DNA from: an uncultured Clostridia bacterium | GTDB lineage: Bacteria; Bacillota; Clostridia; Lachnospirales; Lachnospiraceae | DNA length: 54,375 nt | Assembly: GCA_947643415.1 (NCBI GenBank) | Contig: CANRWA010000023.1 | Location: 1 to 54,375 of the forward strand | Direction of reading: 5' to 3' | Part shown: positions 1 through 54,375 of the stretch, piece after piece | Layout of the letters: each line of letters opens with the position of its first letter | How positions within the stretch are numbered: position 1 is the first letter of the stretch | Notes under the pieces: model-generated | Told to the model about the DNA's origin: nothing | Databases searched by the model: none | The model's input: only the letters and a program-made list of their open reading frames with translations | Translations under genes and position numbers: made by a program

Positions 1-26
1 GCATTCACAAAATAGCAGTTATAGAA

Positions 27-60
27 ACGGGTTCAAATTGGCGCCGTTGAGCTAACCCGT
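27..60 (-). repeat. Dispersed hairpin repeat, copy 1 (half-site)
   Basis: Contains the loop GGTTCAAATTGG followed by the arm CGCCGTTGAGCTAA, but the opposite arm of the full hairpin is missing. The copy is bounded instead by a short inverted repeat, ACGGGTT at 27-33 and AACCCGT at 54-60. It lies 18 bp downstream of the decayed transposase fragment. Five related copies occur elsewhere in the window, at about 14.15, 25.8, 28.06, 45.84 and 52.2 kb. Confidence 0.75.
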
Positions 61-77
61 GATACAAACTGTATGTA

Positions 78-389
78 TCATGATAATGCAGGGCATCTAG
101 TTACTATATCCTGATTATACCCCTCATTGATATTCAACTGCAAGACCTTTAATTCCAGTGCCGTATCTCCCTTTCCCTTCCATGAATAAGCATCAGACAG
201 ACACAGTATCCTTTTCTCAGGCTGTTCTTTCACTCCATTATATAAAACAACAAAACCAGGATTTGGCAACATGATCTGCCTTGATGAGTAAACATCCAGT
301 TCTGATGTCAGTTTCTGATATAAATCTGCTATATACATCAAATAACGCAACGGCATATTGGGATTAAATGCAGACTGGTGTTCCAACAA
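78..389 (-). pseudogene. Fragment of Rpn/PD-(D/E)XK nuclease family transposase
   Basis: The 103-residue translation matches the middle of the Rpn-type PD-(D/E)XK 'transposase' family that is abundant in Lachnospiraceae. It shows the family's N-terminal phrase NPNMPLRYLMYIADLY, the segment PNPGFVVLYNG, and the nuclease core ALELKVLQLNINEGYN, in which the E-x-K pair is visible. Family members are usually about 300 residues. The segment before NPNMPLR and everything after the core are missing, so this is a remnant rather than a working gene. It is next to hairpin repeat copy 1 and downstream of the pilus genes. I recognise the family by motif memory only; a profile search would confirm it. Confidence 0.7.
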
Positions 390-422
390 CGATAAATGAA
401 AATCCAGAATACATGATAAATC

Positions 423-462
423 AAGGGTCGTTTCACGCTTATTTCGGCGTATTACGACCCTT
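423..462 (-). terminator. Hairpin downstream of pilC, likely terminator
   Basis: AAGGGTCGT at 423-431 pairs with ACGACCCTT at 454-462, and an inner ACGC/GCGT stem extends the structure. It lies about 80 bp past the pilC stop. The plus side is followed by an AT-rich stretch ending in TTTTT, so it may work in both directions. The U-run on the minus side is poor. Confidence 0.5.
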
Positions 463-539
463 TAAATTCTCAATTATATTTTTACAGTACCAATGGTCTA
501 AGGTTATAACCACCTTTCCCATCAGCCGATTTTCCTTCT

Positions 540-1757
540 TTATACATTCCCGGCATTTTCATAGATAGAGAGCATCGGCATCATAACAGCCCCAAGTATC
601 CCACCCACAAGGACGGCAAGGAGGACGATGATCATTGGCTCCATAGCGGTTGTCAGGTTCTTCGTCGCCACAGACACCTCTTCCTCGTAGTACTCTGCCA
701 CCTTGTCTAACATCTGCTCTGTCGTACCGGTCTCCTCACCAATCCGCAGCATATGCGTCAACATCGGCGGAAACACCCCCGACGCCTCCAACGGTTCCGA
801 CATAGGAATTCCCTGCATGACCTCCTCTCTGCAGTCTTTGACAGCTTTCCGGATCACACGGTTACTGATGACATCCCCCGCAATCTCAAGGGCATCTACC
901 AGAGGCACCCCGGACATAACCAATGTCGCCATCGTCATAGAAAACCTGGCAGAAGCATTCTTCACAGAGAAATTTTTAAACATCGGAACGAGAAGAGCCA
1001 CCCGGCTGAGAAACTGTTTTCCCGGCTCGGTGCCTTTCCCCACTACAATAAAGATCACCAGACCTGCGATCGTACCCAGAACGCCCAGAATATGGCTTGT
1101 GACAAAATTACTTATATTAACGACCATCTGTGTCAGTACAGGCAGCTCCTCACCCATTGTCTCAAAGGTTTCTTTAAAGTTCGGGATAACCGTGGTCATA
1201 AGAATAATCACCACTGCAATCGCAACCACAAATACTACGATGGGATAGATCATGGCAGAACGTACCATAGATCCCAGTTTCATATCTTTGTCAAACTGGG
1301 ATGTAATTCTTTCAAAGGCAATCTCCAGATTACCTGTCGCCTCTCCGGCGCGCACCATATGGACCAGAAGTTCTGGGAAGATCTTTCCTTCCTGCTCCAT
1401 GGCACCGGCAAGAGATTCCCCCTTTGACACACCAGCCTGCACATTGAGCAGTGCTTTCTGCAGACTTTTGTTCTCTGTCTGTTCCTGAACCATCTGCAGG
1501 CCATCAATCACCGTCACACCTGCTGTCAGGATACTGTAAAACTGCTTGCAGAACACCGTAATATCCTTTTTCTTCACACCAGTGCCGATCTGGATATTCC
1601 AGCTTGCATCATTCAGGGAATGAGATTCCTTTATGTTCAGGACTACACTGCCATCCCCCTTTAATCTGGCAATGGCCTGTTCCTCTGACTGGGACTCCAT
1701 CAGCCCCTTCTTCTCCTTACCATATTTGTCAGTGATAACATATTTATATCTCGCCAT
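540..1757 (-). CDS. pilC: Type IV pilus inner-membrane platform protein (PilC/GspF family)
   Basis: PilC-family platform proteins sit in the cytoplasmic membrane and link the assembly and retraction ATPases to the growing pilus. The 405-residue product has the usual family length, with two T2SSF domains at about 70-195 and 270-395. Hydrophobic segments lie near 170-195, 218-240 and 373-395. Family phrases visible are VFCKQFYSILTAGVTVIDGL, SMVRSAMIYPIVV, and GEETGTTEQMLDKVAEYYEEEV near the C-terminus. It is the last of three genes in the order pilB-pilT-pilC, 47 bp after pilT, and is clearly cotranscribed with them. No pilin or prepilin peptidase follows inside the window. It could belong to a competence-type pseudopilus, but the neighbouring pilT favours a retractable pilus. 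Confidence 0.9.
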   Translation of the reverse strand: MARYKYVITDKYGKEKKGLMESQSEEQAIARLKGDGSVVLNIKESHSLNDASWNIQIGTGVKKKDITVFCKQFYSILTAGVTVIDGLQMVQEQTENKSLQKALLNVQAGVSKGESLAGAMEQEGKIFPELLVHMVRAGEATGNLEIAFERITSQFDKDMKLGSMVRSAMIYPIVVFVVAIAVVIILMTTVIPNFKETFETMGEELPVLTQMVVNISNFVTSHILGVLGTIAGLVIFIVVGKGTEPGKQFLSRVALLVPMFKNFSVKNASARFSMTMATLVMSGVPLVDALEIAGDVISNRVIRKAVKDCREEVMQGIPMSEPLEASGVFPPMLTHMLRIGEETGTTEQMLDKVAEYYEEEVSVATKNLTTAMEPMIIVLLAVLVGGILGAVMMPMLSIYENAGNV

Positions 1758-1804
1758 ACTTTACCTCCTCTTATCCTGGTCAAATACCCCACGGCAAACT
1801 CCAC

Positions 1805-2860
1805 TTAGTAGATCAGTCTCTTCTTAAGGTTTGACTTATCCTGTGCGAACAATATTGCATCTTCCCGTGTGATCTTCCTGTGTTCATATAATTCTGTCAA
1901 TGCATCATCCATAGTTATCATCCCTGCTGATTTGCTGGTCTGTATGATGGATGGGATCTGATGGGGTTTCGCCTCACGGATCAGATTTCGTATTGCGCTG
2001 TTGGCATACATGATCTCAAAGGCAGCGACACGCCCCTTTCTGTCCGCTGTTGGAAGAAGCTGCTGGGATATGATCGCCTCCAGCAGAGTTGCTAACTGGA
2101 TGCGGATCTGTCCCTGCTGGTTTGTCGGAAAAACATCGATGATACGTTCTATGGTAGGCACTGCACCTATCGTATGTAATGTCGAAAATACCAGATGCCC
2201 GGTCTCCGCTGCTGTCACCGCCGTGGCAATGGTGTCCAGATCACGCATCTCCCCCACAAGTATCACATCCGGGTCTTCACGGAGCGCTGCCCGCAATGCC
2301 CCCGCATAAGATTGTGTATCGATCCCTACTTCACGCTGGTTTACAACAGACTTAGCATGGCTGTGAAGATACTCGATTGGATCCTCCAATGTAATAATAT
2401 GCTTACTGTAGTTCTGATTGATCACATTGATCAGGGAAGCCAGTGTAGTTGACTTACCGCTTCCGGTAGGTCCTGTCACAAGGATCAGTCCCCTTTTCTT
2501 CGTGGCAAGTTCAATGACTGACGGAGACAGTCCCAATTTCTCAGGTTCGGGAATTTCCGAATTCACCACTCGAATAACAAATGCAAGAGAACCCCTCTGC
2601 TTAAATATATTGACACGAAAGCGCCCCAGTCCCCGGACTGCATAAGAGAAATCAATCTCTCCATCTAAATTAAAGCGTTCCACCAATCTGCCCGGAATCA
2701 TCTGCTCCACCAGTTCTTTCGTATCTTTTGGCATGAGCACATCCTGGGTCAGTGACCGCAGCTCGCCATTGATACGGACTTTCGGCGGAATTCCCACTGA
2801 CACATGGAGATCTGAAGCCCCAACCTGTCTTGCCGCCATTAAAAGATCATCAATTCTCAT
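1805..2860 (-). CDS. pilT: Type IV pilus retraction ATPase PilT
   Basis: PilT is a hexameric ATPase that depolymerises the pilus and drives twitching. The product has Walker A GPTGSGKSTT near residue 130, Walker B DPDVILVGEMRD, the His-rich phrase FSTLHT, and the PilT-specific C-terminal AIRNLIRE motif. These separate it from the assembly ATPase. I place the start at 2860 (MRIDDLL), where a GGGG sequence sits 6 nt upstream; the in-frame ATG at 2872 has no good ribosome binding site. The gene lies 31 bp after pilB and 47 bp before pilC. A true PilT points to retractable type IV pili, as known in several Clostridia. Confidence 0.93.
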   Translation of the reverse strand: MRIDDLLMAARQVGASDLHVSVGIPPKVRINGELRSLTQDVLMPKDTKELVEQMIPGRLVERFNLDGEIDFSYAVRGLGRFRVNIFKQRGSLAFVIRVVNSEIPEPEKLGLSPSVIELATKKRGLILVTGPTGSGKSTTLASLINVINQNYSKHIITLEDPIEYLHSHAKSVVNQREVGIDTQSYAGALRAALREDPDVILVGEMRDLDTIATAVTAAETGHLVFSTLHTIGAVPTIERIIDVFPTNQQGQIRIQLATLLEAIISQQLLPTADRKGRVAAFEIMYANSAIRNLIREAKPHQIPSIIQTSKSAGMITMDDALTELYEHRKITREDAILFAQDKSNLKKRLIY

Positions 2861-2891
2861 AATAAACCCCATTCCAACTTGATATAATAAG

Positions 2892-4589
2892 CTACTCTGC
2901 TGCGATCCGTTCTACCTCAGAGATCGAAGTTACCCCCTGCAATACCAGCTTGGCAGCACCGTGGCGCAATGTCGTCATACCCTCCTGAAGGGCAACTTTC
3001 TGAATCTCTTCTGCACCACCGCCGGCAGCTATGACACGGCGTATATTCCCACTGACAGGCATGATCTCATAGACACCAATCCTCCCGCGGTATCCGGTGC
3101 CATTACAGAAAGCACAGGTGCCGCCTCCCGGCTCATAGATCGTCGGTGATGCATCACCCCTTAGATGCAGTCTCCGCTTATCGTCGTCTGTAATCACATG
3201 TGCCCTCTTGCATTTCGGACAGAGACGGCGCACCAGACGCTGAGCTATGATCCCCACCGTAGAGTCAGCAATGAGATATGGCTCCACACCCATATCCTCC
3301 ATACGGGTAATAGAACTCGCCGCACTGTTTGTATGAAGTGTGCTGACTACAAGATGTCCGGTAATAGCTGCCTTGACAGCAATGCCTGCTGTCTCCTCAT
3401 CACGGATCTCACCGATCATAATGATATCCGGATCCTGCCGCAGGATAGAACGAAGCGCCGAGGCAAATGTCAGTCCTGCCTTTTCATTTACCTGAACCTG
3501 ATTGATGCCATCTACATCTGCCTCAACCGGATCCTCTACTGTTATGATATTGACATCCCCGGAATTCAGCTCACTGAGAACGGTATATAATGTCGTTGAC
3601 TTACCGCTTCCGGTAGGTCCTGTCACCAGAATGATCCCATGTGGGTTGCGCACGAGCTGGTCAAACCGCCGCAGTTCCTCCGGTGGGAAACCAAGATCCT
3701 TCTTATCTCTTGTCAGCGCCTGCTTGGAGGCAAGACGCATAACAATCTTTTCTCCAAACACAGTAGGGAGGCTGGATACACGAATATCGTATTCCACACG
3801 GTCATACCGCTGTGTCATACGGCCATCCTGTGGGGCACGTTTCTCAGAAATGTCCATGCCGCTGATGATCTTGACACGTGCCACGATGGCAGCAAGAAGC
3901 TCATGCTCATACTGCATCATCTCCTGCATGACACCATCAATGCGGAAACGCACACGCACACTGTTCTCCATTGCCTCGATATGAATATCACTGGCACGCT
4001 CATTTACTGCCTGCTCAATGATCTTATTTACCAATATTACGATAGGGGCATTGTCAACCTCTTCATTTTCTTCCTGATGCTTCCCTCTCGCTTCCTGCTG
4101 TTTCTTGCGTTCCTCCGAAAAAGCATCTGCCATCTTGGCAACCTGTTCATTTCCATAGTATCTCTCAATGCCAAAATGAATATCGGATGGTGTCGCCACC
4201 ATGGGCTCTATGATCATATTCGTAACGATGCCCAGGTCATCCACAGCAAGGATATCCAGCGGATCCGACATAGCCACTCTCAGAATATTCGGATTCTCCG
4301 GATGAATCTCAAAAGGCAGGACATTATGTTTGCGCACGATCTTTTCTGACAGAAGCCCAATCACCTCTGGTGTCAGTTTTGCTTCCCTGATGTGTGCAAT
4401 AGGCAGCCCCATCTGCTGATGAAGTGCCTCAACGATCTCACCTTCATTTGTAAAATTCAGCTCGATCAATGTCTGGCCCAGCCTCATCCCCATTTCCCGC
4501 TGTTTCTTCAGTGCCTCTCCGAGCTGTTCATCTGTGATAACGCCAGCATCTACCAGCATATCCCCTAGTCTTTTCTTTCTCCCCAACAT
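2892..4589 (-). CDS. pilB: Type IV pilus assembly ATPase PilB (GspE/MshE family)
   Basis: PilB powers pilus extension. The 565-residue protein has an N-terminal MshEN-type domain at about 5-150, which in homologues can bind c-di-GMP. A charged linker follows at about 155-180 (KKQQEARGKHQEENEE). The ATPase core has Walker A GPTGSGKSTTLYT at 324-336, Walker B DIIMIGEIRDEE near 390, and STLHTNSAASSI. A four-cysteine zinc site (CPKCK and CAFCNGTGYRGR) lies near 455-495. The order pilB-pilT-pilC is conserved in Firmicutes. Whether the MshEN domain here binds c-di-GMP is inference, but two GGDEF proteins are encoded in this window. Confidence 0.93.
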   Translation of the reverse strand: MLGRKKRLGDMLVDAGVITDEQLGEALKKQREMGMRLGQTLIELNFTNEGEIVEALHQQMGLPIAHIREAKLTPEVIGLLSEKIVRKHNVLPFEIHPENPNILRVAMSDPLDILAVDDLGIVTNMIIEPMVATPSDIHFGIERYYGNEQVAKMADAFSEERKKQQEARGKHQEENEEVDNAPIVILVNKIIEQAVNERASDIHIEAMENSVRVRFRIDGVMQEMMQYEHELLAAIVARVKIISGMDISEKRAPQDGRMTQRYDRVEYDIRVSSLPTVFGEKIVMRLASKQALTRDKKDLGFPPEELRRFDQLVRNPHGIILVTGPTGSGKSTTLYTVLSELNSGDVNIITVEDPVEADVDGINQVQVNEKAGLTFASALRSILRQDPDIIMIGEIRDEETAGIAVKAAITGHLVVSTLHTNSAASSITRMEDMGVEPYLIADSTVGIIAQRLVRRLCPKCKRAHVITDDDKRRLHLRGDASPTIYEPGGGTCAFCNGTGYRGRIGVYEIMPVSGNIRRVIAAGGGAEEIQKVALQEGMTTLRHGAAKLVLQGVTSISEVERIAAE

Positions 4590-4599
4590 ATGACATCAC

Positions 4600-4746
4600 C
4601 TAATTTTCATTTTCTGATAATTGTTCTTTTGCATTCTTTCTCTTGCGCAGTTGAATCCCTGCTGCGATACCGCCTGCTGCAACTGCCCCAAACATAACAA
4701 GACGGATCAGATAATACACAAAAGCCTGCCACAAAGTCTCTGGCAT
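4600..4746 (-). CDS. 48-residue single-span membrane protein
   Basis: This small gene has a strong ribosome binding site (AAAGGGGG, 8 nt before the ATG). The product begins MPETLWQAFVYYLIRLVMFG, continues with an Ala/Gly-rich span (AVAAGGIAAG), and ends in a basic stretch (LRKRKNAKEQ) and an acidic tail. This gives one transmembrane helix with a positive-inside C-terminal side. It lies 86 bp downstream of hisIE and 10 bp upstream of pilB, so it is probably the first gene of the pilus operon or is read through from hisIE. I recall similar short proteins in related genomes but know of no assigned function. Confidence 0.7.
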   Translation of the reverse strand: MPETLWQAFVYYLIRLVMFGAVAAGGIAAGIQLRKRKNAKEQLSENEN

Positions 4747-4832
4747 GACAACACCCCCTTTCCTATATCTAATGATTAAACCTTTGTCTCCTGCCGGCAG
4801 ATCTCAGGAACCTGCCCCAGCCTGACAGTAAT

Positions 4833-6110
4833 TTACCTTCGGTTAACGAGTTCTTTCGTCACATCTTCCCATGTGATGCCACACTCTGCCATCAAAACCA
4901 TCATGTGATACAGAAAATCTGCTATCTCATACTTTAATTCCTCTGCGTCCGGATTCTTCGCTGCTATGATGATCTCAGATGCCTCTTCCCCACATTTCTT
5001 CAATATCTTATCAATACCCTTGGTGAACAGGTAATTGGTATAAGAGCCTTCCTTCGGATGCCTTTTGCGGTCTGTGATGGTCGCAAAGTCTTCCTCCAGA
5101 ATCGTAAGTGGATTCGTATCATTATAATCCCTCTTAGCCAGCTGCTTAAAGAAACAACTGTAAGAACCGGTATGGCATGCCGCGCCGATCTGATGCACCT
5201 TCGCCAGGACCGTATCATTATCACAGTCCAGAGACAATTCCTTTACATACTGAAAATGCCCGGACACCTCGCCCTTTACCCACAGTTTCTGGCGGCTTCT
5301 GCTGTAATATGTCATCTTCCCGGTATCGCAGGTCATCTGATAGGATTCCTCATTCATATATGCCATCATAAGAACCTGATTGGTGCGGTAGTCCTGTACA
5401 ATACAGGGAACCAGCCCCTTTTCATCTGTCTTAAAATCAGAAAATGGCAGGGAAGATTCAAAGGTATTCATGGCAATCCCGGCCTTTTTCATTATATTTT
5501 TAACCTTGAACAAATCCTTATTTTCATAATAGTTGGTCGCCACACCAAGGACACCATCTATTTTAAGTAATTCTTCCAGGTCATTGCGGAGCAGGCTGTC
5601 ACGGATCACCATCGACTTGCCACAGTCCTGAATCTTCCTTGTCAATATCTCCCCGGCATCTACATGCTTAAGAAGCAATGTATTAACCGGAAAAGCAATC
5701 TTATCGAAGGCAAGATCCTCATCGATCTCGATCATGATCTTATCCGCGCCAAAACGGCCAACCGCTTCACTGATAATGCCCTTTGACGGGCAGATCTCAT
5801 ATTTGACCACAACCTTGTCTGCTCCGGTATAAAATGCCTTCTTCACATCTTCAAAGCGCGCTGTATACATCCCAACAAAGAACGGAATGTCTATGACTGC
5901 CTCCACTTCTTTCAGTGTTGCCAGAAATTCTTCCCGCTCACTCTCTATCTTGGAGTAATTATATAAAAATAATTCATCCGCACCGGCAAAATTATACTCT
6001 TCCGCCAGTTTCACAATATTTGCTGAAGTCTCATTTTCACCATTGATAAATGGAATTATTTTTTTGTAATCCACGTCTTTTCCTCCTACTGTCGGTATCC
6101 GTTCTATCAC
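4833..6110 (-). CDS. hisIE: HisIE with an N-terminal degenerate HisF-like barrel
   Basis: The C-terminal half is a standard bifunctional HisIE, catalysing histidine steps 2 and 3: phosphoribosyl-ATP pyrophosphohydrolase and phosphoribosyl-AMP cyclohydrolase. HisI occupies about 230-330 with metal and active-site phrases LWVKGEVSGH, LDCDNDT and AACHTGSYSC. HisE occupies about 340-425 with SYTNYLFTKG, KKCGEEASE and EIADFLYHMM. The first 215 residues resemble HisF/HisA: KKIIPFINGEN near the start, IDIPFFVGMYTARFEDVKKA, and GADKVVV. The HisF catalytic Asp expected in the first strand (IIPCLD) is replaced, and the GGG phosphate loop is altered. The domain is therefore probably non-catalytic. The gene lies 10 bp after hisB and is cotranscribed with it. 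Confidence 0.92.
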   Translation of the reverse strand: MIERIPTVGGKDVDYKKIIPFINGENETSANIVKLAEEYNFAGADELFLYNYSKIESEREEFLATLKEVEAVIDIPFFVGMYTARFEDVKKAFYTGADKVVVKYEICPSKGIISEAVGRFGADKIMIEIDEDLAFDKIAFPVNTLLLKHVDAGEILTRKIQDCGKSMVIRDSLLRNDLEELLKIDGVLGVATNYYENKDLFKVKNIMKKAGIAMNTFESSLPFSDFKTDEKGLVPCIVQDYRTNQVLMMAYMNEESYQMTCDTGKMTYYSRSRQKLWVKGEVSGHFQYVKELSLDCDNDTVLAKVHQIGAACHTGSYSCFFKQLAKRDYNDTNPLTILEEDFATITDRKRHPKEGSYTNYLFTKGIDKILKKCGEEASEIIIAAKNPDAEELKYEIADFLYHMMVLMAECGITWEDVTKELVNRR

Positions 6111-6120
6111 TCAGGCGGCC

Positions 6121-6708
6121 TCACAACACCCCTTTGGTTGACAGGACGCCATCAATACGCCGGTCGATACGTGACGCCATATCCATAGACTTCGCTACTG
6201 CCTTGAACATCGCCTCAACGATATGATGTGTATTCTCACCTGCCATCTGGCGGATATGAAGATTCATCCCTGCACCGCTTGCCAGACCCATAAAAAACTC
6301 ACGTACCACTTCTGTCTCCATGGTTCCGAGACGTTCCGCCTTCAGGTCAGCATCAAAGGCAAAGAAAGTCCTGCCAGAGAAATCAAGGGAAGCAAGGACA
6401 AGTGCATCATCCATTGGCAGGATAAAATAACCAAACCGGGAGATCCCTTCTTTGTCACCCAGAGCCTGCAGGAATGCCTGCCCCAGCACGATACCCGTAT
6501 CCTCCACTGTGTGGTGGGCATCCACATGGGTGTCACCGCGGACAGAAACCTCCAGATCAAAAAGCCCATGCCTGGCAAAGCCTTCCAGCATATGGTCAAA
6601 AAAACCGATGCCTGTATTGATCTCATATTCTCCTGTGCCATCTAATTCCAGCTCGATTATGATCTCTGTCTCTCTGGTACTTCTTTCGCATTTTACATAT
6701 CGACTCAT
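6121..6708 (-). CDS. hisB: Imidazoleglycerol-phosphate dehydratase HisB
   Basis: HisB catalyses step 6 of histidine synthesis, dehydrating imidazole glycerol phosphate to imidazole acetol phosphate. The 195-residue length is the monofunctional form. Both manganese-binding duplicated motifs are visible, VDAHHTVEDTGIVLGQA near residue 63 and GENTHHIVEAMFKA near 160, together with GIGFFDHMLEGFARHG. The start has a GGGAGG site (AAAGGGAGGACTTTTC). The gene is the first of a two-gene unit with hisIE; the remaining his genes are not in the window. A consensus promoter overlaps the upstream trmD stop codon. I see no T-box leader. Confidence 0.96.
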   Translation of the reverse strand: MSRYVKCERSTRETEIIIELELDGTGEYEINTGIGFFDHMLEGFARHGLFDLEVSVRGDTHVDAHHTVEDTGIVLGQAFLQALGDKEGISRFGYFILPMDDALVLASLDFSGRTFFAFDADLKAERLGTMETEVVREFFMGLASGAGMNLHIRQMAGENTHHIVEAMFKAVAKSMDMASRIDRRIDGVLSTKGVL

Positions 6709-6761
6709 GAAAAGTCCTCCCTTTCACTTTATGTCTCCCCAGCTTCTGTAAATCACCTTAT

Positions 6762-6790
6762 ATTATACCTTTTCAGCATACAAAAATCAA
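6762..6790 (-). promoter_or_regulatory. Promoter of hisB-hisIE
   Basis: On the minus strand, TTGATT (6785-6790), a 17-bp spacer and TATAAT (6762-6767) form a near-consensus sigma-A promoter. The -35 box overlaps the trmD stop codon (GGT TGA), which separates the his unit from the trmD operon. Confidence 0.75.
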
Positions 6791-7482
6791 CCCTCTTCCC
6801 TCCACATCTCATACAGATCCGGACGCCTCTCCTGTGTCCTCTGAATGGATTGCTCCTGCCGCCATTTCCGGATATTTTCATGATGCCCGCTGAGCAGCAC
6901 CTCTGGCACTTTCCTTCCCAGAATCTCTGGCGGCCTTGTGTACTGGGGATACTCCAGAAGCCCATCCGAAAAACTCTCTGTATCCGCAGATTCCTCATTG
7001 CTGAGAACCCCCGGCACCAGCCTGGCAATGGCATCCATCATAACCATTGCCGGCAGCTCCCCGCCGGTGAGAACATAATCACCGATGGAGACATAATCTG
7101 TGACGATCTCTTCCAGAACCCGCTCATCGATCCCCTCATAGTGTCCACAGAGAAAGATAATATTTTCTTCCATGGCATACTCTCTCACCATCTCCTGCCG
7201 GAATACCCTTCCCTGGGGGGTGAGATATACCACCCTGGGAACACAGCCGGCATCGCTGCAGATCGATTCATAACAACGGTAGACCGGCTCTGCCTCCATC
7301 ACCATGCCGGCACCGCCGCCATATGGATAATCGTCTACCTTGAGGTGCTTATTCAATGTATATTCCCGTATATTCCGTATCTCCAATTCAATGGCACCGG
7401 ACTGGATGGCACGCCCCAGAATGCTTGTATTCATACCCTGTCCGATCATCTCCGGGAACAATGTCATGACATAATATCTCAC
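6787..7482 (-). CDS. trmD: tRNA (guanine-N1)-methyltransferase TrmD
   Basis: TrmD methylates G37 of tRNAs reading CNN codons and so prevents +1 frameshifting. The knotted SPOUT fold is evident from [14 protein letters not shown] (about residue 50), [24 protein letters not shown] near 112, and [20 protein letters not shown] near 131. The 231-residue length is normal. Its start overlaps the end of rimM by 4 nt, which implies translational coupling. It is the last gene of the ylxM-ffh-rpsP-khpA-rimM-trmD unit. Confidence 0.97.
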
Positions 7483-8027
7483 AGTTCCATCAGTCCCTTC
7501 ATAATATGTGCCGTGACGACGCCTGCCTCTGTGTCCACCTTTTTGATGCAGTCAGGAATAACAGGAAACAGTACATTTTTTCCAGATTCCATACGGACAG
7601 CAAACACATTATTTGCCCCTGTCTCAATGACATCTGTTATCTCTCCCACCAGAGAACCATCTTCCTCCACGACCTTCGCCCCGACGACGTCACACAGGTA
7701 ATATTCTCCCTCCTTCAGGGGAAGGGCATGTTCCCTGGTCACCATAAGGTCACATTTGCGGAATGCCTCTACCTGATTGATATTATCAAATTCCCGAAAT
7801 CCAAGTATTACTATATTCTTAAAAAATTTTACACTTTTTACATGTAAAATCAGATTGCCTTCCCCGGTTACCAGTATCACTTCATCACATGTTTTAAAAC
7901 GGCTGACATCATCCGTTGTGGGAAATACTTTTACCTCTCCACGGATCCCATGGGTTGTGGTGACAACGCCGATCCGGAGCATATTTTCCACTTTCTCTGT
8001 GGTCTTTTCAATCTCTGTATAATCCAT
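7479..8027 (-). CDS. rimM: 16S rRNA processing/30S maturation protein RimM
   Basis: RimM helps mature the 3' domain of the 30S subunit. The N-terminal beta-barrel begins [20 protein letters not shown] after about 16 extra residues. The C-terminal PRC-barrel contains [18 protein letters not shown] and GANNVFAVR. The 182-residue length is slightly above the usual 165-175 because of the N-terminal extension [15 protein letters not shown]; an internal start at MLRIGV is possible. The gene overlaps trmD by 4 nt and follows a structured 100-bp gap after khpA. Confidence 0.95.
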
Positions 8028-8056
8028 ATTCCATAACTCCCGTAAACCAAAACAAG

Positions 8057-8125
8057 AAGTTCATGCCCTGACCAACCGCCATACCATAATCACTTTATGA
8101 TATACGGCTGTTCTGACATGAACTT
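8057..8125 (-). promoter_or_regulatory. Structured intercistronic RNA between khpA and rimM
   Basis: AAGTTCATG (8057-8065) pairs with CATGAACTT (8117-8125). Inside it, CCG..ATA.CATAA (8077-8090) pairs with TTATG.TAT.CGG (8095-8107). Together they form one long bulged hairpin of nearly 70 nt. It has no U-run and lies inside the operon, so it is more likely a processing, stability or translational control element than a terminator. Confidence 0.5.
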
Positions 8126-8129
8126 TCGA

Positions 8130-8357
8130 CTACTGTATGTCTACCATTATCTTCTTGTCGCCTTTTGAACCCGCTGCACGCACCACAGTACGAATCGCTT
8201 TCGCAATCCGCCCCTGTTTGCCAATAACCTTGCCCATATCATCTGGTGCAACGGTCAGGTTCAGGATAATCTGGTCGTCATCTTCTGTCTCTGTCACGAC
8301 AACGGACGACGGATCATCCACTAATGCACTGGCGATCACTTCTACTAGCTCTTTCAT
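8130..8357 (-). CDS. khpA: KH-domain RNA-binding protein KhpA
   Basis: KhpA is a small KH-domain protein that pairs with KhpB (Jag/EloR) and binds many RNAs in Gram-positive bacteria. I place the start at 8357 (MKELVEVIASALVD), where GGAGG lies 5 nt upstream; this gives 75 residues, the usual size. The KH signature GKVIGKQGRIAKAIRTVVRA contains the GxxG loop as GKQG. The position between rpsP and rimM is the conserved Firmicutes arrangement. Confidence 0.95.
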   Translation of the reverse strand: MKELVEVIASALVDDPSSVVVTETEDDDQIILNLTVAPDDMGKVIGKQGRIAKAIRTVVRAAGSKGDKKIMVDIQ

Positions 8358-8389
8358 ACCAGCCTCCAATTCTGTGCAGCAAATTGACA

Positions 8390-8411
8390 CTGTAAATAAA
8401 TTTATTTACAG
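8390..8411. promoter_or_regulatory. Perfect 22-bp palindrome between rpsP and khpA
   Basis: CTGTAAATAAA is followed directly by its complement TTTATTTACAG. It starts 4 nt past the rpsP stop codon. The sequence is AT-rich and has no loop, so it would make a weak RNA hairpin. It could be an mRNA end or processing signal, or a protein-binding site. Confidence 0.45.
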
Positions 8412-8415
8412 CTTT

Positions 8416-8661
8416 TTACTTCTCAATACCTGCCTGTTTGAACAAACGGGCAACAACATCTGTTGGCTGAGCACCGTTAGACAGCCACTTTTTGGCTGCT
8501 TCTTCGTCTACTTTGATGACGCTTGGTTCCTGATTTGGGTCATAAGTACCAATCTCTGCGATATTTTTACCATCTCTTGGAGATCTCTCATCAGCAACCA
8601 CGATTCTATAAAATGGTGACTTCTTCTGACCTAATCTTTTCAATCTGATTTTTACTGCCAT
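8416..8661 (-). CDS. rpsP: Ribosomal protein bS16
   Basis: bS16 is a 30S assembly protein. The 81-residue product starts [20 protein letters not shown] and contains the family signature [22 protein letters not shown]. The start at 8661 is fixed by an ideal GGAGGTGA site 7 nt upstream; longer upstream readings are not part of the protein. It lies between ffh and khpA, as in other Firmicutes. Confidence 0.98.
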
Positions 8662-8731
8662 GTCTTTCACCTCCTTCTCTTTCCTTGTTAATCTATATTC
8701 AAAGGGCTTTACGCCTCCCTGAATGCATCTG

Positions 8732-10078
8732 TCACATTCCCCCGAATGGGAATTTGAAACCGCCTTTCCTGCGGCCCTTGCCACCCATCATGCCAGACAT
8801 CTGTTTCATCATTTTCCGGCTCTGTTCAAATTGTTTGATGAGACGGTTCACTTCACTGATATCAACCCCTGCCCCATTTGCGATCCGGCGTTTGCGGGAT
8901 GGATTGATGATATTGGGATTCGTTCGCTCTTCCCGTGTCATGGAATAAATGATTGCCTCTGTCCCTTTCAGGGCATCATCATCAATCTCCAGATCCGAGG
9001 GAAGGCCCATTCCCGGCAGCATGCTCAAGATACTGGACAGGCCGCCCATCTTCTTCATCTGCTGCATCTGTTCCAGGAAGTCATTAAAATCAAATTCTGC
9101 TTTCTTGATCTTCTTAGCCAGCTTCGCTGCCTTTTCCTCATCAATCTGTTCCTCTGCCTTCTCAATAAGAGTCAGCACATCTCCCATGCCAAGTATACGG
9201 GATGCCATGCGGTCCGGATAAAACTGTTCCAGATCGGATAATTTCTCTCCCATACCAACATAATAAATCGGTGTTCCTGTCACAGCACGGATCGACAATG
9301 CTGCACCGCCACGGGTGTCGCCATCCAGTTTTGTCAGAATGACACCACTGATCTGCAGCTTTTCATTAAATGTACCAGCCACATTGACGGCATCCTGGCC
9401 TGTCATGGAATCCACTACGAGGATTGTCTGGTGAACGGTTACATTTTCTTTGATCCGAGCAAGCTCTTCCATCATGTCCTCATCGACATGAAGCCGTCCG
9501 GCAGTATCCAGAATCACCACATTATTTCCATTGGCTTTGGCGTGCTGCACACCGGCCTTTGCAATGTCCACCGGATCATGGTTCGTACCCATGGAAAATA
9601 CAGGGACCTGCTGCTTGTCACCATTGATCTGAAGCTGTTCGATGGCGGCCGGACGATAGATGTCACATGCCACAAGCAGCGGACGTCTGCCCTTTGCTTT
9701 CAGCTTTCCGGCGATCTTCGCCGTAGTCGTCGTCTTACCGGCACCCTGCAGGCCGCACATCATAATAACTGTAATCTCATTTCCAGGAAGAAGTTCAATC
9801 TCTGTGGTAGTCTCACCCATCATCGTGACCATCTCTTCATTTACATACTTGATCACCGTCTGTCCAGGAGTCAGGCTGTTCAGCACGTCCTCCCCTGTCG
9901 CTTTCTCCTGTACTGCTTTGATAAACTGCTTTACCACTTTGAAGTTTACATCTGCCTCCAGAAGAGCCATCTTTACTTCTTTCAGAGCCGCTTTCACATC
10001 TGCTTCCGTCAGACGTCCCTTACTTCGCAATCCTTTAAATACATTCTGTAATTTCTCAGTCAAACTATCAAATGCCAT
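8732..10078 (-). CDS. ffh: Signal recognition particle protein Ffh
   Basis: Ffh is the SRP GTPase that brings ribosomes making membrane proteins to FtsY. It has an N-domain at about 1-85 and a G-domain with [19 protein letters not shown], the box [13 protein letters not shown], and [14 protein letters not shown]. The Met-rich M-domain ([31 protein letters not shown]) ends in a Gly/Lys/Phe tail. The start at 10078 ([14 protein letters not shown]) has AAGGAG upstream and gives 448 residues, the normal length. It follows ylxM by 17 bp. Confidence 0.97.
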
Positions 10079-10095
10079 GGTAGGGCTCCTTTCTG

Positions 10096-10452
10096 TCAAA
10101 TGATATCATAGATCTCCTCTGCCAGCCTGGTGATCCGGCCTGCTGTTTCACTATCTGCACTCTCTCTGGCAATGCCTTCGATCTCCTGCAGTTTCTGCCT
10201 TGTCTGTTGAAATTTACAGACCAATTGCAGTTTTTCTTCGTACTCCCTTAACTTTAGGCGGCAGCGCCGTACAATATCGTACACTCCCTGTCTGGTGATC
10301 TGATGCTCCCTGGCGATCTCACCAAGTGATAAGTTGTTCAGCACATAATCTTCAAAGATCAAACGGTGATTTTCTTTCAAAAGCGCCCCATAGAAATCAT
10401 ATAGATAAGACAACTCCACGATCTCATCCGGCTCTGATAAAGATTTTTCCAC
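10096..10452 (-). CDS. ylxM: YlxM/p13-like helix-turn-helix protein
   Basis: YlxM is a sigma-like helix-turn-helix protein found just upstream of ffh in many Gram-positive bacteria; it has been linked to SRP function. This 118-residue version has the family's YLYDFYGALL opening and the HTH segment SLGEIAREHQITRQGVYDIVRR near residue 42. A predicted coiled tail (KLREYEEKLQLVCKFQQTRQ) follows. The start codon is GTG, and an AGGTGG site 9 nt upstream is buried in the 3' arm of a leader hairpin, so translation may be gated by RNA structure. Confidence 0.92.
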   Translation of the reverse strand: MEKSLSEPDEIVELSYLYDFYGALLKENHRLIFEDYVLNNLSLGEIAREHQITRQGVYDIVRRCRLKLREYEEKLQLVCKFQQTRQKLQEIEGIARESADSETAGRITRLAEEIYDII

Positions 10453-10460
10453 AAAAAAAC

Positions 10461-10493
10461 ACCACCTGTAAAGTAATTTTCTTTACAGGTGGT
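10461..10493 (-). promoter_or_regulatory. 5'-end leader hairpin sequestering the ylxM ribosome binding site
   Basis: ACCACCTGTAAAG and its exact complement flank a 7-nt loop, giving a 13-bp perfect stem. It begins at about the expected transcription start of the promoter at 10494-10522. The 3' arm holds the AGGTGG ribosome binding site and is followed by GTGTTTTTTT just before the GTG start. It could act as an intrinsic terminator (attenuator), as a translational lock, or as a 5' stabiliser. Confidence 0.7.
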
Positions 10494-10522
10494 AGTATAA
10501 CGCAGACAAACTGCATTGTCAA
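10494..10522 (-). promoter_or_regulatory. Consensus promoter of the ylxM-ffh-rpsP operon
   Basis: On the minus strand, a perfect TTGACA (10517-10522), 17-bp spacer and TATACT (10494-10499). It is one of the strongest promoters in the window by match to the sigma-A consensus. Confidence 0.85.
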
Positions 10523-10546
10523 GTGTTTTGTGAACGGAACAGTAAA

Positions 10547-10840
10547 CTATGCCTTGTAATCCATGTTTCTCGAAAGCAGGAAAAACACCTCAACTGCCTG
10601 GCGGTTATACTGGTTCTGGCCTGCCATACGGCGAAGGTCTTCTTCTTTCTTTTCCTTACTCTCTTCATGACCCCTGTTCCGTTCTTTCCGGAGCATCTCG
10701 CCAAATGCCTGGTCTCCGCCGGCATGCCGCCTGTTCCGGTCATTGTAGCGTGGTGCTTTGATTACGTTGTTAATCGGTTGTACTGGTTTGAGAACTCTTT
10801 CATATATTTCATTTGCTTTAATCTCCTCCTTGAGCTTATT
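10547..10840 (-). CDS. Small hydrophilic protein, start codon unclear
   Basis: I do not recognise a family. This frame is open for 97 codons and reads like real protein. The stretch includes YERVLKPVQPINNVIKAPRY, a charged middle (ERNRGHEESKEKKEEDLRRM), and a C-terminus QNQYNRQAVEVFFLLSRNMD. It has a good AAGGAGGAG site near 10822-10830 but no in-frame ATG or GTG right after it. The ATG there is in another frame that stops after 16 codons. Either a rare start (ATT at 10820-10822, though too close to the site), a single-base change, or a start at the internal Met near residue 49 would be needed. It follows the GGDEF gene by about 70 bp. Confidence 0.5.
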   Translation of the reverse strand, partial: NKLKEEIKANEIYERVLKPVQPINNVIKAPRYNDRNRRHAGGDQAFGEMLRKERNRGHEESKEKKEEDLRRMAGQNQYNRQAVEVFFLLSRNMDYKA

Positions 10841-10909
10841 TCAGCAGTTACGTCAGGTGACAATCCGTTGTCTCCTCTATTATATTTATCGGCTTTATCC
10901 TTCTGAAAG

Positions 10910-12970
10910 TTAATCCTGTCTTTCTGCAAATCCTGCCCCGGAATTTCCTGCCGGAACCTCTGAGATATCATAGGATACAGAAATCCCCCTGTCCCCTGCC
11001 AGCGATCTGTATTTGGCGACGATACGGTCTGCTACCATATGTCCATTCTCATCATTGGTGTCCATCAGTATCACAATCTGCTGTGTTGCGCTGAGCCGGG
11101 TGGTGACATCCCCCCGCCGGAGAGAGTGGGTAATGGCTGTCTCCATAAGCATCAGGCAGTCATCCAGTTGTTCTTCCGTCACATTGCCCTCTTCTTCGAC
11201 ATCCAGCGAAAGTAATATAACCTGTACTTCCTGACAGCTTCTCTCTATATTTCTCACAATAAACTGATAAATATAGGTAAAGCGGTCATACTCAACCAGA
11301 TAAGCGCCCTTGCGGTATTTCCGCTCCGTCACCTGGGCAAGCAGCTGAGGCAGTTTCATCTGACTGTCAAGGATGTGGGCGTTCCTGTCTTCAAAGGACA
11401 TGTGGGAATAGAGATAGTAATCATCTTTTCCATTATTTTTCACAAAATAGAGCGCCCTGTCCGCATATCCATACAGTGCCTCACAAGTCACCTCACTGCT
11501 TCCCACATATTTTGTAAAGATTCCAATGGAGACAGAACATTTCTCAAATCCCAGTTCTGCCCTCTTCAATTTAAAGAGACGGATAATATTTTCTGCGCGC
11601 TGGCGGATCACATGGTCTTTATCCAGCCCCGGAAAGAAGATGGCGAACTCATCCCCACCCATACGGCAGACAAAGTCATTCTCCCTTGTATTTTCCTTCA
11701 GGACATTGGCAAATTCTATGATCAGGGTATCCCCTGCCGTATGTCCATACGTATCATTGACATATTTAAAATTATCCAGATCCATCATAAAAAACGTGCC
11801 ATGGGCATTCGGCTTCATCAAATAGCTGTTGATCTTCCCTTCAAAATAATTCCGGTTCAAAAAACCAGTCAGAGAATCTTTCTCCAGCTCATTCTGGATC
11901 TCATGTACCGTTTCGGTAAAAACATCCCGCAGCAGTTTTCCGATCTCACCCAGACGTTCTTTTGACTCAAAGTTCTGCTCTGCATTTTTCTCATCAATGA
12001 CCAGTCCCTCTTCCAGAAGTTCCATAAGGGCATCTACCACCTCCGGGTCAAACTGGCTTCCCCTTCCTGAGAGCAGTTCCTTCTTCACCTCTTCCGGGGG
12101 CATTTTCTTCCGGTATGCACGGTTGGAAACCATTGCCTCATAGGCATCTGCTACAGCAATGATCCTTGCGATCTTGGGAATGTCCTTTCCAGCCAGGCCG
12201 TCATATCCTCCCCCGTCGTAATGCTCATGATGGTACCTGACACCTTCCTCCACTCCCGGTATAAAACTTGTATCCTTCACCATCTCACTGCCGATGACTG
12301 TATGCTGCTTGACCAGTTCAAATTCCTCTTCCGTCAGCTTTGATGGCTTATTCAGGATCGCATCCTCCACTGCGATATTCCCAATGTCATGGAGCAGCGC
12401 CACATAATACAGATCCTCCACCCTCTTTTCGTCCCAGCCGAGTTTCCTGGCGATCTCACTGCAGCACATCGCCACCCGGATGGTGCGGCCATCTGCATAC
12501 CGGTCCTTTGCATCAATGGCATGGGCAATGGTCATGACAGACTGCAGGGAAAGCTGGTCAAGCTGTTCCTCTTTATGTTCGACCCTCCTGTGAAGCCCCG
12601 CGAGTTCCAGGGTTCTTTCCACACGCAGCCGTATGATCTCATCCGGTACCGGCCTCACAATGAGATCCATGGCGCCTGCCTGTATTCCCCCAAATCCCTT
12701 CTCTTCTTCCCGGCTGTCCAGCATGAGGATGACCGGAATATCTTTATATCGTGCATCCGATTTCCATTCCTTCAGGATATCAACACCCTTCTCCCCACCT
12801 GTCTCTTCATTTAACAAAATAAGGTCAGGAATCTCTTTCTGGAGATAGTCCTCCACTCCCCCACGGTTTCTTTCTATATGAATGCAATACTTATTACCCA
12901 GAATCTTTACTATACACTGGCTTCTTTCCTGGTCTTCATCAACCAGTAAAATAATTGGTCTATCTGCCAT
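10910..12970 (-). CDS. Pseudo-receiver / HD-GYP-like / GGDEF protein, probable diguanylate cyclase
   Basis: A cytoplasmic multi-domain c-di-GMP protein of 686 residues. A REC domain lies at about 5-125; its acidic pair DED is kept, but the phosphoacceptor Asp is Asn (LILLNEET) and the usual KP is RP. An HD-GYP-like domain lies at about 145-310. LLHDIGN has lost the Lys of HDIGK, the GYP motif is GYD, and the first His motif reads DGRTIRVA, so hydrolysis is doubtful. A GGDEF domain lies at about 365-525 with intact RMGGDEF and a product-inhibition site RxxD (REND) five residues before GGDEF. A second, degenerate GGDEF-like domain follows to the end (LRRGDVTTRLSATQ). The start at 12970 has AAAGGAG 10 nt upstream. 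It follows the methyltransferase gene by 19 bp. Confidence 0.88.
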   Translation of the reverse strand: MADRPIILLVDEDQERSQCIVKILGNKYCIHIERNRGGVEDYLQKEIPDLILLNEETGGEKGVDILKEWKSDARYKDIPVILMLDSREEEKGFGGIQAGAMDLIVRPVPDEIIRLRVERTLELAGLHRRVEHKEEQLDQLSLQSVMTIAHAIDAKDRYADGRTIRVAMCCSEIARKLGWDEKRVEDLYYVALLHDIGNIAVEDAILNKPSKLTEEEFELVKQHTVIGSEMVKDTSFIPGVEEGVRYHHEHYDGGGYDGLAGKDIPKIARIIAVADAYEAMVSNRAYRKKMPPEEVKKELLSGRGSQFDPEVVDALMELLEEGLVIDEKNAEQNFESKERLGEIGKLLRDVFTETVHEIQNELEKDSLTGFLNRNYFEGKINSYLMKPNAHGTFFMMDLDNFKYVNDTYGHTAGDTLIIEFANVLKENTRENDFVCRMGGDEFAIFFPGLDKDHVIRQRAENIIRLFKLKRAELGFEKCSVSIGIFTKYVGSSEVTCEALYGYADRALYFVKNNGKDDYYLYSHMSFEDRNAHILDSQMKLPQLLAQVTERKYRKGAYLVEYDRFTYIYQFIVRNIERSCQEVQVILLSLDVEEEGNVTEEQLDDCLMLMETAITHSLRRGDVTTRLSATQQIVILMDTNDENGHMVADRIVAKYRSLAGDRGISVSYDISEVPAGNSGAGFAERQD

Positions 12971-12989
12971 TAAGATCAAACTCCTTTAA

Positions 12990-14129
12990 CTAATTATTCT
13001 GTAATAATCGTTCTAAAGTAGCGTGAAGATTCATACTATCACAAAGCCTGTTATAGGAATCTGCCTGTGACTGTCTCCGGTTTCGGTACACAGCCCGTAT
13101 CAGCAGGTTTTTAGGCGTATGCTCCATATCGATGAACTCCAAAATCTGTACTTCATACCCATTCTGTTCCAGTAAATCCGCCCGAAGGCCATCTGTCAGC
13201 AGGGCAGAGATCCTCTCTTTCAAAATCCCGTATTTCAAAACCGGTTCCAGCAGTTCACTGTTTATCTGCCTGTTCATCTCATGCTGGCAGCAAGGTACGG
13301 ACAAGATCACCCTCGCCCCCCAGCGCACTGCCCTTTCCAGGGCAAAGTCCGTAGCGGTATCACAGGCATGCAGTGTTACTACCATATCCACCTGATCCAC
13401 CCCTTCATAAGAGGCAATATCCCCCTGAAGAAATGAAAGCTCCTCATACCCGAATTTCTGTGCCAGACGGTTACACGTCTCAATTACATCTTTTTTCAGA
13501 TCCAGACCGATCATACAGACATCATATCCATTCATTATCTTCAGATAATGATACATGGCAAATGTCAGGTAAGATTTGCCGCAGCCAAAATCAATCACCG
13601 TGATCCTGCGGTCCTTTGGCAGTTCAGGGAGGATATCTCTTACAAATTCAAGGAAACGGTTGATCTGACGGAATTTTTTCTGCTTTTTGTCCACGATCTT
13701 CCCAGATTCTGTCTGGACACCCAGCTCTGCCAAAAAGGGGATCTTTTCATTCTGTGGCAGAATATATCGTTTTTTGCGGTTATGGTTCAGATCGATCTTT
13801 CTGAAGTTCTCCAGTACCCGCTTTTTAATATTGGATTTCCCTTTCCTGCTCACCAGTACAGAGTACTGGCAGTCCTCCATAAATATCTCCATCTGCTTAT
13901 AACTGTCCGGAAAAAATGCCTTTATATACTCTTCTGCTTCTTCTTTTCTGTAATTCCTGTGAAAAACCTGGTTATCCTTGTATTCCTCAAACTGAAACCA
14001 CAGCCCATCCTCTCTATACGGCCGGGCTATGACCTTATCTGACACGTCCTTCTTCCGTTTGTTGCTGATGATCAGCCTGGACAGATGCTCACACAGACAC
14101 CCTTCCAGCAGTTTCGCTAATCTCTCCAT
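12990..14129 (-). CDS. SAM-dependent methyltransferase (Methyltransf_32/GSTCD-like)
   Basis: The 379-residue product has an N-terminal region of about 150 residues of unknown function, then a class I Rossmann methyltransferase domain. SAM-binding motif I is VIDFGCGKSYLTFAMYHYL near residue 195, followed by the acidic strand end IGLDLKKDV. The later phrases VVTLHACDTATDFALERAV and SVPCCQHEMNRQI match the family containing human GSTCD and METTL25-like proteins. The substrate is unknown; RNA is plausible. The gene probably heads a transcript with the GGDEF gene. Its ribosome binding site (GATGAGGATTTGAG) lies just after hairpin repeat copy 2. Confidence 0.8.
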   Translation of the reverse strand: MERLAKLLEGCLCEHLSRLIISNKRKKDVSDKVIARPYREDGLWFQFEEYKDNQVFHRNYRKEEAEEYIKAFFPDSYKQMEIFMEDCQYSVLVSRKGKSNIKKRVLENFRKIDLNHNRKKRYILPQNEKIPFLAELGVQTESGKIVDKKQKKFRQINRFLEFVRDILPELPKDRRITVIDFGCGKSYLTFAMYHYLKIMNGYDVCMIGLDLKKDVIETCNRLAQKFGYEELSFLQGDIASYEGVDQVDMVVTLHACDTATDFALERAVRWGARVILSVPCCQHEMNRQINSELLEPVLKYGILKERISALLTDGLRADLLEQNGYEVQILEFIDMEHTPKNLLIRAVYRNRRQSQADSYNRLCDSMNLHATLERLLQNN

Positions 14130-14151
14130 CTCAAATCCTCATCCTGTCCTG

Positions 14152-14189
14152 ACTCAACGGCGCCAATTTGAACCCGCCGTCGGGCTAAG
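14152..14189 (-). repeat. Dispersed hairpin repeat, copy 2
   Basis: ACTCAACGGCG, loop CCAATTTGAACC, and CGCCGTCGGGCTAAG form a stem of about 12 bp with one mismatch. It lies immediately upstream of the methyltransferase ribosome binding site, so it would be part of that gene's leader. See the six-copy finding. Confidence 0.8.
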
Positions 14190-14280
14190 GAATCGTTAAT
14201 AACCTAACAATACAGGGAACTGCCGTACTGACATCTTTTAGACGCCAATACGACAGCCTGAATCTCATTGTATAAATTTT

Positions 14281-15693
14281 TTATACTGGATATACCTGAT
14301 TTTCCTTATCTGCCAGAGTGGCATCTACTTTTGTCCGCTGTGCTTCCCGGTACTTAAAGAAATCGGTTGCAACCTGAGGGAACAATGCATAGGAGAGAAC
14401 ATCCTCATCCTGCTGCTTCCACTGCGACATTTCGGATTCCAGCTTCGCAAGCTGTGGTTCCAGAAGATCTGCCGGGCGGCAGGTAATAGGTTCCACATCA
14501 CCGATACATTTTTTCTGTACTTCTGGATCAAATGGTTTCACCGTCTGTCCAAACTCTCCGGAAAGAAGTTTCTTGGACTCCTTCGTCACCATCTTATAAC
14601 GCTCTCCTGCCACTACATTCAGGACAGCCTGGGTTCCCACGATCTGGGAAGACGGAGTAACCAACGGCGGCTCTCCAAAATCTTTTCTTACACGGGGTAC
14701 TTCTTCCAGCACCTGCTCATATTTATCTTCCTGTCCCATTTCCTTAAGCTGTGAAACAAGATTGGAAAGCATTCCTCCTGGCACCTGATAACGGAGTGTG
14801 TTGATATTCACACCGAGAACCTTCGTATTCATCAGACCGTTCTCCAGCGCCTCCTCACGCATCGGACGGAAATAATCCCCGATCTCCGCCAGAAGGTTCT
14901 GGTCCAGTCCGGTGTCATATGGGGTTCCGCGGAATGTCTCTACCATTACTTCCGTAGCCGGCTGGCTGGTGCCAAGGGCAAATGGGCTCATTGCGGTATC
15001 GATAATATCACATCCTGCCTCAACTGCTTTCATATAAGTCATGGCAGCCACACCTGATGTATAATGTGTATGCAGGTCGATAGGAATATCCACTGCTTCT
15101 TTCAATACTGTCACAAGTTCCGTTGCCTGATATGGAGTAAGAAGCCCTGCCATATCTTTGATACAAAGGGATTTTGCCCCCATATCCTCTATCTCTTTCG
15201 CAATATTCTTCCAATAATCCATGGTATAAGCGTCACCCAGCGTATAGGAAAGGGCGATCTGTGCATGTCCCTTTTCCCTGTTAGCCGCCTGCACTGCTGT
15301 CTTTAAATTTCTCATATCATTCAGACAGTCAAAGATACGGATGATATCAATACCATTTGCAATGGATTTCTGCACAAAGTATTCTACCACATCATCTGCA
15401 TAGTGATTATATCCCAGAATATTCTGTCCACGGAATAGCATCTGCAGTTTTGTATTCTTAAATCCATCACGCAGTTTGCGCAGACGCTCCCATGGATCTT
15501 CTTTCAGGAAACGAAGAGAAGCATCAAAGGTAGCGCCACCCCAGCACTCTACTGCATGATAGCCTACTTTATCCATCTTATCAATGATCGGGAGCATCTG
15601 CTCTGTCGTCATGCGGGTTGCGATCAGTGACTGATGGGCATCACGCAGGATCGTCTCAGTGATCTTGATGGGTTTTTTGGTTCTTTCAGCCAT
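14281..15693 (-). CDS. oadA: Oxaloacetate decarboxylase alpha-type carboxyltransferase
   Basis: This subunit moves carboxylate from oxaloacetate to the biotin carrier. Family phrases are ITETILRDAHQSLIATRMTT near the start, ECWGGATFDASLRFLKEDPW, the metal-site segment LHTHYTSGVAAMTYMKAVEAG near 208, and the conserved-carboxyltransferase segment PGGMLSNLVSQL near 310. At 470 residues it lacks the C-terminal biotinyl domain of the long OadA form; a separate carrier is encoded at 17028-17417. A pyruvate carboxylase B-type role is possible, but the OadB-type pump next to it supports decarboxylation. It is the distal gene of the operon, set apart from oadB by a 179-bp gap packed with hairpins. Confidence 0.93.
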   Translation of the reverse strand: MAERTKKPIKITETILRDAHQSLIATRMTTEQMLPIIDKMDKVGYHAVECWGGATFDASLRFLKEDPWERLRKLRDGFKNTKLQMLFRGQNILGYNHYADDVVEYFVQKSIANGIDIIRIFDCLNDMRNLKTAVQAANREKGHAQIALSYTLGDAYTMDYWKNIAKEIEDMGAKSLCIKDMAGLLTPYQATELVTVLKEAVDIPIDLHTHYTSGVAAMTYMKAVEAGCDIIDTAMSPFALGTSQPATEVMVETFRGTPYDTGLDQNLLAEIGDYFRPMREEALENGLMNTKVLGVNINTLRYQVPGGMLSNLVSQLKEMGQEDKYEQVLEEVPRVRKDFGEPPLVTPSSQIVGTQAVLNVVAGERYKMVTKESKKLLSGEFGQTVKPFDPEVQKKCIGDVEPITCRPADLLEPQLAKLESEMSQWKQQDEDVLSYALFPQVATDFFKYREAQRTKVDATLADKENQVYPV

Positions 15694-15736
15694 TTCTATA
15701 TATCCTCCTTAAAGTCATCAAAATTTAGTACTGGGA

Positions 15737-15869
15737 AGAACGGCCGAAGGCCGTTCTCCAAAGTTTCCAGCAAAGCTGGAAACTTTTTTTCTTATAGAAA
15801 ATTCCGCCTTGTGCGAAGCAAGAATTGCCTATGGCAATTCTTGGAGCGTTGCGGTTTTCAGCCAACGCT
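15737..15869. repeat. Cluster of four hairpins in the oadB-oadA gap
   Basis: Four successive palindromes are visible. AGAACGGCC/GGCCGTTCT is at 15737-15757 and AAAGTTTCCAGC/GCTGGAAACTTT at 15760-15786. CAAGAATTGCC/GGCAATTCTTG is at 15819-15843, and AGCGTTG/CAACGCT at 15844-15869. The second and fourth are followed by runs of T only on the plus strand, against the direction of the operon. The segment from 15794 to 15837 is repeated in inverse orientation at 45790-45833. Confidence 0.75.
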
Positions 15870-15872
15870 TTT

Positions 15873-16991
15873 TTATACCCCAAAGATTGCCATAAACACA
15901 CCTGCCGCCACGGCAGTACCGATAACACCTGCCACATTCGGTCCCATAGCATGCATCAGCAGGAAGTTGGTCGGATCGGCTTCTGCTCCCACTTTCTGTG
16001 ATACACGGGCAGCCATAGGCACAGCCGACACACCTGCCGAGCCAATCAGCGGGTTCACCTTGCCTTTTGTTGCGATACACATCAGTTTGCCAAACAGAAC
16101 ACCTGCCGCCGTACCAACAGCAAATGCAACCAGTCCCAGCACAACGATCTTCAGTGTATCCACCTGAAGGAAATTTGCCCCACTAGTCTTTGCCCCTACC
16201 GAAGTACCCAGCAGGATAACTACGATGTACATCATGGCATTGGATGCTGTCTCTGAAAGCTGTTTTACCACGCCAGATTCCTTAAACAGGTTACCTAACA
16301 TCAGCATACCTACAAGCGGTGCTGTCGTCGGCAGGATCATACAAACCACAACAGTTACCACGATAGGGAATAGGATCCTCTCCAGTTTAGACACCGGACG
16401 GAGCTGCTCCATCTTGATCTCACGCTCCTTCTTTGATGTCAGAAGCTTCATAATAGGCGGCTGGATGATCGGCACCAGTGACATATAGGAATATGCTGCC
16501 ACTGCGATGGGTCCCATAAGATCTGTCTGGCCTAATTTACCAGCCAGGAAGATCGAGGTAGGGCCATCCGCACCACCAATAATCGAGATCGCTGCTGCCG
16601 CTTTGCCATTGAATCCCATAAAGATAGCAAGCAGATATGCCCCAAAAATACCGAACTGGGCCGCCGCACCTAAAAGAAAACTTTTCGGATTTGCGATCAG
16701 CGGGCCAAAGTCCGTCATTGCTCCTACCCCCATAAAGATCAGGGATGGCAGGATACTCCACTCATCCAGCAGGAAGAAGTAGGATAACAGTCCCCCCTCA
16801 TTCATAATATCTGGATAAATATTAACCAGCAGCATACCAAATGCGATCGGAACAAGCAAAAGCGGCTCATATCCCTTCTTGATCGCCAGATACAGAAATA
16901 CAAAGGCAACCAGGATCATCACATAGCTGCGCCAATCCAGTGTACCGTTGAAAAAGGCTGTCTGGTCAATAAGATTTTGTAATACTTCCAT
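15873..16991 (-). CDS. oadB: Sodium-translocating decarboxylase beta subunit
   Basis: The OadB/MmdB/GcdB family releases CO2 from carboxybiotin and exports Na+. The 372-residue protein is almost wholly membrane-embedded with about nine to eleven helices. Conserved sites are visible: [15 protein letters not shown] near 142 (the functional Asp of the first re-entrant loop) and the C-terminal repeat [20 protein letters not shown] near 316. The phrases [17 protein letters not shown] and [17 protein letters not shown] also fit. It follows the biotin carrier gene by 36 bp and would serve either carboxyltransferase of the operon. Confidence 0.96.
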
Positions 16992-17027
16992 CTTAATTAC
17001 CTCCGGTCATGTTAGTAAGGGTTGATA

Positions 17028-17417
17028 TCAGTCCATCGTAGCTAATACATCCCCGGACTCAACCATCGCCCCGGAGGCTACATTGATGCTGGCAACTTTG
17101 CCGTCCTGAGGTGCGACCACCTCGTTCTCCATCTTCATTGCCTCCAAAAGAAGGATAACATCCCCTTTCTTCACTTCCTGTCCTACAGAAGCTTTTACAG
17201 AAAGGATCTTGCCCGGCATCGGTGCCGTGATCTCAACAGAGCCTGCACTTCCTGCCGCAGGAGCTGCAGCCGGAACTGGTGCCGGCGCAGGTGCTGCGGC
17301 TGGTGCAGGTGCCGCCGCTGGCGCAGATGCTGTGGCGGCCGGAGCAGAAACGCCTCCCTTTTCTTCCACTGTCACATCATAAACACTGCCATTTACTGTA
17401 ATTGTATAACTTTTCAT
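17028..17417 (-). CDS. Biotin carrier protein of the sodium pump
   Basis: The 129-residue protein carries carboxyl groups between the carboxyltransferase and OadB. The C-terminal biotinyl domain has the modification site EAMKMENEV (Lys near residue 95) and the opening phrase [21 protein letters not shown]. An N-terminal motif, [19 protein letters not shown], is typical of GcdC/MmdC proteins. Between them is a linker of about 35 residues made almost entirely of Ala and Pro, which gives the carrier its swing. It lies between the oadG-like gene and oadB. Confidence 0.95.
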
Positions 17418-17436
17418 GAATCAAATCCTCCTTCGA

Positions 17437-17796
17437 TTAATTAGATAAACTACGTTTTTTTATGGAACGGATCACCAATCCATCTGCCGCTGCCGGGACA
17501 CCAGTCTCTTCGGTCATCTGTGCTGCGATCGCCGCAGCAATGACAGCGATGATCTGTCCATCGTCTGAATTCTTAGTCTCCTTTACTACCGGTCTCTCTC
17601 TCTTTACTGGTGCTGCCGGCACTGGTACTGGCCTTGCTTCTGTCTTCCTTTCCCTGTTCATCAGCTTTGGTATGAATTTAAAAAGATATATTATGAAAGA
17701 AATCAGAATCAGGACGACAAATACAGTTCCCATACCAATTCCGGTATTGACCAGAGCCTCCGGCAAAGTTGTAACCTCAGATACCGCTTCTGCCAT
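17437..17796 (-). CDS. OadG/MmdD-type small membrane subunit
   Basis: OadG-family proteins hold the soluble carboxyltransferase to the membrane subunit. The 119-residue product has one transmembrane segment (TGIGMGTVFVVLILISFIIY at about 17-36) and a charged Pro-rich linker. Its C-terminal segment VIAAAIAAQMTEETG matches the short helix that binds carboxyltransferases in this family. Its start lies 7 bp after the upstream carboxyltransferase stop. Confidence 0.88.
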   Translation of the reverse strand: MAEAVSEVTTLPEALVNTGIGMGTVFVVLILISFIIYLFKFIPKLMNRERKTEARPVPVPAAPVKRERPVVKETKNSDDGQIIAVIAAAIAAQMTEETGVPAAADGLVIRSIKKRSLSN

Positions 17797-17803
17797 TTGC
17801 CAA

Positions 17804-19180
17804 TCACCTCATTCCAAACATCTGCAGGGCATAGATCAGATGCTTGCGCACTGAATCACCCTCGATAACATTGTCAACATAACCCCTTCTGGCTGCCGCA
17901 TCTGCTCCGGCCTGCAGGGCATCAAATTCTTTTTTCTTCTCTTCCAGCGCCTGCTTCACATCATCTGACCCTTTGATCTCATCCTCACACATGATCTTCG
18001 CTGCCACTGCCGCATCCATCACGCCGACATTTGCTTTCTCCAGCGCCATGACGAGATCCGCACCGATATGTTTGGAATTCATGGCTACATAAGCACTGCC
18101 ATAGGCATCTCCTGTGATCACATTGATCCGAGGAACATCTGCATTGGCAAACGCATATGTCATATCTGCCACTGCCTGGGCAATGGTTTTCTCCTCTTCC
18201 AGATCAGAAGAATATCCCTTCGCATTTGTCAGAGTAATAACCGGAATACCGAAAGAGTCGCAGAAATAAATAAACTGTTCTGCTTTTTTACAGCCATTGG
18301 TGGAAAGAATGCCTTCTGCTGAGTTTGCCACAGCCCCTACTGTGACACCTGCCAGCCTCATCAGTCCAACCACCATCTCTTTACCATAATCTGCCTTTAA
18401 TTCAATAAATTTTGTATCATCTGCAATCTGTGTCAACGCCGCTGAGGCATCTGAGGCATAGCCCTCAAAGCCAGTGAGCATACGGTTCAGATCATCTTCT
18501 GGTTCCTCCACAGCAGATACCCCCGCATTCGCCGGGAGCATACCGATCAGTTCACGGATCTTCGCAAGCACTTCACTCTCATTCTGGCATACAATATCCA
18601 CATTACCTGATCCTGCCTGAAATGCTGCCTTACTGGTATCCAATTTTTCCACACGGTTTCCTTCTATGGCATTCGGTGAATTTACAAACAACTGTCCATT
18701 CTCTGCATCCATCAGTGTAATATCACTTAATCTGGATGAGATGGCAGAACCGCCGCCGCAGGAACCCAGGATCGCACTGATCTGCGGGACCACCCCTGCT
18801 GCCTTTACCTTTGCCATATAGATCTCTCCAAATCCGGCAAGGGCATCTACTGCCTCCTGGACACGGACGCCTGCACAGTCAATAAGGCCGATGACGGGTG
18901 CGCCTGCTTTCACAGCCATCTCATACAGAGTGGCAATCTTCTTTGCGTGCATCTCACCGACGGAACCATTCATGGCAGTTACATCCTGACTGTAAACATA
19001 AACCAGACCAGAGTCTATGATGCCATAACCAGTGATCACGCCATCAGCAGGCACTGCTTTTTCCTGCATGTTGAAATCAGTATTTCTCTTTGTGATCTGT
19101 CCACCGATTTCAACAAAACTGTTTGCATCAACGAGATTCTCAATACGCTCTCTCGCTGACATTGTAGTTGAGTTACTCAT
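17804..19180 (-). CDS. Acyl-CoA carboxyltransferase (MmdA-like), substrate unclear
   Basis: This is the first gene of the sodium pump operon. It belongs to the biotin-dependent acyl-CoA carboxyltransferase family (crotonase fold, two halves). It begins SARERIENLVDANSFVEIG and has VYSQDVTAMNGSVGEMHAKK and GLIDCAGVRVQEAVDALAGF. The usual MmdA/PccB oxyanion phrase GPCAGG is replaced by GSCGGGSAIS near residue 130, and the protein is about 50 residues shorter than typical MmdA. The second half keeps AKGYSSDLEEEKTIAQAVADM and GDAYGSAYVAMNSK. Methylmalonyl-, malonyl- or glutaconyl-CoA are all possible substrates. GGAGG 7 nt upstream fixes the start. Confidence 0.85.
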   Translation of the reverse strand: MSNSTTMSARERIENLVDANSFVEIGGQITKRNTDFNMQEKAVPADGVITGYGIIDSGLVYVYSQDVTAMNGSVGEMHAKKIATLYEMAVKAGAPVIGLIDCAGVRVQEAVDALAGFGEIYMAKVKAAGVVPQISAILGSCGGGSAISSRLSDITLMDAENGQLFVNSPNAIEGNRVEKLDTSKAAFQAGSGNVDIVCQNESEVLAKIRELIGMLPANAGVSAVEEPEDDLNRMLTGFEGYASDASAALTQIADDTKFIELKADYGKEMVVGLMRLAGVTVGAVANSAEGILSTNGCKKAEQFIYFCDSFGIPVITLTNAKGYSSDLEEEKTIAQAVADMTYAFANADVPRINVITGDAYGSAYVAMNSKHIGADLVMALEKANVGVMDAAVAAKIMCEDEIKGSDDVKQALEEKKKEFDALQAGADAAARRGYVDNVIEGDSVRKHLIYALQMFGMR

Positions 19181-19243
19181 TTGCAGTCCTCCACTTTCTT
19201 AATAGTCATTTTTTATGTAAAACTCAAATTTTATCCGATTATA

Positions 19244-19272
19244 ATTGTAACGCTTTTATGGCGAAATATCAA
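19244..19272 (-). promoter_or_regulatory. Promoter of the sodium pump operon
   Basis: On the minus strand, TTGATA (19267-19272), 17-bp spacer, TACAAT (19244-19249). It starts right after the stop codon of the upstream GH43 gene, so the pump operon has its own promoter with a leader of about 55 nt. Confidence 0.7.
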
Positions 19273-22200
19273 CTATTTTCTAATCTTTATTTTTTTCTTC
19301 AATACCCATGGCGAATACAATTTTTTCGCTTTTCCGGCAGTTCTGACATTAACATATGCCCGTACCCTGACATAATAAATGCCTTTCAGTCTTTTCACTG
19401 TCAATTTGGCAGAAGAAGAACGGACCAGCTTCTTTTTCGTCTTCTTCGCAGCAAATTTCTTATTTGGCGAGTACTGGACCTCCACTCCAGATACTTTCGT
19501 ATTTTTCTTCCACTGTATGCTCAGTTGTCCTTTCTTTTTACTCTTGGCGCGAAGCTTCTTCACCTTTGCCGGCTTTACTGTCACTGTCACTGCGGCAGAT
19601 ACTGTCTGATAACCACTGCCCTCTGCCTTTATTGTGATGGTGGCATAATCCATGGCATTTTTTTTGATGGTCACAATACCTTTCCCATCCACGGTAACTT
19701 TACTGCTGTCTGACCGGTAAGATAGTATCCCTCCTGCCGCTGCCACATTCAAAGAAAAACTTCTTTTCTTTGCTGATACCGTATAGGTATAGGACTTCTT
19801 TGCCAACCTGATCTGGTTCGGCAGCAGGGCGCTGCTGTCTCCGGAAACACCATTTCCCCCTATACTCCCGCCATCACCTGTATTTCCACCATTTCCATTA
19901 TTCCCGCTGTCTCCGGTATTTCCACCATCTCCATTATTTCCGCCATCTCCGGTATTCCCGCCGTCTCCGGAACCAGTGGCAGGGATCGCAGTGGTGCTGC
20001 CTTCTTTCACTGTATCACATACACTGCAGTGAATGGACTTACTGCCTGCCACTGTATCAGTAGGTTCTTTATCTATTGTGTATTCATCCTCCCATGTATG
20101 TCCATTATTCACTGTAACTTTACAGATATTCTTATTCCCTTTTTTATCCACAGCCACGATTTCATGGCTGCTGCCATCCCCTGTAACCTGATAGAGGCCC
20201 TGGTCGCCGGAAACGGTTTTCCCATCAATAGACGCACTGTCCAGATTATCATCAAAAACAACAAAGAAAACTGTCCCGCAATATACTTTTGCATCCTGAA
20301 TGCCACTGATAACCGGAGATTTGGTATCCGCCTCGATCTTATATGTCTTTTCTCCATCCGCTTCCACAAATGCGCCCTTTCCATCATTTGGCCCCAGGTA
20401 GCCGGAAAGCGTGAAAGTCAGATTTTCCACACTGTTTTCTGTATAGCCGATATCTGCCAGATCCACCACATTCAGCAGCACACAGCCCCTGTCCACATCA
20501 CTGTCATCATCAAATGTGCCATATGCCACAAATCCCCTTTTGGCGCTGGAACCATCCTGTATCAGATCTGTCTGGACCCCATTGCCCCAGGCAATAGCAT
20601 TCGCATATTTCCCCTGATACACGTGGCTTCCAACAGAATATCTTTTCTCTCCCATGGTTATATATAACTCAGAACAGATACCATTGTACCATTCATATGG
20701 CACATTACCTGCCGTAATCCCGTCACTGTGAATCTTATCTACTGCCACCACAGTGAGAAAGTACATTTTAGTCCCAACAACCTTATAATACGCCTTTGTA
20801 TAATTATTGCCCTCCTTTGTGGCGACCGGAATATAACTGCTCTCCTCTGACAGGGCATCCATCTGATAACGGATCTCTTTTCCTGCCAGCCTGCTTTTGC
20901 CGGCATCAAAAAGTTCTATTGCAATCTCCCCTGGTATGGAATGAACACCACTTGGAGGATTCGCAATGACACGAACCACAATTTCTTTCCCGGAAACAGA
21001 GATATCTTGTATAACGAAACCGCCCTCCACATCTCCCTCTTTCACTGTTTTTCCATTGACAGTAACTGTCTCCTGCCCGGTAAACTTCTCCTTCGCCGTA
21101 AAGGTGACAGTAACCAGATTCACAGAGTCCAGGTATGCCTTTCCCTGTACCGTTGCCGTAACCTCTCCCACTTTCTCCTGAATGGGAAGTTCTTCCCCGT
21201 CTTTTGCACATGCCACTGTTACATCAGTCATATCATAAGCTGCCCGGATCTCGCCATTCTTCGCTGCCTTTAACATAGCTGCTGACAAATCAGCTACTGT
21301 GCTGCTCCCAATGGCTGTCTCCGCCCGATAGGTCAGCATCAGCGTACCATTCCGGTAGAAACCAATGCTTCCATCTACATTATAAGAAATGGTTACTTTC
21401 ATGGATTCTCCACTTGTAAAAACTGTCCATGCATTGGAAGAATTGTATCCTGCTGCCTTTGCCTCACTGCTCAGTACAGCCTCCGCCTCAAAGATATTCA
21501 CACCACCATAATTCAGAACAGAGAGAAATACACTTTCACGGTTGTCTGTCTCAAAAATCCCTGTCCAGTCACTGGTTATGCCCGATACGGTAAAATTTAA
21601 TGATACACCGGTCTTATCACTAAGGCATTCTGCCTTTGCGATCTTTTCTCCTTTGGACAATTTACTGTAAGATAATGCTGTCTTTCTGTCTGTTCCCTCC
21701 TTTCCGCAGACTTTTACCGGATAACTCTTCTGGTAATAGCTGTTTCCTTTTGAAACTGTCCTTGTCAGTGTCACAACCGTATCTTTCTCTGGCTGGTACA
21801 CCCTGCCATCCAGACCGATCACATCCTCATTGGAGGACGTCCACTGAATATCTGCACCCCATAATGCCTCTGTGTCCATCGCCACGGAACTGTATACCGT
21901 CGATGGCACACTGTATCCTGCACTATATGCCACCACTGCGTCCTCGGCAGGTGTCCTGGAACCCCATATACACTCTCCCGTCTCCTGGCATACTGCCGTA
22001 AAACACATTGTCCTTATATTGGTACTGTCAATCTTCTGCTGAACAAAAACGCCCTTATATGTCTTTGCTCCCAGAACGATAGTGGCATATGCTGTTCCCT
22101 GTTTCTCCTCCCATTTGCCGGAATAAGCGCCTGTGATGCTGCCATCTTCCTTCAACTGGATCCCCACAGGCTTTACAATATCAACATTCTCTGCCACATT

Positions 22201-23742
22201 TCCGTCATCCTTCGCCTTTGGATTATTATACTGGTGCACGATCAGGTCATAATCGCCAACAAGATCCGCCCTGTCAACAGGCGTGGATGCAATGGTCTTA
22301 TCATTTATTTTCTCTCCGGCATACTCATATGGCGCCGCCACGATCCATCCGTCCTCATTCTGATAGAGCTGATGCACACGAAGTTCGTGAAAAGCCGTGT
22401 CATTGGCAAACTTGGTATGATAGATCACATAATTGTTGCCATCCTTGTCTGTATAGGCGGAATTATGGCCCTGGGCGATCTCCGCCACATCCATAGTGTT
22501 CCACTGATAATTATTCATCAACTGCAGTCCTCTGCTGGTTGCCCTGAAATTGTCCTGCCTACTGCTGTATAGTGCACTCTTCCCACTGCTGTCCACATAT
22601 GGTCCCTCTGGTTTTTCTGAACGGAACACTCTCATATTATAACCGCCTGTGGGTGAATAGAAGCCATAGGACAAAAACAGATAGTAGTAGTTCCCGATCT
22701 TCTCGATATAAGATCCCTCTCCGGATACATAACATCCCCCGGCTATCTTCTTTCCAAAATAAGGGTCTGTCACTCCCGCCTGTTTCTTCGAATCATAATC
22801 ACTGTCATATTTTATGGAATAGTCTCGAAGCCCTGTCCTTTTATCCAGCTCCAGCATAAAAATGCCGCCAGACCAAGAACCATAACTCATCCAGAGATTT
22901 TCCTCATCATCATAAAATACACAGGGATCGATATCACTAACCCAGTAATCCCCCCAGTTTACTTCTGTATAACGTTTTGGGAGAGTGCCGTTTGGCTCCA
23001 GCGCCCCATCCACCAGATCCATATCGGTATCCCCAAAGTAACCATGCTGCCCCCTGGCATTGTTAAAACCGCCAAATACAATGGGTGCCTGGTATACATA
23101 TGGCCCCTCAATATCATCTGCTGTAAGAAGTACGATAACAGCATGGGCATTATCCGTTACACTGTAATACATACACCACTTCTCCATCTCTTTGTTGTAG
23201 ATCACATCCGGCGCCCAGGTCTTGCCCCGCAGAGTGGAAGCGCCAAGCCATGAGTTAATATCATATGTACTAAAATTAACAGAATATGCCTTTCCGTCCT
23301 TCCCATAAAGTGTCTGGCTTCCTGTCAATTCATTTTGCCGCAGCGCCTCATCATAACCTGCTGTCACCACAGATCCGCCTGAATTCTTTCCGAACAGCTT
23401 GTTTTTGTCCTCACCATTGACACTGGTATCTCTCCAGTTCATCAGGTCTGTAGTCTTCGCCACGCCCATCATGGTTCCAAACACATAATATTCTGTCTTC
23501 CCATCCTTTCCATCCTTTGTGACAATGGATGGGTCATGCACTGCCTGTCTGGAATAGCTTTTCTTCTGATACAGGGTATGCACCTGTTCGTCTGTCAACT
23601 GTGTTTTTGATGCTGCCTCCGCCCTGGCACCAGCTGTGCCCTGCCGGCCGGATAAAACAGAAACCGGCATCATCATAGCCATCACCAACATACCGGCAAC
23701 GATCCGTCTCCCAATTTTTCCCATACTATTTCTTCTCACCAT
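19273..23742 (-). CDS. Large secreted GH43 glycoside hydrolase with Ig/FN3-like tail
   Basis: A 1489-residue extracellular protein. A signal peptide lies at about 1-43 (basic start, MLVMAMMMPVSVLSG, AEA site). The GH43 five-bladed propeller spans about 55-480, with catalytic base in AVHDPSIV, the pKa-setting Asp in SDIDPCVFYD, and the acid Glu in SGEGSYIEK. This pattern fits endo-arabinanases and related enzymes. Next come an Ig-like domain (about 635-705), a lectin-like region, and several beta domains. A HTWEDEYTIDKEPTDT/HCSVCDT module, common in Lachnospiraceae surface proteins, lies near 1255. A Gly/Asn/Asp linker built from NTGDGG-type repeats follows near 1300, then a BIG2-like and a basic FN3-like C-terminus. 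No LPXTG is seen; attachment may be ionic. The start has AAAGGAGGG upstream. Confidence 0.9.
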   Translation of the reverse strand: MVRRNSMGKIGRRIVAGMLVMAMMMPVSVLSGRQGTAGARAEAASKTQLTDEQVHTLYQKKSYSRQAVHDPSIVTKDGKDGKTEYYVFGTMMGVAKTTDLMNWRDTSVNGEDKNKLFGKNSGGSVVTAGYDEALRQNELTGSQTLYGKDGKAYSVNFSTYDINSWLGASTLRGKTWAPDVIYNKEMEKWCMYYSVTDNAHAVIVLLTADDIEGPYVYQAPIVFGGFNNARGQHGYFGDTDMDLVDGALEPNGTLPKRYTEVNWGDYWVSDIDPCVFYDDEENLWMSYGSWSGGIFMLELDKRTGLRDYSIKYDSDYDSKKQAGVTDPYFGKKIAGGCYVSGEGSYIEKIGNYYYLFLSYGFYSPTGGYNMRVFRSEKPEGPYVDSSGKSALYSSRQDNFRATSRGLQLMNNYQWNTMDVAEIAQGHNSAYTDKDGNNYVIYHTKFANDTAFHELRVHQLYQNEDGWIVAAPYEYAGEKINDKTIASTPVDRADLVGDYDLIVHQYNNPKAKDDGNVAENVDIVKPVGIQLKEDGSITGAYSGKWEEKQGTAYATIVLGAKTYKGVFVQQKIDSTNIRTMCFTAVCQETGECIWGSRTPAEDAVVAYSAGYSVPSTVYSSVAMDTEALWGADIQWTSSNEDVIGLDGRVYQPEKDTVVTLTRTVSKGNSYYQKSYPVKVCGKEGTDRKTALSYSKLSKGEKIAKAECLSDKTGVSLNFTVSGITSDWTGIFETDNRESVFLSVLNYGGVNIFEAEAVLSSEAKAAGYNSSNAWTVFTSGESMKVTISYNVDGSIGFYRNGTLMLTYRAETAIGSSTVADLSAAMLKAAKNGEIRAAYDMTDVTVACAKDGEELPIQEKVGEVTATVQGKAYLDSVNLVTVTFTAKEKFTGQETVTVNGKTVKEGDVEGGFVIQDISVSGKEIVVRVIANPPSGVHSIPGEIAIELFDAGKSRLAGKEIRYQMDALSEESSYIPVATKEGNNYTKAYYKVVGTKMYFLTVVAVDKIHSDGITAGNVPYEWYNGICSELYITMGEKRYSVGSHVYQGKYANAIAWGNGVQTDLIQDGSSAKRGFVAYGTFDDDSDVDRGCVLLNVVDLADIGYTENSVENLTFTLSGYLGPNDGKGAFVEADGEKTYKIEADTKSPVISGIQDAKVYCGTVFFVVFDDNLDSASIDGKTVSGDQGLYQVTGDGSSHEIVAVDKKGNKNICKVTVNNGHTWEDEYTIDKEPTDTVAGSKSIHCSVCDTVKEGSTTAIPATGSGDGGNTGDGGNNGDGGNTGDSGNNGNGGNTGDGGSIGGNGVSGDSSALLPNQIRLAKKSYTYTVSAKKRSFSLNVAAAGGILSYRSDSSKVTVDGKGIVTIKKNAMDYATITIKAEGSGYQTVSAAVTVTVKPAKVKKLRAKSKKKGQLSIQWKKNTKVSGVEVQYSPNKKFAAKKTKKKLVRSSSAKLTVKRLKGIYYVRVRAYVNVRTAGKAKKLYSPWVLKKKIKIRK

Positions 23743-23783
23743 AAGCCTTCCCTCCTTTCGTAAAATCTATGATATTATTTTTC

Positions 23784-23812
23784 ATTATACCGTCCTTCAG
23801 GCCTGATTGCAA
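23784..23812 (-). promoter_or_regulatory. Promoter of the large GH43 gene
   Basis: On the minus strand, TTGCAA (23807-23812), 17-bp spacer, TATAAT (23784-23789). It lies just outside the left end of the fold-back element. Confidence 0.75.
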
Positions 23813-23827
23813 TATCTGTGCAAAAAA

Positions 23828-24408
23828 GGGAAAAGTATTACTTTCGGCTATTGAATCATTGGGGGAGGCATGGCAGCGGATCTTGTGCTGTCTGTTGCCC
23901 TTATACTGCATCCCGAAAAATATTGTTTCCTTCGTCTGCATATACACTGCCTGAGCATTGTCTGAGATGTCTGCCGCCGTTCCCTGTCTTTTTGCAGCAC
24001 GTTTGCACTAGGAGCCGCCACGCAGCGGTGCTAATGCACCACCGATACAAGGTCTGTTAATACTGCGGGCAGATGCAGGGCATCTGTCCATGGAGGAGAT
24101 GCCAAAAAATAAATATATTTATTTTTGGCACACTCCTTCCATGGATCAGCACCTTTGGTGCTGCCCGCAGAAATAAGAAACAAAAGGTGGTGCATAAGGA
24201 CCGGCGGGCGGCTATGCTGCAAAAAGACAGGGAACGGCGGCAGACAGCAAGTTTTGCGAAAGGCAGCGTAATGCTTTTGCAGACGAAGGAAACAAGTGAT
24301 TTTTCGTTGGATGTGGTATTACCGGGCAACAGACAGCACAAAAACCGCTTGCCGTCCCCTCCCAATGATTCAATAGCCTGCCAGGGAAGGAAAAGTAATA
24401 CTTTTCTC
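23828..24408. repeat. 580-bp fold-back (long inverted repeat) element
   Basis: The two halves are inverted copies around a centre in ATAAATATATTTAT near 24115. The outer ends are GGGAAAAGTATTACTTT on the left and AAAGTAATACTTTTCTCC on the right. Matching blocks on opposite strands include CTATTGAATCATTGGG, GTGCTGTCTGTTGCCC, GTTTCCTTCGTCTGCA, GCCGCCGTTCCCTGTC and TATGCACCACC-type sequence. The halves differ by substitutions and small indels. The open frames inside run on both strands and mirror each other, so I do not treat them as genes. The element fills the whole gap between the promoters of the GH43 gene and the carboxypeptidase gene. Confidence 0.85.
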
Positions 24409-24419
24409 CTATCTTCATA

Positions 24420-24428
24420 TGATATAAT
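24420..24428 (+). promoter_or_regulatory. Extended -10 promoter of the carboxypeptidase gene
   Basis: TGATATAAT is an extended -10 (TGN before TATAAT at 24423-24428), 25 bp ahead of the start codon. The -35 region would fall in the right end of the fold-back element and is poor. Confidence 0.55.
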
Positions 24429-24452
24429 AATGACTATTGCGGGAGAACCTTC

Positions 24453-25679
24453 ATGAAACACCCTAAAATCCTGTCTATCCTGCTGCTGGCACTCCTTATC
24501 AGTGCCGGTATCTTCTGGGATCAATACACCCATCCCGGCATCTCATCAGAAGGAGCTGTCTCTCTTCCCGAAAAAGAAATACATATCCCAGCCACGGCAG
24601 AGGTCCCTCCTGCCCCTGCCCTTCAGGCTAAATACGCCTGTGTCATGGACAGCAGCTCCGGACGTACCCTTTATGGAAAGGATATGGATATGAAAGCGCC
24701 TATGGCGAGTACAACCAAGATCATGACTGCCATTCTCGTGCTGGAATCCGGCAGGATAGAGGAGACAGTTTGCGTCAGTTCTTATGCTGCCTCCATGCCA
24801 AAAGTACACCTTGGCATGCAGAAAGGCTATCAGTATCATCTGAAAGACCTTCTCTATTCTCTGATGCTGGAATCCCATAATGATTCTGCTGTAGCCATAG
24901 CAGAACATATGTCGGGTTCGGTTCAGGGATTTGCAGAGCAGATGAACCAAAAAGCTGCTGAACTTGGCATGGCAAATACCCACTTTGTCACACCGAATGG
25001 CCTGGATGCAGAAGACCATTACAGTACTGCCTCCGATATGTGCCGTCTTGCCGCCTATGCCATCCAGAACAGGGAGTTCTGCGCCCTGATACAGACAAAG
25101 AGCCACAATTTCAGCACAATTGATGGAAAACACAACTATTCGGTCTCCAACAAGGACGCCTTTCTCTCTTATTATGATGGCGCTCTCGGAATCAAGACCG
25201 GTTTCACCGGCAAGGCCGGATATTGTTTTGTCGGCGCCGCCCGGCGGAATGACACAACACTTACCAGTTGTGTCCTGGCCTGTGGCTGGCCGCCCAATAA
25301 AAGCTATAAATGGACAGATACAAAGAAACTGATGGATTATGGCTTTACTAATTATGCACCGCTCATTATGCCGGTGCAGGATCTCACTGCCCTCCGCATC
25401 CCTGTGGAAGATGGCAAAAGTTCCTTTGTCTCCTGCCAGCAGCCAGATGAGATCCATACCATATCAAGCCGCTCTGAGGCCATCACCGTGATCTATGAGA
25501 TCCCGGAAAAACTCTACGCTCCTGTCCATGCTGACACCCCTGTCGGAAACATCTCATTTTATATAAATGATACCCTATATTGCAAAGAAAATATTTTTCC
25601 ATCAGAAAGCATTGAAAAATCTGTTTTTTCTGATACAATTAGGAATGTGTTATATCTGTGGATGGAGAACTTTGGCTGA
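24453..25679 (+). CDS. D-alanyl-D-alanine carboxypeptidase (PBP5/DacF family)
   Basis: A low-molecular-weight penicillin-binding protein that trims the terminal D-Ala from peptidoglycan stem peptides. It has an N-terminal hydrophobic segment (ILSILLLALLISAGIF) that acts as signal or anchor. The three serine-peptidase motifs are present: SxxK as STTK near residue 90, SxN as SHN near 145, and KTG in GIKTGFTGKAG near 245. The C-terminal domain is the PBP5-type beta domain, ending with a short hydrophobic stretch (VLYLWMENFG) rather than a clear amphipathic helix. The 408-residue length is normal. A GGGAGAA site precedes the ATG. Confidence 0.92.
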   Translation: MKHPKILSILLLALLISAGIFWDQYTHPGISSEGAVSLPEKEIHIPATAEVPPAPALQAKYACVMDSSSGRTLYGKDMDMKAPMASTTKIMTAILVLESGRIEETVCVSSYAASMPKVHLGMQKGYQYHLKDLLYSLMLESHNDSAVAIAEHMSGSVQGFAEQMNQKAAELGMANTHFVTPNGLDAEDHYSTASDMCRLAAYAIQNREFCALIQTKSHNFSTIDGKHNYSVSNKDAFLSYYDGALGIKTGFTGKAGYCFVGAARRNDTTLTSCVLACGWPPNKSYKWTDTKKLMDYGFTNYAPLIMPVQDLTALRIPVEDGKSSFVSCQQPDEIHTISSRSEAITVIYEIPEKLYAPVHADTPVGNISFYINDTLYCKENIFPSESIEKSVFSDTIRNVLYLWMENFG

Positions 25680-25748
25680 TTTTTTTCAAAAAAGTCTTTA
25701 CATTTTGAGAAAAAGATGTTATGGTATATGCGTAATATGTATCAGAAC

Positions 25749-25781
25749 AAAGGTGTTCTCATTCCGTGAGGACACCTTTTT
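25749..25781 (+). terminator. Intrinsic terminator after the carboxypeptidase gene
   Basis: AAAGGTGT-t-CTCA pairs with TGAG-g-ACACCTTT across a 5-nt loop and is followed by TTTCTG. It lies 70 bp past the stop codon. The upstream sequence TTTACA, 17 bp, TATGGT (25697-25725) is promoter-like, so a role as a glutamine synthetase leader attenuator cannot be excluded. Confidence 0.75.
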
Positions 25782-25805
25782 CTGTTATAGGAATGATTCA
25801 GTTCC

Positions 25806-25840
25806 TTAGCTCAACGGCGCCATCGAACCGGCACCCTGAT
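25806..25840 (+). repeat. Dispersed hairpin repeat, copy 4 (degenerate)
   Basis: TTAGCTCAACGGCGCC is a perfect left arm. The loop has drifted to ATCGAACC, and the right arm is eroded. It lies in the leader region ahead of the glutamine synthetase gene. Confidence 0.7.
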
Positions 25841-25892
25841 CTATCGTGCAGAATAATATGTATGCCGTTTGTCCGGCAGAATGGAGGAAATT

Positions 25893-28004
25893 ATGCAAAA
25901 AAATGTAATTGAAGATGTGTTTGGCACCAAAGTATTCAACGATGCCGTCATGCAGGAATACCTTCCTAAGAAAACGTATGCCGCTCTGAAAAGTACCATT
26001 GAAAATGGAAATGAGCTGGCTCCGGAAGTTGCCAATGTCGTTGCCCACGCAATGAAAGAATGGGCCCTGAATAATGGGGCAACCCATTATACACACTGGT
26101 TTCAGCCTTTAACCGGTGTCACTGCCGAGAAACACGACTCATTTCTGAGTGCAGATTCGGATTCACACGCCGTTCTTGAGTTCTCCGGCAAGGAACTGAT
26201 CAAGGGTGAACCAGATGCCTCCTCATTCCCATCTGGCGGTCTGCGCGCCACCTTTGAAGCAAGAGGATATACTGCCTGGGATTGTACCTCACCAGCCTTT
26301 CTGCGGGAAGATGCCATCGGAACGGTTCTCTGCATCCCCACCGCATTCTGCTCCTACACAGGCGAAGCACTGGACAAGAAAACCCCTCTTTTACGTTCCA
26401 TGGAAGCCATCAGTAAACAAGCTGTCCGGATTCTGAGACTGTTCGGAGATGAAGAAGTCAGCAATGTCAGATGTTCCGTCGGTCCGGAACAGGAATATTT
26501 CCTGATCGACCGTGACCAGTACTTACAGCGTGATGACCTGATCTTCACAGGCAGGACCCTGTTTGGTTCTATGCCTCCGAAAGGCCAGGAACTGGATGAC
26601 CATTACTTCGGAACGATCCGTGAACGGCAGGCATCTTTCATGAAGGAACTGAATATCGAGCTATGGAAACTTGGTATCTTGTCCAAGACCCAGCACAATG
26701 AGGTTGCTCCTGCACAGCATGAAATGGCTCCGATCTATGAAACGGCAAATATCGCAACCGACCACAATCAGTTAGTTATGGAGACAATGAAAAAGGTAGC
26801 ACGCCGCCACCATCTGGAATGCCTGCTTCATGAAAAGCCTTTTGCCGGCGTCAACGGCTCAGGTAAGCATGACAACTGGTCCCTTGTCACCAATACAGGC
26901 AAGAACCTGCTGAGTCCGGGATCTGCCCCATACGATAACAAACAGTTCCTGCTATTCCTCGCTGCTGTTATCGCCGCTGTGGATGACCATGCTGCCCTGC
27001 TGCGTCTCTCAGCTTCTACTCCGGGTAATGACCACCGTCTTGGCGCCAACGAAGCACCGCCTGCCATCATCTCCATCTTCCTCGGTGAGCAGTTGGAGGA
27101 CATCGTAGAACAGATCCTTGCCACCGGTACTGCCACTCACAGCAACAAAGGCGGCAAAATGGATATTGGCGTACACACAATCCCGCCGATCAAAAAAGAC
27201 GCCACAGACCGGAACAGGACATCACCTTTTGCTTTCACTGGTAATAAATTTGAGTTCCGTATGGTGGCATCCTCAAATTCCATTGCCAGCGCCAATACTG
27301 TTCTGAATGCATCCGTAGCGGATGTCCTTCAGGATATGGCAGATAAGCTGGAGAAAGCGGAAGACTTTGATACCGCAGTAGACGAACTGATCTGCGAGAC
27401 ATTGAAAACACATCAGAGGGTTATCTTCAATGGAAATGGTTACTCCGATGAGTGGATCGAAGAGGCAGAAAAAAGAGGACTGCCCAATGTCAAAACAATG
27501 GTAGATGCGACAACCTCCCTGCTGGAGGAAAAAACAATTGCCATGTATGAAAGACAGCATGTATACAGCCGCACAGAACTGGAATCCCGCACAGAGATCA
27601 ACTATGAGATATACGCAAAGGCGATCAATATCGAAGCAAAGACAATGGTAAAGATGGCATCCAAACAGTATATCCCGGCAGTGATCGGTTATGTAACAAA
27701 TCTTGCAGAATCCATTAACAGTATTACATCCGCCTGTGCCGCCGCTGATGTGTCAGTGCAGACTGAACTGCTGACCAAGTGCTCTGATCTTCTCGCTGAT
27801 GCCCGCAAGGCAGTAGTAACACTGAAGGAAGTCAATGATAAGGCAAATGATATGGAGGATGGCAAAGAACGTGCTGAATTCTACCGTGATGTGGTTATGA
27901 AAGCCATGACAGACCTCCGTACCCCCATCGATACACTGGAAGATATCGTGGATAAGAGTTTCTGGCCTGTACCAGCATATGGTGATATGTTGTTTGAGGT
28001 TTAG
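25893..28004 (+). CDS. glnN: Glutamine synthetase type III
   Basis: GSIII makes glutamine from glutamate, ammonia and ATP. It forms large double-ring dodecamers and is common in Bacteroidetes and Clostridia. The product is about 703 residues, the typical GSIII length and far longer than GSI. Visible motifs are HWFQPLTG, the Glu ligands in [12 protein letters not shown] near 205, [13 protein letters not shown] near 270, [13 protein letters not shown] near 325, and [20 protein letters not shown] near 445. The start at 25893 is chosen because TGGAGG lies 5 nt before the ATG; the longer frame lacks a site. The next gene downstream on the same strand is a MocR regulator. Confidence 0.96.
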
Positions 28005-28021
28005 AAATTCAGAATAAAAAA

Positions 28022-28063
28022 CTAAGTCATGCCCCATAGCTTGCTGTGGGGTATTTGACTTAG
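28022..28063. terminator. Two-part hairpin downstream of glnN
   Basis: CTAAGTCA at 28022-28029 pairs with TGACTTAG at 28056-28063. An inner GCCCCATA/TGTGGGGT stem sits between them. On the plus strand no U-run follows; on the minus strand the hairpin is followed by TTTTTTATTC. The 3' arm shares TTAG with hairpin repeat copy 3. It may be a terminator or another repeat family. Confidence 0.5.
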
Positions 28064-28098
28064 CTCAATGGCGGGTTCAAATCGGCGCCGTTGGGCTA
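28060..28098 (+). repeat. Dispersed hairpin repeat, copy 3 (complete)
   Basis: TTAGCTCAATGGCG, then GGTTCAAATCGG, then CGCCGTTGGGCTA: both arms are present and pair over about 13 bp with G-T pairs. The loop is in the opposite sense to copies 2 and 5. Read on the plus strand the arm and loop look like tRNA D-arm and T-arm sequences. Confidence 0.8.
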
Positions 28099-28136
28099 TC
28101 TCTATCAGAGAAATCCATCCCTGAAAAGAGGTCATT

Positions 28137-29540
28137 ATGATTACGATTTCGCTGCATACCGGTTCAGGAGAACCAATGTATCTACAGATTTATGAATATA
28201 TAAAAAAAGAGATCCTTTCCGGGCGTCTGTCCCACCCTGAAAAGCTTCCCTCTGCCCGTGCACTGGCAGCAAATCTTCAGGTCAGCCGCAGCACAGTAGA
28301 CACTGCGTATGAACAGCTTGTGGCAGAAGGGTATATTGATGCAAAGGAAAAACGGGGCTTTTTTGTAAATCCTATCACCCACACGCAGAATTTCACAAGA
28401 TCCCAGGGACACATTTCTGTTCCTGACCGCACCTTGCCAGACCAGAAAAAAATGATATATGATTTTGATCCTGACGCCATTGATACCCTTCATTTTCCCT
28501 ACTCTGTCTGGAAATCCATCGGCAGGAATCAGTTGGATAACCCAGATAATTTCATATCGGGAGACCACTTTGGAGAATATGGGCTGCGACTGGCGATATC
28601 CAGCTACCTGCATGGCTCCCGTGGCGTAAACTGTACTCCTGAAAGTATCATTGTCGGCGCCGGACTGGACCATCTCCTACAGATGCTCTGTGTCCTGTTC
28701 GAACGGAAAGCTGTGATCGCCATGGAAGATCCCGGCTACCGCAATGCCCGTCAGGTTCTGCTGTCCAGCGGCTATACGGTACAGGATATCCCTCTCTCCC
28801 AGGGAGCTCTTGACGCTTCTTCATTAATTCATTCTCCCGCTGATATCTGCTATGTCACACCAAGCCACCAGTTTCCTCTCGGAAGTGTCCTGTCTATCTC
28901 CCGACGCCAGGCACTCTTAGACTGGGCATATGAAAAAGAAAACCGCTACATCATAGAGGATGACCATGACAGCGAATTCCGCTACAAAGGAAAACCGATT
29001 CCGGCACTACAGAGCCTGGACCATGGACAGAGAGTGATCTATATCGGAACTTTCTCCAAAGCAGTCTCTCCTGCCATCCGCACAGGCTATATGGTTCTCC
29101 CTGCCCCTCTTCTCTCCCTCTACAAAGAAAAATGCGGCAGCTATGCCTGTCCGGTCTCCCGTCTTAATCAGGCTATCCTGACGGATTTTATAAAAGACGG
29201 GTTCTTCGAGAAACATCTGAACCGTATGCGAAAGATATATAAAGCCAAACATGACTATATGCTGGAACAGCTCCATTCCCATTTCCCCGATGGCCTGCTG
29301 GATATTTCTGCTGACAATGCGGGACTATATATCATCCTGCATTACCATGGCCCGCTGACCGATGAAGCCATCATAGAACAGGCAGAAAAAAACGGCATCC
29401 GGCTGCGTTCCCTGAAAGGGTATTACGCAAACCTTCCTGCCGCTTACCGCCCTGCTTATTTACTTGGATTTGCTAATCTGGAAGAGAAAGAGATCCGTGA
29501 TGGAATCGCCCTGCTGGCTGAGAAAGTGCTAATTGTCTAG
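28137..29540 (+). CDS. MocR-type regulator (GntR HTH plus aminotransferase domain)
   Basis: MocR regulators join a GntR winged helix to a PLP-binding class I aminotransferase fold and sense PLP or amino-compound ligands. The HTH lies at about 10-75 (PMYLQIYEYIKKEILSGRL, ANLQVSRSTVDTAYEQLVAE). The aminotransferase fold has the PLP Asp in DICYVTPSHQFP, IEDDHDSEFRY near 280, and the Schiff-base Lys in IGTFSKAVSP near 305. The 467-residue length is normal. Target unknown: it could control PLP synthesis (PdxR-like), an amine transporter, or the neighbouring glnN. Its last 68 bp overlap the convergent ribF gene. Confidence 0.93.
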   Translation: MITISLHTGSGEPMYLQIYEYIKKEILSGRLSHPEKLPSARALAANLQVSRSTVDTAYEQLVAEGYIDAKEKRGFFVNPITHTQNFTRSQGHISVPDRTLPDQKKMIYDFDPDAIDTLHFPYSVWKSIGRNQLDNPDNFISGDHFGEYGLRLAISSYLHGSRGVNCTPESIIVGAGLDHLLQMLCVLFERKAVIAMEDPGYRNARQVLLSSGYTVQDIPLSQGALDASSLIHSPADICYVTPSHQFPLGSVLSISRRQALLDWAYEKENRYIIEDDHDSEFRYKGKPIPALQSLDHGQRVIYIGTFSKAVSPAIRTGYMVLPAPLLSLYKEKCGSYACPVSRLNQAILTDFIKDGFFEKHLNRMRKIYKAKHDYMLEQLHSHFPDGLLDISADNAGLYIILHYHGPLTDEAIIEQAEKNGIRLRSLKGYYANLPAAYRPAYLLGFANLEEKEIRDGIALLAEKVLIV

Positions 29541-30414
29541 CGAAAAAGTGCCGCGCCTCCTCGGTATCCTTCCGGATCTGCTCCCTCAGCCTGTCCACAG
29601 ACGAAAATTTCTGTTCTGACCGTTGATAGTTCATAAGATAAACAGTCAGTGTCTTACCATACAGATCTCCCTCATAGTCAAAGAGCCATACCTCAATGCC
29701 CACTGGATTCTGTCCTGGAATCGTAGGCTTTACACCAAGATTGCCCACTCCGTCATACTGCTTCCCTTCCACTGTGACATGGACGGAATATACCCCATAG
29801 GGTGGGAGGACTTTCTGTTCTGGCGGCCTTATATTGGCTGTCGGTACCATCATCTTCCCGCCGATCTGGTTCCCATGTTCTACTACTCCTCTTATAAAAT
29901 ATGGTGTCTGCAGAAGAGAATTTGCCTCCTGCATCTTTCCGGCAAAGAGAAGCCTCCGGATGCGGGTGCTGCTCACCTCTTCACCATCCTGTGTCAGCTT
30001 TTCATAGATCCTAACACTAAAACCATATTTTTCCCCTGCCTTCCTGAGATATTCCGCCGTACCAGAACGCTGGTACCCAAAACAGAAATCTGCACCGACA
30101 ACCACCTTTCTGGCATCACACCGTCCCACAAGGATCTCTGTAACAAATGTCTCGGCACTCATATGCATAAATTCTTCTGTGACAGGGATTATGACCATAA
30201 CATCAATTCCAAGCTCACTGGCAAGAAATATTTTCTCCTCCTGTCCATAGATACCCTGGCTGCCAGGAAAGAGAAATGTGATCATCACTGTCTCAAGTTC
30301 CTGACGCTTTGCTTCTGTGAACAACAAGCGGTGTCCCCTGTGCAGGCCATCAAACTTACCGATGCAGACAGCCGTATTATTTAGTTTAAAATCCAAATCT
30401 GTTATTATCTTCAT
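29473..30414 (-). CDS. ribF: Bifunctional riboflavin kinase/FMN adenylyltransferase
   Basis: RibF makes FMN and then FAD. The N-terminal adenylyltransferase has AVCIGKFDGLHRGHRLL at about 15, and SSTRIRRLLFAGKMQEAN near 157. The C-terminal kinase domain has GKMMVPTANI, PPYGVYSVHV and GVGNLGVKPT. It is the last gene of the rimP-nusA-infB operon, 11 bp after truB. The protein should end near the phrase HFFARQ; its last 20 residues (LALSQPAGRFHHGSLSLPD) are atypical and are encoded inside the convergent MocR gene, which suggests a rearranged 3' end. Confidence 0.95.
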   Translation of the reverse strand: MKIITDLDFKLNNTAVCIGKFDGLHRGHRLLFTEAKRQELETVMITFLFPGSQGIYGQEEKIFLASELGIDVMVIIPVTEEFMHMSAETFVTEILVGRCDARKVVVGADFCFGYQRSGTAEYLRKAGEKYGFSVRIYEKLTQDGEEVSSTRIRRLLFAGKMQEANSLLQTPYFIRGVVEHGNQIGGKMMVPTANIRPPEQKVLPPYGVYSVHVTVEGKQYDGVGNLGVKPTIPGQNPVGIEVWLFDYEGDLYGKTLTVYLMNYQRSEQKFSSVDRLREQIRKDTEEARHFFARQLALSQPAGRFHHGSLSLPD

Positions 30415-30425
30415 ATGACTTATCC

Positions 30426-31397
30426 TTAATGAAACATTTTTATGATATGATACATAGCATCTTTTTCCTCATAACGGTATATGGCATAAAATGCACCATC
30501 TGTGCCATACATTCTAACAATCTCCCCATCCCCGGCAATATCACTTCCGCCTCTTGTGCTGCCCTCTGTCCCATTGCCTGAATCGGGTGCAGTGCCCTCT
30601 CTCATAGGTATATAGCGGCACAAACGCGATGACACCTTATTTCCATTCTGCAGGAATTTCATTCCTTTTTCTGACACATGGCAGCTTCCATACTGTGAAA
30701 AGGCAGAGTCCACTGGCATCAACAGATCCCCGGCACTTGCCGGCGATGTTTTTGCCCTCTCCTCAATCTCCGCCAGCGTCATGGCATCCATTAACCTGTA
30801 TTTCCCCACCCTTGTACGGACAAGGCTTTTCATGGCAGCACCACAGCCAAGACGCTCGCCGATATCATGGCAGAGGGAACGAATATAGGTTCCTTTTGAA
30901 CAAGTGACCTCAATAGTAAACTCATTCCTCTGCAGGGCAGCCTCTTTTAATGTAAGGTCATGGATCACTACTTTCCTCGCCTGGCGTTCCACCTCTTTGC
31001 CCTGGCGGGCAAGCTCATACAATCTCTTTCCATTTACCTTAACAGCAGAATACATCGGCGGAACCTGTTCGATCTCACCGGAAAATTCCTCCAGTACCAT
31101 TCCCAACTGCTCCTCAGTAACAGAGACAGGGGACAGGGACAGAACCTCTCCTGTCAGATCCAGCGTATTGGTGGTCACACCCAGCTTAACCTCAGCCACG
31201 TAAGTTTTATCTTTCTCCGTCAAAAGGCTGCACACCTTTGTTGCCTTTCCGACACACACCGGAAGGACACCTGTAGCATCCGGATCCAGTGTACCCGTAT
31301 GTCCGATTTTCTTAAAATGCAGGATACCTCTCAACTTCGCTACTACGTCGTGAGAGGTAAATCCTTTTTCCTTATTTACAATAATAATCCCATTCAT
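30426..31397 (-). CDS. truB: tRNA pseudouridine-55 synthase TruB
   Basis: TruB makes pseudouridine 55 in the T-loop of tRNAs. The catalytic Asp is in GTLDPDATGVLPVC near residue 38, with IIVNKEKGFTSHDVV at the start and CSKGTYIRSLCHDIGERLG near 165. At 323 residues it is longer than the usual 300. The PUA-like tail carries a low-complexity insert near 270-290 (GTAPDSGNGTEGSTRGGS). It follows nrnA by 18 bp. Confidence 0.96.
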   Translation of the reverse strand: MNGIIIVNKEKGFTSHDVVAKLRGILHFKKIGHTGTLDPDATGVLPVCVGKATKVCSLLTEKDKTYVAEVKLGVTTNTLDLTGEVLSLSPVSVTEEQLGMVLEEFSGEIEQVPPMYSAVKVNGKRLYELARQGKEVERQARKVVIHDLTLKEAALQRNEFTIEVTCSKGTYIRSLCHDIGERLGCGAAMKSLVRTRVGKYRLMDAMTLAEIEERAKTSPASAGDLLMPVDSAFSQYGSCHVSEKGMKFLQNGNKVSSRLCRYIPMREGTAPDSGNGTEGSTRGGSDIAGDGEIVRMYGTDGAFYAIYRYEEKDAMYHIIKMFH

Positions 31398-31415
31398 AAT
31401 ACACCTGCTGGTCTT

Positions 31416-32390
31416 TCAGGCAGACTGCCCAACACGGATGAACTGCTTCTCAATGTGCTGCGTCAGATTATTGACTACATCAAAAGCATCTCCTTTGATC
31501 GTACATCCGGCAGCATGAACATGCCCGCCGCCGCCGAAATAGCAGGCAATGGTACTGACATCAATGAATTCATTGGATCTCATGCTAACTTTGTATTCCT
31601 GTGGTTCTCTCTCTGTGAGAAGAATCGCCACTTCAATTCCCTCTGTCGTCCGCATCTCATCTATAATGCCATCAAGATCAGAAGTCTGGGCATTATACAG
31701 ATCAAGTATATTCTGTCTCAAAACAGAGAAAATACAACGTCCATCCATGATCCGGACACTCTCTAGAAGACACCGTCCCATAATCTGTAGCTGCTTGTAA
31801 GTCTTCATGTAAAAGCTTCCATCAATAATCTTTCCAAAAGGGACTCCCTTATCCATAAGTTTACCGGCAATGCGCATTGTCTCACTGCTTGTATTCGAGT
31901 GTTTGAATACCCCGGTATCATGAACGATCCCCGTATACAGGGCACATGCCGTCGTGTAACCGATCTTGTCTTCTTCCATCAGCGTATAGAGGATCTGGGA
32001 AGTGGAACTGGCATCTGGAACTACATGATTTTCATTGCCAAATTTCGTATTGGTAATGTGATGGTCAATATTGATAACATGCCCTGCCAGTTTCATAATA
32101 TCTGCCACTTCCTCCAGACGGTCTGCATCACCGCAGTCAAGAGACACAAACAGATCATATGCCTCACCTTTTACAGAAGAACAACATTCCTCAAAGGCCT
32201 CTTCTGCTTTCAGATAATTAAACACTTCCGGATATTCTGTCAGATATACAGTAACCTTCTTTTCCGGGTAGTTCTCTGCTATGTAACTGTATAATCCCAT
32301 ACAGGAGCCAATACAATCGCCATCCGGACGCAGATGCCCGGCAATGGCAATCGTACCTGCTTTTTCAATTGATTCTAATAATATGTTCAT
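31416..32390 (-). CDS. nrnA: DHH-family nanoRNase/pAp phosphatase NrnA
   Basis: NrnA degrades short RNA oligomers and dephosphorylates 3'-phosphoadenosine 5'-phosphate. The DHH domain has GHLRPDGDCIGSCMG near residue 18, SLDCGDADR near 85, and INIDHHITNTKFG near 109. The DHHA1 domain has the GGGGHVHAAGC signature near 290. The 324-residue length is normal. The position between rbfA and truB is conserved in Firmicutes. Confidence 0.95.
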   Translation of the reverse strand: MNILLESIEKAGTIAIAGHLRPDGDCIGSCMGLYSYIAENYPEKKVTVYLTEYPEVFNYLKAEEAFEECCSSVKGEAYDLFVSLDCGDADRLEEVADIMKLAGHVINIDHHITNTKFGNENHVVPDASSTSQILYTLMEEDKIGYTTACALYTGIVHDTGVFKHSNTSSETMRIAGKLMDKGVPFGKIIDGSFYMKTYKQLQIMGRCLLESVRIMDGRCIFSVLRQNILDLYNAQTSDLDGIIDEMRTTEGIEVAILLTEREPQEYKVSMRSNEFIDVSTIACYFGGGGHVHAAGCTIKGDAFDVVNNLTQHIEKQFIRVGQSA

Positions 32391-32424
32391 ATCTTCTCAT
32401 TCTCCTGACAAATTATAAATCTGG

Positions 32425-32796
32425 TCAATCCTCTTGGTGGCGGTCTGAGCGCATCACTTCATCAATCTTTTTGGACATAGTTACACCATACTCTATGGAA
32501 TGATCCAAAACAAATGTCAGCTCCGGCGTATTCCGCAGGTTCATACGGCTCGCCAACTGATGTCTGGCAAAGGAAGCACTTTTTTTCAGTCCCTGCATCG
32601 TCTTTTCCTTTGCCTCATCATCTCCCATAACACTGACAAAGATCTTGGCAAACTTGAGATCCGGCGTCACCTCCACCGCCATCACTGATGTCATGGGATG
32701 AATGCGCGGATCCTTGAGATCATCCCGTATGATCAGGCTCATCTCACGAAGAACCTCACTGTTGACACGAATATTTTTTACACTGTTCTTTTTCAT
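32425..32796 (-). CDS. rbfA: 30S ribosome-binding factor RbfA
   Basis: RbfA is a cold-shock 30S maturation factor. The 123-residue product has the KH-like fold phrases [40 protein letters not shown] and [20 protein letters not shown]. Its start overlaps the end of infB by 4 nt. Confidence 0.97.
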
Positions 32797-35564
32797 CTGG
32801 GTACCTCTACCATCTTATAACATTCTATCTGGTCTGCTTCCTGCAGATCCCCGAAACCTTCAAATACCAGGCCACACTCATAACCGGCATTTACTTCTTT
32901 TACATCATCCTTAAATCTCTTCAGACTGGCAAGATTACCTTCAAAGAGCTGCTCGCCATCACGGCTGATGCGGACACGGCATCCTCTCTCGATCTTACCA
33001 TCCAATACGTATGAACCAGCGATGGTTCCCACACCAGAAGCCTTGAATGTCTGGCGCACCTCTGCATGGGCGATAACTTTCTCTTCATAGATCGGCTCCA
33101 GCATTCCCTTCATGGCAGACTCAATATCTTCAATGGCATCGTAGATCACGCGGTACAGACGGACATCCACATTCTCACGGTCTGCCGTATCCTTCGCCAT
33201 GTTATCGAGCCTTACATTAAATCCGATGATAATGGCGTTGGAAGCGCTTGCCAGCGTCACATCCGATTCGTTGATGGCGCCTACACCGCCATGGATGACA
33301 CGGACAGCCACCTCTTCATTGCTGAGTCTTACAAGACTCTGTTTCACAGCTTCAACGGAACCCTGCACATCGGCCTTGATGATCAGGTTCAAATCTTTCA
33401 CATTACCTGCCTGAATCTGGCTGAACAGCCCATCCAGGGACAGTTTCTTCGCCTTTGTCTCCTCAAGCAGCTTATCCTTACCCTGATCCACATACGCCTG
33501 GGCGATCTGTTTGGCATCTTTATCATTCTCTGTTGCAACGAACACCTCACCGGCATCCGGAACACCATTTAAACCAAGGATCTCTACCGGAGTAGAAGGT
33601 TTTGCCAGCTTCACACGCTCACCGTTGTGGTCAAGCATGGCACGTACCTTTCCATATGCCGTTCCGATGGCAATGTGGTCGCCTACATTCAGGGTTCCCT
33701 TCTGGACAAGGACAGTGGCAACAGGACCACGCCCCTTATCTAACTGCGCCTCGATAACAATACCACGGGCACGGCGCTTTGGATTTGCCTTCAATTCCAG
33801 TACATCCGCTGTCAGTACGATCATCTCCAGAAGATTTTCAATACCCTCCCTGGTATGTGCCGATACCGGACAGAATACGGTAGAACCGCCCCATTCTTCC
33901 GGAATCAGTTCATACTCCGACAGCTCCTGTTTCACTCTGTCAATATTGGCGCCTTCCTTATCAATCTTGTTCACTGCCACAATGATCTCAACCCCTGCTG
34001 CCTTGGCATGGTTGATCGCCTCTACGGTCTGCGGCATCACACCATCATCTGCGGCCACAACCAGGATCGCGATATCCGTTGACTGTGCACCACGCATACG
34101 CATGGAGGTAAACGCCTCATGCCCTGGTGTATCCAGGAAGGTGATCTTCTCCCCATTGATCCGGACTACATATGCACCGATATGCTGGGTAATGCCGCCT
34201 GCCTCATGCTCTGTGACATCACTCTGACGGATGGCATCCAGAAGCGATGTCTTACCATGATCGACATGCCCCATAACACAGACTACCGGAGGACGTTTCT
34301 TCATCTTTGCCTCATCCTCATCTTCCTCTTTCAGAAGTTCAGCGACCATATCGATCTTTTCTTCTTTTTCACACAGAATATCAAATCCCAGGGCAATCTC
34401 CTCGGCCTCTTCGTAAGTGACGTCCTGATTCAGGGATACCATCTGCCCCTGCATAAACAATTTCTTCACCAGTGCTGCCGCTGGCATTTTCATCTTGTCA
34501 GCAAGTTCGCGGATGGTAAGTGATTCTGGAATCGTGATCTGTTTGATCTCTTCCTGCGGCTCCTGTTTCACCGGTTCCGGCTTAATAAATGCTCCCTTAC
34601 GGTTTGGATCTTTCTTTGAACGGATCCGGTTCATCTCCTCCTTAGTACTCTTGCGGTATCCACCTGCTTTATTTCTGTCATCCTTCTTCTTATTCCTCTG
34701 GCGGGAACTCTTTTGCTCCTGCTTGATGCCATCAAAACCACTCTGGGCCTTCTCAAACCGTTCAAATACACGCTCGCCGCCATTGCCGCGGTTTCCTCCG
34801 TTATTACGCCCCCCATTCCGGCGGTCATTATTCTGCCCTCTCTGGTTGTTATTCTGTCCGTTCCGGTTATTGTCGCGCTGCCCGTCTCTTCCATTCTGAT
34901 AACGGGTATTACCGCCACGGTTATTGTTCTGCCCGCTCCGGTTATTGTCACGCTGCCCATCTCTTCCGTTCTGGTTCCTGTTATTGCCGCCACGGTTATC
35001 TCCGCGGTTTCCTCCCCGCTGGTTATCACTGCGCTGGCTGTCCCCACGGTTTCCCCCATTACGGTTCTGTCCCTGGTTCTGCCGGGAATTATTCCTGCCG
35101 TCCCTTGCAGGCTGTTTCTTATTTTCTTCTTCCCTGTTCGTTTTCTTTTCCTCTTTCGGCTGCTTTTCAGAAACGGCTGCCTTCGTCTCCTGTTTCGCTG
35201 CGGGCGCTGTCTCCTTCTCTTCTTTCTTCTTTGCTGCCTGTGGCTGCTCCATCTTAGGTTCTTCTGTCTTCCTGACGGCCTTCTCTGGTTCCTCCACCTT
35301 CTTCTCCTGAACCTTTACCGGCTTTTCTTCTGGTATTTTTTTCTCATTCTTTTTCTCTTCTGTCTTACCTGTTTCTTTCTTAGCTGCTTTCTTCTGTGGA
35401 AAATTCTTCATAAGAAAGGCAATCGCATCATCTTCAATATTGCTGTTGGCACCTTTTACTTCGAAACCATTGTCATTTAATAGTTTAACCAGGTCCCCGC
35501 TTTTTATGTTTTTATCCTTTTGCTGCATGCTGCGTGCAATCTCATATATTTTCATTTTCGCCAT
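32793..35564 (-). CDS. infB: Translation initiation factor IF-2
   Basis: IF-2 places initiator tRNA on the 30S subunit. At 923 residues, it has an N-terminal IF2_N domain ([20 protein letters not shown]), a Lys/Glu-rich stretch at about 60-160, and an Asn/Gly/Arg-rich region at about 160-275. The latter contains a duplicated block ([12 protein letters not shown] twice). The core has a second IF2_N domain, GTPase boxes [25 protein letters not shown] and NKID, and C-terminal domains ending in [25 protein letters not shown] lies 9 nt before the ATG. The start overlaps ylxQ by 23 nt. Confidence 0.97.
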
Positions 35565-35883
35565 GCTTTGTTACCTCCAGTTCTAAATTCTTGCCAACGG
35601 ATGCGGCAAATCCTCTTTCTGTGATCGCCAGGGATGCCCGGAATGTCTTTCCTATCGCCTTGCCTAATGTATCCTTATCACTAAATTCTACATAAGGAAC
35701 ATGATAGAAATAACAAGAATCCGAGAATTTCTTCTTCGTATTCGCCGATGCATCTGCTGCCACCATCACCATTTTTGCCCTGCCATCCCGAATGGCTTTC
35801 TCTGTCATAAACTCCCCGCTTACTACGTTTCCGGCTTTCATCGCCAGTCCCAGGGTTCCCAGGACTTTTTTCTCATTTACCAT
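35542..35883 (-). CDS. ylxQ: L7Ae-family RNA-binding protein YlxQ
   Basis: A small L7Ae/L30e/S12e-fold protein, thought to bind kink-turn RNA, conserved between ylxR and infB in Firmicutes. The 113-residue product has [40 protein letters not shown] and [20 protein letters not shown], typical of the family. It overlaps infB by 23 nt. Confidence 0.93.
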
Positions 35884-35893
35884 GGTCTGTCTA

Positions 35894-36157
35894 TCACCCT
35901 TTTAACTGCCTTTCTAACTCATCATATATCTCATCCGGCACATTCACACGGAAAGAACGGTTCAGTGCATTGCTCTTTCGCGCCTTGGCAAAGCATTCCC
36001 CACTGTCGCACAGATAAGCTCCTCTTCCATTCCTGCGGCCTGTTCTGTCAATACAGAACTCTCCTTCCGGTGTCCTCACCACCCGGATCAGCTCTTTCTT
36101 TTCTTTGCTCTCCCGACAGCCAATGCACTGCCGGCTCGGCTTTTTCTTTGTCTGCAT
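35894..36157 (-). CDS. ylxR: YlxR/RnpM RNase P modulator
   Basis: YlxR (RnpM) is a small RNA-binding protein reported to interact with the RNase P RNA. The 87-residue product has the family signature RQCIGCRESKEKKELIRVVR and GRGAYLCDSGECFAKARKSN. It lies between nusA and ylxQ, as usual. Confidence 0.95.
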   Translation of the reverse strand: MQTKKKPSRQCIGCRESKEKKELIRVVRTPEGEFCIDRTGRRNGRGAYLCDSGECFAKARKSNALNRSFRVNVPDEIYDELERQLKG

Positions 36158-36224
36158 CCTGCCCCTCCTTTCTGTCCTAACGGTACCGTCAGGCTGTTGT
36201 ACCTTATTGACAAGGCATGTGGTC

Positions 36225-37292
36225 TTATTCTTCCATACTCTGTGTCTCGCTCTTGATATCTATCTTATACCCTGTCAGACGGGCTGCCAGACGGGCATTC
36301 TGCCCCTCCTTTCCGATGGCCAGTGACAACTGGAAATCTGGCACTACGACTTTCGCTGTCTTTTCCTCCGGATCTACATCAACAGAGATTACCTTAGATG
36401 GGCTCAAAGCATGTTCGATAAATACGGCAGGGTCTTCATCCCACTCCACGATATCGATCTTCTCACCCCGCAATTCCTCAACAACAGCATTGACCCGGAC
36501 ACCGTTCATGCCAACACAGGCACCCACTGCATCTACATCCGGATTATTGCTGTATACAGCAATCTTTGAACGGGATCCTGCCTCACGGGAAACATTCCGG
36601 ATCTCCACCACACCACTCTGGATCTCTGCCACTTCATACTCAAATAATCTTTTCACCAGTTCCGGATGGGTACGGGAAATAATGATCCTCGGTCCCCTTG
36701 TAGTATCCCTCACCTCAGTTACATAAAGCTTGATCCGCTCCCTCGGTGCAAACTGCTCGGATTCCACCTGCTCCTGAGAGGTCAGTATGGCATCCATTTT
36801 GCCAAGATTGATGTTGTAATTGCCATTGCTGTAACGCTGTACAATTCCAGTGACAATATCTTTTTCTTTCGTATAATACTGGTCAAAAAGAACCTTCCGC
36901 TCCTCTTCCCGTATCTTCTGCACCACTACCTGTTTCGCTTTCTGGGCCGCGATACGCCCAAAATTCTTCGGTGTCACTTCCAGGCTTACTGTATCCCCCA
37001 CAGCCGTTCCAGGATGTTTCACCTCTGCCTCAGTCAGAGACATCTGCAATGTCTCATCTTCTACCTCTTCCACCACTTCCTTATCCTGATATACATGGAA
37101 TTCACCTGTCTCATTATCAAGACTCACCCGGATATTGTCCGATTTGCCAAACTGATTCTTACATGCCGCTAACAGGGAATTCTCAATCGCTTCAAGCAAA
37201 ATACTCTTGCTGATATCTTTTTCTTTCTCTATGGCATTTAATGCCTCAATCAATTCCGGATTTCCTTTCTGTGGTGTTGTCGTCTTTTTCAT
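36225..37292 (-). CDS. nusA: Transcription termination/antitermination factor NusA
   Basis: NusA binds RNA polymerase and nascent RNA and controls pausing and hairpin-dependent termination. The 355-residue product is the short Gram-positive form: an N-terminal polymerase-binding domain (NAIEKEKDISKSILLEAIEN), an S1 domain at about 130-200 (KDIVTGIVQRYSNGNYNINL), and two KH domains (VGACVGMNGVRVNAVVEELR; LAIGKEGQNARLAARLTGYK). It follows rimP by 41 bp and is followed by ylxR. NusA could itself act on the hairpins in the operon leader. Confidence 0.97.
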   Translation of the reverse strand: MKKTTTPQKGNPELIEALNAIEKEKDISKSILLEAIENSLLAACKNQFGKSDNIRVSLDNETGEFHVYQDKEVVEEVEDETLQMSLTEAEVKHPGTAVGDTVSLEVTPKNFGRIAAQKAKQVVVQKIREEERKVLFDQYYTKEKDIVTGIVQRYSNGNYNINLGKMDAILTSQEQVESEQFAPRERIKLYVTEVRDTTRGPRIIISRTHPELVKRLFEYEVAEIQSGVVEIRNVSREAGSRSKIAVYSNNPDVDAVGACVGMNGVRVNAVVEELRGEKIDIVEWDEDPAVFIEHALSPSKVISVDVDPEEKTAKVVVPDFQLSLAIGKEGQNARLAARLTGYKIDIKSETQSMEE

Positions 37293-37333
37293 TTTCTATC
37301 ATCCTCCTTGTTTTTAGTGTTAAATCAATCGAA

Positions 37334-37858
37334 TCAAAAATCTATGAACTTACGGATCAATGCAATATCCTTAACCAGAAGCTCCATCTCCTTTTCCCCA
37401 AAATCCAGAATGATGCTCTCTGGTTCCTCCTTATACTCTTTCAATATCCCGATAAATTCTTTATCCGAATACTTCTTCCCTTCCTCTTCCCATGTCACGG
37501 GAGAAAACAATTTCACTTCCACATCATTTCCAAGATTTCTCACAAAATCCTTTGGTTTCTTAAAGGGGCGCAGAAGTCCCGGTGAACTGACCTCCAAAAT
37601 ATAAGATTCTGAAATATAATCATGTTCATCTAAAAGATCACTGAGTTCATGGTTCACCATAGTCAGATCATCAATGGTGATGCCCCCCTCCTTGTCAATG
37701 TAAACCCGCAGATGCCAACTGCCCGCTTCCTTGACAAACTCCACATCCACCAACTCATACTTGTACTTTGACAAGATCGGTGCCAGTAGTTCTTCTGTCT
37801 TCTTTTCATATTCCCCATGCTTGGATAAGCATTGCTTAGGTAAATTTTGTTTACTCAA
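37334..37858 (-). CDS. rimP: Ribosome maturation factor RimP (TTG start)
   Basis: RimP is needed for 30S assembly. I choose the TTG at 37858, which has AAAAGAGGT 6 nt upstream and gives 174 residues (start MSKQNLPKQC). The longer reading from 37954 runs through a leader hairpin and is unlikely. The core has KKTEELLAPILSKYKYELVD, the conserved LRVYIDKEGGITIDDL and YILEVSSPGLLRPFKKP. It is the first gene of the long rimP-nusA-ylxR-ylxQ-infB-rbfA-nrnA-truB-ribF unit. Confidence 0.93.
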   Translation of the reverse strand: MSKQNLPKQCLSKHGEYEKKTEELLAPILSKYKYELVDVEFVKEAGSWHLRVYIDKEGGITIDDLTMVNHELSDLLDEHDYISESYILEVSSPGLLRPFKKPKDFVRNLGNDVEVKLFSPVTWEEEGKKYSDKEFIGILKEYKEEPESIILDFGEKEMELLVKDIALIRKFIDF

Positions 37859-37878
37859 ATAAAGACCTCTTTTCCTTA

Positions 37879-37901
37879 GCCTGGGCGGTTCCCGCCCAGG
37901 C
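37879..37901 (-). promoter_or_regulatory. GC-rich leader hairpin ahead of rimP
   Basis: GCCTGGGCGG and CCGCCCAGGC close a 3-nt loop in the operon leader, 21 nt ahead of the rimP start. With no U-run after it, it is more likely a pause, processing or stability element than a terminator. Confidence 0.6.
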
Positions 37902-37952
37902 ATGTAATCATACTCCCTGCTTTCGCCTGTATCACCCTGATGGGTAATACAC

Positions 37953-37983
37953 AAAAATAATGAGTGAACTCGCGTTCACTCAT
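37953..37983 (-). terminator. Leader attenuator-like terminator of the rimP operon
   Basis: TGAGTGAAC (37961-37969) and GTTCACTCA (37974-37982) form a 9-bp stem with a TCGC/GCGA loop, followed on the minus strand by TTATTTTTG. It lies about 20-50 nt after the expected start of the promoter at 38009-38037. It therefore sits inside the operon leader and could attenuate transcription; it could also end transcripts from the Uma2 gene. Confidence 0.65.
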
Positions 37984-38008
37984 CATCATTAACAGTATCA
38001 ATATGGAC

Positions 38009-38037
38009 AGTATAGCACTATTTTCCATGGATTGCAA
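38009..38037 (-). promoter_or_regulatory. Promoter of the rimP-nusA-infB operon
   Basis: On the minus strand, TTGCAA (38032-38037), 17-bp spacer, TATACT (38009-38014). Confidence 0.75.
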
Positions 38038-38081
38038 GCATTTCTGGAAAAAAAGTGACAGAAAATTTGCTGTTTATCCAC

Positions 38082-38636
38082 TTATTCTATCCCCTCAAAT
38101 ATTTCACCTAATGTCATTTTTATATGTGGAAATGCTCTCAGACAGACCTCTTCCTCTGCATTATAATCTTCATCCTCTTTATCCGCCTGAAGTATATAAC
38201 TCTGCTCCAGAATATATACGCCATCCTTCAAATAATATATTTCTACCGCTCCCTGCGGTGAAACGATCCAGTACTCCTCCACCCCTGCCCTTTCATAAAT
38301 ATCCCTTTTCTCTGCCCTGTCTCTTTTGGCAGTGGATGGGCTTAAGGTTTCTGCAATAAACTTTGGAACACCGCTGTAGAAGCCGCCCTTAAGATGTTTT
38401 CGGTCACAGATAACCATGATATCCGGACACAGGTAATCATCACTCTCTTCCGGCTGGTATCTATAATCCAAATTTTCAATTGAGACAAGACATATACTGT
38501 TTTTTAATCCCTGCTTGATAATGGTATGGATATTACTATTAATGATGCCATGACGAAAATTAGGAGCTGGTGACATATCATAAATCACTCCATTTATCTT
38601 TTCATCTTTCCTGCGTTCAGCCTCTGCCATTCCCAT
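38082..38636 (-). CDS. Uma2-family (DUF820) PD-(D/E)XK-fold protein
   Basis: The Uma2 family has a restriction endonuclease-like fold and is often multi-copy; its role is unknown. This 184-residue member has the expected core: a YDMSPAPNFRHGIINSNI start, the acidic strand CPDIMVICD near 105, and FIAETLSPSTAKRDRAEK with the E-x-x-S/T-x-x-x-K pattern near 128. YERAGVEEYWIVSP follows near 147. It appears to be a single transcription unit between the rimP operon and the PPC-like gene. Confidence 0.88.
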   Translation of the reverse strand: MGMAEAERRKDEKINGVIYDMSPAPNFRHGIINSNIHTIIKQGLKNSICLVSIENLDYRYQPEESDDYLCPDIMVICDRKHLKGGFYSGVPKFIAETLSPSTAKRDRAEKRDIYERAGVEEYWIVSPQGAVEIYYLKDGVYILEQSYILQADKEDEDYNAEEEVCLRAFPHIKMTLGEIFEGIE

Positions 38637-38673
38637 AACATCACCTCTCTGTTTTCTAAGATTGTATCACAGG

Positions 38674-39897
38674 TTAATTAAATTTGGAAGAAATTTTTAC
38701 ATTATATTTAACAGAACCAGAGTACTCCCCTATTAAAATCTCATACTTCTCTCCTTTTTTAAGTTCTACAATCGTTTCATTAGAATTTGAAAGTGTATTT
38801 GTTAGTTCTTCCTTTTTTTTGCTCAACAGTATAAATCTATAGCTCTCATTCACATCGTCGATCCCCAATTTAAATTTATAAGTGCCTGTTTTAGTCACAG
38901 TAAAATAATATCTATTTACTTGATCTATATACCTGATAGATCCTTTTATTGCATTTCCTTTGACATTTTTTGCCTCATCAGGCACACCTATTGATATTGT
39001 ATACTGTGGAATTCCCTCTCTTTGTGTAACCAAAACCTTATATTGCTTACCTTCAGCTAATTCACATGTAACTCCCTTATTATCATACACAGTATTTACT
39101 AATTCCTCTTCTTTTTCATCATAAATATTAAATCCATAACTTAGTTTCACATTATTTATGTCAAAGTCAAACCGATATATACCTGTTTTAGGGGGCATAT
39201 ATCGATACTCAATTTCTTGGTCTATATACCTGATTTGACCTTTTATTTTATCCCCTTCAATATTCACAATTTCATCCGGCGAATTAATATTTATAGTATA
39301 TTCAACTTCTTCATACTCCTCTGTTTCTTGACTTTCAACCACCAGTGTATACTCCTGTCCCTCTTCCAGTGTTACACTTATCCCCGCAGGATCTGAAGAA
39401 GAATAATAATTTCTATTCAATTCTTTCTGTACAGAATCCACGATATAAAAAACATAATCTTTTTTTACACTATCTATATCAAAATCAAATCTATATATAC
39501 CCGTTTGTTGAGGTACAAATACCTCTTTACGAACATCTTCCCCAACTAATACTCCATTCAAAATCTTTCCATCAAATGAAGTCACTTTTTCTGGTTCTTC
39601 AGATTCATATGGAGCATCTGTTGGAGTGTCCGGCAAGTCTACATCATCTTCACCAGAATCATTCACATCATCCGTTGGCACAATACTTGGCTGAACTCCC
39701 TCAGAACCATTATTTTCATCTTCCTGACTTATCAGAGTTTCTGTTTCAACAGGATGTGCGATCTCATTCCAAAACCTTTCTACTTCTGCCGAAAAAATTG
39801 TTCCTACGACAAATACTACCAATAAAACAATAATACCAAACACACCAAAAATTTTAATAGCTGGATATGAATCAAGAAATTCTTTTATTTTATCCAT
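38674..39897 (-). CDS. Membrane-anchored protein with three tandem PPC-like beta domains
   Basis: I do not recognise a specific function. The 407-residue product starts with a short cytoplasmic tail and one transmembrane helix at about 12-38 (IFGVFGIIVLLVVFVVGTIF). An acidic Pro/Thr-rich linker follows (DDVNDSGEDDVDLPDTPTDA). Then come three repeats of about 95 residues, each with the pattern G(I/T)YRFDFDI near its start, a (Y)GFNIY-type strand, and EEGQEYTLVV or EGKQYKVLV. The repeats resemble bacterial pre-peptidase C-terminal (PPC) domains. It would face the cell exterior. The gene is clearly more AT-rich than its neighbours, which suggests transfer. GGAGG lies 5 nt before the chosen ATG at 39897. 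Confidence 0.75.
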   Translation of the reverse strand: MDKIKEFLDSYPAIKIFGVFGIIVLLVVFVVGTIFSAEVERFWNEIAHPVETETLISQEDENNGSEGVQPSIVPTDDVNDSGEDDVDLPDTPTDAPYESEEPEKVTSFDGKILNGVLVGEDVRKEVFVPQQTGIYRFDFDIDSVKKDYVFYIVDSVQKELNRNYYSSSDPAGISVTLEEGQEYTLVVESQETEEYEEVEYTININSPDEIVNIEGDKIKGQIRYIDQEIEYRYMPPKTGIYRFDFDINNVKLSYGFNIYDEKEEELVNTVYDNKGVTCELAEGKQYKVLVTQREGIPQYTISIGVPDEAKNVKGNAIKGSIRYIDQVNRYYFTVTKTGTYKFKLGIDDVNESYRFILLSKKKEELTNTLSNSNETIVELKKGEKYEILIGEYSGSVKYNVKISSKFN

Positions 39898-39921
39898 AAA
39901 AACCTCCAATGTACATAAAAA

Positions 39922-39951
39922 ATTTTATCTTTATCACAAACGCCCTATCAA
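39922..39951 (-). promoter_or_regulatory. Probable promoter of the PPC-like gene
   Basis: On the minus strand, TTGATA (39946-39951), 18-bp spacer, TAAAAT (39922-39927), just ahead of the GGAGG site. Confidence 0.45.
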
Positions 39952-40089
39952 GATTAACAGATTACCACATTCTCACACACTCAGGATGCAAAGTCAATAG
40001 ACATTGCATATAAAGTCAAACCATTGCATAATCGGGCGATTTTTCTAAAAAAACAGAGAAAAAAACATTAAAATTTTAGAAAAACCCAA

Positions 40090-40117
40090 AAGCAAAAGCG
40101 CGGCCGCCAGCCGCGCT
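40090..40117 (-). terminator. Intrinsic terminator after dpaB
   Basis: GCGCGGC and GCCGCGC form a 7-bp GC stem (40098-40116). On the minus strand it is followed by TTTTGCTTTTGGGTTTTT. It ends the dpaA-dpaB transcript. The 264-bp gap from here to the PPC-like gene otherwise shows only AT-rich sequence and a promoter. Confidence 0.8.
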
Positions 40118-40161
40118 ACTGCTCTGATTTCCTAACTTCTATTTTCCCCCACCCCTGACAG

Positions 40162-40749
40162 CTACTTTACAAAAGGTGACTGGATCACCGGCTGGATCTG
40201 TTTTCCTCTGAGGGCTTCTTCGATCGTATCGGGAACTCTCTCAAAGTGTGCCACCATGGATTTCGGTTTCTTCTCATAATCGTCCTGTCCAAATGGAACA
40301 AAATATACATTTTTCGTGTTCATCAGTTCTCCTATGTTCTTCAGATTCGCACCCAGCGCATCATTGGTGGATACCGCGATGACCACTGGTTTCTCATTCC
40401 GCATATGTGCTTTTGCTGCCATCAGCACAGGAGAATCCGTAATTCCTGCACAGAGCTTCGCCATGGTATTTCCTGTACATGGTGCAATGATCATCACATC
40501 CAGATATGCTTTCGGTCCTATGGGTTCTGCCTCCTGCAGCGTAAAGATCCCATGCTCTCCTGTGATCTCCTGTATCGCTATGATAAAATCTCTCGCATCT
40601 CCGAAACGGCTGTTGATGGTCTGTGACATATTGGAGAAAATCGGAATTACGCGATTTCCCTCTTCTACCAGCTTTCTGACCACGCCTTTGATCTTCTCAT
40701 GAGTACAAAAAGAACCGGTTATTGCAAAACCGATGGTTTTTTTGCTCAT
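40162..40749 (-). CDS. dpaB: Dipicolinate synthase subunit B (SpoVFB)
   Basis: DpaB is the flavoprotein-like subunit of dipicolinic acid synthase, which acts in the mother cell to make the spore-core chelator. The 195-residue product begins KKTIGFAITGSFCTHEKIKG and has VMIIAPCTGNTMAKLCAGIT and ALGANLKNIGELMNTKN, all typical. It follows dpaA by 4 bp. Presence of dpaAB is strong evidence that the organism forms spores. Confidence 0.96.
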   Translation of the reverse strand: MSKKTIGFAITGSFCTHEKIKGVVRKLVEEGNRVIPIFSNMSQTINSRFGDARDFIIAIQEITGEHGIFTLQEAEPIGPKAYLDVMIIAPCTGNTMAKLCAGITDSPVLMAAKAHMRNEKPVVIAVSTNDALGANLKNIGELMNTKNVYFVPFGQDDYEKKPKSMVAHFERVPDTIEEALRGKQIQPVIQSPFVK

Positions 40750-40753
40750 TCCG

Positions 40754-41530
40754 CTAGTCTCCCATAATTGTTTTTCTTATTACTTCTAATAATATTTTCG
40801 CGGAAGATTTTGGTGCATATTTACCTGGTAATCCCAGACATAAATTTGCATCAATAGAACGGTTTCGACAATATTCAAAGTCAACTCCTCCTGGTTTCGA
40901 GGCAATGTCAATGATCGTCACATCCCTTTTCACAGAAGAAAGCATCCTGTCATCCAGCACCAGTGCTGGGACAGTATTAAAAATGAGATCATACCCGCAC
41001 ATGATATCCTCTGCCTCATCAAAACCAATGGCATGGCAGCCATATGCTTCTGCCCTGGCACGTTTCTCTTCCTTGCGGTCCAGTACGGTGACATGGGCTT
41101 TCAGTGCTGTCAGTTTCTCTGCCAGCACCTCTCCGCACCGCCCATATCCCACCACCAGGGTTCTGCTTCCATGTATGCTGACGCATGACGATTTTAATGC
41201 CTCTGCGATAGCCCCCTCTGCCGTAGCGATGGCATTGCGGCTGGCTGCCCCCTCCTGTTTCATATAATCAATGCACCGGATCTCTTTCTCCATGCACTGT
41301 TTCATAAGAGGCTGTGGAAAATTGCATCCATAGATAACCTGCCCTTTCTGCAGCTTAGGGAGATTTTCCTGTAAATATTTCGCCGTCTGCGGCACAGGCA
41401 GAAGTACTGCGTCATGATAGCCCGGCAGATATTCTTCCGATACCATAACCTCATGGCCAGCCTCCTGCAAAAGTTCCGCCAGATAGATTTGCCGTGTTTC
41501 CGAACCAAGTACCATAAAATGATATTTCAT
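40754..41530 (-). CDS. dpaA: Dipicolinate synthase subunit A (SpoVFA)
   Basis: DpaA is the NAD(P)-binding dehydrogenase-like subunit. The start at 41530 (MKYHFMVLGSETRQIYLAEL) has GGAGG 5 nt upstream. Family features are the first GSETRQ nucleotide-binding turn and the second Rossmann motif VVGYGRCGEVLAEKLTALKA near 130. DLIFNTVPALVLDDRML near 185 and IDIASKPGGVDFEYC near 208 also fit. A CATATCTTA sequence at 41563-41571 resembles a sigma-K -10 element, but no matching -35 is clear. Confidence 0.95.
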   Translation of the reverse strand: MKYHFMVLGSETRQIYLAELLQEAGHEVMVSEEYLPGYHDAVLLPVPQTAKYLQENLPKLQKGQVIYGCNFPQPLMKQCMEKEIRCIDYMKQEGAASRNAIATAEGAIAEALKSSCVSIHGSRTLVVGYGRCGEVLAEKLTALKAHVTVLDRKEEKRARAEAYGCHAIGFDEAEDIMCGYDLIFNTVPALVLDDRMLSSVKRDVTIIDIASKPGGVDFEYCRNRSIDANLCLGLPGKYAPKSSAKILLEVIRKTIMGD

Positions 41531-41571
41531 TGAAACCTCCATTCTAACAAATCCCTTTTCTTTAAGATATG

Positions 41572-42477
41572 TCAGACATTCTCATCATGATACTTCATCA
41601 TCTCTTCCAGAAAGATCTTCCCCAATACACTGAGGGAAGCTCCCATCCGGCTGATATACCCAATCCGCATAGTTTCGTTTTCTTTCAGGGGGATGGCACG
41701 GGAATCATCACCGTTTAATTCATCGCAGATGATCCCCGAACACAACGTATAGCCATTTAATCCCACCATGAGATTCAGCATCGTCGCCCTGTCATTTGCC
41801 TTAATGATACGTTTATAATCATATGTGCTCTTCATCTCTTCAGCAAGATAAAAGGAATGGTTCTTTCCCTGGTCGAAAGCAAGGCACGGATATGGTTCCA
41901 GATCCGCCATGGAGATCACACTGCGCCCTGCAAGAGGGTGTCCAGATCTCAGATAAACATAGGTATCACAGGTAAACAGCTCTGTAAATTTCAACTGGTT
42001 TTCCCGCAATATCTTCTGCAGGACCTTTTCATTAAAATCATTCAGATAAAGAATACCCAGCTCACTCTTGAAATTTCTGACATTTTCTATGATCTCATAT
42101 GTCTTCGTCTCATATATGGCAAATTCATAGTTCTCCATGCCAGCCCTTTTCACAGTCTCCACAAATGCCTTTACGGCAAAGGAATAATGCTGCATGGACA
42201 CACTGAACTTCTCTTTCGCCTCTTTTTCTATATAACGGTTGCTGAGCAGGCGGTACTGTTCTGCCACCTGTCTGGCATAGCCGAGAAATTCCTCACCGTC
42301 CGGAGTAATAATGATCCCATGGTTAGAACGCAGAAATACATCAAATCCAATTTCCTTCTCCAATTCACGGATAGAGGCTGACAGGCTCGGCTGGGAGATA
42401 AAGAGCTGCTTTGCCGCCTCGTTCATAGAACCACTTTCTGCCACTGTAATCACATATTTTAGCTGTTGTAATGTCAT
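41572..42477 (-). CDS. LysR-family transcriptional regulator
   Basis: A 301-residue LysR protein. The N-terminal winged HTH (TLQQLKYVITVAESGSMNEA, LFISQPSLSASIRELEKEIG) is followed by a coinducer-binding periplasmic-protein-like domain from about 90 on. The effector is unknown. Its start codon overlaps the stop codon of the upstream ttcA-like gene by 4 nt, so it depends on translation of that gene. The dpaA gene follows after 41 bp. Confidence 0.92.
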   Translation of the reverse strand: MTLQQLKYVITVAESGSMNEAAKQLFISQPSLSASIRELEKEIGFDVFLRSNHGIIITPDGEEFLGYARQVAEQYRLLSNRYIEKEAKEKFSVSMQHYSFAVKAFVETVKRAGMENYEFAIYETKTYEIIENVRNFKSELGILYLNDFNEKVLQKILRENQLKFTELFTCDTYVYLRSGHPLAGRSVISMADLEPYPCLAFDQGKNHSFYLAEEMKSTYDYKRIIKANDRATMLNLMVGLNGYTLCSGIICDELNGDDSRAIPLKENETMRIGYISRMGASLSVLGKIFLEEMMKYHDENV

Positions 42478-43328
42478 GCCTTCCCCTCACTCCCATTCTC
42501 ATAGGTATCAAGAAAATGATGTTTTACCCCATCCTTCTTATAGGCAATGATGGTATTTAGATTTACATTTTCCACACTACGGAAAATATTTTTCTCAATA
42601 TAAGGACTCTTTTTCCTGAGTTCCCTGATCAGAGCCTTCACCTCATCCCGCTTGGAAGCAATCTCTGTCCCTTCTGCCTCTGCATGTTTTTCTGTCAGCA
42701 GGCAGGCACAGCGGATAAAGTGCAGGTCATTATAATGCATCCAATGAATAATATCTTCCTCCCGGATCAGATAAAGGGGGCGGATCAGCTCCATTCCCTC
42801 AAAATTCGTGCTGTGGAGCTTCGGCATCATAGTCTGGACCTGTGCACCATACAGCATCCCCATCAGGATCGTCTCGATCACATCATCGAAATGATGTCCC
42901 AGGGCAATCTTATTACACCCCAGTTCTTTCGCCTTATTGTATAGGTGCCCCCTGCGCATCCTAGCACACAGATAGCAGGGGGATTCCATATCCTCCACAG
43001 CAACAATATCAAAAATCTGCGATTCAAATATCTCGGCCGGCACACCAAGGATCCTTGCATTCTCTCTGATCCGCTGTAGGTTTTCCGCATTATACCCCGG
43101 ATTCATCACCAGATATACCGCCTCAAAATTTTTCTTTCCATGTCTCAGTATCTCCTGAAACAATTTAGCCATCAGCATAGAATCTTTCCCGCCAGATATG
43201 CAGACAGCAATCTTATCTCCATCCTGGATCAGTTCGTATTCATTTACCGCCTTCGTAAACTTGCACCATATTTCTTTCCGGAATTTCTTCACGATACTGC
43301 GCTCTGCCTGCTTTTGCCTGTCATCCAT
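42474..43328 (-). CDS. TtcA-like tRNA thiolation protein (PP-loop ATPase)
   Basis: TtcA-family proteins activate a tRNA base with ATP and add sulfur, in TtcA at cytidine 32. The PP-loop is AVCISGGKDSMLMAKLFQ near residue 42, the paired cysteines are in SPCYLCARMRRGHLYNKA near 115, and KIALGHHFDDVIETILMGML follows. A third cysteine region, RCACLLTEKH, lies near 210. These are consistent with an iron-sulfur cluster. The start at 43328 (MDDRQKQAERSIV) has GGAGGG upstream. The tRNA position modified here is not certain. Confidence 0.82.
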   Translation of the reverse strand: MDDRQKQAERSIVKKFRKEIWCKFTKAVNEYELIQDGDKIAVCISGGKDSMLMAKLFQEILRHGKKNFEAVYLVMNPGYNAENLQRIRENARILGVPAEIFESQIFDIVAVEDMESPCYLCARMRRGHLYNKAKELGCNKIALGHHFDDVIETILMGMLYGAQVQTMMPKLHSTNFEGMELIRPLYLIREEDIIHWMHYNDLHFIRCACLLTEKHAEAEGTEIASKRDEVKALIRELRKKSPYIEKNIFRSVENVNLNTIIAYKKDGVKHHFLDTYENGSEGKA

Positions 43329-43367
43329 ATTCTGTACCCTCCAAGTTTTTCCCATTCACAGTAACCA

Positions 43368-44645
43368 TCAGCGGTGGCTGTGTTTATCCAGATACATATT
43401 TTCATCTGCTTCCTTAATAATCTTTTCCAGTACGGCATTACTGCCTTCATAGAATGAATATCCAATGGCGATCCTGCATTGTACTTCCTTTTCCGGCGGT
43501 GTCAGGATGTTATCCGGATCTGCTTTCATGGCTGTCTCCAACGCTGCCATCTCTTCCGCTGTCTTGTCGCAGACCACCAACATAAATTCATCTCCCCCCA
43601 TACGGAATCCCTCATTCTCTCCTGTCTGGTATTTACGGACAAAATCTGCTGTCTTTATAATTACCTCATCTCCAGATTCATGTCCGCATATATCATTCAT
43701 TTTCTTTAGGTTATCTATGTCAAAATACACGATACCTACCGACTGCTTTGCCTCATAAGAAGCCTGGCATTTCTCCAGATACCGTTTGTTAAAGAGCTGT
43801 GTCATGCTGTCGTGGAAAGAATTCCATGTTGCGATGGCAAGGCTGTTAGAAGAATTTAGAATATCCGTCTCCATTTTTCTCACTGAATGAAACAGGTTTT
43901 CGATTTCATCTCCTGTATGGATCTGAAGTTTCGCCAGCGGCGACTCCTCCCCTTTCTTCTTTGCTGAATCTGTGTAACTGGCTGCTGCCGCCGACAGATC
44001 ATTAATGGGTCGGATAATGGTCTGATTGATCCGCAGGACAAACCATATGCTTACCCCCACAGTCAGGGCAAGAACTGTCAGGATCAGACGCAGCAGATAT
44101 TGGTACTGGTTTTTCTTCGATTCTTCTGTAGAGATCGCTACGATAACATAACCCATATGAAGATTATAAGATGATAACACAGGACGATAAACTACAATCT
44201 GGTCCGGATATGTGATATAGCCCACATCATCTCCATGGACCAACTGGCTCATACGCCTCTCCTGCTCTGAATCCACATTGGATGTATCCCCCAGAAATGC
44301 CCCCTCATCCGACAGATCCGTATCAAAAATATAATGAAACCCCTCCTCATCAAACCAGCCGATCATCAATTGAACGATATCCTTGTTGGTATTGCGGTAA
44401 TCAATAAGCTTATTCCAGATTTCATAATAATAAGTATCTCTCTGCCCTGTCTTGATATATGCATCCAGCCTGTCACCGTCTGTGATCAGCGCGCAGGTCT
44501 CAGCCACCATATGTGCTGTTGAATAACTGGACTGCTCTGTCGTGGAAATAAAATTCTGGTAATTCATGCCAACGCTCAGTGCACTAAGCAGGATTACAAA
44601 AGATAGAATTAAAAATAAAAGCCTTTTACGCAGTGATTTTTTCAT
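43368..44645 (-). CDS. Membrane diguanylate cyclase with extracellular Cache-like sensor
   Basis: A 425-residue c-di-GMP-making sensor. It has a transmembrane helix at about 8-28, an extracellular sensor of roughly 145 residues, and a second helix at about 185-208. A HAMP-like linker (IIRPINDLSAAAASYTDSAK) leads to a GGDEF domain with DIDNLKKMND and the intact FRMGGDEFMLVV. There is no RxxD inhibition site five residues before GGDEF, where TGEN is found instead. The start at 44645 has AGGGGGG upstream. It follows a sugar-binding lipoprotein gene by only 10 bp, so the two probably form one sensing unit. Confidence 0.9.
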   Translation of the reverse strand: MKKSLRKRLLFLILSFVILLSALSVGMNYQNFISTTEQSSYSTAHMVAETCALITDGDRLDAYIKTGQRDTYYYEIWNKLIDYRNTNKDIVQLMIGWFDEEGFHYIFDTDLSDEGAFLGDTSNVDSEQERRMSQLVHGDDVGYITYPDQIVVYRPVLSSYNLHMGYVIVAISTEESKKNQYQYLLRLILTVLALTVGVSIWFVLRINQTIIRPINDLSAAAASYTDSAKKKGEESPLAKLQIHTGDEIENLFHSVRKMETDILNSSNSLAIATWNSFHDSMTQLFNKRYLEKCQASYEAKQSVGIVYFDIDNLKKMNDICGHESGDEVIIKTADFVRKYQTGENEGFRMGGDEFMLVVCDKTAEEMAALETAMKADPDNILTPPEKEVQCRIAIGYSFYEGSNAVLEKIIKEADENMYLDKHSHR

Positions 44646-44655
44646 AAGCACCCCC

Positions 44656-45678
44656 CTAATATTTCCTGTCCCCGATATATTTGTCTGCATTTTCATAAGT
44701 AAATACTAATTCCTCCACATACTGGATCGGTTCTACTTCCAGCCCGGCCTCCTTCTGCCGGATCACTTTCTCAGAGAGTCCGGCGATCAGTGGATTACAT
44801 TCCACAGATGCCATCAGCTTTCCCTTGATCATATTTTCAAATGCTTCTCCCAGCGCATCAAAAGAAATGGTTATCACTCTGCCGCCCACACCATACGAAA
44901 CATCTTTTTGTGTCATCGCTTTCATAGCGCCAAACATCATATTATCATTTTCACATATTAGTACATCAATATCTTTATGTTTCTCCAATATCTGATCCAT
45001 GACCTCCTTCCCTTCACCCTGCGTAAAATTCCCACATTCACTGGCCAGAATATGCCAGTTATCATGTTTACGGATTTCTTCCTGAAGGCCTTCTGATCTT
45101 CCTATAGTGGCAGAGGCACCTTCCGTCCCCTCCAAAATAACAATATTGATATCCTCTTTCTGCCTCCCGTTCTTCTTCAGATAGTCTGCCAACCATCTGG
45201 CTGCATTGATCCCCTCTGTTCTGAAATCCGATCCAATCCAGCATTCGTACAAGGAAGGATCCGCACTGACTCCCCGGTCTGCCAAAAGTACGGGAATCTT
45301 ACTGTCCTGTGCCAGTTTCAGCGCATCTTCCCATCCATCCTCCACAATGGGGTCAAGAATGATATAATCCACTCCCTGGGAGATCAGGTCATACATCGCC
45401 TTTACCTGGCGCCTGGAATCAGAATTGCCATCTATGTAGATCAGATTGTACCCCTTTTCCTTTGTAAATGTATTCAGATAATCTTTTGTGTTGGCATCCC
45501 GCCAGTCAGATTCCTTTCCTGTCTGTATAAACCCTATTGTAATATAATCTGTACCATAACTGACACCACCGGAGCGCCCCAGCTTTTTCTCGTGGAGAAC
45601 CTCCCCTTGTCCACTGCAATGTGTACATCCCAGCACCATCACAATAACCAGCAGGCCTATAACCAGCTTCCTCCCCAT
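44656..45678 (-). CDS. Sugar-binding lipoprotein (periplasmic binding protein type 1)
   Basis: A 340-residue substrate-binding protein of the ribose/galactose class. A lipobox-like start (LLVIVMVLGCTHC) would anchor it outside the membrane. Binding-protein phrases include IGFIQTGKESDWRDANTKDY, YIILDPIVEDGWEDAL, VLLADRGV and VICENDNMMFGAMKAM. The pattern matches galactofuranose/YtfQ-like proteins. No ABC permease or ATPase gene is next to it; instead the next gene is a membrane diguanylate cyclase. It is therefore probably a ligand presenter for a sensor rather than a transport component. Confidence 0.85.
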   Translation of the reverse strand: MGRKLVIGLLVIVMVLGCTHCSGQGEVLHEKKLGRSGGVSYGTDYITIGFIQTGKESDWRDANTKDYLNTFTKEKGYNLIYIDGNSDSRRQVKAMYDLISQGVDYIILDPIVEDGWEDALKLAQDSKIPVLLADRGVSADPSLYECWIGSDFRTEGINAARWLADYLKKNGRQKEDINIVILEGTEGASATIGRSEGLQEEIRKHDNWHILASECGNFTQGEGKEVMDQILEKHKDIDVLICENDNMMFGAMKAMTQKDVSYGVGGRVITISFDALGEAFENMIKGKLMASVECNPLIAGLSEKVIRQKEAGLEVEPIQYVEELVFTYENADKYIGDRKY

Positions 45679-45704
45679 ACCACAGTCCCCCTTCCAATAT
45701 TTTA

Positions 45705-45733
45705 CTTATAAGTTTAGCACATTTCAGAAACAA
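45705..45733 (-). promoter_or_regulatory. Possible promoter of the sugar-binding protein/DGC pair
   Basis: On the minus strand, TTGTTT (45728-45733), 17-bp spacer, TATAAG (45705-45710). The match is moderate. Confidence 0.4.
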
Positions 45734-45789
45734 AATCAGTAAAAAACAAACAACAATGAAAAGTTTTTTTCATTCAATCAAAACTTTCT

Positions 45790-45833
45790 GCCTATGGCAA
45801 TTCTTGCTCCGCATAAGACGGACTTTCCTATAG
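45790..45833 (-). repeat. Second copy of the oadB-oadA gap repeat
   Basis: On the minus strand this reads TATAGGAAAGTCCGTCTTAT, then GCGGAGCAAGAATTGCCATA. It aligns with 15794-15837 (TATAGAAAATTCCGCCTTGT, then GCGAAGCAAGAATTGCCTAT) with only a few mismatches. The gap from 45679 to 45988 is thus a repeat-rich island. Confidence 0.7.
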
Positions 45834-45840
45834 ATTAAAA

Positions 45841-45891
45841 TTAGCTCAACGGCACCAATTTGAACCCGTTCAAATTGACACCGTTGAGCTA
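45841..45891. repeat. Dispersed hairpin repeat, copy 5 (head-to-head dimer)
   Basis: TTAGCTCAACGG-CAC-CAATTTGAAC is followed by CC and then GTTCAAATTG-ACA-CCGTTGAGCTA. The loop sequence itself is duplicated in inverse orientation, giving a near-perfect palindrome of about 50 bp with a 2-nt centre. It is the longest and best-preserved copy in the window. Confidence 0.85.
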
Positions 45892-45925
45892 GTCAAAACG
45901 TTGCCTTTCATATCCTAACCAGAAC

Positions 45926-45949
45926 AGCGGTTTTGTACTGTCTGTTGCC
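45926..45949. repeat. Short piece related to the fold-back arm
   Basis: AGCGGTTTTGTACTGTCTGT followed by TGCC matches the fold-back arm sequence AGCGGTTTTTGTGCTGTCTG/TTGCC with one gap and one mismatch. It may be a remnant of another fold-back element. Confidence 0.45.
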
Positions 45950-45988
45950 TTGGCTGGGGTATGAAAAGTAACATCAAAATTCCCTGCA

Positions 45989-47113
45989 TCAGCCAGCCAC
46001 CGCTGTTCCTTTTATATTGATCACCACATATTCGGATTTACAGCCCGTCTTAAACTTGATCGCCCAGTCAGAAATGCCGGAAGTTACGATAAAGTTTGTG
46101 TGTTCCCTTTTTTCCAGGCCGTAGGTTTTGTCATTTTCCCCCGTCCATTCACCTATGTAATTGACAGGGAACAACTGCCCTCCATGCGTATGGCCGGACA
46201 GCACCAGGTCCACCCCTGCTGCTGTCTGTGCATCATAATCATGGGGCTGATGGTCAAGGACAATACTGTACCTGCCTGGATCCAAGCCAGAAACCAGTTC
46301 CTCCATGGAAGCCCGGGAACTTCCTTTCTGCTCTTCTGACCTGTCCTGCCTTCCCATAAGATAAAAACGGTCGTCCAGCAATGCTATATCATCCTGCAGC
46401 ACCTTTACATTATTTTTCACCAGTTCCGCGATCAGATCATCTCCACTGTAACCACGGTATTCAGAACCATAATATCCCTTGTTGTGGTTTCCAAAGGAAT
46501 AAAAAACACCATATGTCGTCTTTAATGTTCCGAGGGCCTGGCAAGCTGTAACCATATCTTCCTTTGTGGTATCATCATCCACAAAATCACCAGTCACCAC
46601 CACAATATCCGGATTTTCAGACTGCATCGCTTTCACCTGTTCAGCAAATCCCTCTCCGTGAAAGGTTGTCCCCACATGGGAATCTGCAAACTGCACGATC
46701 CGCAGGTTTCCCACCTGCTTGTCCGTCGCCAGTGTATATTCCGTCCTCCATACATGATGGGCCAGATACCAGCCTCCTGTCAGGTAGATAATGGTAATCC
46801 CTATCGCAGATAATCCTGCATAATATCTCACAAAATCCTTTTTCCGTCTCTTCTCGATAAATCTGCTGATCCCATCACAGAGCAGCCAGATCACCATCAG
46901 ATGCAGGATACAGATCATGGCATTGACCACGCCCATAGCAAGCCATGTACCGAGAAAGATCAGCACCACAGGAATCAGGCCTCCCAAAAAACAGAATATC
47001 TTCCTGTCTTTTGCCCTGCTATTTATCACAGAAAACCTGGCAAACCGGCTGACCAGATACAAGATGCCAAGAACCGTTCCCAATATAATAGACCCAAAAA
47101 TCAATGCCCACAT
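45989..47113 (-). CDS. Membrane-anchored metallophosphoesterase
   Basis: A 374-residue protein with about four N-terminal transmembrane helices (to about residue 125) and then a calcineurin-like phosphoesterase domain. Metal-site motifs are FADSHVG near 150, VVTGDFVDDD near 185, FGNHNKGYYG near 215 (with Asn where Asp is common), LDHQPHDY near 290 and LSGHTHGGQLFP near 307. Such YaeI-type enzymes act on phospholipid or nucleotide phosphoesters; the substrate here is unknown. The start at 47113 has GAGGAG upstream. It overlaps the end of the MATE gene by 13 bp. Confidence 0.88.
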   Translation of the reverse strand: MWALIFGSIILGTVLGILYLVSRFARFSVINSRAKDRKIFCFLGGLIPVVLIFLGTWLAMGVVNAMICILHLMVIWLLCDGISRFIEKRRKKDFVRYYAGLSAIGITIIYLTGGWYLAHHVWRTEYTLATDKQVGNLRIVQFADSHVGTTFHGEGFAEQVKAMQSENPDIVVVTGDFVDDDTTKEDMVTACQALGTLKTTYGVFYSFGNHNKGYYGSEYRGYSGDDLIAELVKNNVKVLQDDIALLDDRFYLMGRQDRSEEQKGSSRASMEELVSGLDPGRYSIVLDHQPHDYDAQTAAGVDLVLSGHTHGGQLFPVNYIGEWTGENDKTYGLEKREHTNFIVTSGISDWAIKFKTGCKSEYVVINIKGTAVAG

Positions 47114-48438
47114 AGCTTTCTCCTCTGCACGATATAATAATCTATTATAATCATGATTGTCGCCCCTGTCCATGCCGAAATCTCAGCCGCCATAACACCC
47201 CGGAACCCAAATATCAAAGGAAGGGTAAGGACAAGGCTGATTCTGAGTACCAGTTCCAATCCGCCAGAGATCATCGGCACGATAGTCCGTCCCATCCCCT
47301 GCAGGGCAGACCGGTATGGCCAGAGAAGTCCCAGCACCCACAAGAAACAGCTTAGTACAATGATATATTCCGCAGATTCTGCAATGGCTTCTGCCGTTCC
47401 GTCTTCGATCAGATACCCGGAGATAGAACCAGCAGACAAAAACATGGAAAAACACAATATAGCACATATGACCATATTGATCAGTATACATTTGCGTACA
47501 CCTTCCCGGATCCTCCCATATTGCCTTGCCCCAAGGTTCTGCCCCACATAGGTTGCCATGGTCATTCCAAAAGTAGCATTGGGCTGCTGTATAATATTTA
47601 CGATCTTACAACCAGAAGCATAGGCAACCGTATAGACAGGTCCAAGACGGTTGACTGAACTCTGCAGGGTCATAACACCGAGGGCAGTAACAGAATTTTG
47701 AAAAGCCATAGGCAGTCCGATGACAACCATTTTTTTGATCAGAGAGAAATCCACTGCAAAATCTTCCCTTGACAATCTTAACTGCCAGATATCCTTCATA
47801 CGGAATAAATTATATCCCATGGCGGTAAGCTGCGCAATCGCTGTTGCAACAGCAGCACCGGCTACACCCCAATGAAAAACAAATACAAATAACAAGTCCA
47901 GGCCGATATTAACAAAACAGGAAATAATAATTGCGATCAAAGGCGTCCTGCTGTCCCCCAGCGCACGAAGTATGGAAGAGGTCAGATTATAAAACACCAT
48001 GCAGCCAATACAGCCATACACGATGCGTGAATATAAAACCGCATCATCCATATAAATCTCTGGTGTCTGCATCAGCGTCAGTATTCCTTTTGAAAATGAA
48101 ACGGCAAGCACTGCTACAATGAGAACACTGAACACAGCCAGATAAATACTCATGGCAACCGATCGCCGTAAATGTATAATATCCTCTGCCCCAAAATACT
48201 GACTGATGAGGATGGAAAAACCCTGGCACAGCCCCATGACAAAACCAATAATAAAAAAATTCATAGAACTTGTGCAGCCAACCGATGCAAAGGCACCTAC
48301 ACCCACACCGTGGCTCACCACAATGCTGTCTACTATATTATAAAGCTGCTGAAAGATATTTCCGGCAAGCATCGGCAGCGCAAAGAGCAAGATCATCTTT
48401 ACGGGACTGCCTTTTGTCATATCCTGAACCATATACAC
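47101..48438 (-). CDS. MATE-family multidrug/cation antiporter
   Basis: A 445-residue inner-membrane exporter with twelve predicted helices and the MATE pseudo-repeat. The first half has LPMLAGNIFQQLYNIVDSIV and GCTSSMNFFIIGFVMGLCQG; the second begins near 225 with MVVIGLPMAFQNSVTALGVM. It follows the aldo/keto reductase gene by 19 bp and overlaps the phosphoesterase gene, so all belong to one unit. Substrate unknown. Confidence 0.9.
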   Translation of the reverse strand: MYMVQDMTKGSPVKMILLFALPMLAGNIFQQLYNIVDSIVVSHGVGVGAFASVGCTSSMNFFIIGFVMGLCQGFSILISQYFGAEDIIHLRRSVAMSIYLAVFSVLIVAVLAVSFSKGILTLMQTPEIYMDDAVLYSRIVYGCIGCMVFYNLTSSILRALGDSRTPLIAIIISCFVNIGLDLLFVFVFHWGVAGAAVATAIAQLTAMGYNLFRMKDIWQLRLSREDFAVDFSLIKKMVVIGLPMAFQNSVTALGVMTLQSSVNRLGPVYTVAYASGCKIVNIIQQPNATFGMTMATYVGQNLGARQYGRIREGVRKCILINMVICAILCFSMFLSAGSISGYLIEDGTAEAIAESAEYIIVLSCFLWVLGLLWPYRSALQGMGRTIVPMISGGLELVLRISLVLTLPLIFGFRGVMAAEISAWTGATIMIIIDYYIVQRRKLCGH

Positions 48439-48457
48439 GAATCCTCATTTTCTGTTA

Positions 48458-49435
48458 TTATCCTACATGTCTCTCGAATGGTACAAACCCAAGGATCTTA
48501 TCGATCTCTTCCCCGGCATCCTCTGGGATCTTAAATCCGGCAGCAGCCAGGTTACTCTCTAACTGGGATGGTTTACTTGCCCCTGTGATAACACTGCTGA
48601 CAATATCCTTTCGCAGGATCCATGCCAGGGCAAGAACCGACATGGTAGTTCCAAGTTCTGCTGCGATCTTGTCCATTGCCTCCACCTTATCCAGATTCTC
48701 ATCTGTCAGAAGATTATTTACCTGCTTATCTGCCTGATGAGTGGCACGGGACCCCTCCGGATATGGCTGCCCTTTCTTGTATTTGCCAGTGAGAAGTCCC
48801 TGGGCAAGCGGTGAAAAAGGAGTAATGCCAATGCCATATCTCACACAGATCCCCATGATCTCGTGTTCGATATAACGGTCCATCATATTGTACTGTGGCT
48901 GGAGGCTGGTCATCGGGTGGAGATTATATCTCTCAATGATCTTCTGTGCCTCCATCAGCCGGGAGCCGCCCCACTCCTCACTGACACCATAGTAGAGGAT
49001 CTTCCCCTGGTCTACCAGGGCACTCAGGGCGCGGAGTGTCTCCTCCATAGGGGTAGTAGGATCAAAGCGGTGGCAGTAATACAGGTCAATATAATCCAGT
49101 CCCATATTGGTAAGGGTGCGGTCAATATTTTCAAAAATATGTTTTCTTGACAGCCCCCACTCATTGGCGGAAGGCCCCATGGGGAAAAATACTTTACTGG
49201 ATACGACATAAGAACTCCTTCGATAATCCTTCAGCACCCTTCCCAAAAAGCGCTCTGCCTCTCCGCCACTGTAGGCGTCGGCACAGTCAAAGAAATTGAC
49301 TCCTTTATCATAGGCAAGGCGTATCGTATCCTCTGCTACCTTTGCCTTCTCGCCTCCGGCAAGATCTGTCATCCAGCTTCCCACTGCGATCTCGCTCACT
49401 TTCAATCCTGATCTTCCTACACTGCGGTATTCCAT
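48458..49435 (-). CDS. Aldo/keto reductase (potassium-channel beta-like group)
   Basis: An NADPH-dependent carbonyl reductase with a (beta/alpha)8 barrel. The catalytic tetrad is visible: Asp in FFDCADAYSGGEAERFLG near 51-56, Tyr in the same phrase, Lys in VVSSKVFF near 80, and His in DLYYCHRFDP near 120. ILRKDIVSSVITGASKPSQL near 280 is the cofactor-binding end. The 325-residue length is normal. It follows GH43 by 17 bp, and such reductases are classic targets of AdhR-type MerR regulators, matching the divergent merR gene. Confidence 0.93.
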   Translation of the reverse strand: MEYRSVGRSGLKVSEIAVGSWMTDLAGGEKAKVAEDTIRLAYDKGVNFFDCADAYSGGEAERFLGRVLKDYRRSSYVVSSKVFFPMGPSANEWGLSRKHIFENIDRTLTNMGLDYIDLYYCHRFDPTTPMEETLRALSALVDQGKILYYGVSEEWGGSRLMEAQKIIERYNLHPMTSLQPQYNMMDRYIEHEIMGICVRYGIGITPFSPLAQGLLTGKYKKGQPYPEGSRATHQADKQVNNLLTDENLDKVEAMDKIAAELGTTMSVLALAWILRKDIVSSVITGASKPSQLESNLAAAGFKIPEDAGEEIDKILGFVPFERHVG

Positions 49436-49452
49436 ATTTCCTTCCCTCCAAA

Positions 49453-51555
49453 TTATTTTATTTTTACTTTCACAGTCTTATAGCTGCTATATTTCTTCAC
49501 TCCGTTTACCGTTGAATAAGCCCGGATATGGAAATAATAGGTCTTCCCCTTTTTCCATGTCTTCACAGAACGGGAGTAGGACGCCGTTTTCTTAGAAATC
49601 TTCACTGTCCCCAATTTCTTATGCTGTTTCTTCTTCCTGCCATAAGAGATCTCATACCTCTGTCCTTTTGCTTTCTTCCAGGTAAGCTTTACCTTTATCT
49701 TCTTTTTCTTTCCTGTCACCGTTACCTTTAATTTCTTCACCTTTGCCGGCTTTACTACGATGGTAATGGGAACCATGGTTGTTTTCTGGATACTGCCCTC
49801 TCTGTATGTAACCGACATCTGATAGCTGCCTGGCTTTTTCTTTGTAAAAGAAGACGCATTTGTTGTAAAATCCGTGGTTTTCTTTGTGACACCATTGGCA
49901 TAAAACAGGATAAGGGTAATATTCCCCTTTGCCAGTTTTTTCCCCTGCAGCACCTGTTTTTTCTTTACAGTGGCAGCAATGGAACGAAGCGAAGTATCCT
50001 CCTTATCCAGGCTGGTATAAAAAGTAGCAGCCTCTTTATCTGCCCCATTCCGCAAGGCCAGTGTACCATTGACGATGGTGAGATAATATCCCGGATGGGC
50101 AACACTCTCAAAAGATACCCCTTTGCTGCCTGCCAGCCCCTGGACGGTACGAAACGTCTGGCGTTTTGCCGTGTCAGCAGAGGCATCAATATCCTGTGCC
50201 AGGGTAACACTGGACGTAGAGTTCACTGTCAAATATAATCCCGGTTTATTTTCCGACTGAATCGACACATAAGCTCCTTTTTTCCTATCCGCCTTCCCTT
50301 CCATAATCAGCCATTTAGAATCCGCTGCCTCTTTACCGATCCCTGCACCCACTTTTACATCTTTATATGGATAATTCCTCTCATTGCTGGAATTCACATA
50401 GTATTCATGGGACAAAAGTGAACCAGAATTCGTATAAATAGAAGAAGTCGTCCCGGTGAGTCCACTGGCAGTCTCCGAAATCTCCTGGATACTTCCATCC
50501 TCATTAAAGTGCAGTTCCGTGATACAGGGAATCCGGCGGTATCCATTTCCCCCTGGCTGCGAACCATTGTGATAGGCAAAGTAAGTCTTACCCTTAAAGT
50601 CAAACACCGCCATATGGTTTGTATTGGAAGTAGCATTAGGCGGCATCAGGATCTTGCCATATTTCCAGTTTCCATTGATGAGATCACTGGTCGTAGAATA
50701 AGCCATTCTCTCGTGCCAGCCAGAAGCATAGAATAAATAGTAATCACCATAATATTTTCCATCCGCATCCTTACGGCGGTAGATCCATGGCGCTTCTGTG
50801 TATCCAGACGGAGAACGGTTTATGATATCTGCTGTCTTGCTGTCCTTCCCACAGGTTATCTTTCCATCACCATTTAAGTCCTTTACAGATATCATATCCT
50901 CATTCAGCTCACAGACATAATACTGGCTGTTGCCCCATGCCAGATAACGGTGTTCCACCCCTTTCCCATCCGTTTCGATCCACACAGTTGGGTCAATATC
51001 ATCCCAGTTACTGTTCTGTGGCATAGTCAGGGTGCCTTTTATCAGCGGGGCACCAATATCTTTAAATGGCCCCGTCGGGCTGTCTGCCACTGCCACCCCG
51101 ATGGACTGCTTTCCCTCCGACGTTTTATCCCAAGTACAGAAATACAGATAATATTTATCCTTATATTTCACTGCCTGGGCTGCCCAGCCGGAAGAAGAAT
51201 CCCTTGCCCATTTCACCTCATCCGTACTTACTTTCATAACACTGCCTTCTGGTCTCCATGTCTTCATATCATCTGTGGAATAGCAGATGTACTCCTTCTG
51301 ATTATATATCTTCCGGCTCACCTCACTGTCGCTGGACTCATCATGGCCGGCATAAAGATATACCCTGTCCCCATCCACAAGAACTGATGGATCTGCCCCA
51401 TATACAATCTTGCCGCTGGCATCTGTCGTAAAGACTGGATTCCCCGCTACATCCTTGGGCAGGACGATCTCCGTTACAGCACCTGCTGCCCTCGCCGGAA
51501 GGACAGGAAGAACAAAGCTGAGGGACAATACCCCTGCCAAAAATCTTTTCATCAT
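49453..51555 (-). CDS. Secreted GH43 glycosidase with arabinose-binding-like and Ig/FN3-like domains
   Basis: A 700-residue extracellular enzyme. A signal peptide lies at about 1-23 (FLAGVLSLSFVLPVLPARA). The GH43 propeller spans about 40-370 with Asp in YGADPSVLVD, Asp in DDIDPTVWIE near 185, and Glu in SGYTEAPWIYRR near 245. An inserted loop DLNGDGKITCG near 222 looks like a calcium-binding dockerin or EF-hand loop. An AbfB-like region lies at about 415-520 (GAYVSIQSENKPGLYL, GVSFESVAHPGYYL). A bacterial Ig-like domain and a very basic FN3-like C-terminus follow, as in the 1489-residue GH43. Its promoter is of MerR type. Confidence 0.9.
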   Translation of the reverse strand: MMKRFLAGVLSLSFVLPVLPARAAGAVTEIVLPKDVAGNPVFTTDASGKIVYGADPSVLVDGDRVYLYAGHDESSDSEVSRKIYNQKEYICYSTDDMKTWRPEGSVMKVSTDEVKWARDSSSGWAAQAVKYKDKYYLYFCTWDKTSEGKQSIGVAVADSPTGPFKDIGAPLIKGTLTMPQNSNWDDIDPTVWIETDGKGVEHRYLAWGNSQYYVCELNEDMISVKDLNGDGKITCGKDSKTADIINRSPSGYTEAPWIYRRKDADGKYYGDYYLFYASGWHERMAYSTTSDLINGNWKYGKILMPPNATSNTNHMAVFDFKGKTYFAYHNGSQPGGNGYRRIPCITELHFNEDGSIQEISETASGLTGTTSSIYTNSGSLLSHEYYVNSSNERNYPYKDVKVGAGIGKEAADSKWLIMEGKADRKKGAYVSIQSENKPGLYLTVNSTSSVTLAQDIDASADTAKRQTFRTVQGLAGSKGVSFESVAHPGYYLTIVNGTLALRNGADKEAATFYTSLDKEDTSLRSIAATVKKKQVLQGKKLAKGNITLILFYANGVTKKTTDFTTNASSFTKKKPGSYQMSVTYREGSIQKTTMVPITIVVKPAKVKKLKVTVTGKKKKIKVKLTWKKAKGQRYEISYGRKKKQHKKLGTVKISKKTASYSRSVKTWKKGKTYYFHIRAYSTVNGVKKYSSYKTVKVKIK

Positions 51556-51589
51556 AACAAACCTCCTTAAACCTATTTTCTATTTACAA

Positions 51590-51620
51590 AGCATAACACT
51601 TCAAGTATACTTGAAGTCAA
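51590..51620 (-). promoter_or_regulatory. MerR-type promoter with 19-bp spacer and palindromic operator
   Basis: On the minus strand, TTGACT (51615-51620), a 19-bp spacer and TATGCT (51590-51595). The spacer is filled by the perfect palindrome ACTTCAAGTATACTTGAAGT (51598-51617). An over-long spacer bearing a dyad is the hallmark of promoters that MerR-family activators untwist. It drives the GH43 gene. Confidence 0.88.
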
Positions 51621-51638
51621 GAGTTTTTTTGGTATAAA
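51611..51638 (+). promoter_or_regulatory. Probable merR promoter
   Basis: TTGAAG (51611-51616), 16-bp spacer, TATAAA (51633-51638). The -35 overlaps the operator palindrome, so merR would be autoregulated. Confidence 0.5.
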
Positions 51639-51662
51639 AAACTTGCAGAAAGGACTGATTTT

Positions 51663-52067
51663 ATGAAAACATACTCGATCAGGGAAATGCGGGAGAAGTT
51701 TGATATTCCCTCATCTACCCTGCGCTATTATGAAGAAATCGGTCTGTTTCCTGAAGTAAAACGTACGGAAACAAACCAGCGCATCTACACAGAAGAACAT
51801 GTCGAACGCATTCATGCCATTAACTGTTTTAAACGGACAGGACTTCCTATGGCAAAGATACATGACTTTTTTGAGTACTCCACAGATATCTCCTCCCATA
51901 TCGACGATATTATATTTATGATGGAAGATCATGAAAAAAACATGATAGAACAGATAGAAAAAATGCAGGAAGACTTAAAACATATCCAACAGAAAGTCCG
52001 CTACTATAACCAGATTAAAACAGCAATGGACCAGGGAACTCCCTGGCCCTGCTTTGAGGAGTGTTAA
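51663..52067 (+). CDS. MerR-family transcriptional regulator (AdhR/NmlR-like)
   Basis: A 134-residue MerR regulator. The HTH lies at about 3-70 (YSIREMREKFDIPSSTLRYY, EEIGLFPEVKRTETNQRIYT), then a dimerisation coiled coil at about 80-120. The C-terminal PWPCFEEC and an internal Cys (AINCFKRTG) are the only cysteines; C-terminal cysteines could sense thiol-reactive aldehydes, as in AdhR/NmlR relatives. This fits the aldo/keto reductase in the divergent operon. It is transcribed away from the GH43 gene across the shared operator. Confidence 0.92.
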   Translation: MKTYSIREMREKFDIPSSTLRYYEEIGLFPEVKRTETNQRIYTEEHVERIHAINCFKRTGLPMAKIHDFFEYSTDISSHIDDIIFMMEDHEKNMIEQIEKMQEDLKHIQQKVRYYNQIKTAMDQGTPWPCFEEC

Positions 52068-52108
52068 ACAGTTCCTTAGTTCTCACAGTTCCTTAATATC
52101 AAAGGATG

Positions 52109-52402
52109 TTAACCCTGCGCCGCAGCTAATGAAATCACCATGCGGACAAAAACAACCAATCCAAACAGACACAGAATCACTCCAAATATCCGGTTCATCG
52201 CTTGAAATTGGCGCCATTGAGCTACAAGCCAAAGTCCCTGCAAAAAATTTGTTTTCCCAGATACACCAAAATAGGAAAAAGCAACCATACTGATCTCCCA
52301 TAAATGTAGTAGTCTGCAAAGAATAAACCAAGCAAAAATGATGAACTTTAAAAGGCATTCCTTTATCCGCCCGTAATAAATACGCAGAATTTTGCTTTGC
52401 AT
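52109..52402 (-). pseudogene. Possible membrane transporter relic interrupted by hairpin repeat
   Basis: The minus-strand frame ends with a convincing membrane segment, MNRIFGVILCLFGLVVFVRM, which resembles the last helix of LysE/RhtB-type exporters. Upstream the frame contains KTNFLQGL. The residues in between (WLVAQWRQFQA) are encoded by the hairpin repeat at 52201-52225. There is no proper start or upstream helices, so the gene is not functional. The family call is tentative. The rest of the 449-bp gap to marR shows only the marR promoter. Confidence 0.35.
52200..52229. repeat. Dispersed hairpin repeat, copy 6 (half-site)
   Basis: Loop and right arm only (TTGAAATTGGCGCCATTGAG, then CTA), bounded by GCTTG and CAAGC as a short flanking inverted repeat, like copy 1. 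It sits inside the frame of a transporter relic. Confidence 0.7.
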
Positions 52403-52442
52403 TGGGTAAATCTGAAAAAACTGTGAACTAACATTTTAGCTA

Positions 52443-52471
52443 TTGACTTTTAAATCGACGGGGTGTATCAT
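52443..52471 (+). promoter_or_regulatory. Promoter of marR
   Basis: TTGACT (52443-52448), 17-bp spacer, TATCAT (52466-52471). The first operator copy (52482-52497) lies just after the expected start of transcription, where a bound repressor would block it. Confidence 0.75.
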
Positions 52472-52481
52472 ATCTTTGTTT

Positions 52482-52497
52482 ATTTAGGATTCTAATT
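52482..52497. promoter_or_regulatory. MarR operator, copy A
   Basis: ATTTAGGATTCTAATT, one base different from copies B and C. Confidence 0.65.
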
Positions 52498-52516
52498 ACA
52501 TAATAAGGGGCTATTC

Positions 52517-52942
52517 ATGGACGAACAAAAGCTGATGGAAAAATATGATAAGTTGAATCGGAGGATACGGAGATACTTTGCGAGTTTTTTCACTGATACG
52601 TCAATCACCAGTGTTCAGGCGCTCATTTTACATTATATTATTGTTGAATCGGAAAAGAGAGATATTTTTCCGAAGGACTTAGAGGAATTTTTGGAGATCA
52701 AAGGCTCCTCTATCACAAGCCTTATCAGCAATCTGGAACGTAATGGATATTTGCGGCGTGAAAGTCTGGAGAGTGATGGGCGGTATAAGAAACTTGTGCT
52801 GACGGAACAGACGCTTGCGATACAGGATGATATAACCAAACGCATTGGGGAGTATATGCACAGTATTTTTGTTGGGATTTCCGAGGATGATTTAAAAATT
52901 TTTGAAAAAGTCATTATGCAAATGACGGAGAATACGAAATAA
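52517..52942 (+). CDS. MarR-family repressor (MepR-like)
   Basis: A 141-residue winged-helix repressor. The DNA-binding region is KDLEEFLEIKGSSITSLISN (recognition helix) and the wing ERNGYLRRESLESDGRYKKL near 75-95, ending in LTEQTLAIQDDITKR. The arrangement with a downstream MATE exporter matches the mepR-mepA pair of Staphylococcus aureus, in which MepR responds to cationic drugs. The presence of the same operator before marR and twice before the MATE gene supports autorepression. AAGGGG lies 6 nt before the ATG. Confidence 0.92.
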   Translation: MDEQKLMEKYDKLNRRIRRYFASFFTDTSITSVQALILHYIIVESEKRDIFPKDLEEFLEIKGSSITSLISNLERNGYLRRESLESDGRYKKLVLTEQTLAIQDDITKRIGEYMHSIFVGISEDDLKIFEKVIMQMTENTK

Positions 52943-52960
52943 GTATTCTTATGCCCTATT

Positions 52961-52976
52961 AATTAGAATTCTAAAT
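52961..52976. promoter_or_regulatory. MarR operator, copy B
   Basis: AATTAGAATTCTAAAT, the exact reverse complement of copy C. It lies 18 bp after the marR stop codon. Confidence 0.7.
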
Positions 52977-52997
52977 ACAAGGAAGGGAGGGCTATCA

Positions 52998-53045
52998 ATG
53001 AGATTTCCAACTGCAAGGAATGTACCAGTAATAATCGGAATCTAA
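52998..53045 (+). CDS. 15-codon ORF between marR and the MATE gene
   Basis: Reads MRFPTARNVPVIIGI. It has a strong GGGAGGG site 7 nt upstream and lies between operators B and C. It may be a leader peptide, or the start of a gene whose middle was deleted. I cannot assign a function. Confidence 0.35.
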   Translation: MRFPTARNVPVIIGI

Positions 53046-53059
53046 TTTTTTAATCTTAT

Positions 53060-53075
53060 ATTTAGAATTCTAATT
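53060..53075. promoter_or_regulatory. MarR operator, copy C
   Basis: ATTTAGAATTCTAATT, 18 bp before the MATE start codon and directly upstream of its ribosome binding site. Confidence 0.7.
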
Positions 53076-53093
53076 AAGGGAGGAGCATTTATT

Positions 53094-54375
53094 ATGAACA
53101 CTACACAGACAACAGAGAATCCACTTGGCTATGAGCGGATTGGCAAGCTGCTTGCGAGCTATGCGATACCGAGCATTATTTCTCTTATCATCAATTCACT
53201 CTACAATATGATAGACCAGATTTTTATTGGTCAGGGCGTAGGATTTCTTGGAAATGGTGCGACTAATATTATCGCTCCGATTGCCACGATAGCGATTGCT
53301 GTTGCTACTCTATTTGGTGATGGCCTTGCGGCATTTTTTAGTCTGAATTTAGGGCAGGGCAATGCGGATAAGGCAGCAAAGGGCGTGGGGACTGCTGTGA
53401 TAGCTTCTGGCATTATCAGTGTCCTTTATGCGGTGTTCGCCTTTATTTTCTTAAGTCCCCTGTGCCGTATTTTTGGCGCAACGGACAGCCTGATGCCGTA
53501 TGCGGTTGGATATGGCCATATTATTGTGATCGGTTTTCCTTTTGCGATTGTGGCAACGGTTATCAATTCCGCAATCCGTACCGATGGAAGCCCTCGTTAT
53601 GCCATGTTCGCTATGATGATCGGTGCGATCCTCAATACAATCCTTGACCCGATTTTTATTTTTGTATTTCATTGGGGAGCTGAGGGCGCTGCTGCAGCCA
53701 CGGTACTTTCGCAGCTTGTGGGCCTGCTTTGTAATGTTGCCTATCTGTTTAAATTTAAAACGATCCAGTTAGGAAGGGCTTCTCTGGTTATGAACTGGTC
53801 TGTCGCCTGCAGGATGGCAAGTCTTGGATTTGCAAGCTGTTTTAATAACCTGACATCAACGGTAGTGGCTTTTGTATCCAACAACCTATTGACTAAATAT
53901 GGTGCGCTTTCTGCCTATGGCCCGGACATTCCCCTGACTACGTTCGGCCTGTGTATGAAGGTAAGTATGATCGCGTTTTCCGTAGGTATCGGAGTAGCAA
54001 GCGGCAGCCAGCCGATCATAGGTTTTAATTATGGCGCACAGAAATATGACAGGGTGAAAAAGACATTTTTGCTTAGTTCCGTTGTCTGTACCATTATAGC
54101 ATTTGTATCATGGGTGATCTTCCAGTGTTTCCCGCTGCAGCTTATTCGGATTTTTGGTACAGAATCCAGTCTGTATGAAGAATTTGCTGTACAGTGTTTC
54201 CGCATTTATCTTCTGCTGACATTTTTAAATGGAGTGCAGATGTGTGCGGGTGTACTGTTTCAGGCAATCGGCCAGCCTATTAAAGCTGCGGTTGCTTCCC
54301 TTTCAAAGCAGTTGCTGTTTTATATCCCTGCAATGCTGATCTTATCGAGGATTTGGGGGCTGACAGGTATTCTTA
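53094..54375 (+). CDS. MATE-family multidrug exporter (MepA-like), truncated by window end
   Basis: The reading frame is open from ATG at 53094 to the window edge, 427 codons, so the C-terminus is missing only because the sequence stops. GGGAGGAG lies 8 nt before the ATG. The first half has LASYAIPSIISLIINSLYNM and DQIFIGQGVG; the start of the second half has MASLGFASCFNNLTSTVVAF. VGIGVASGSQPIIGFNYGAQ near 300 is the family's typical later loop. It is controlled by the MarR gene upstream and probably exports cationic compounds. Confidence 0.92.
   Translation, partial: MNTTQTTENPLGYERIGKLLASYAIPSIISLIINSLYNMIDQIFIGQGVGFLGNGATNIIAPIATIAIAVATLFGDGLAAFFSLNLGQGNADKAAKGVGTAVIASGIISVLYAVFAFIFLSPLCRIFGATDSLMPYAVGYGHIIVIGFPFAIVATVINSAIRTDGSPRYAMFAMMIGAILNTILDPIFIFVFHWGAEGAAAATVLSQLVGLLCNVAYLFKFKTIQLGRASLVMNWSVACRMASLGFASCFNNLTSTVVAFVSNNLLTKYGALSAYGPDIPLTTFGLCMKVSMIAFSVGIGVASGSQPIIGFNYGAQKYDRVKKTFLLSSVVCTIIAFVSWVIFQCFPLQLIRIFGTESSLYEEFAVQCFRIYLLLTFLNGVQMCAGVLFQAIGQPIKAAVASLSKQLLFYIPAMLILSRIWGLTGIL

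Follow-up and report, generated by a model that had tools for sequence, protein, structure and literature searches.

Six short, palindrome-like repeats lie scattered over a 54,375-nucleotide stretch of DNA (hereafter the window), which is contig C23 of genome G000 (4,608,215 bases in 230 contigs). What kind of element do they represent, and is the hairpin itself the unit that has spread? The first-pass annotation described six copies with a common arm and loop and proposed a mobile palindromic family of the REP/RAYT type or resembling miniature inverted-repeat transposable elements (MITEs). The common arm is borne out: TTAGCTCAACGGCG matches the window nine times at three or fewer mismatches, against 2.43 (sd 1.43) in 100 shuffles, none of which reaches nine. 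The loop alone carries no such signal (8 matches against 6.65, a count reached by 36 shuffles). The annotation also called for a genome-wide search, and here the suspicion of a large dispersed family is confirmed: the 21-mer TCAACGGCGCCAATTTGAACC, which joins arm and loop, has 134 matches in G000 at up to three mismatches, and its reversed control has none.

The real unit of this family is not the hairpin but a 269-bp element lying between TA dinucleotides. Four pairs of facing matches 244 bp apart in G000 pointed to the intact form, of which the genome holds at least five full-length copies with pairwise identities of 97.4-100%. The element begins with GCTCAACGGCGCCAATTTGAACCCG and ends in its complement, giving terminal inverted repeats of 23-25 bp with ends of the GCTCAACGGCGCCAATTTGAACC type. 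The inner edges of the two repeats are unlike, since end A runs on as CCGTGGACGG and end B as TTTCTATAACTG. A unit of 269 bp is too short for a transposase gene. MITEs span 50-500 bp according to PMC10969869; the full element, short and bounded by inverted repeats, lies inside this range and the 31- and 34-bp forms described below fall beneath it.

Once the full element is known, the copies in the window read differently (Table 1).

Table 1. Members of the family in the window, with their positions, strands and structures.
Copy	Position	Strand	Structure
1	1..54	-	Last 52 bases (B end) of a 269-bp element, followed by TA at 53-54; the elements in C82 and C128 have the identical B end
2	14150..14187	+	34-bp hairpin at 14152-14185; TG on the left, TA on the right
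3	25806..25831	+	Single eroded terminal repeat, no second arm
4	28061..28098	-	34-bp hairpin at 28063-28096; TA on each side; directly downstream of the glutamine synthetase III gene
5	45842..45891	+	Head-to-head pair of terminal repeats, 46 bp (45844-45889); TA on both sides
6	52200..52224	-	Degenerate single terminal repeat with TA; inside ORF 52083-52358

Copy 1 had been taken for a half-site that had gained new flanking repeats. Its 52-base identity to elements elsewhere in the genome indicates that contig C23 starts inside a 269-bp element, whose remainder lies beyond the contig start; draft assemblies can evidently break in these repeats. Copy 6, interpreted in the same way, is a degenerate lone end within an ORF that has no Pfam match, and precedes a stretch similar to contig C5 of G037. 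The labels of copies 3 and 4 have to be exchanged, in that the supposedly complete copy 3 retains just one arm and the supposedly eroded copy 4 is complete. Copies 2 and 5 are indeed a complete hairpin and a dimer. The first-pass observation is thus confirmed in part, its classification of copies being in need of correction: the series from complete hairpin through dimer and half-site to eroded form, attributed to a hairpin unit acquiring new flanks, comes from one kind of 269-bp element through internal deletions and decay. Copy 2, flanked by genes for a methyltransferase and a PYC/HMGL-like carboxylase, recurs at the corresponding position in G021 and G037, so that some hairpins are older than these species. 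Copy 3 lies between the genes for a D-Ala-D-Ala carboxypeptidase and glutamine synthetase III; none of the seven aligned relatives has it, and its surroundings are poorly conserved. Copies 3 and 4 bracket the glutamine synthetase III gene (window 25806-28098), and a short copy of another subfamily occupies the corresponding place downstream of this gene in G012.

Other repeats share this neighbourhood. A second dispersed hairpin family, found at 15784-15877 and at 45789-45840, where it adjoins copy 5, has the core CAAGAATTGCC ATAG GGCAATTCTTG, with some copies beside CTGCGGTTCTCAGTCAGCCC, and is present in many copies in G000 and G037. At 23819-24417 lies an element of about 600 bp in which inverted repeats are nested, their arms measuring 55, 32, 27 and 26 nt; it seems to be the long version of a third family of repeats, short pieces of which occur at 45899-45970 and elsewhere. 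A stretch of about 5.1 kb with a GH43 glycosidase gene (window 19280-24389) is missing from G037 and G021 between conserved flanks. Outside the window, a 47-bp sequence next to the C172 hairpin (L031 2921-2967) recurs at 91-100% identity in at least nine other places of G000 and represents another dispersed family. About 700 bp of G000 that include one hairpin (L247, G000:C28:13450-14250) are 97% identical to a locus of G003 (L204, contig C69), far above the identity elsewhere, reflecting either a recent transfer or a binning error.

How do the hairpins relate to the full element? Loci were fetched for most of about 100 matches listed out of the 134 in G000, so the following counts are not a full census. 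Among the matches listed, 81 G000 elements have two ends: 37 measure 34 bp, 13 measure 31 bp, 15 measure 46-48 bp, five are 269 bp long and the others are scattered in size, so that 31- and 34-bp forms make up 50 of the 81. A stricter first pass gave 37 elements of 34 bp and seven of 31 bp; three of the 13 31-bp elements continue along end A with no junction and were probably cut too short. Of the 113 terminal-repeat sites of the first pass, 21 have no recognisable second end. The typical 34-bp form, GCTCAACGGCGCCAATTTGAACCCGCCGTTGAGC, keeps one terminal repeat in full and, of its partner, the outer arm. Judged by their sequences, the short forms are internal deletions that join the two ends of the full element. 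When the 34-bp junction is read from end A, the overlap is at least 6 bp in 31 of 37 elements, a value that 0.26% of the possible junctions reach; from end B, the consensus splits equally well with an overlap of 2 bp. The 31-bp form shows an overlap of 5 bp from end B and 3 bp from end A. As both forms can be split from either end, a microhomology of 5-6 bp is the better of two readings rather than a proof. Relatives also carry 31- and 34-bp forms, and other inner edges go with other short lengths, namely 38 bp in G027, G036 and G015 and 47 bp in G011, the latter distinct from the head-to-head 47-bp form of G000. Among the sites compared, we found no orthologous position with a full form in one genome and a hairpin in another.

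The flanks point to TA as the insertion target. We restricted the count to elements with an exact right arm and a left repeat of up to two mismatches, wider counts over 81 elements having used a score that favours a TA on the right. In G000, TA stands on the left of 29 of 38 elements, on the right of 32 and on both sides of 25, against a background TA frequency of 0.059; in relatives the corresponding figures are 43, 37 and 36 of 45. We then compared eight elements of G021 and G037 (91% identical over 13.7 kb) with each other and with G000. A clean empty allele with a single TA was seen at four of these sites, those of the 268- and 269-bp copies of G037 and of the 82- and 34-bp copies of G021; the filled alleles are bounded by TA/TA, CA/TA, CA/TA and TA/TG. 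The site of the 82-bp copy is empty in G000 too, and the 34-bp copy is missing from G037. No clean empty site was found at the other four: one 34-bp copy is common to G021 and G037 with an apparent decayed trace in G000, one G037 copy corresponds to a partial remnant in G021, the difference at one G021 site goes beyond the element itself, and for one G021 copy just one flank was found. Two hallmarks of bacterial TA-target MITEs, a duplicated TA target and insertion polymorphism between relatives, are both seen here. The empty sites in relatives that the first-pass annotation had proposed to look for do exist and, with the high copy number and the TA ends, they sustain its suggestion of a mobile, MITE-like palindromic element.

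The copies avoid genes. Of 47 G000 elements in loci of at least 1.4 kb, six lie inside ORFs of at least 150 aa, compared with 78.5% of random positions. At C172, a copy sits at the position of the stop codon of the relatives' acetyltransferase gene, and the reading frame is lengthened.

The family is largely confined to one genus of Lachnospiraceae, probably from the mouse gut, to judge by the MGBC contig names. At up to two mismatches, 12 of 39 genomes of the genus carry it, G000 included, a search that undercounts carriers, as G012 has a short copy of the GCATAAC type. Across 299 genomes of the bacterial family, the same search yields two carriers, G000 and G203; G203, which lies outside the genus, gives one hit, an end whose inner stretch is similar but for which we could find no partner end. 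Among the matches listed, most named records are bins carrying the labels Roseburia, Lachnoclostridium, Clostridia bacterium, Eubacterium or Eubacteriaceae. Off-genus hits in Eudoraea (three), a Thermoguttaceae and an Oscillospiraceae bin, also among the matches listed, were judged from their flanks to be chance matches, and these five loci were removed before element sizes were counted. Phage and plasmid collections gave no match in the search modes used. The string GGCGCCAATTTGAACC was not found in the collection of literature texts searched; nor did we recognise such a family among publications naming both miniature inverted-repeat transposable elements and Lachnospiraceae, as far as their listing shows. 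We conclude that this is a genus-restricted MITE family, new in itself and of a kind already known, with an unusual end product.

Which transposase could move such an element? IS630-type transposases are the usual users of TA targets. No autonomous element with the terminal repeats of the family was found, whether among facing ends in carrier genomes or around IS630-type genes. Four pairs of facing ends lie 0.9-2.7 kb apart, with a content that appeared by eye to be host-like genes, and an apparent 2.2-kb element in G037 turned out to be two separate remnants. G000 has two IS630-type genes (PF13358), neither with family ends. One belongs to an IS630-type element on C81 directly beside a 31-bp hairpin (L053 1547-2857), its transposase reading as two ORFs; this element was rejected as a partner, for it has its own ends (TGTACTGTACCGTTCATATTTAG) and merely adjoins the hairpin. 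The other, on C7, has no family-like end within 3.5 kb at up to eight mismatches. Of eight other carrier genomes searched, three have a PF13358 match and five have none, and G036, with many full copies, has no such match.

For the full element, a Y-shaped fold with a terminal stem and two long arms is predicted, which takes up nearly the whole sequence (z of -14.3 as DNA and -15.9 as RNA). Twenty-seven elements of 262-275 bp fall into two types (14 and 13 elements) that have ends and length in common and different interiors; one element of each type folds better than controls with shuffled interiors (z of -6.6 and -7.0). We aligned eight of the 27, six rows of type I and two of type II. The Y pairs 95.7% of cells in this alignment against 85.8% in shuffles, and changes on both sides of a pair occur in 30 of 91 pairs against 12.4 in shuffles and 2-6 when the alignment is slid; many of them are differences between type II and type I rows, so that they represent few independent events. 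The motifs GAAATC and GACC flank the fork in all eight rows. Among known RNAs, a search of the window gave neither a tRNA nor an Rfam family at gathering score, and none of the Rfam families matches the full element of G000 up to E 1. In a type II element of G011, four matches to miRNA precursor families stayed below threshold (best 34.7 bits, E 2.5e-05, against a gathering score of 74) and were set aside as hairpin look-alikes.

We consider it about 85% probable that the six sites belong to a genus-restricted MITE family with a 269-bp unit, presumably moved by a DDE transposase acting in trans and reduced to 31- and 34-bp hairpins by slippage or gap repair. A TA-specific DDE transposase supplied in trans would move the element through its terminal repeats. 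The ends may then be joined when replication slips across the folded element, or when gap repair following excision is aborted: at short direct repeats, the inner edge of one repeat would be connected with the outer arm of its partner, which yields hairpins of 31 and 34 bp. These look like decaying remains, and no selected host function need be assumed for them.

Alternatively, within the same family, the hairpins may themselves be mobile, a single deletion in each lineage having been amplified by a transposase that requires just one full repeat and about 10 bp of the other. We give this somewhat less than even odds. Seven identical 34-bp copies lie at different places in G000, six between TA/TA and one between CA/TA, and the single-TA empty site of the G021 34-bp copy, as well as the preponderance of the two short sizes in G000, would be expected of a spreading hairpin. 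The left repeats of the short forms are also nearly as intact as those of full copies, with 1.1 (34 bp) and 0.85 (31 bp) mean mismatches of 23 positions against 0.6. Yet the short form retains about 11 bp of one terminal repeat, and several deletion sizes occur together in one genome. Furthermore, the same repeat variant, as judged from repeat bases 3-6, appears in short and full forms of G000, G036, CAOKVX and CANBKJ and for the most part of G027, although not of G022 or G011.

Repeats of the REP/REPIN kind, moved by a RAYT transposase, are a most improbable explanation. Their likeness to the family lies solely in the look of the short forms, which are extragenic palindromes of 20-40 bp occurring singly and as head-to-head doublets, like the REPs described in PMC3733652 and PMC3116915. 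Here, however, there is no fixed GTAG tag, this motif standing at the left edge of just 6 of 81 G000 elements (among the matches listed) and 15 of 119 others; TA marks both ends, and the hairpins are the joined ends of a longer element with true terminal inverted repeats, whose filled sites show two TA-like dinucleotides where empty ones show one TA. The main text of PMC3733652 does not contain 'clostridi', 'firmicutes' or 'lachnospiraceae'. The first-pass interpretation is supported in its MITE-like half and not in its REP/RAYT half. A host function at the RNA level, with the hairpins or the Y kept as terminator, mRNA stabiliser or regulator, is improbable too. The Y fold with its many compensatory changes between the two full-length types speaks for it, and so does the set of 48 distinct 34-mers, where 11 cells are compensated and shuffles give 3.7. 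But per site the arms of the 34-mers vary no less than the loop (0.083 and 0.108 changes against 0.056), which does not support selection on the hairpin; copies come and go between species; and symmetric arms would also result from palindrome correction or from the descent of both arms from the repeats of a single element. We also considered integron attC sites, which have RYYYAAC and GTTRRRY ends, and rejected them: the GCTCAAC subfamily fits these ends, the GCTCGAC and GCACGAC subfamilies do not.

As a MITE, the family appears to work like RUP, Correia/NEMIS and ERIC, a likeness drawn from the descriptions in PMC2229807 and PMC10969869. RUP of Streptococcus pneumoniae (107 bp, 108 copies, with IS630-Spn1 proposed as mover) is likewise non-autonomous and intergenic, with a TA target and terminal inverted repeats (PMC2229807). 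RUP has a candidate IS with similar ends whereas none was found here, and the available text mentions no collapsed class comparable to our 31- and 34-bp forms. Correia/NEMIS of Neisseria, according to the same text, shares TA ends, a terminal repeat of 24 bp, two size classes of which the smaller is shortened internally, and base-paired transcripts; it differs in its host and in its sizes of about 155 and 107 bp, against 269 down to 31 bp here. ERIC (RU-1) of enterobacteria, again as described there, has TA ends, target duplication and a base-paired transcript, but its terminal repeat is 7 bp long against 23-25 bp.

For this genus of Lachnospiraceae, the family offers a marker with filled and empty sites. 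We may also speculate, tentatively and thinking it rather unlikely as a whole, that REP-like hairpins can form with no RAYT, as the fixed-size product of a Y-folded transposon collapsing at built-in microhomologies, that this product is perhaps mobile, and that the covarying Y is the form recognised or processed during movement. If this were true, a mobile product of 31 or 34 bp, made of one whole repeat and about 10 bp of the other, would rank with the smallest mobile DNA units known. As this family shows, what lies between the ends of a bacterial MITE is not necessarily transposase debris and can preserve a fold. The family further suggests a second origin for short palindromic repeats in bacterial genomes, from collapsed MITEs besides RAYT-driven REPs, the former being told apart by their TA ends and by the junctions of a longer element.
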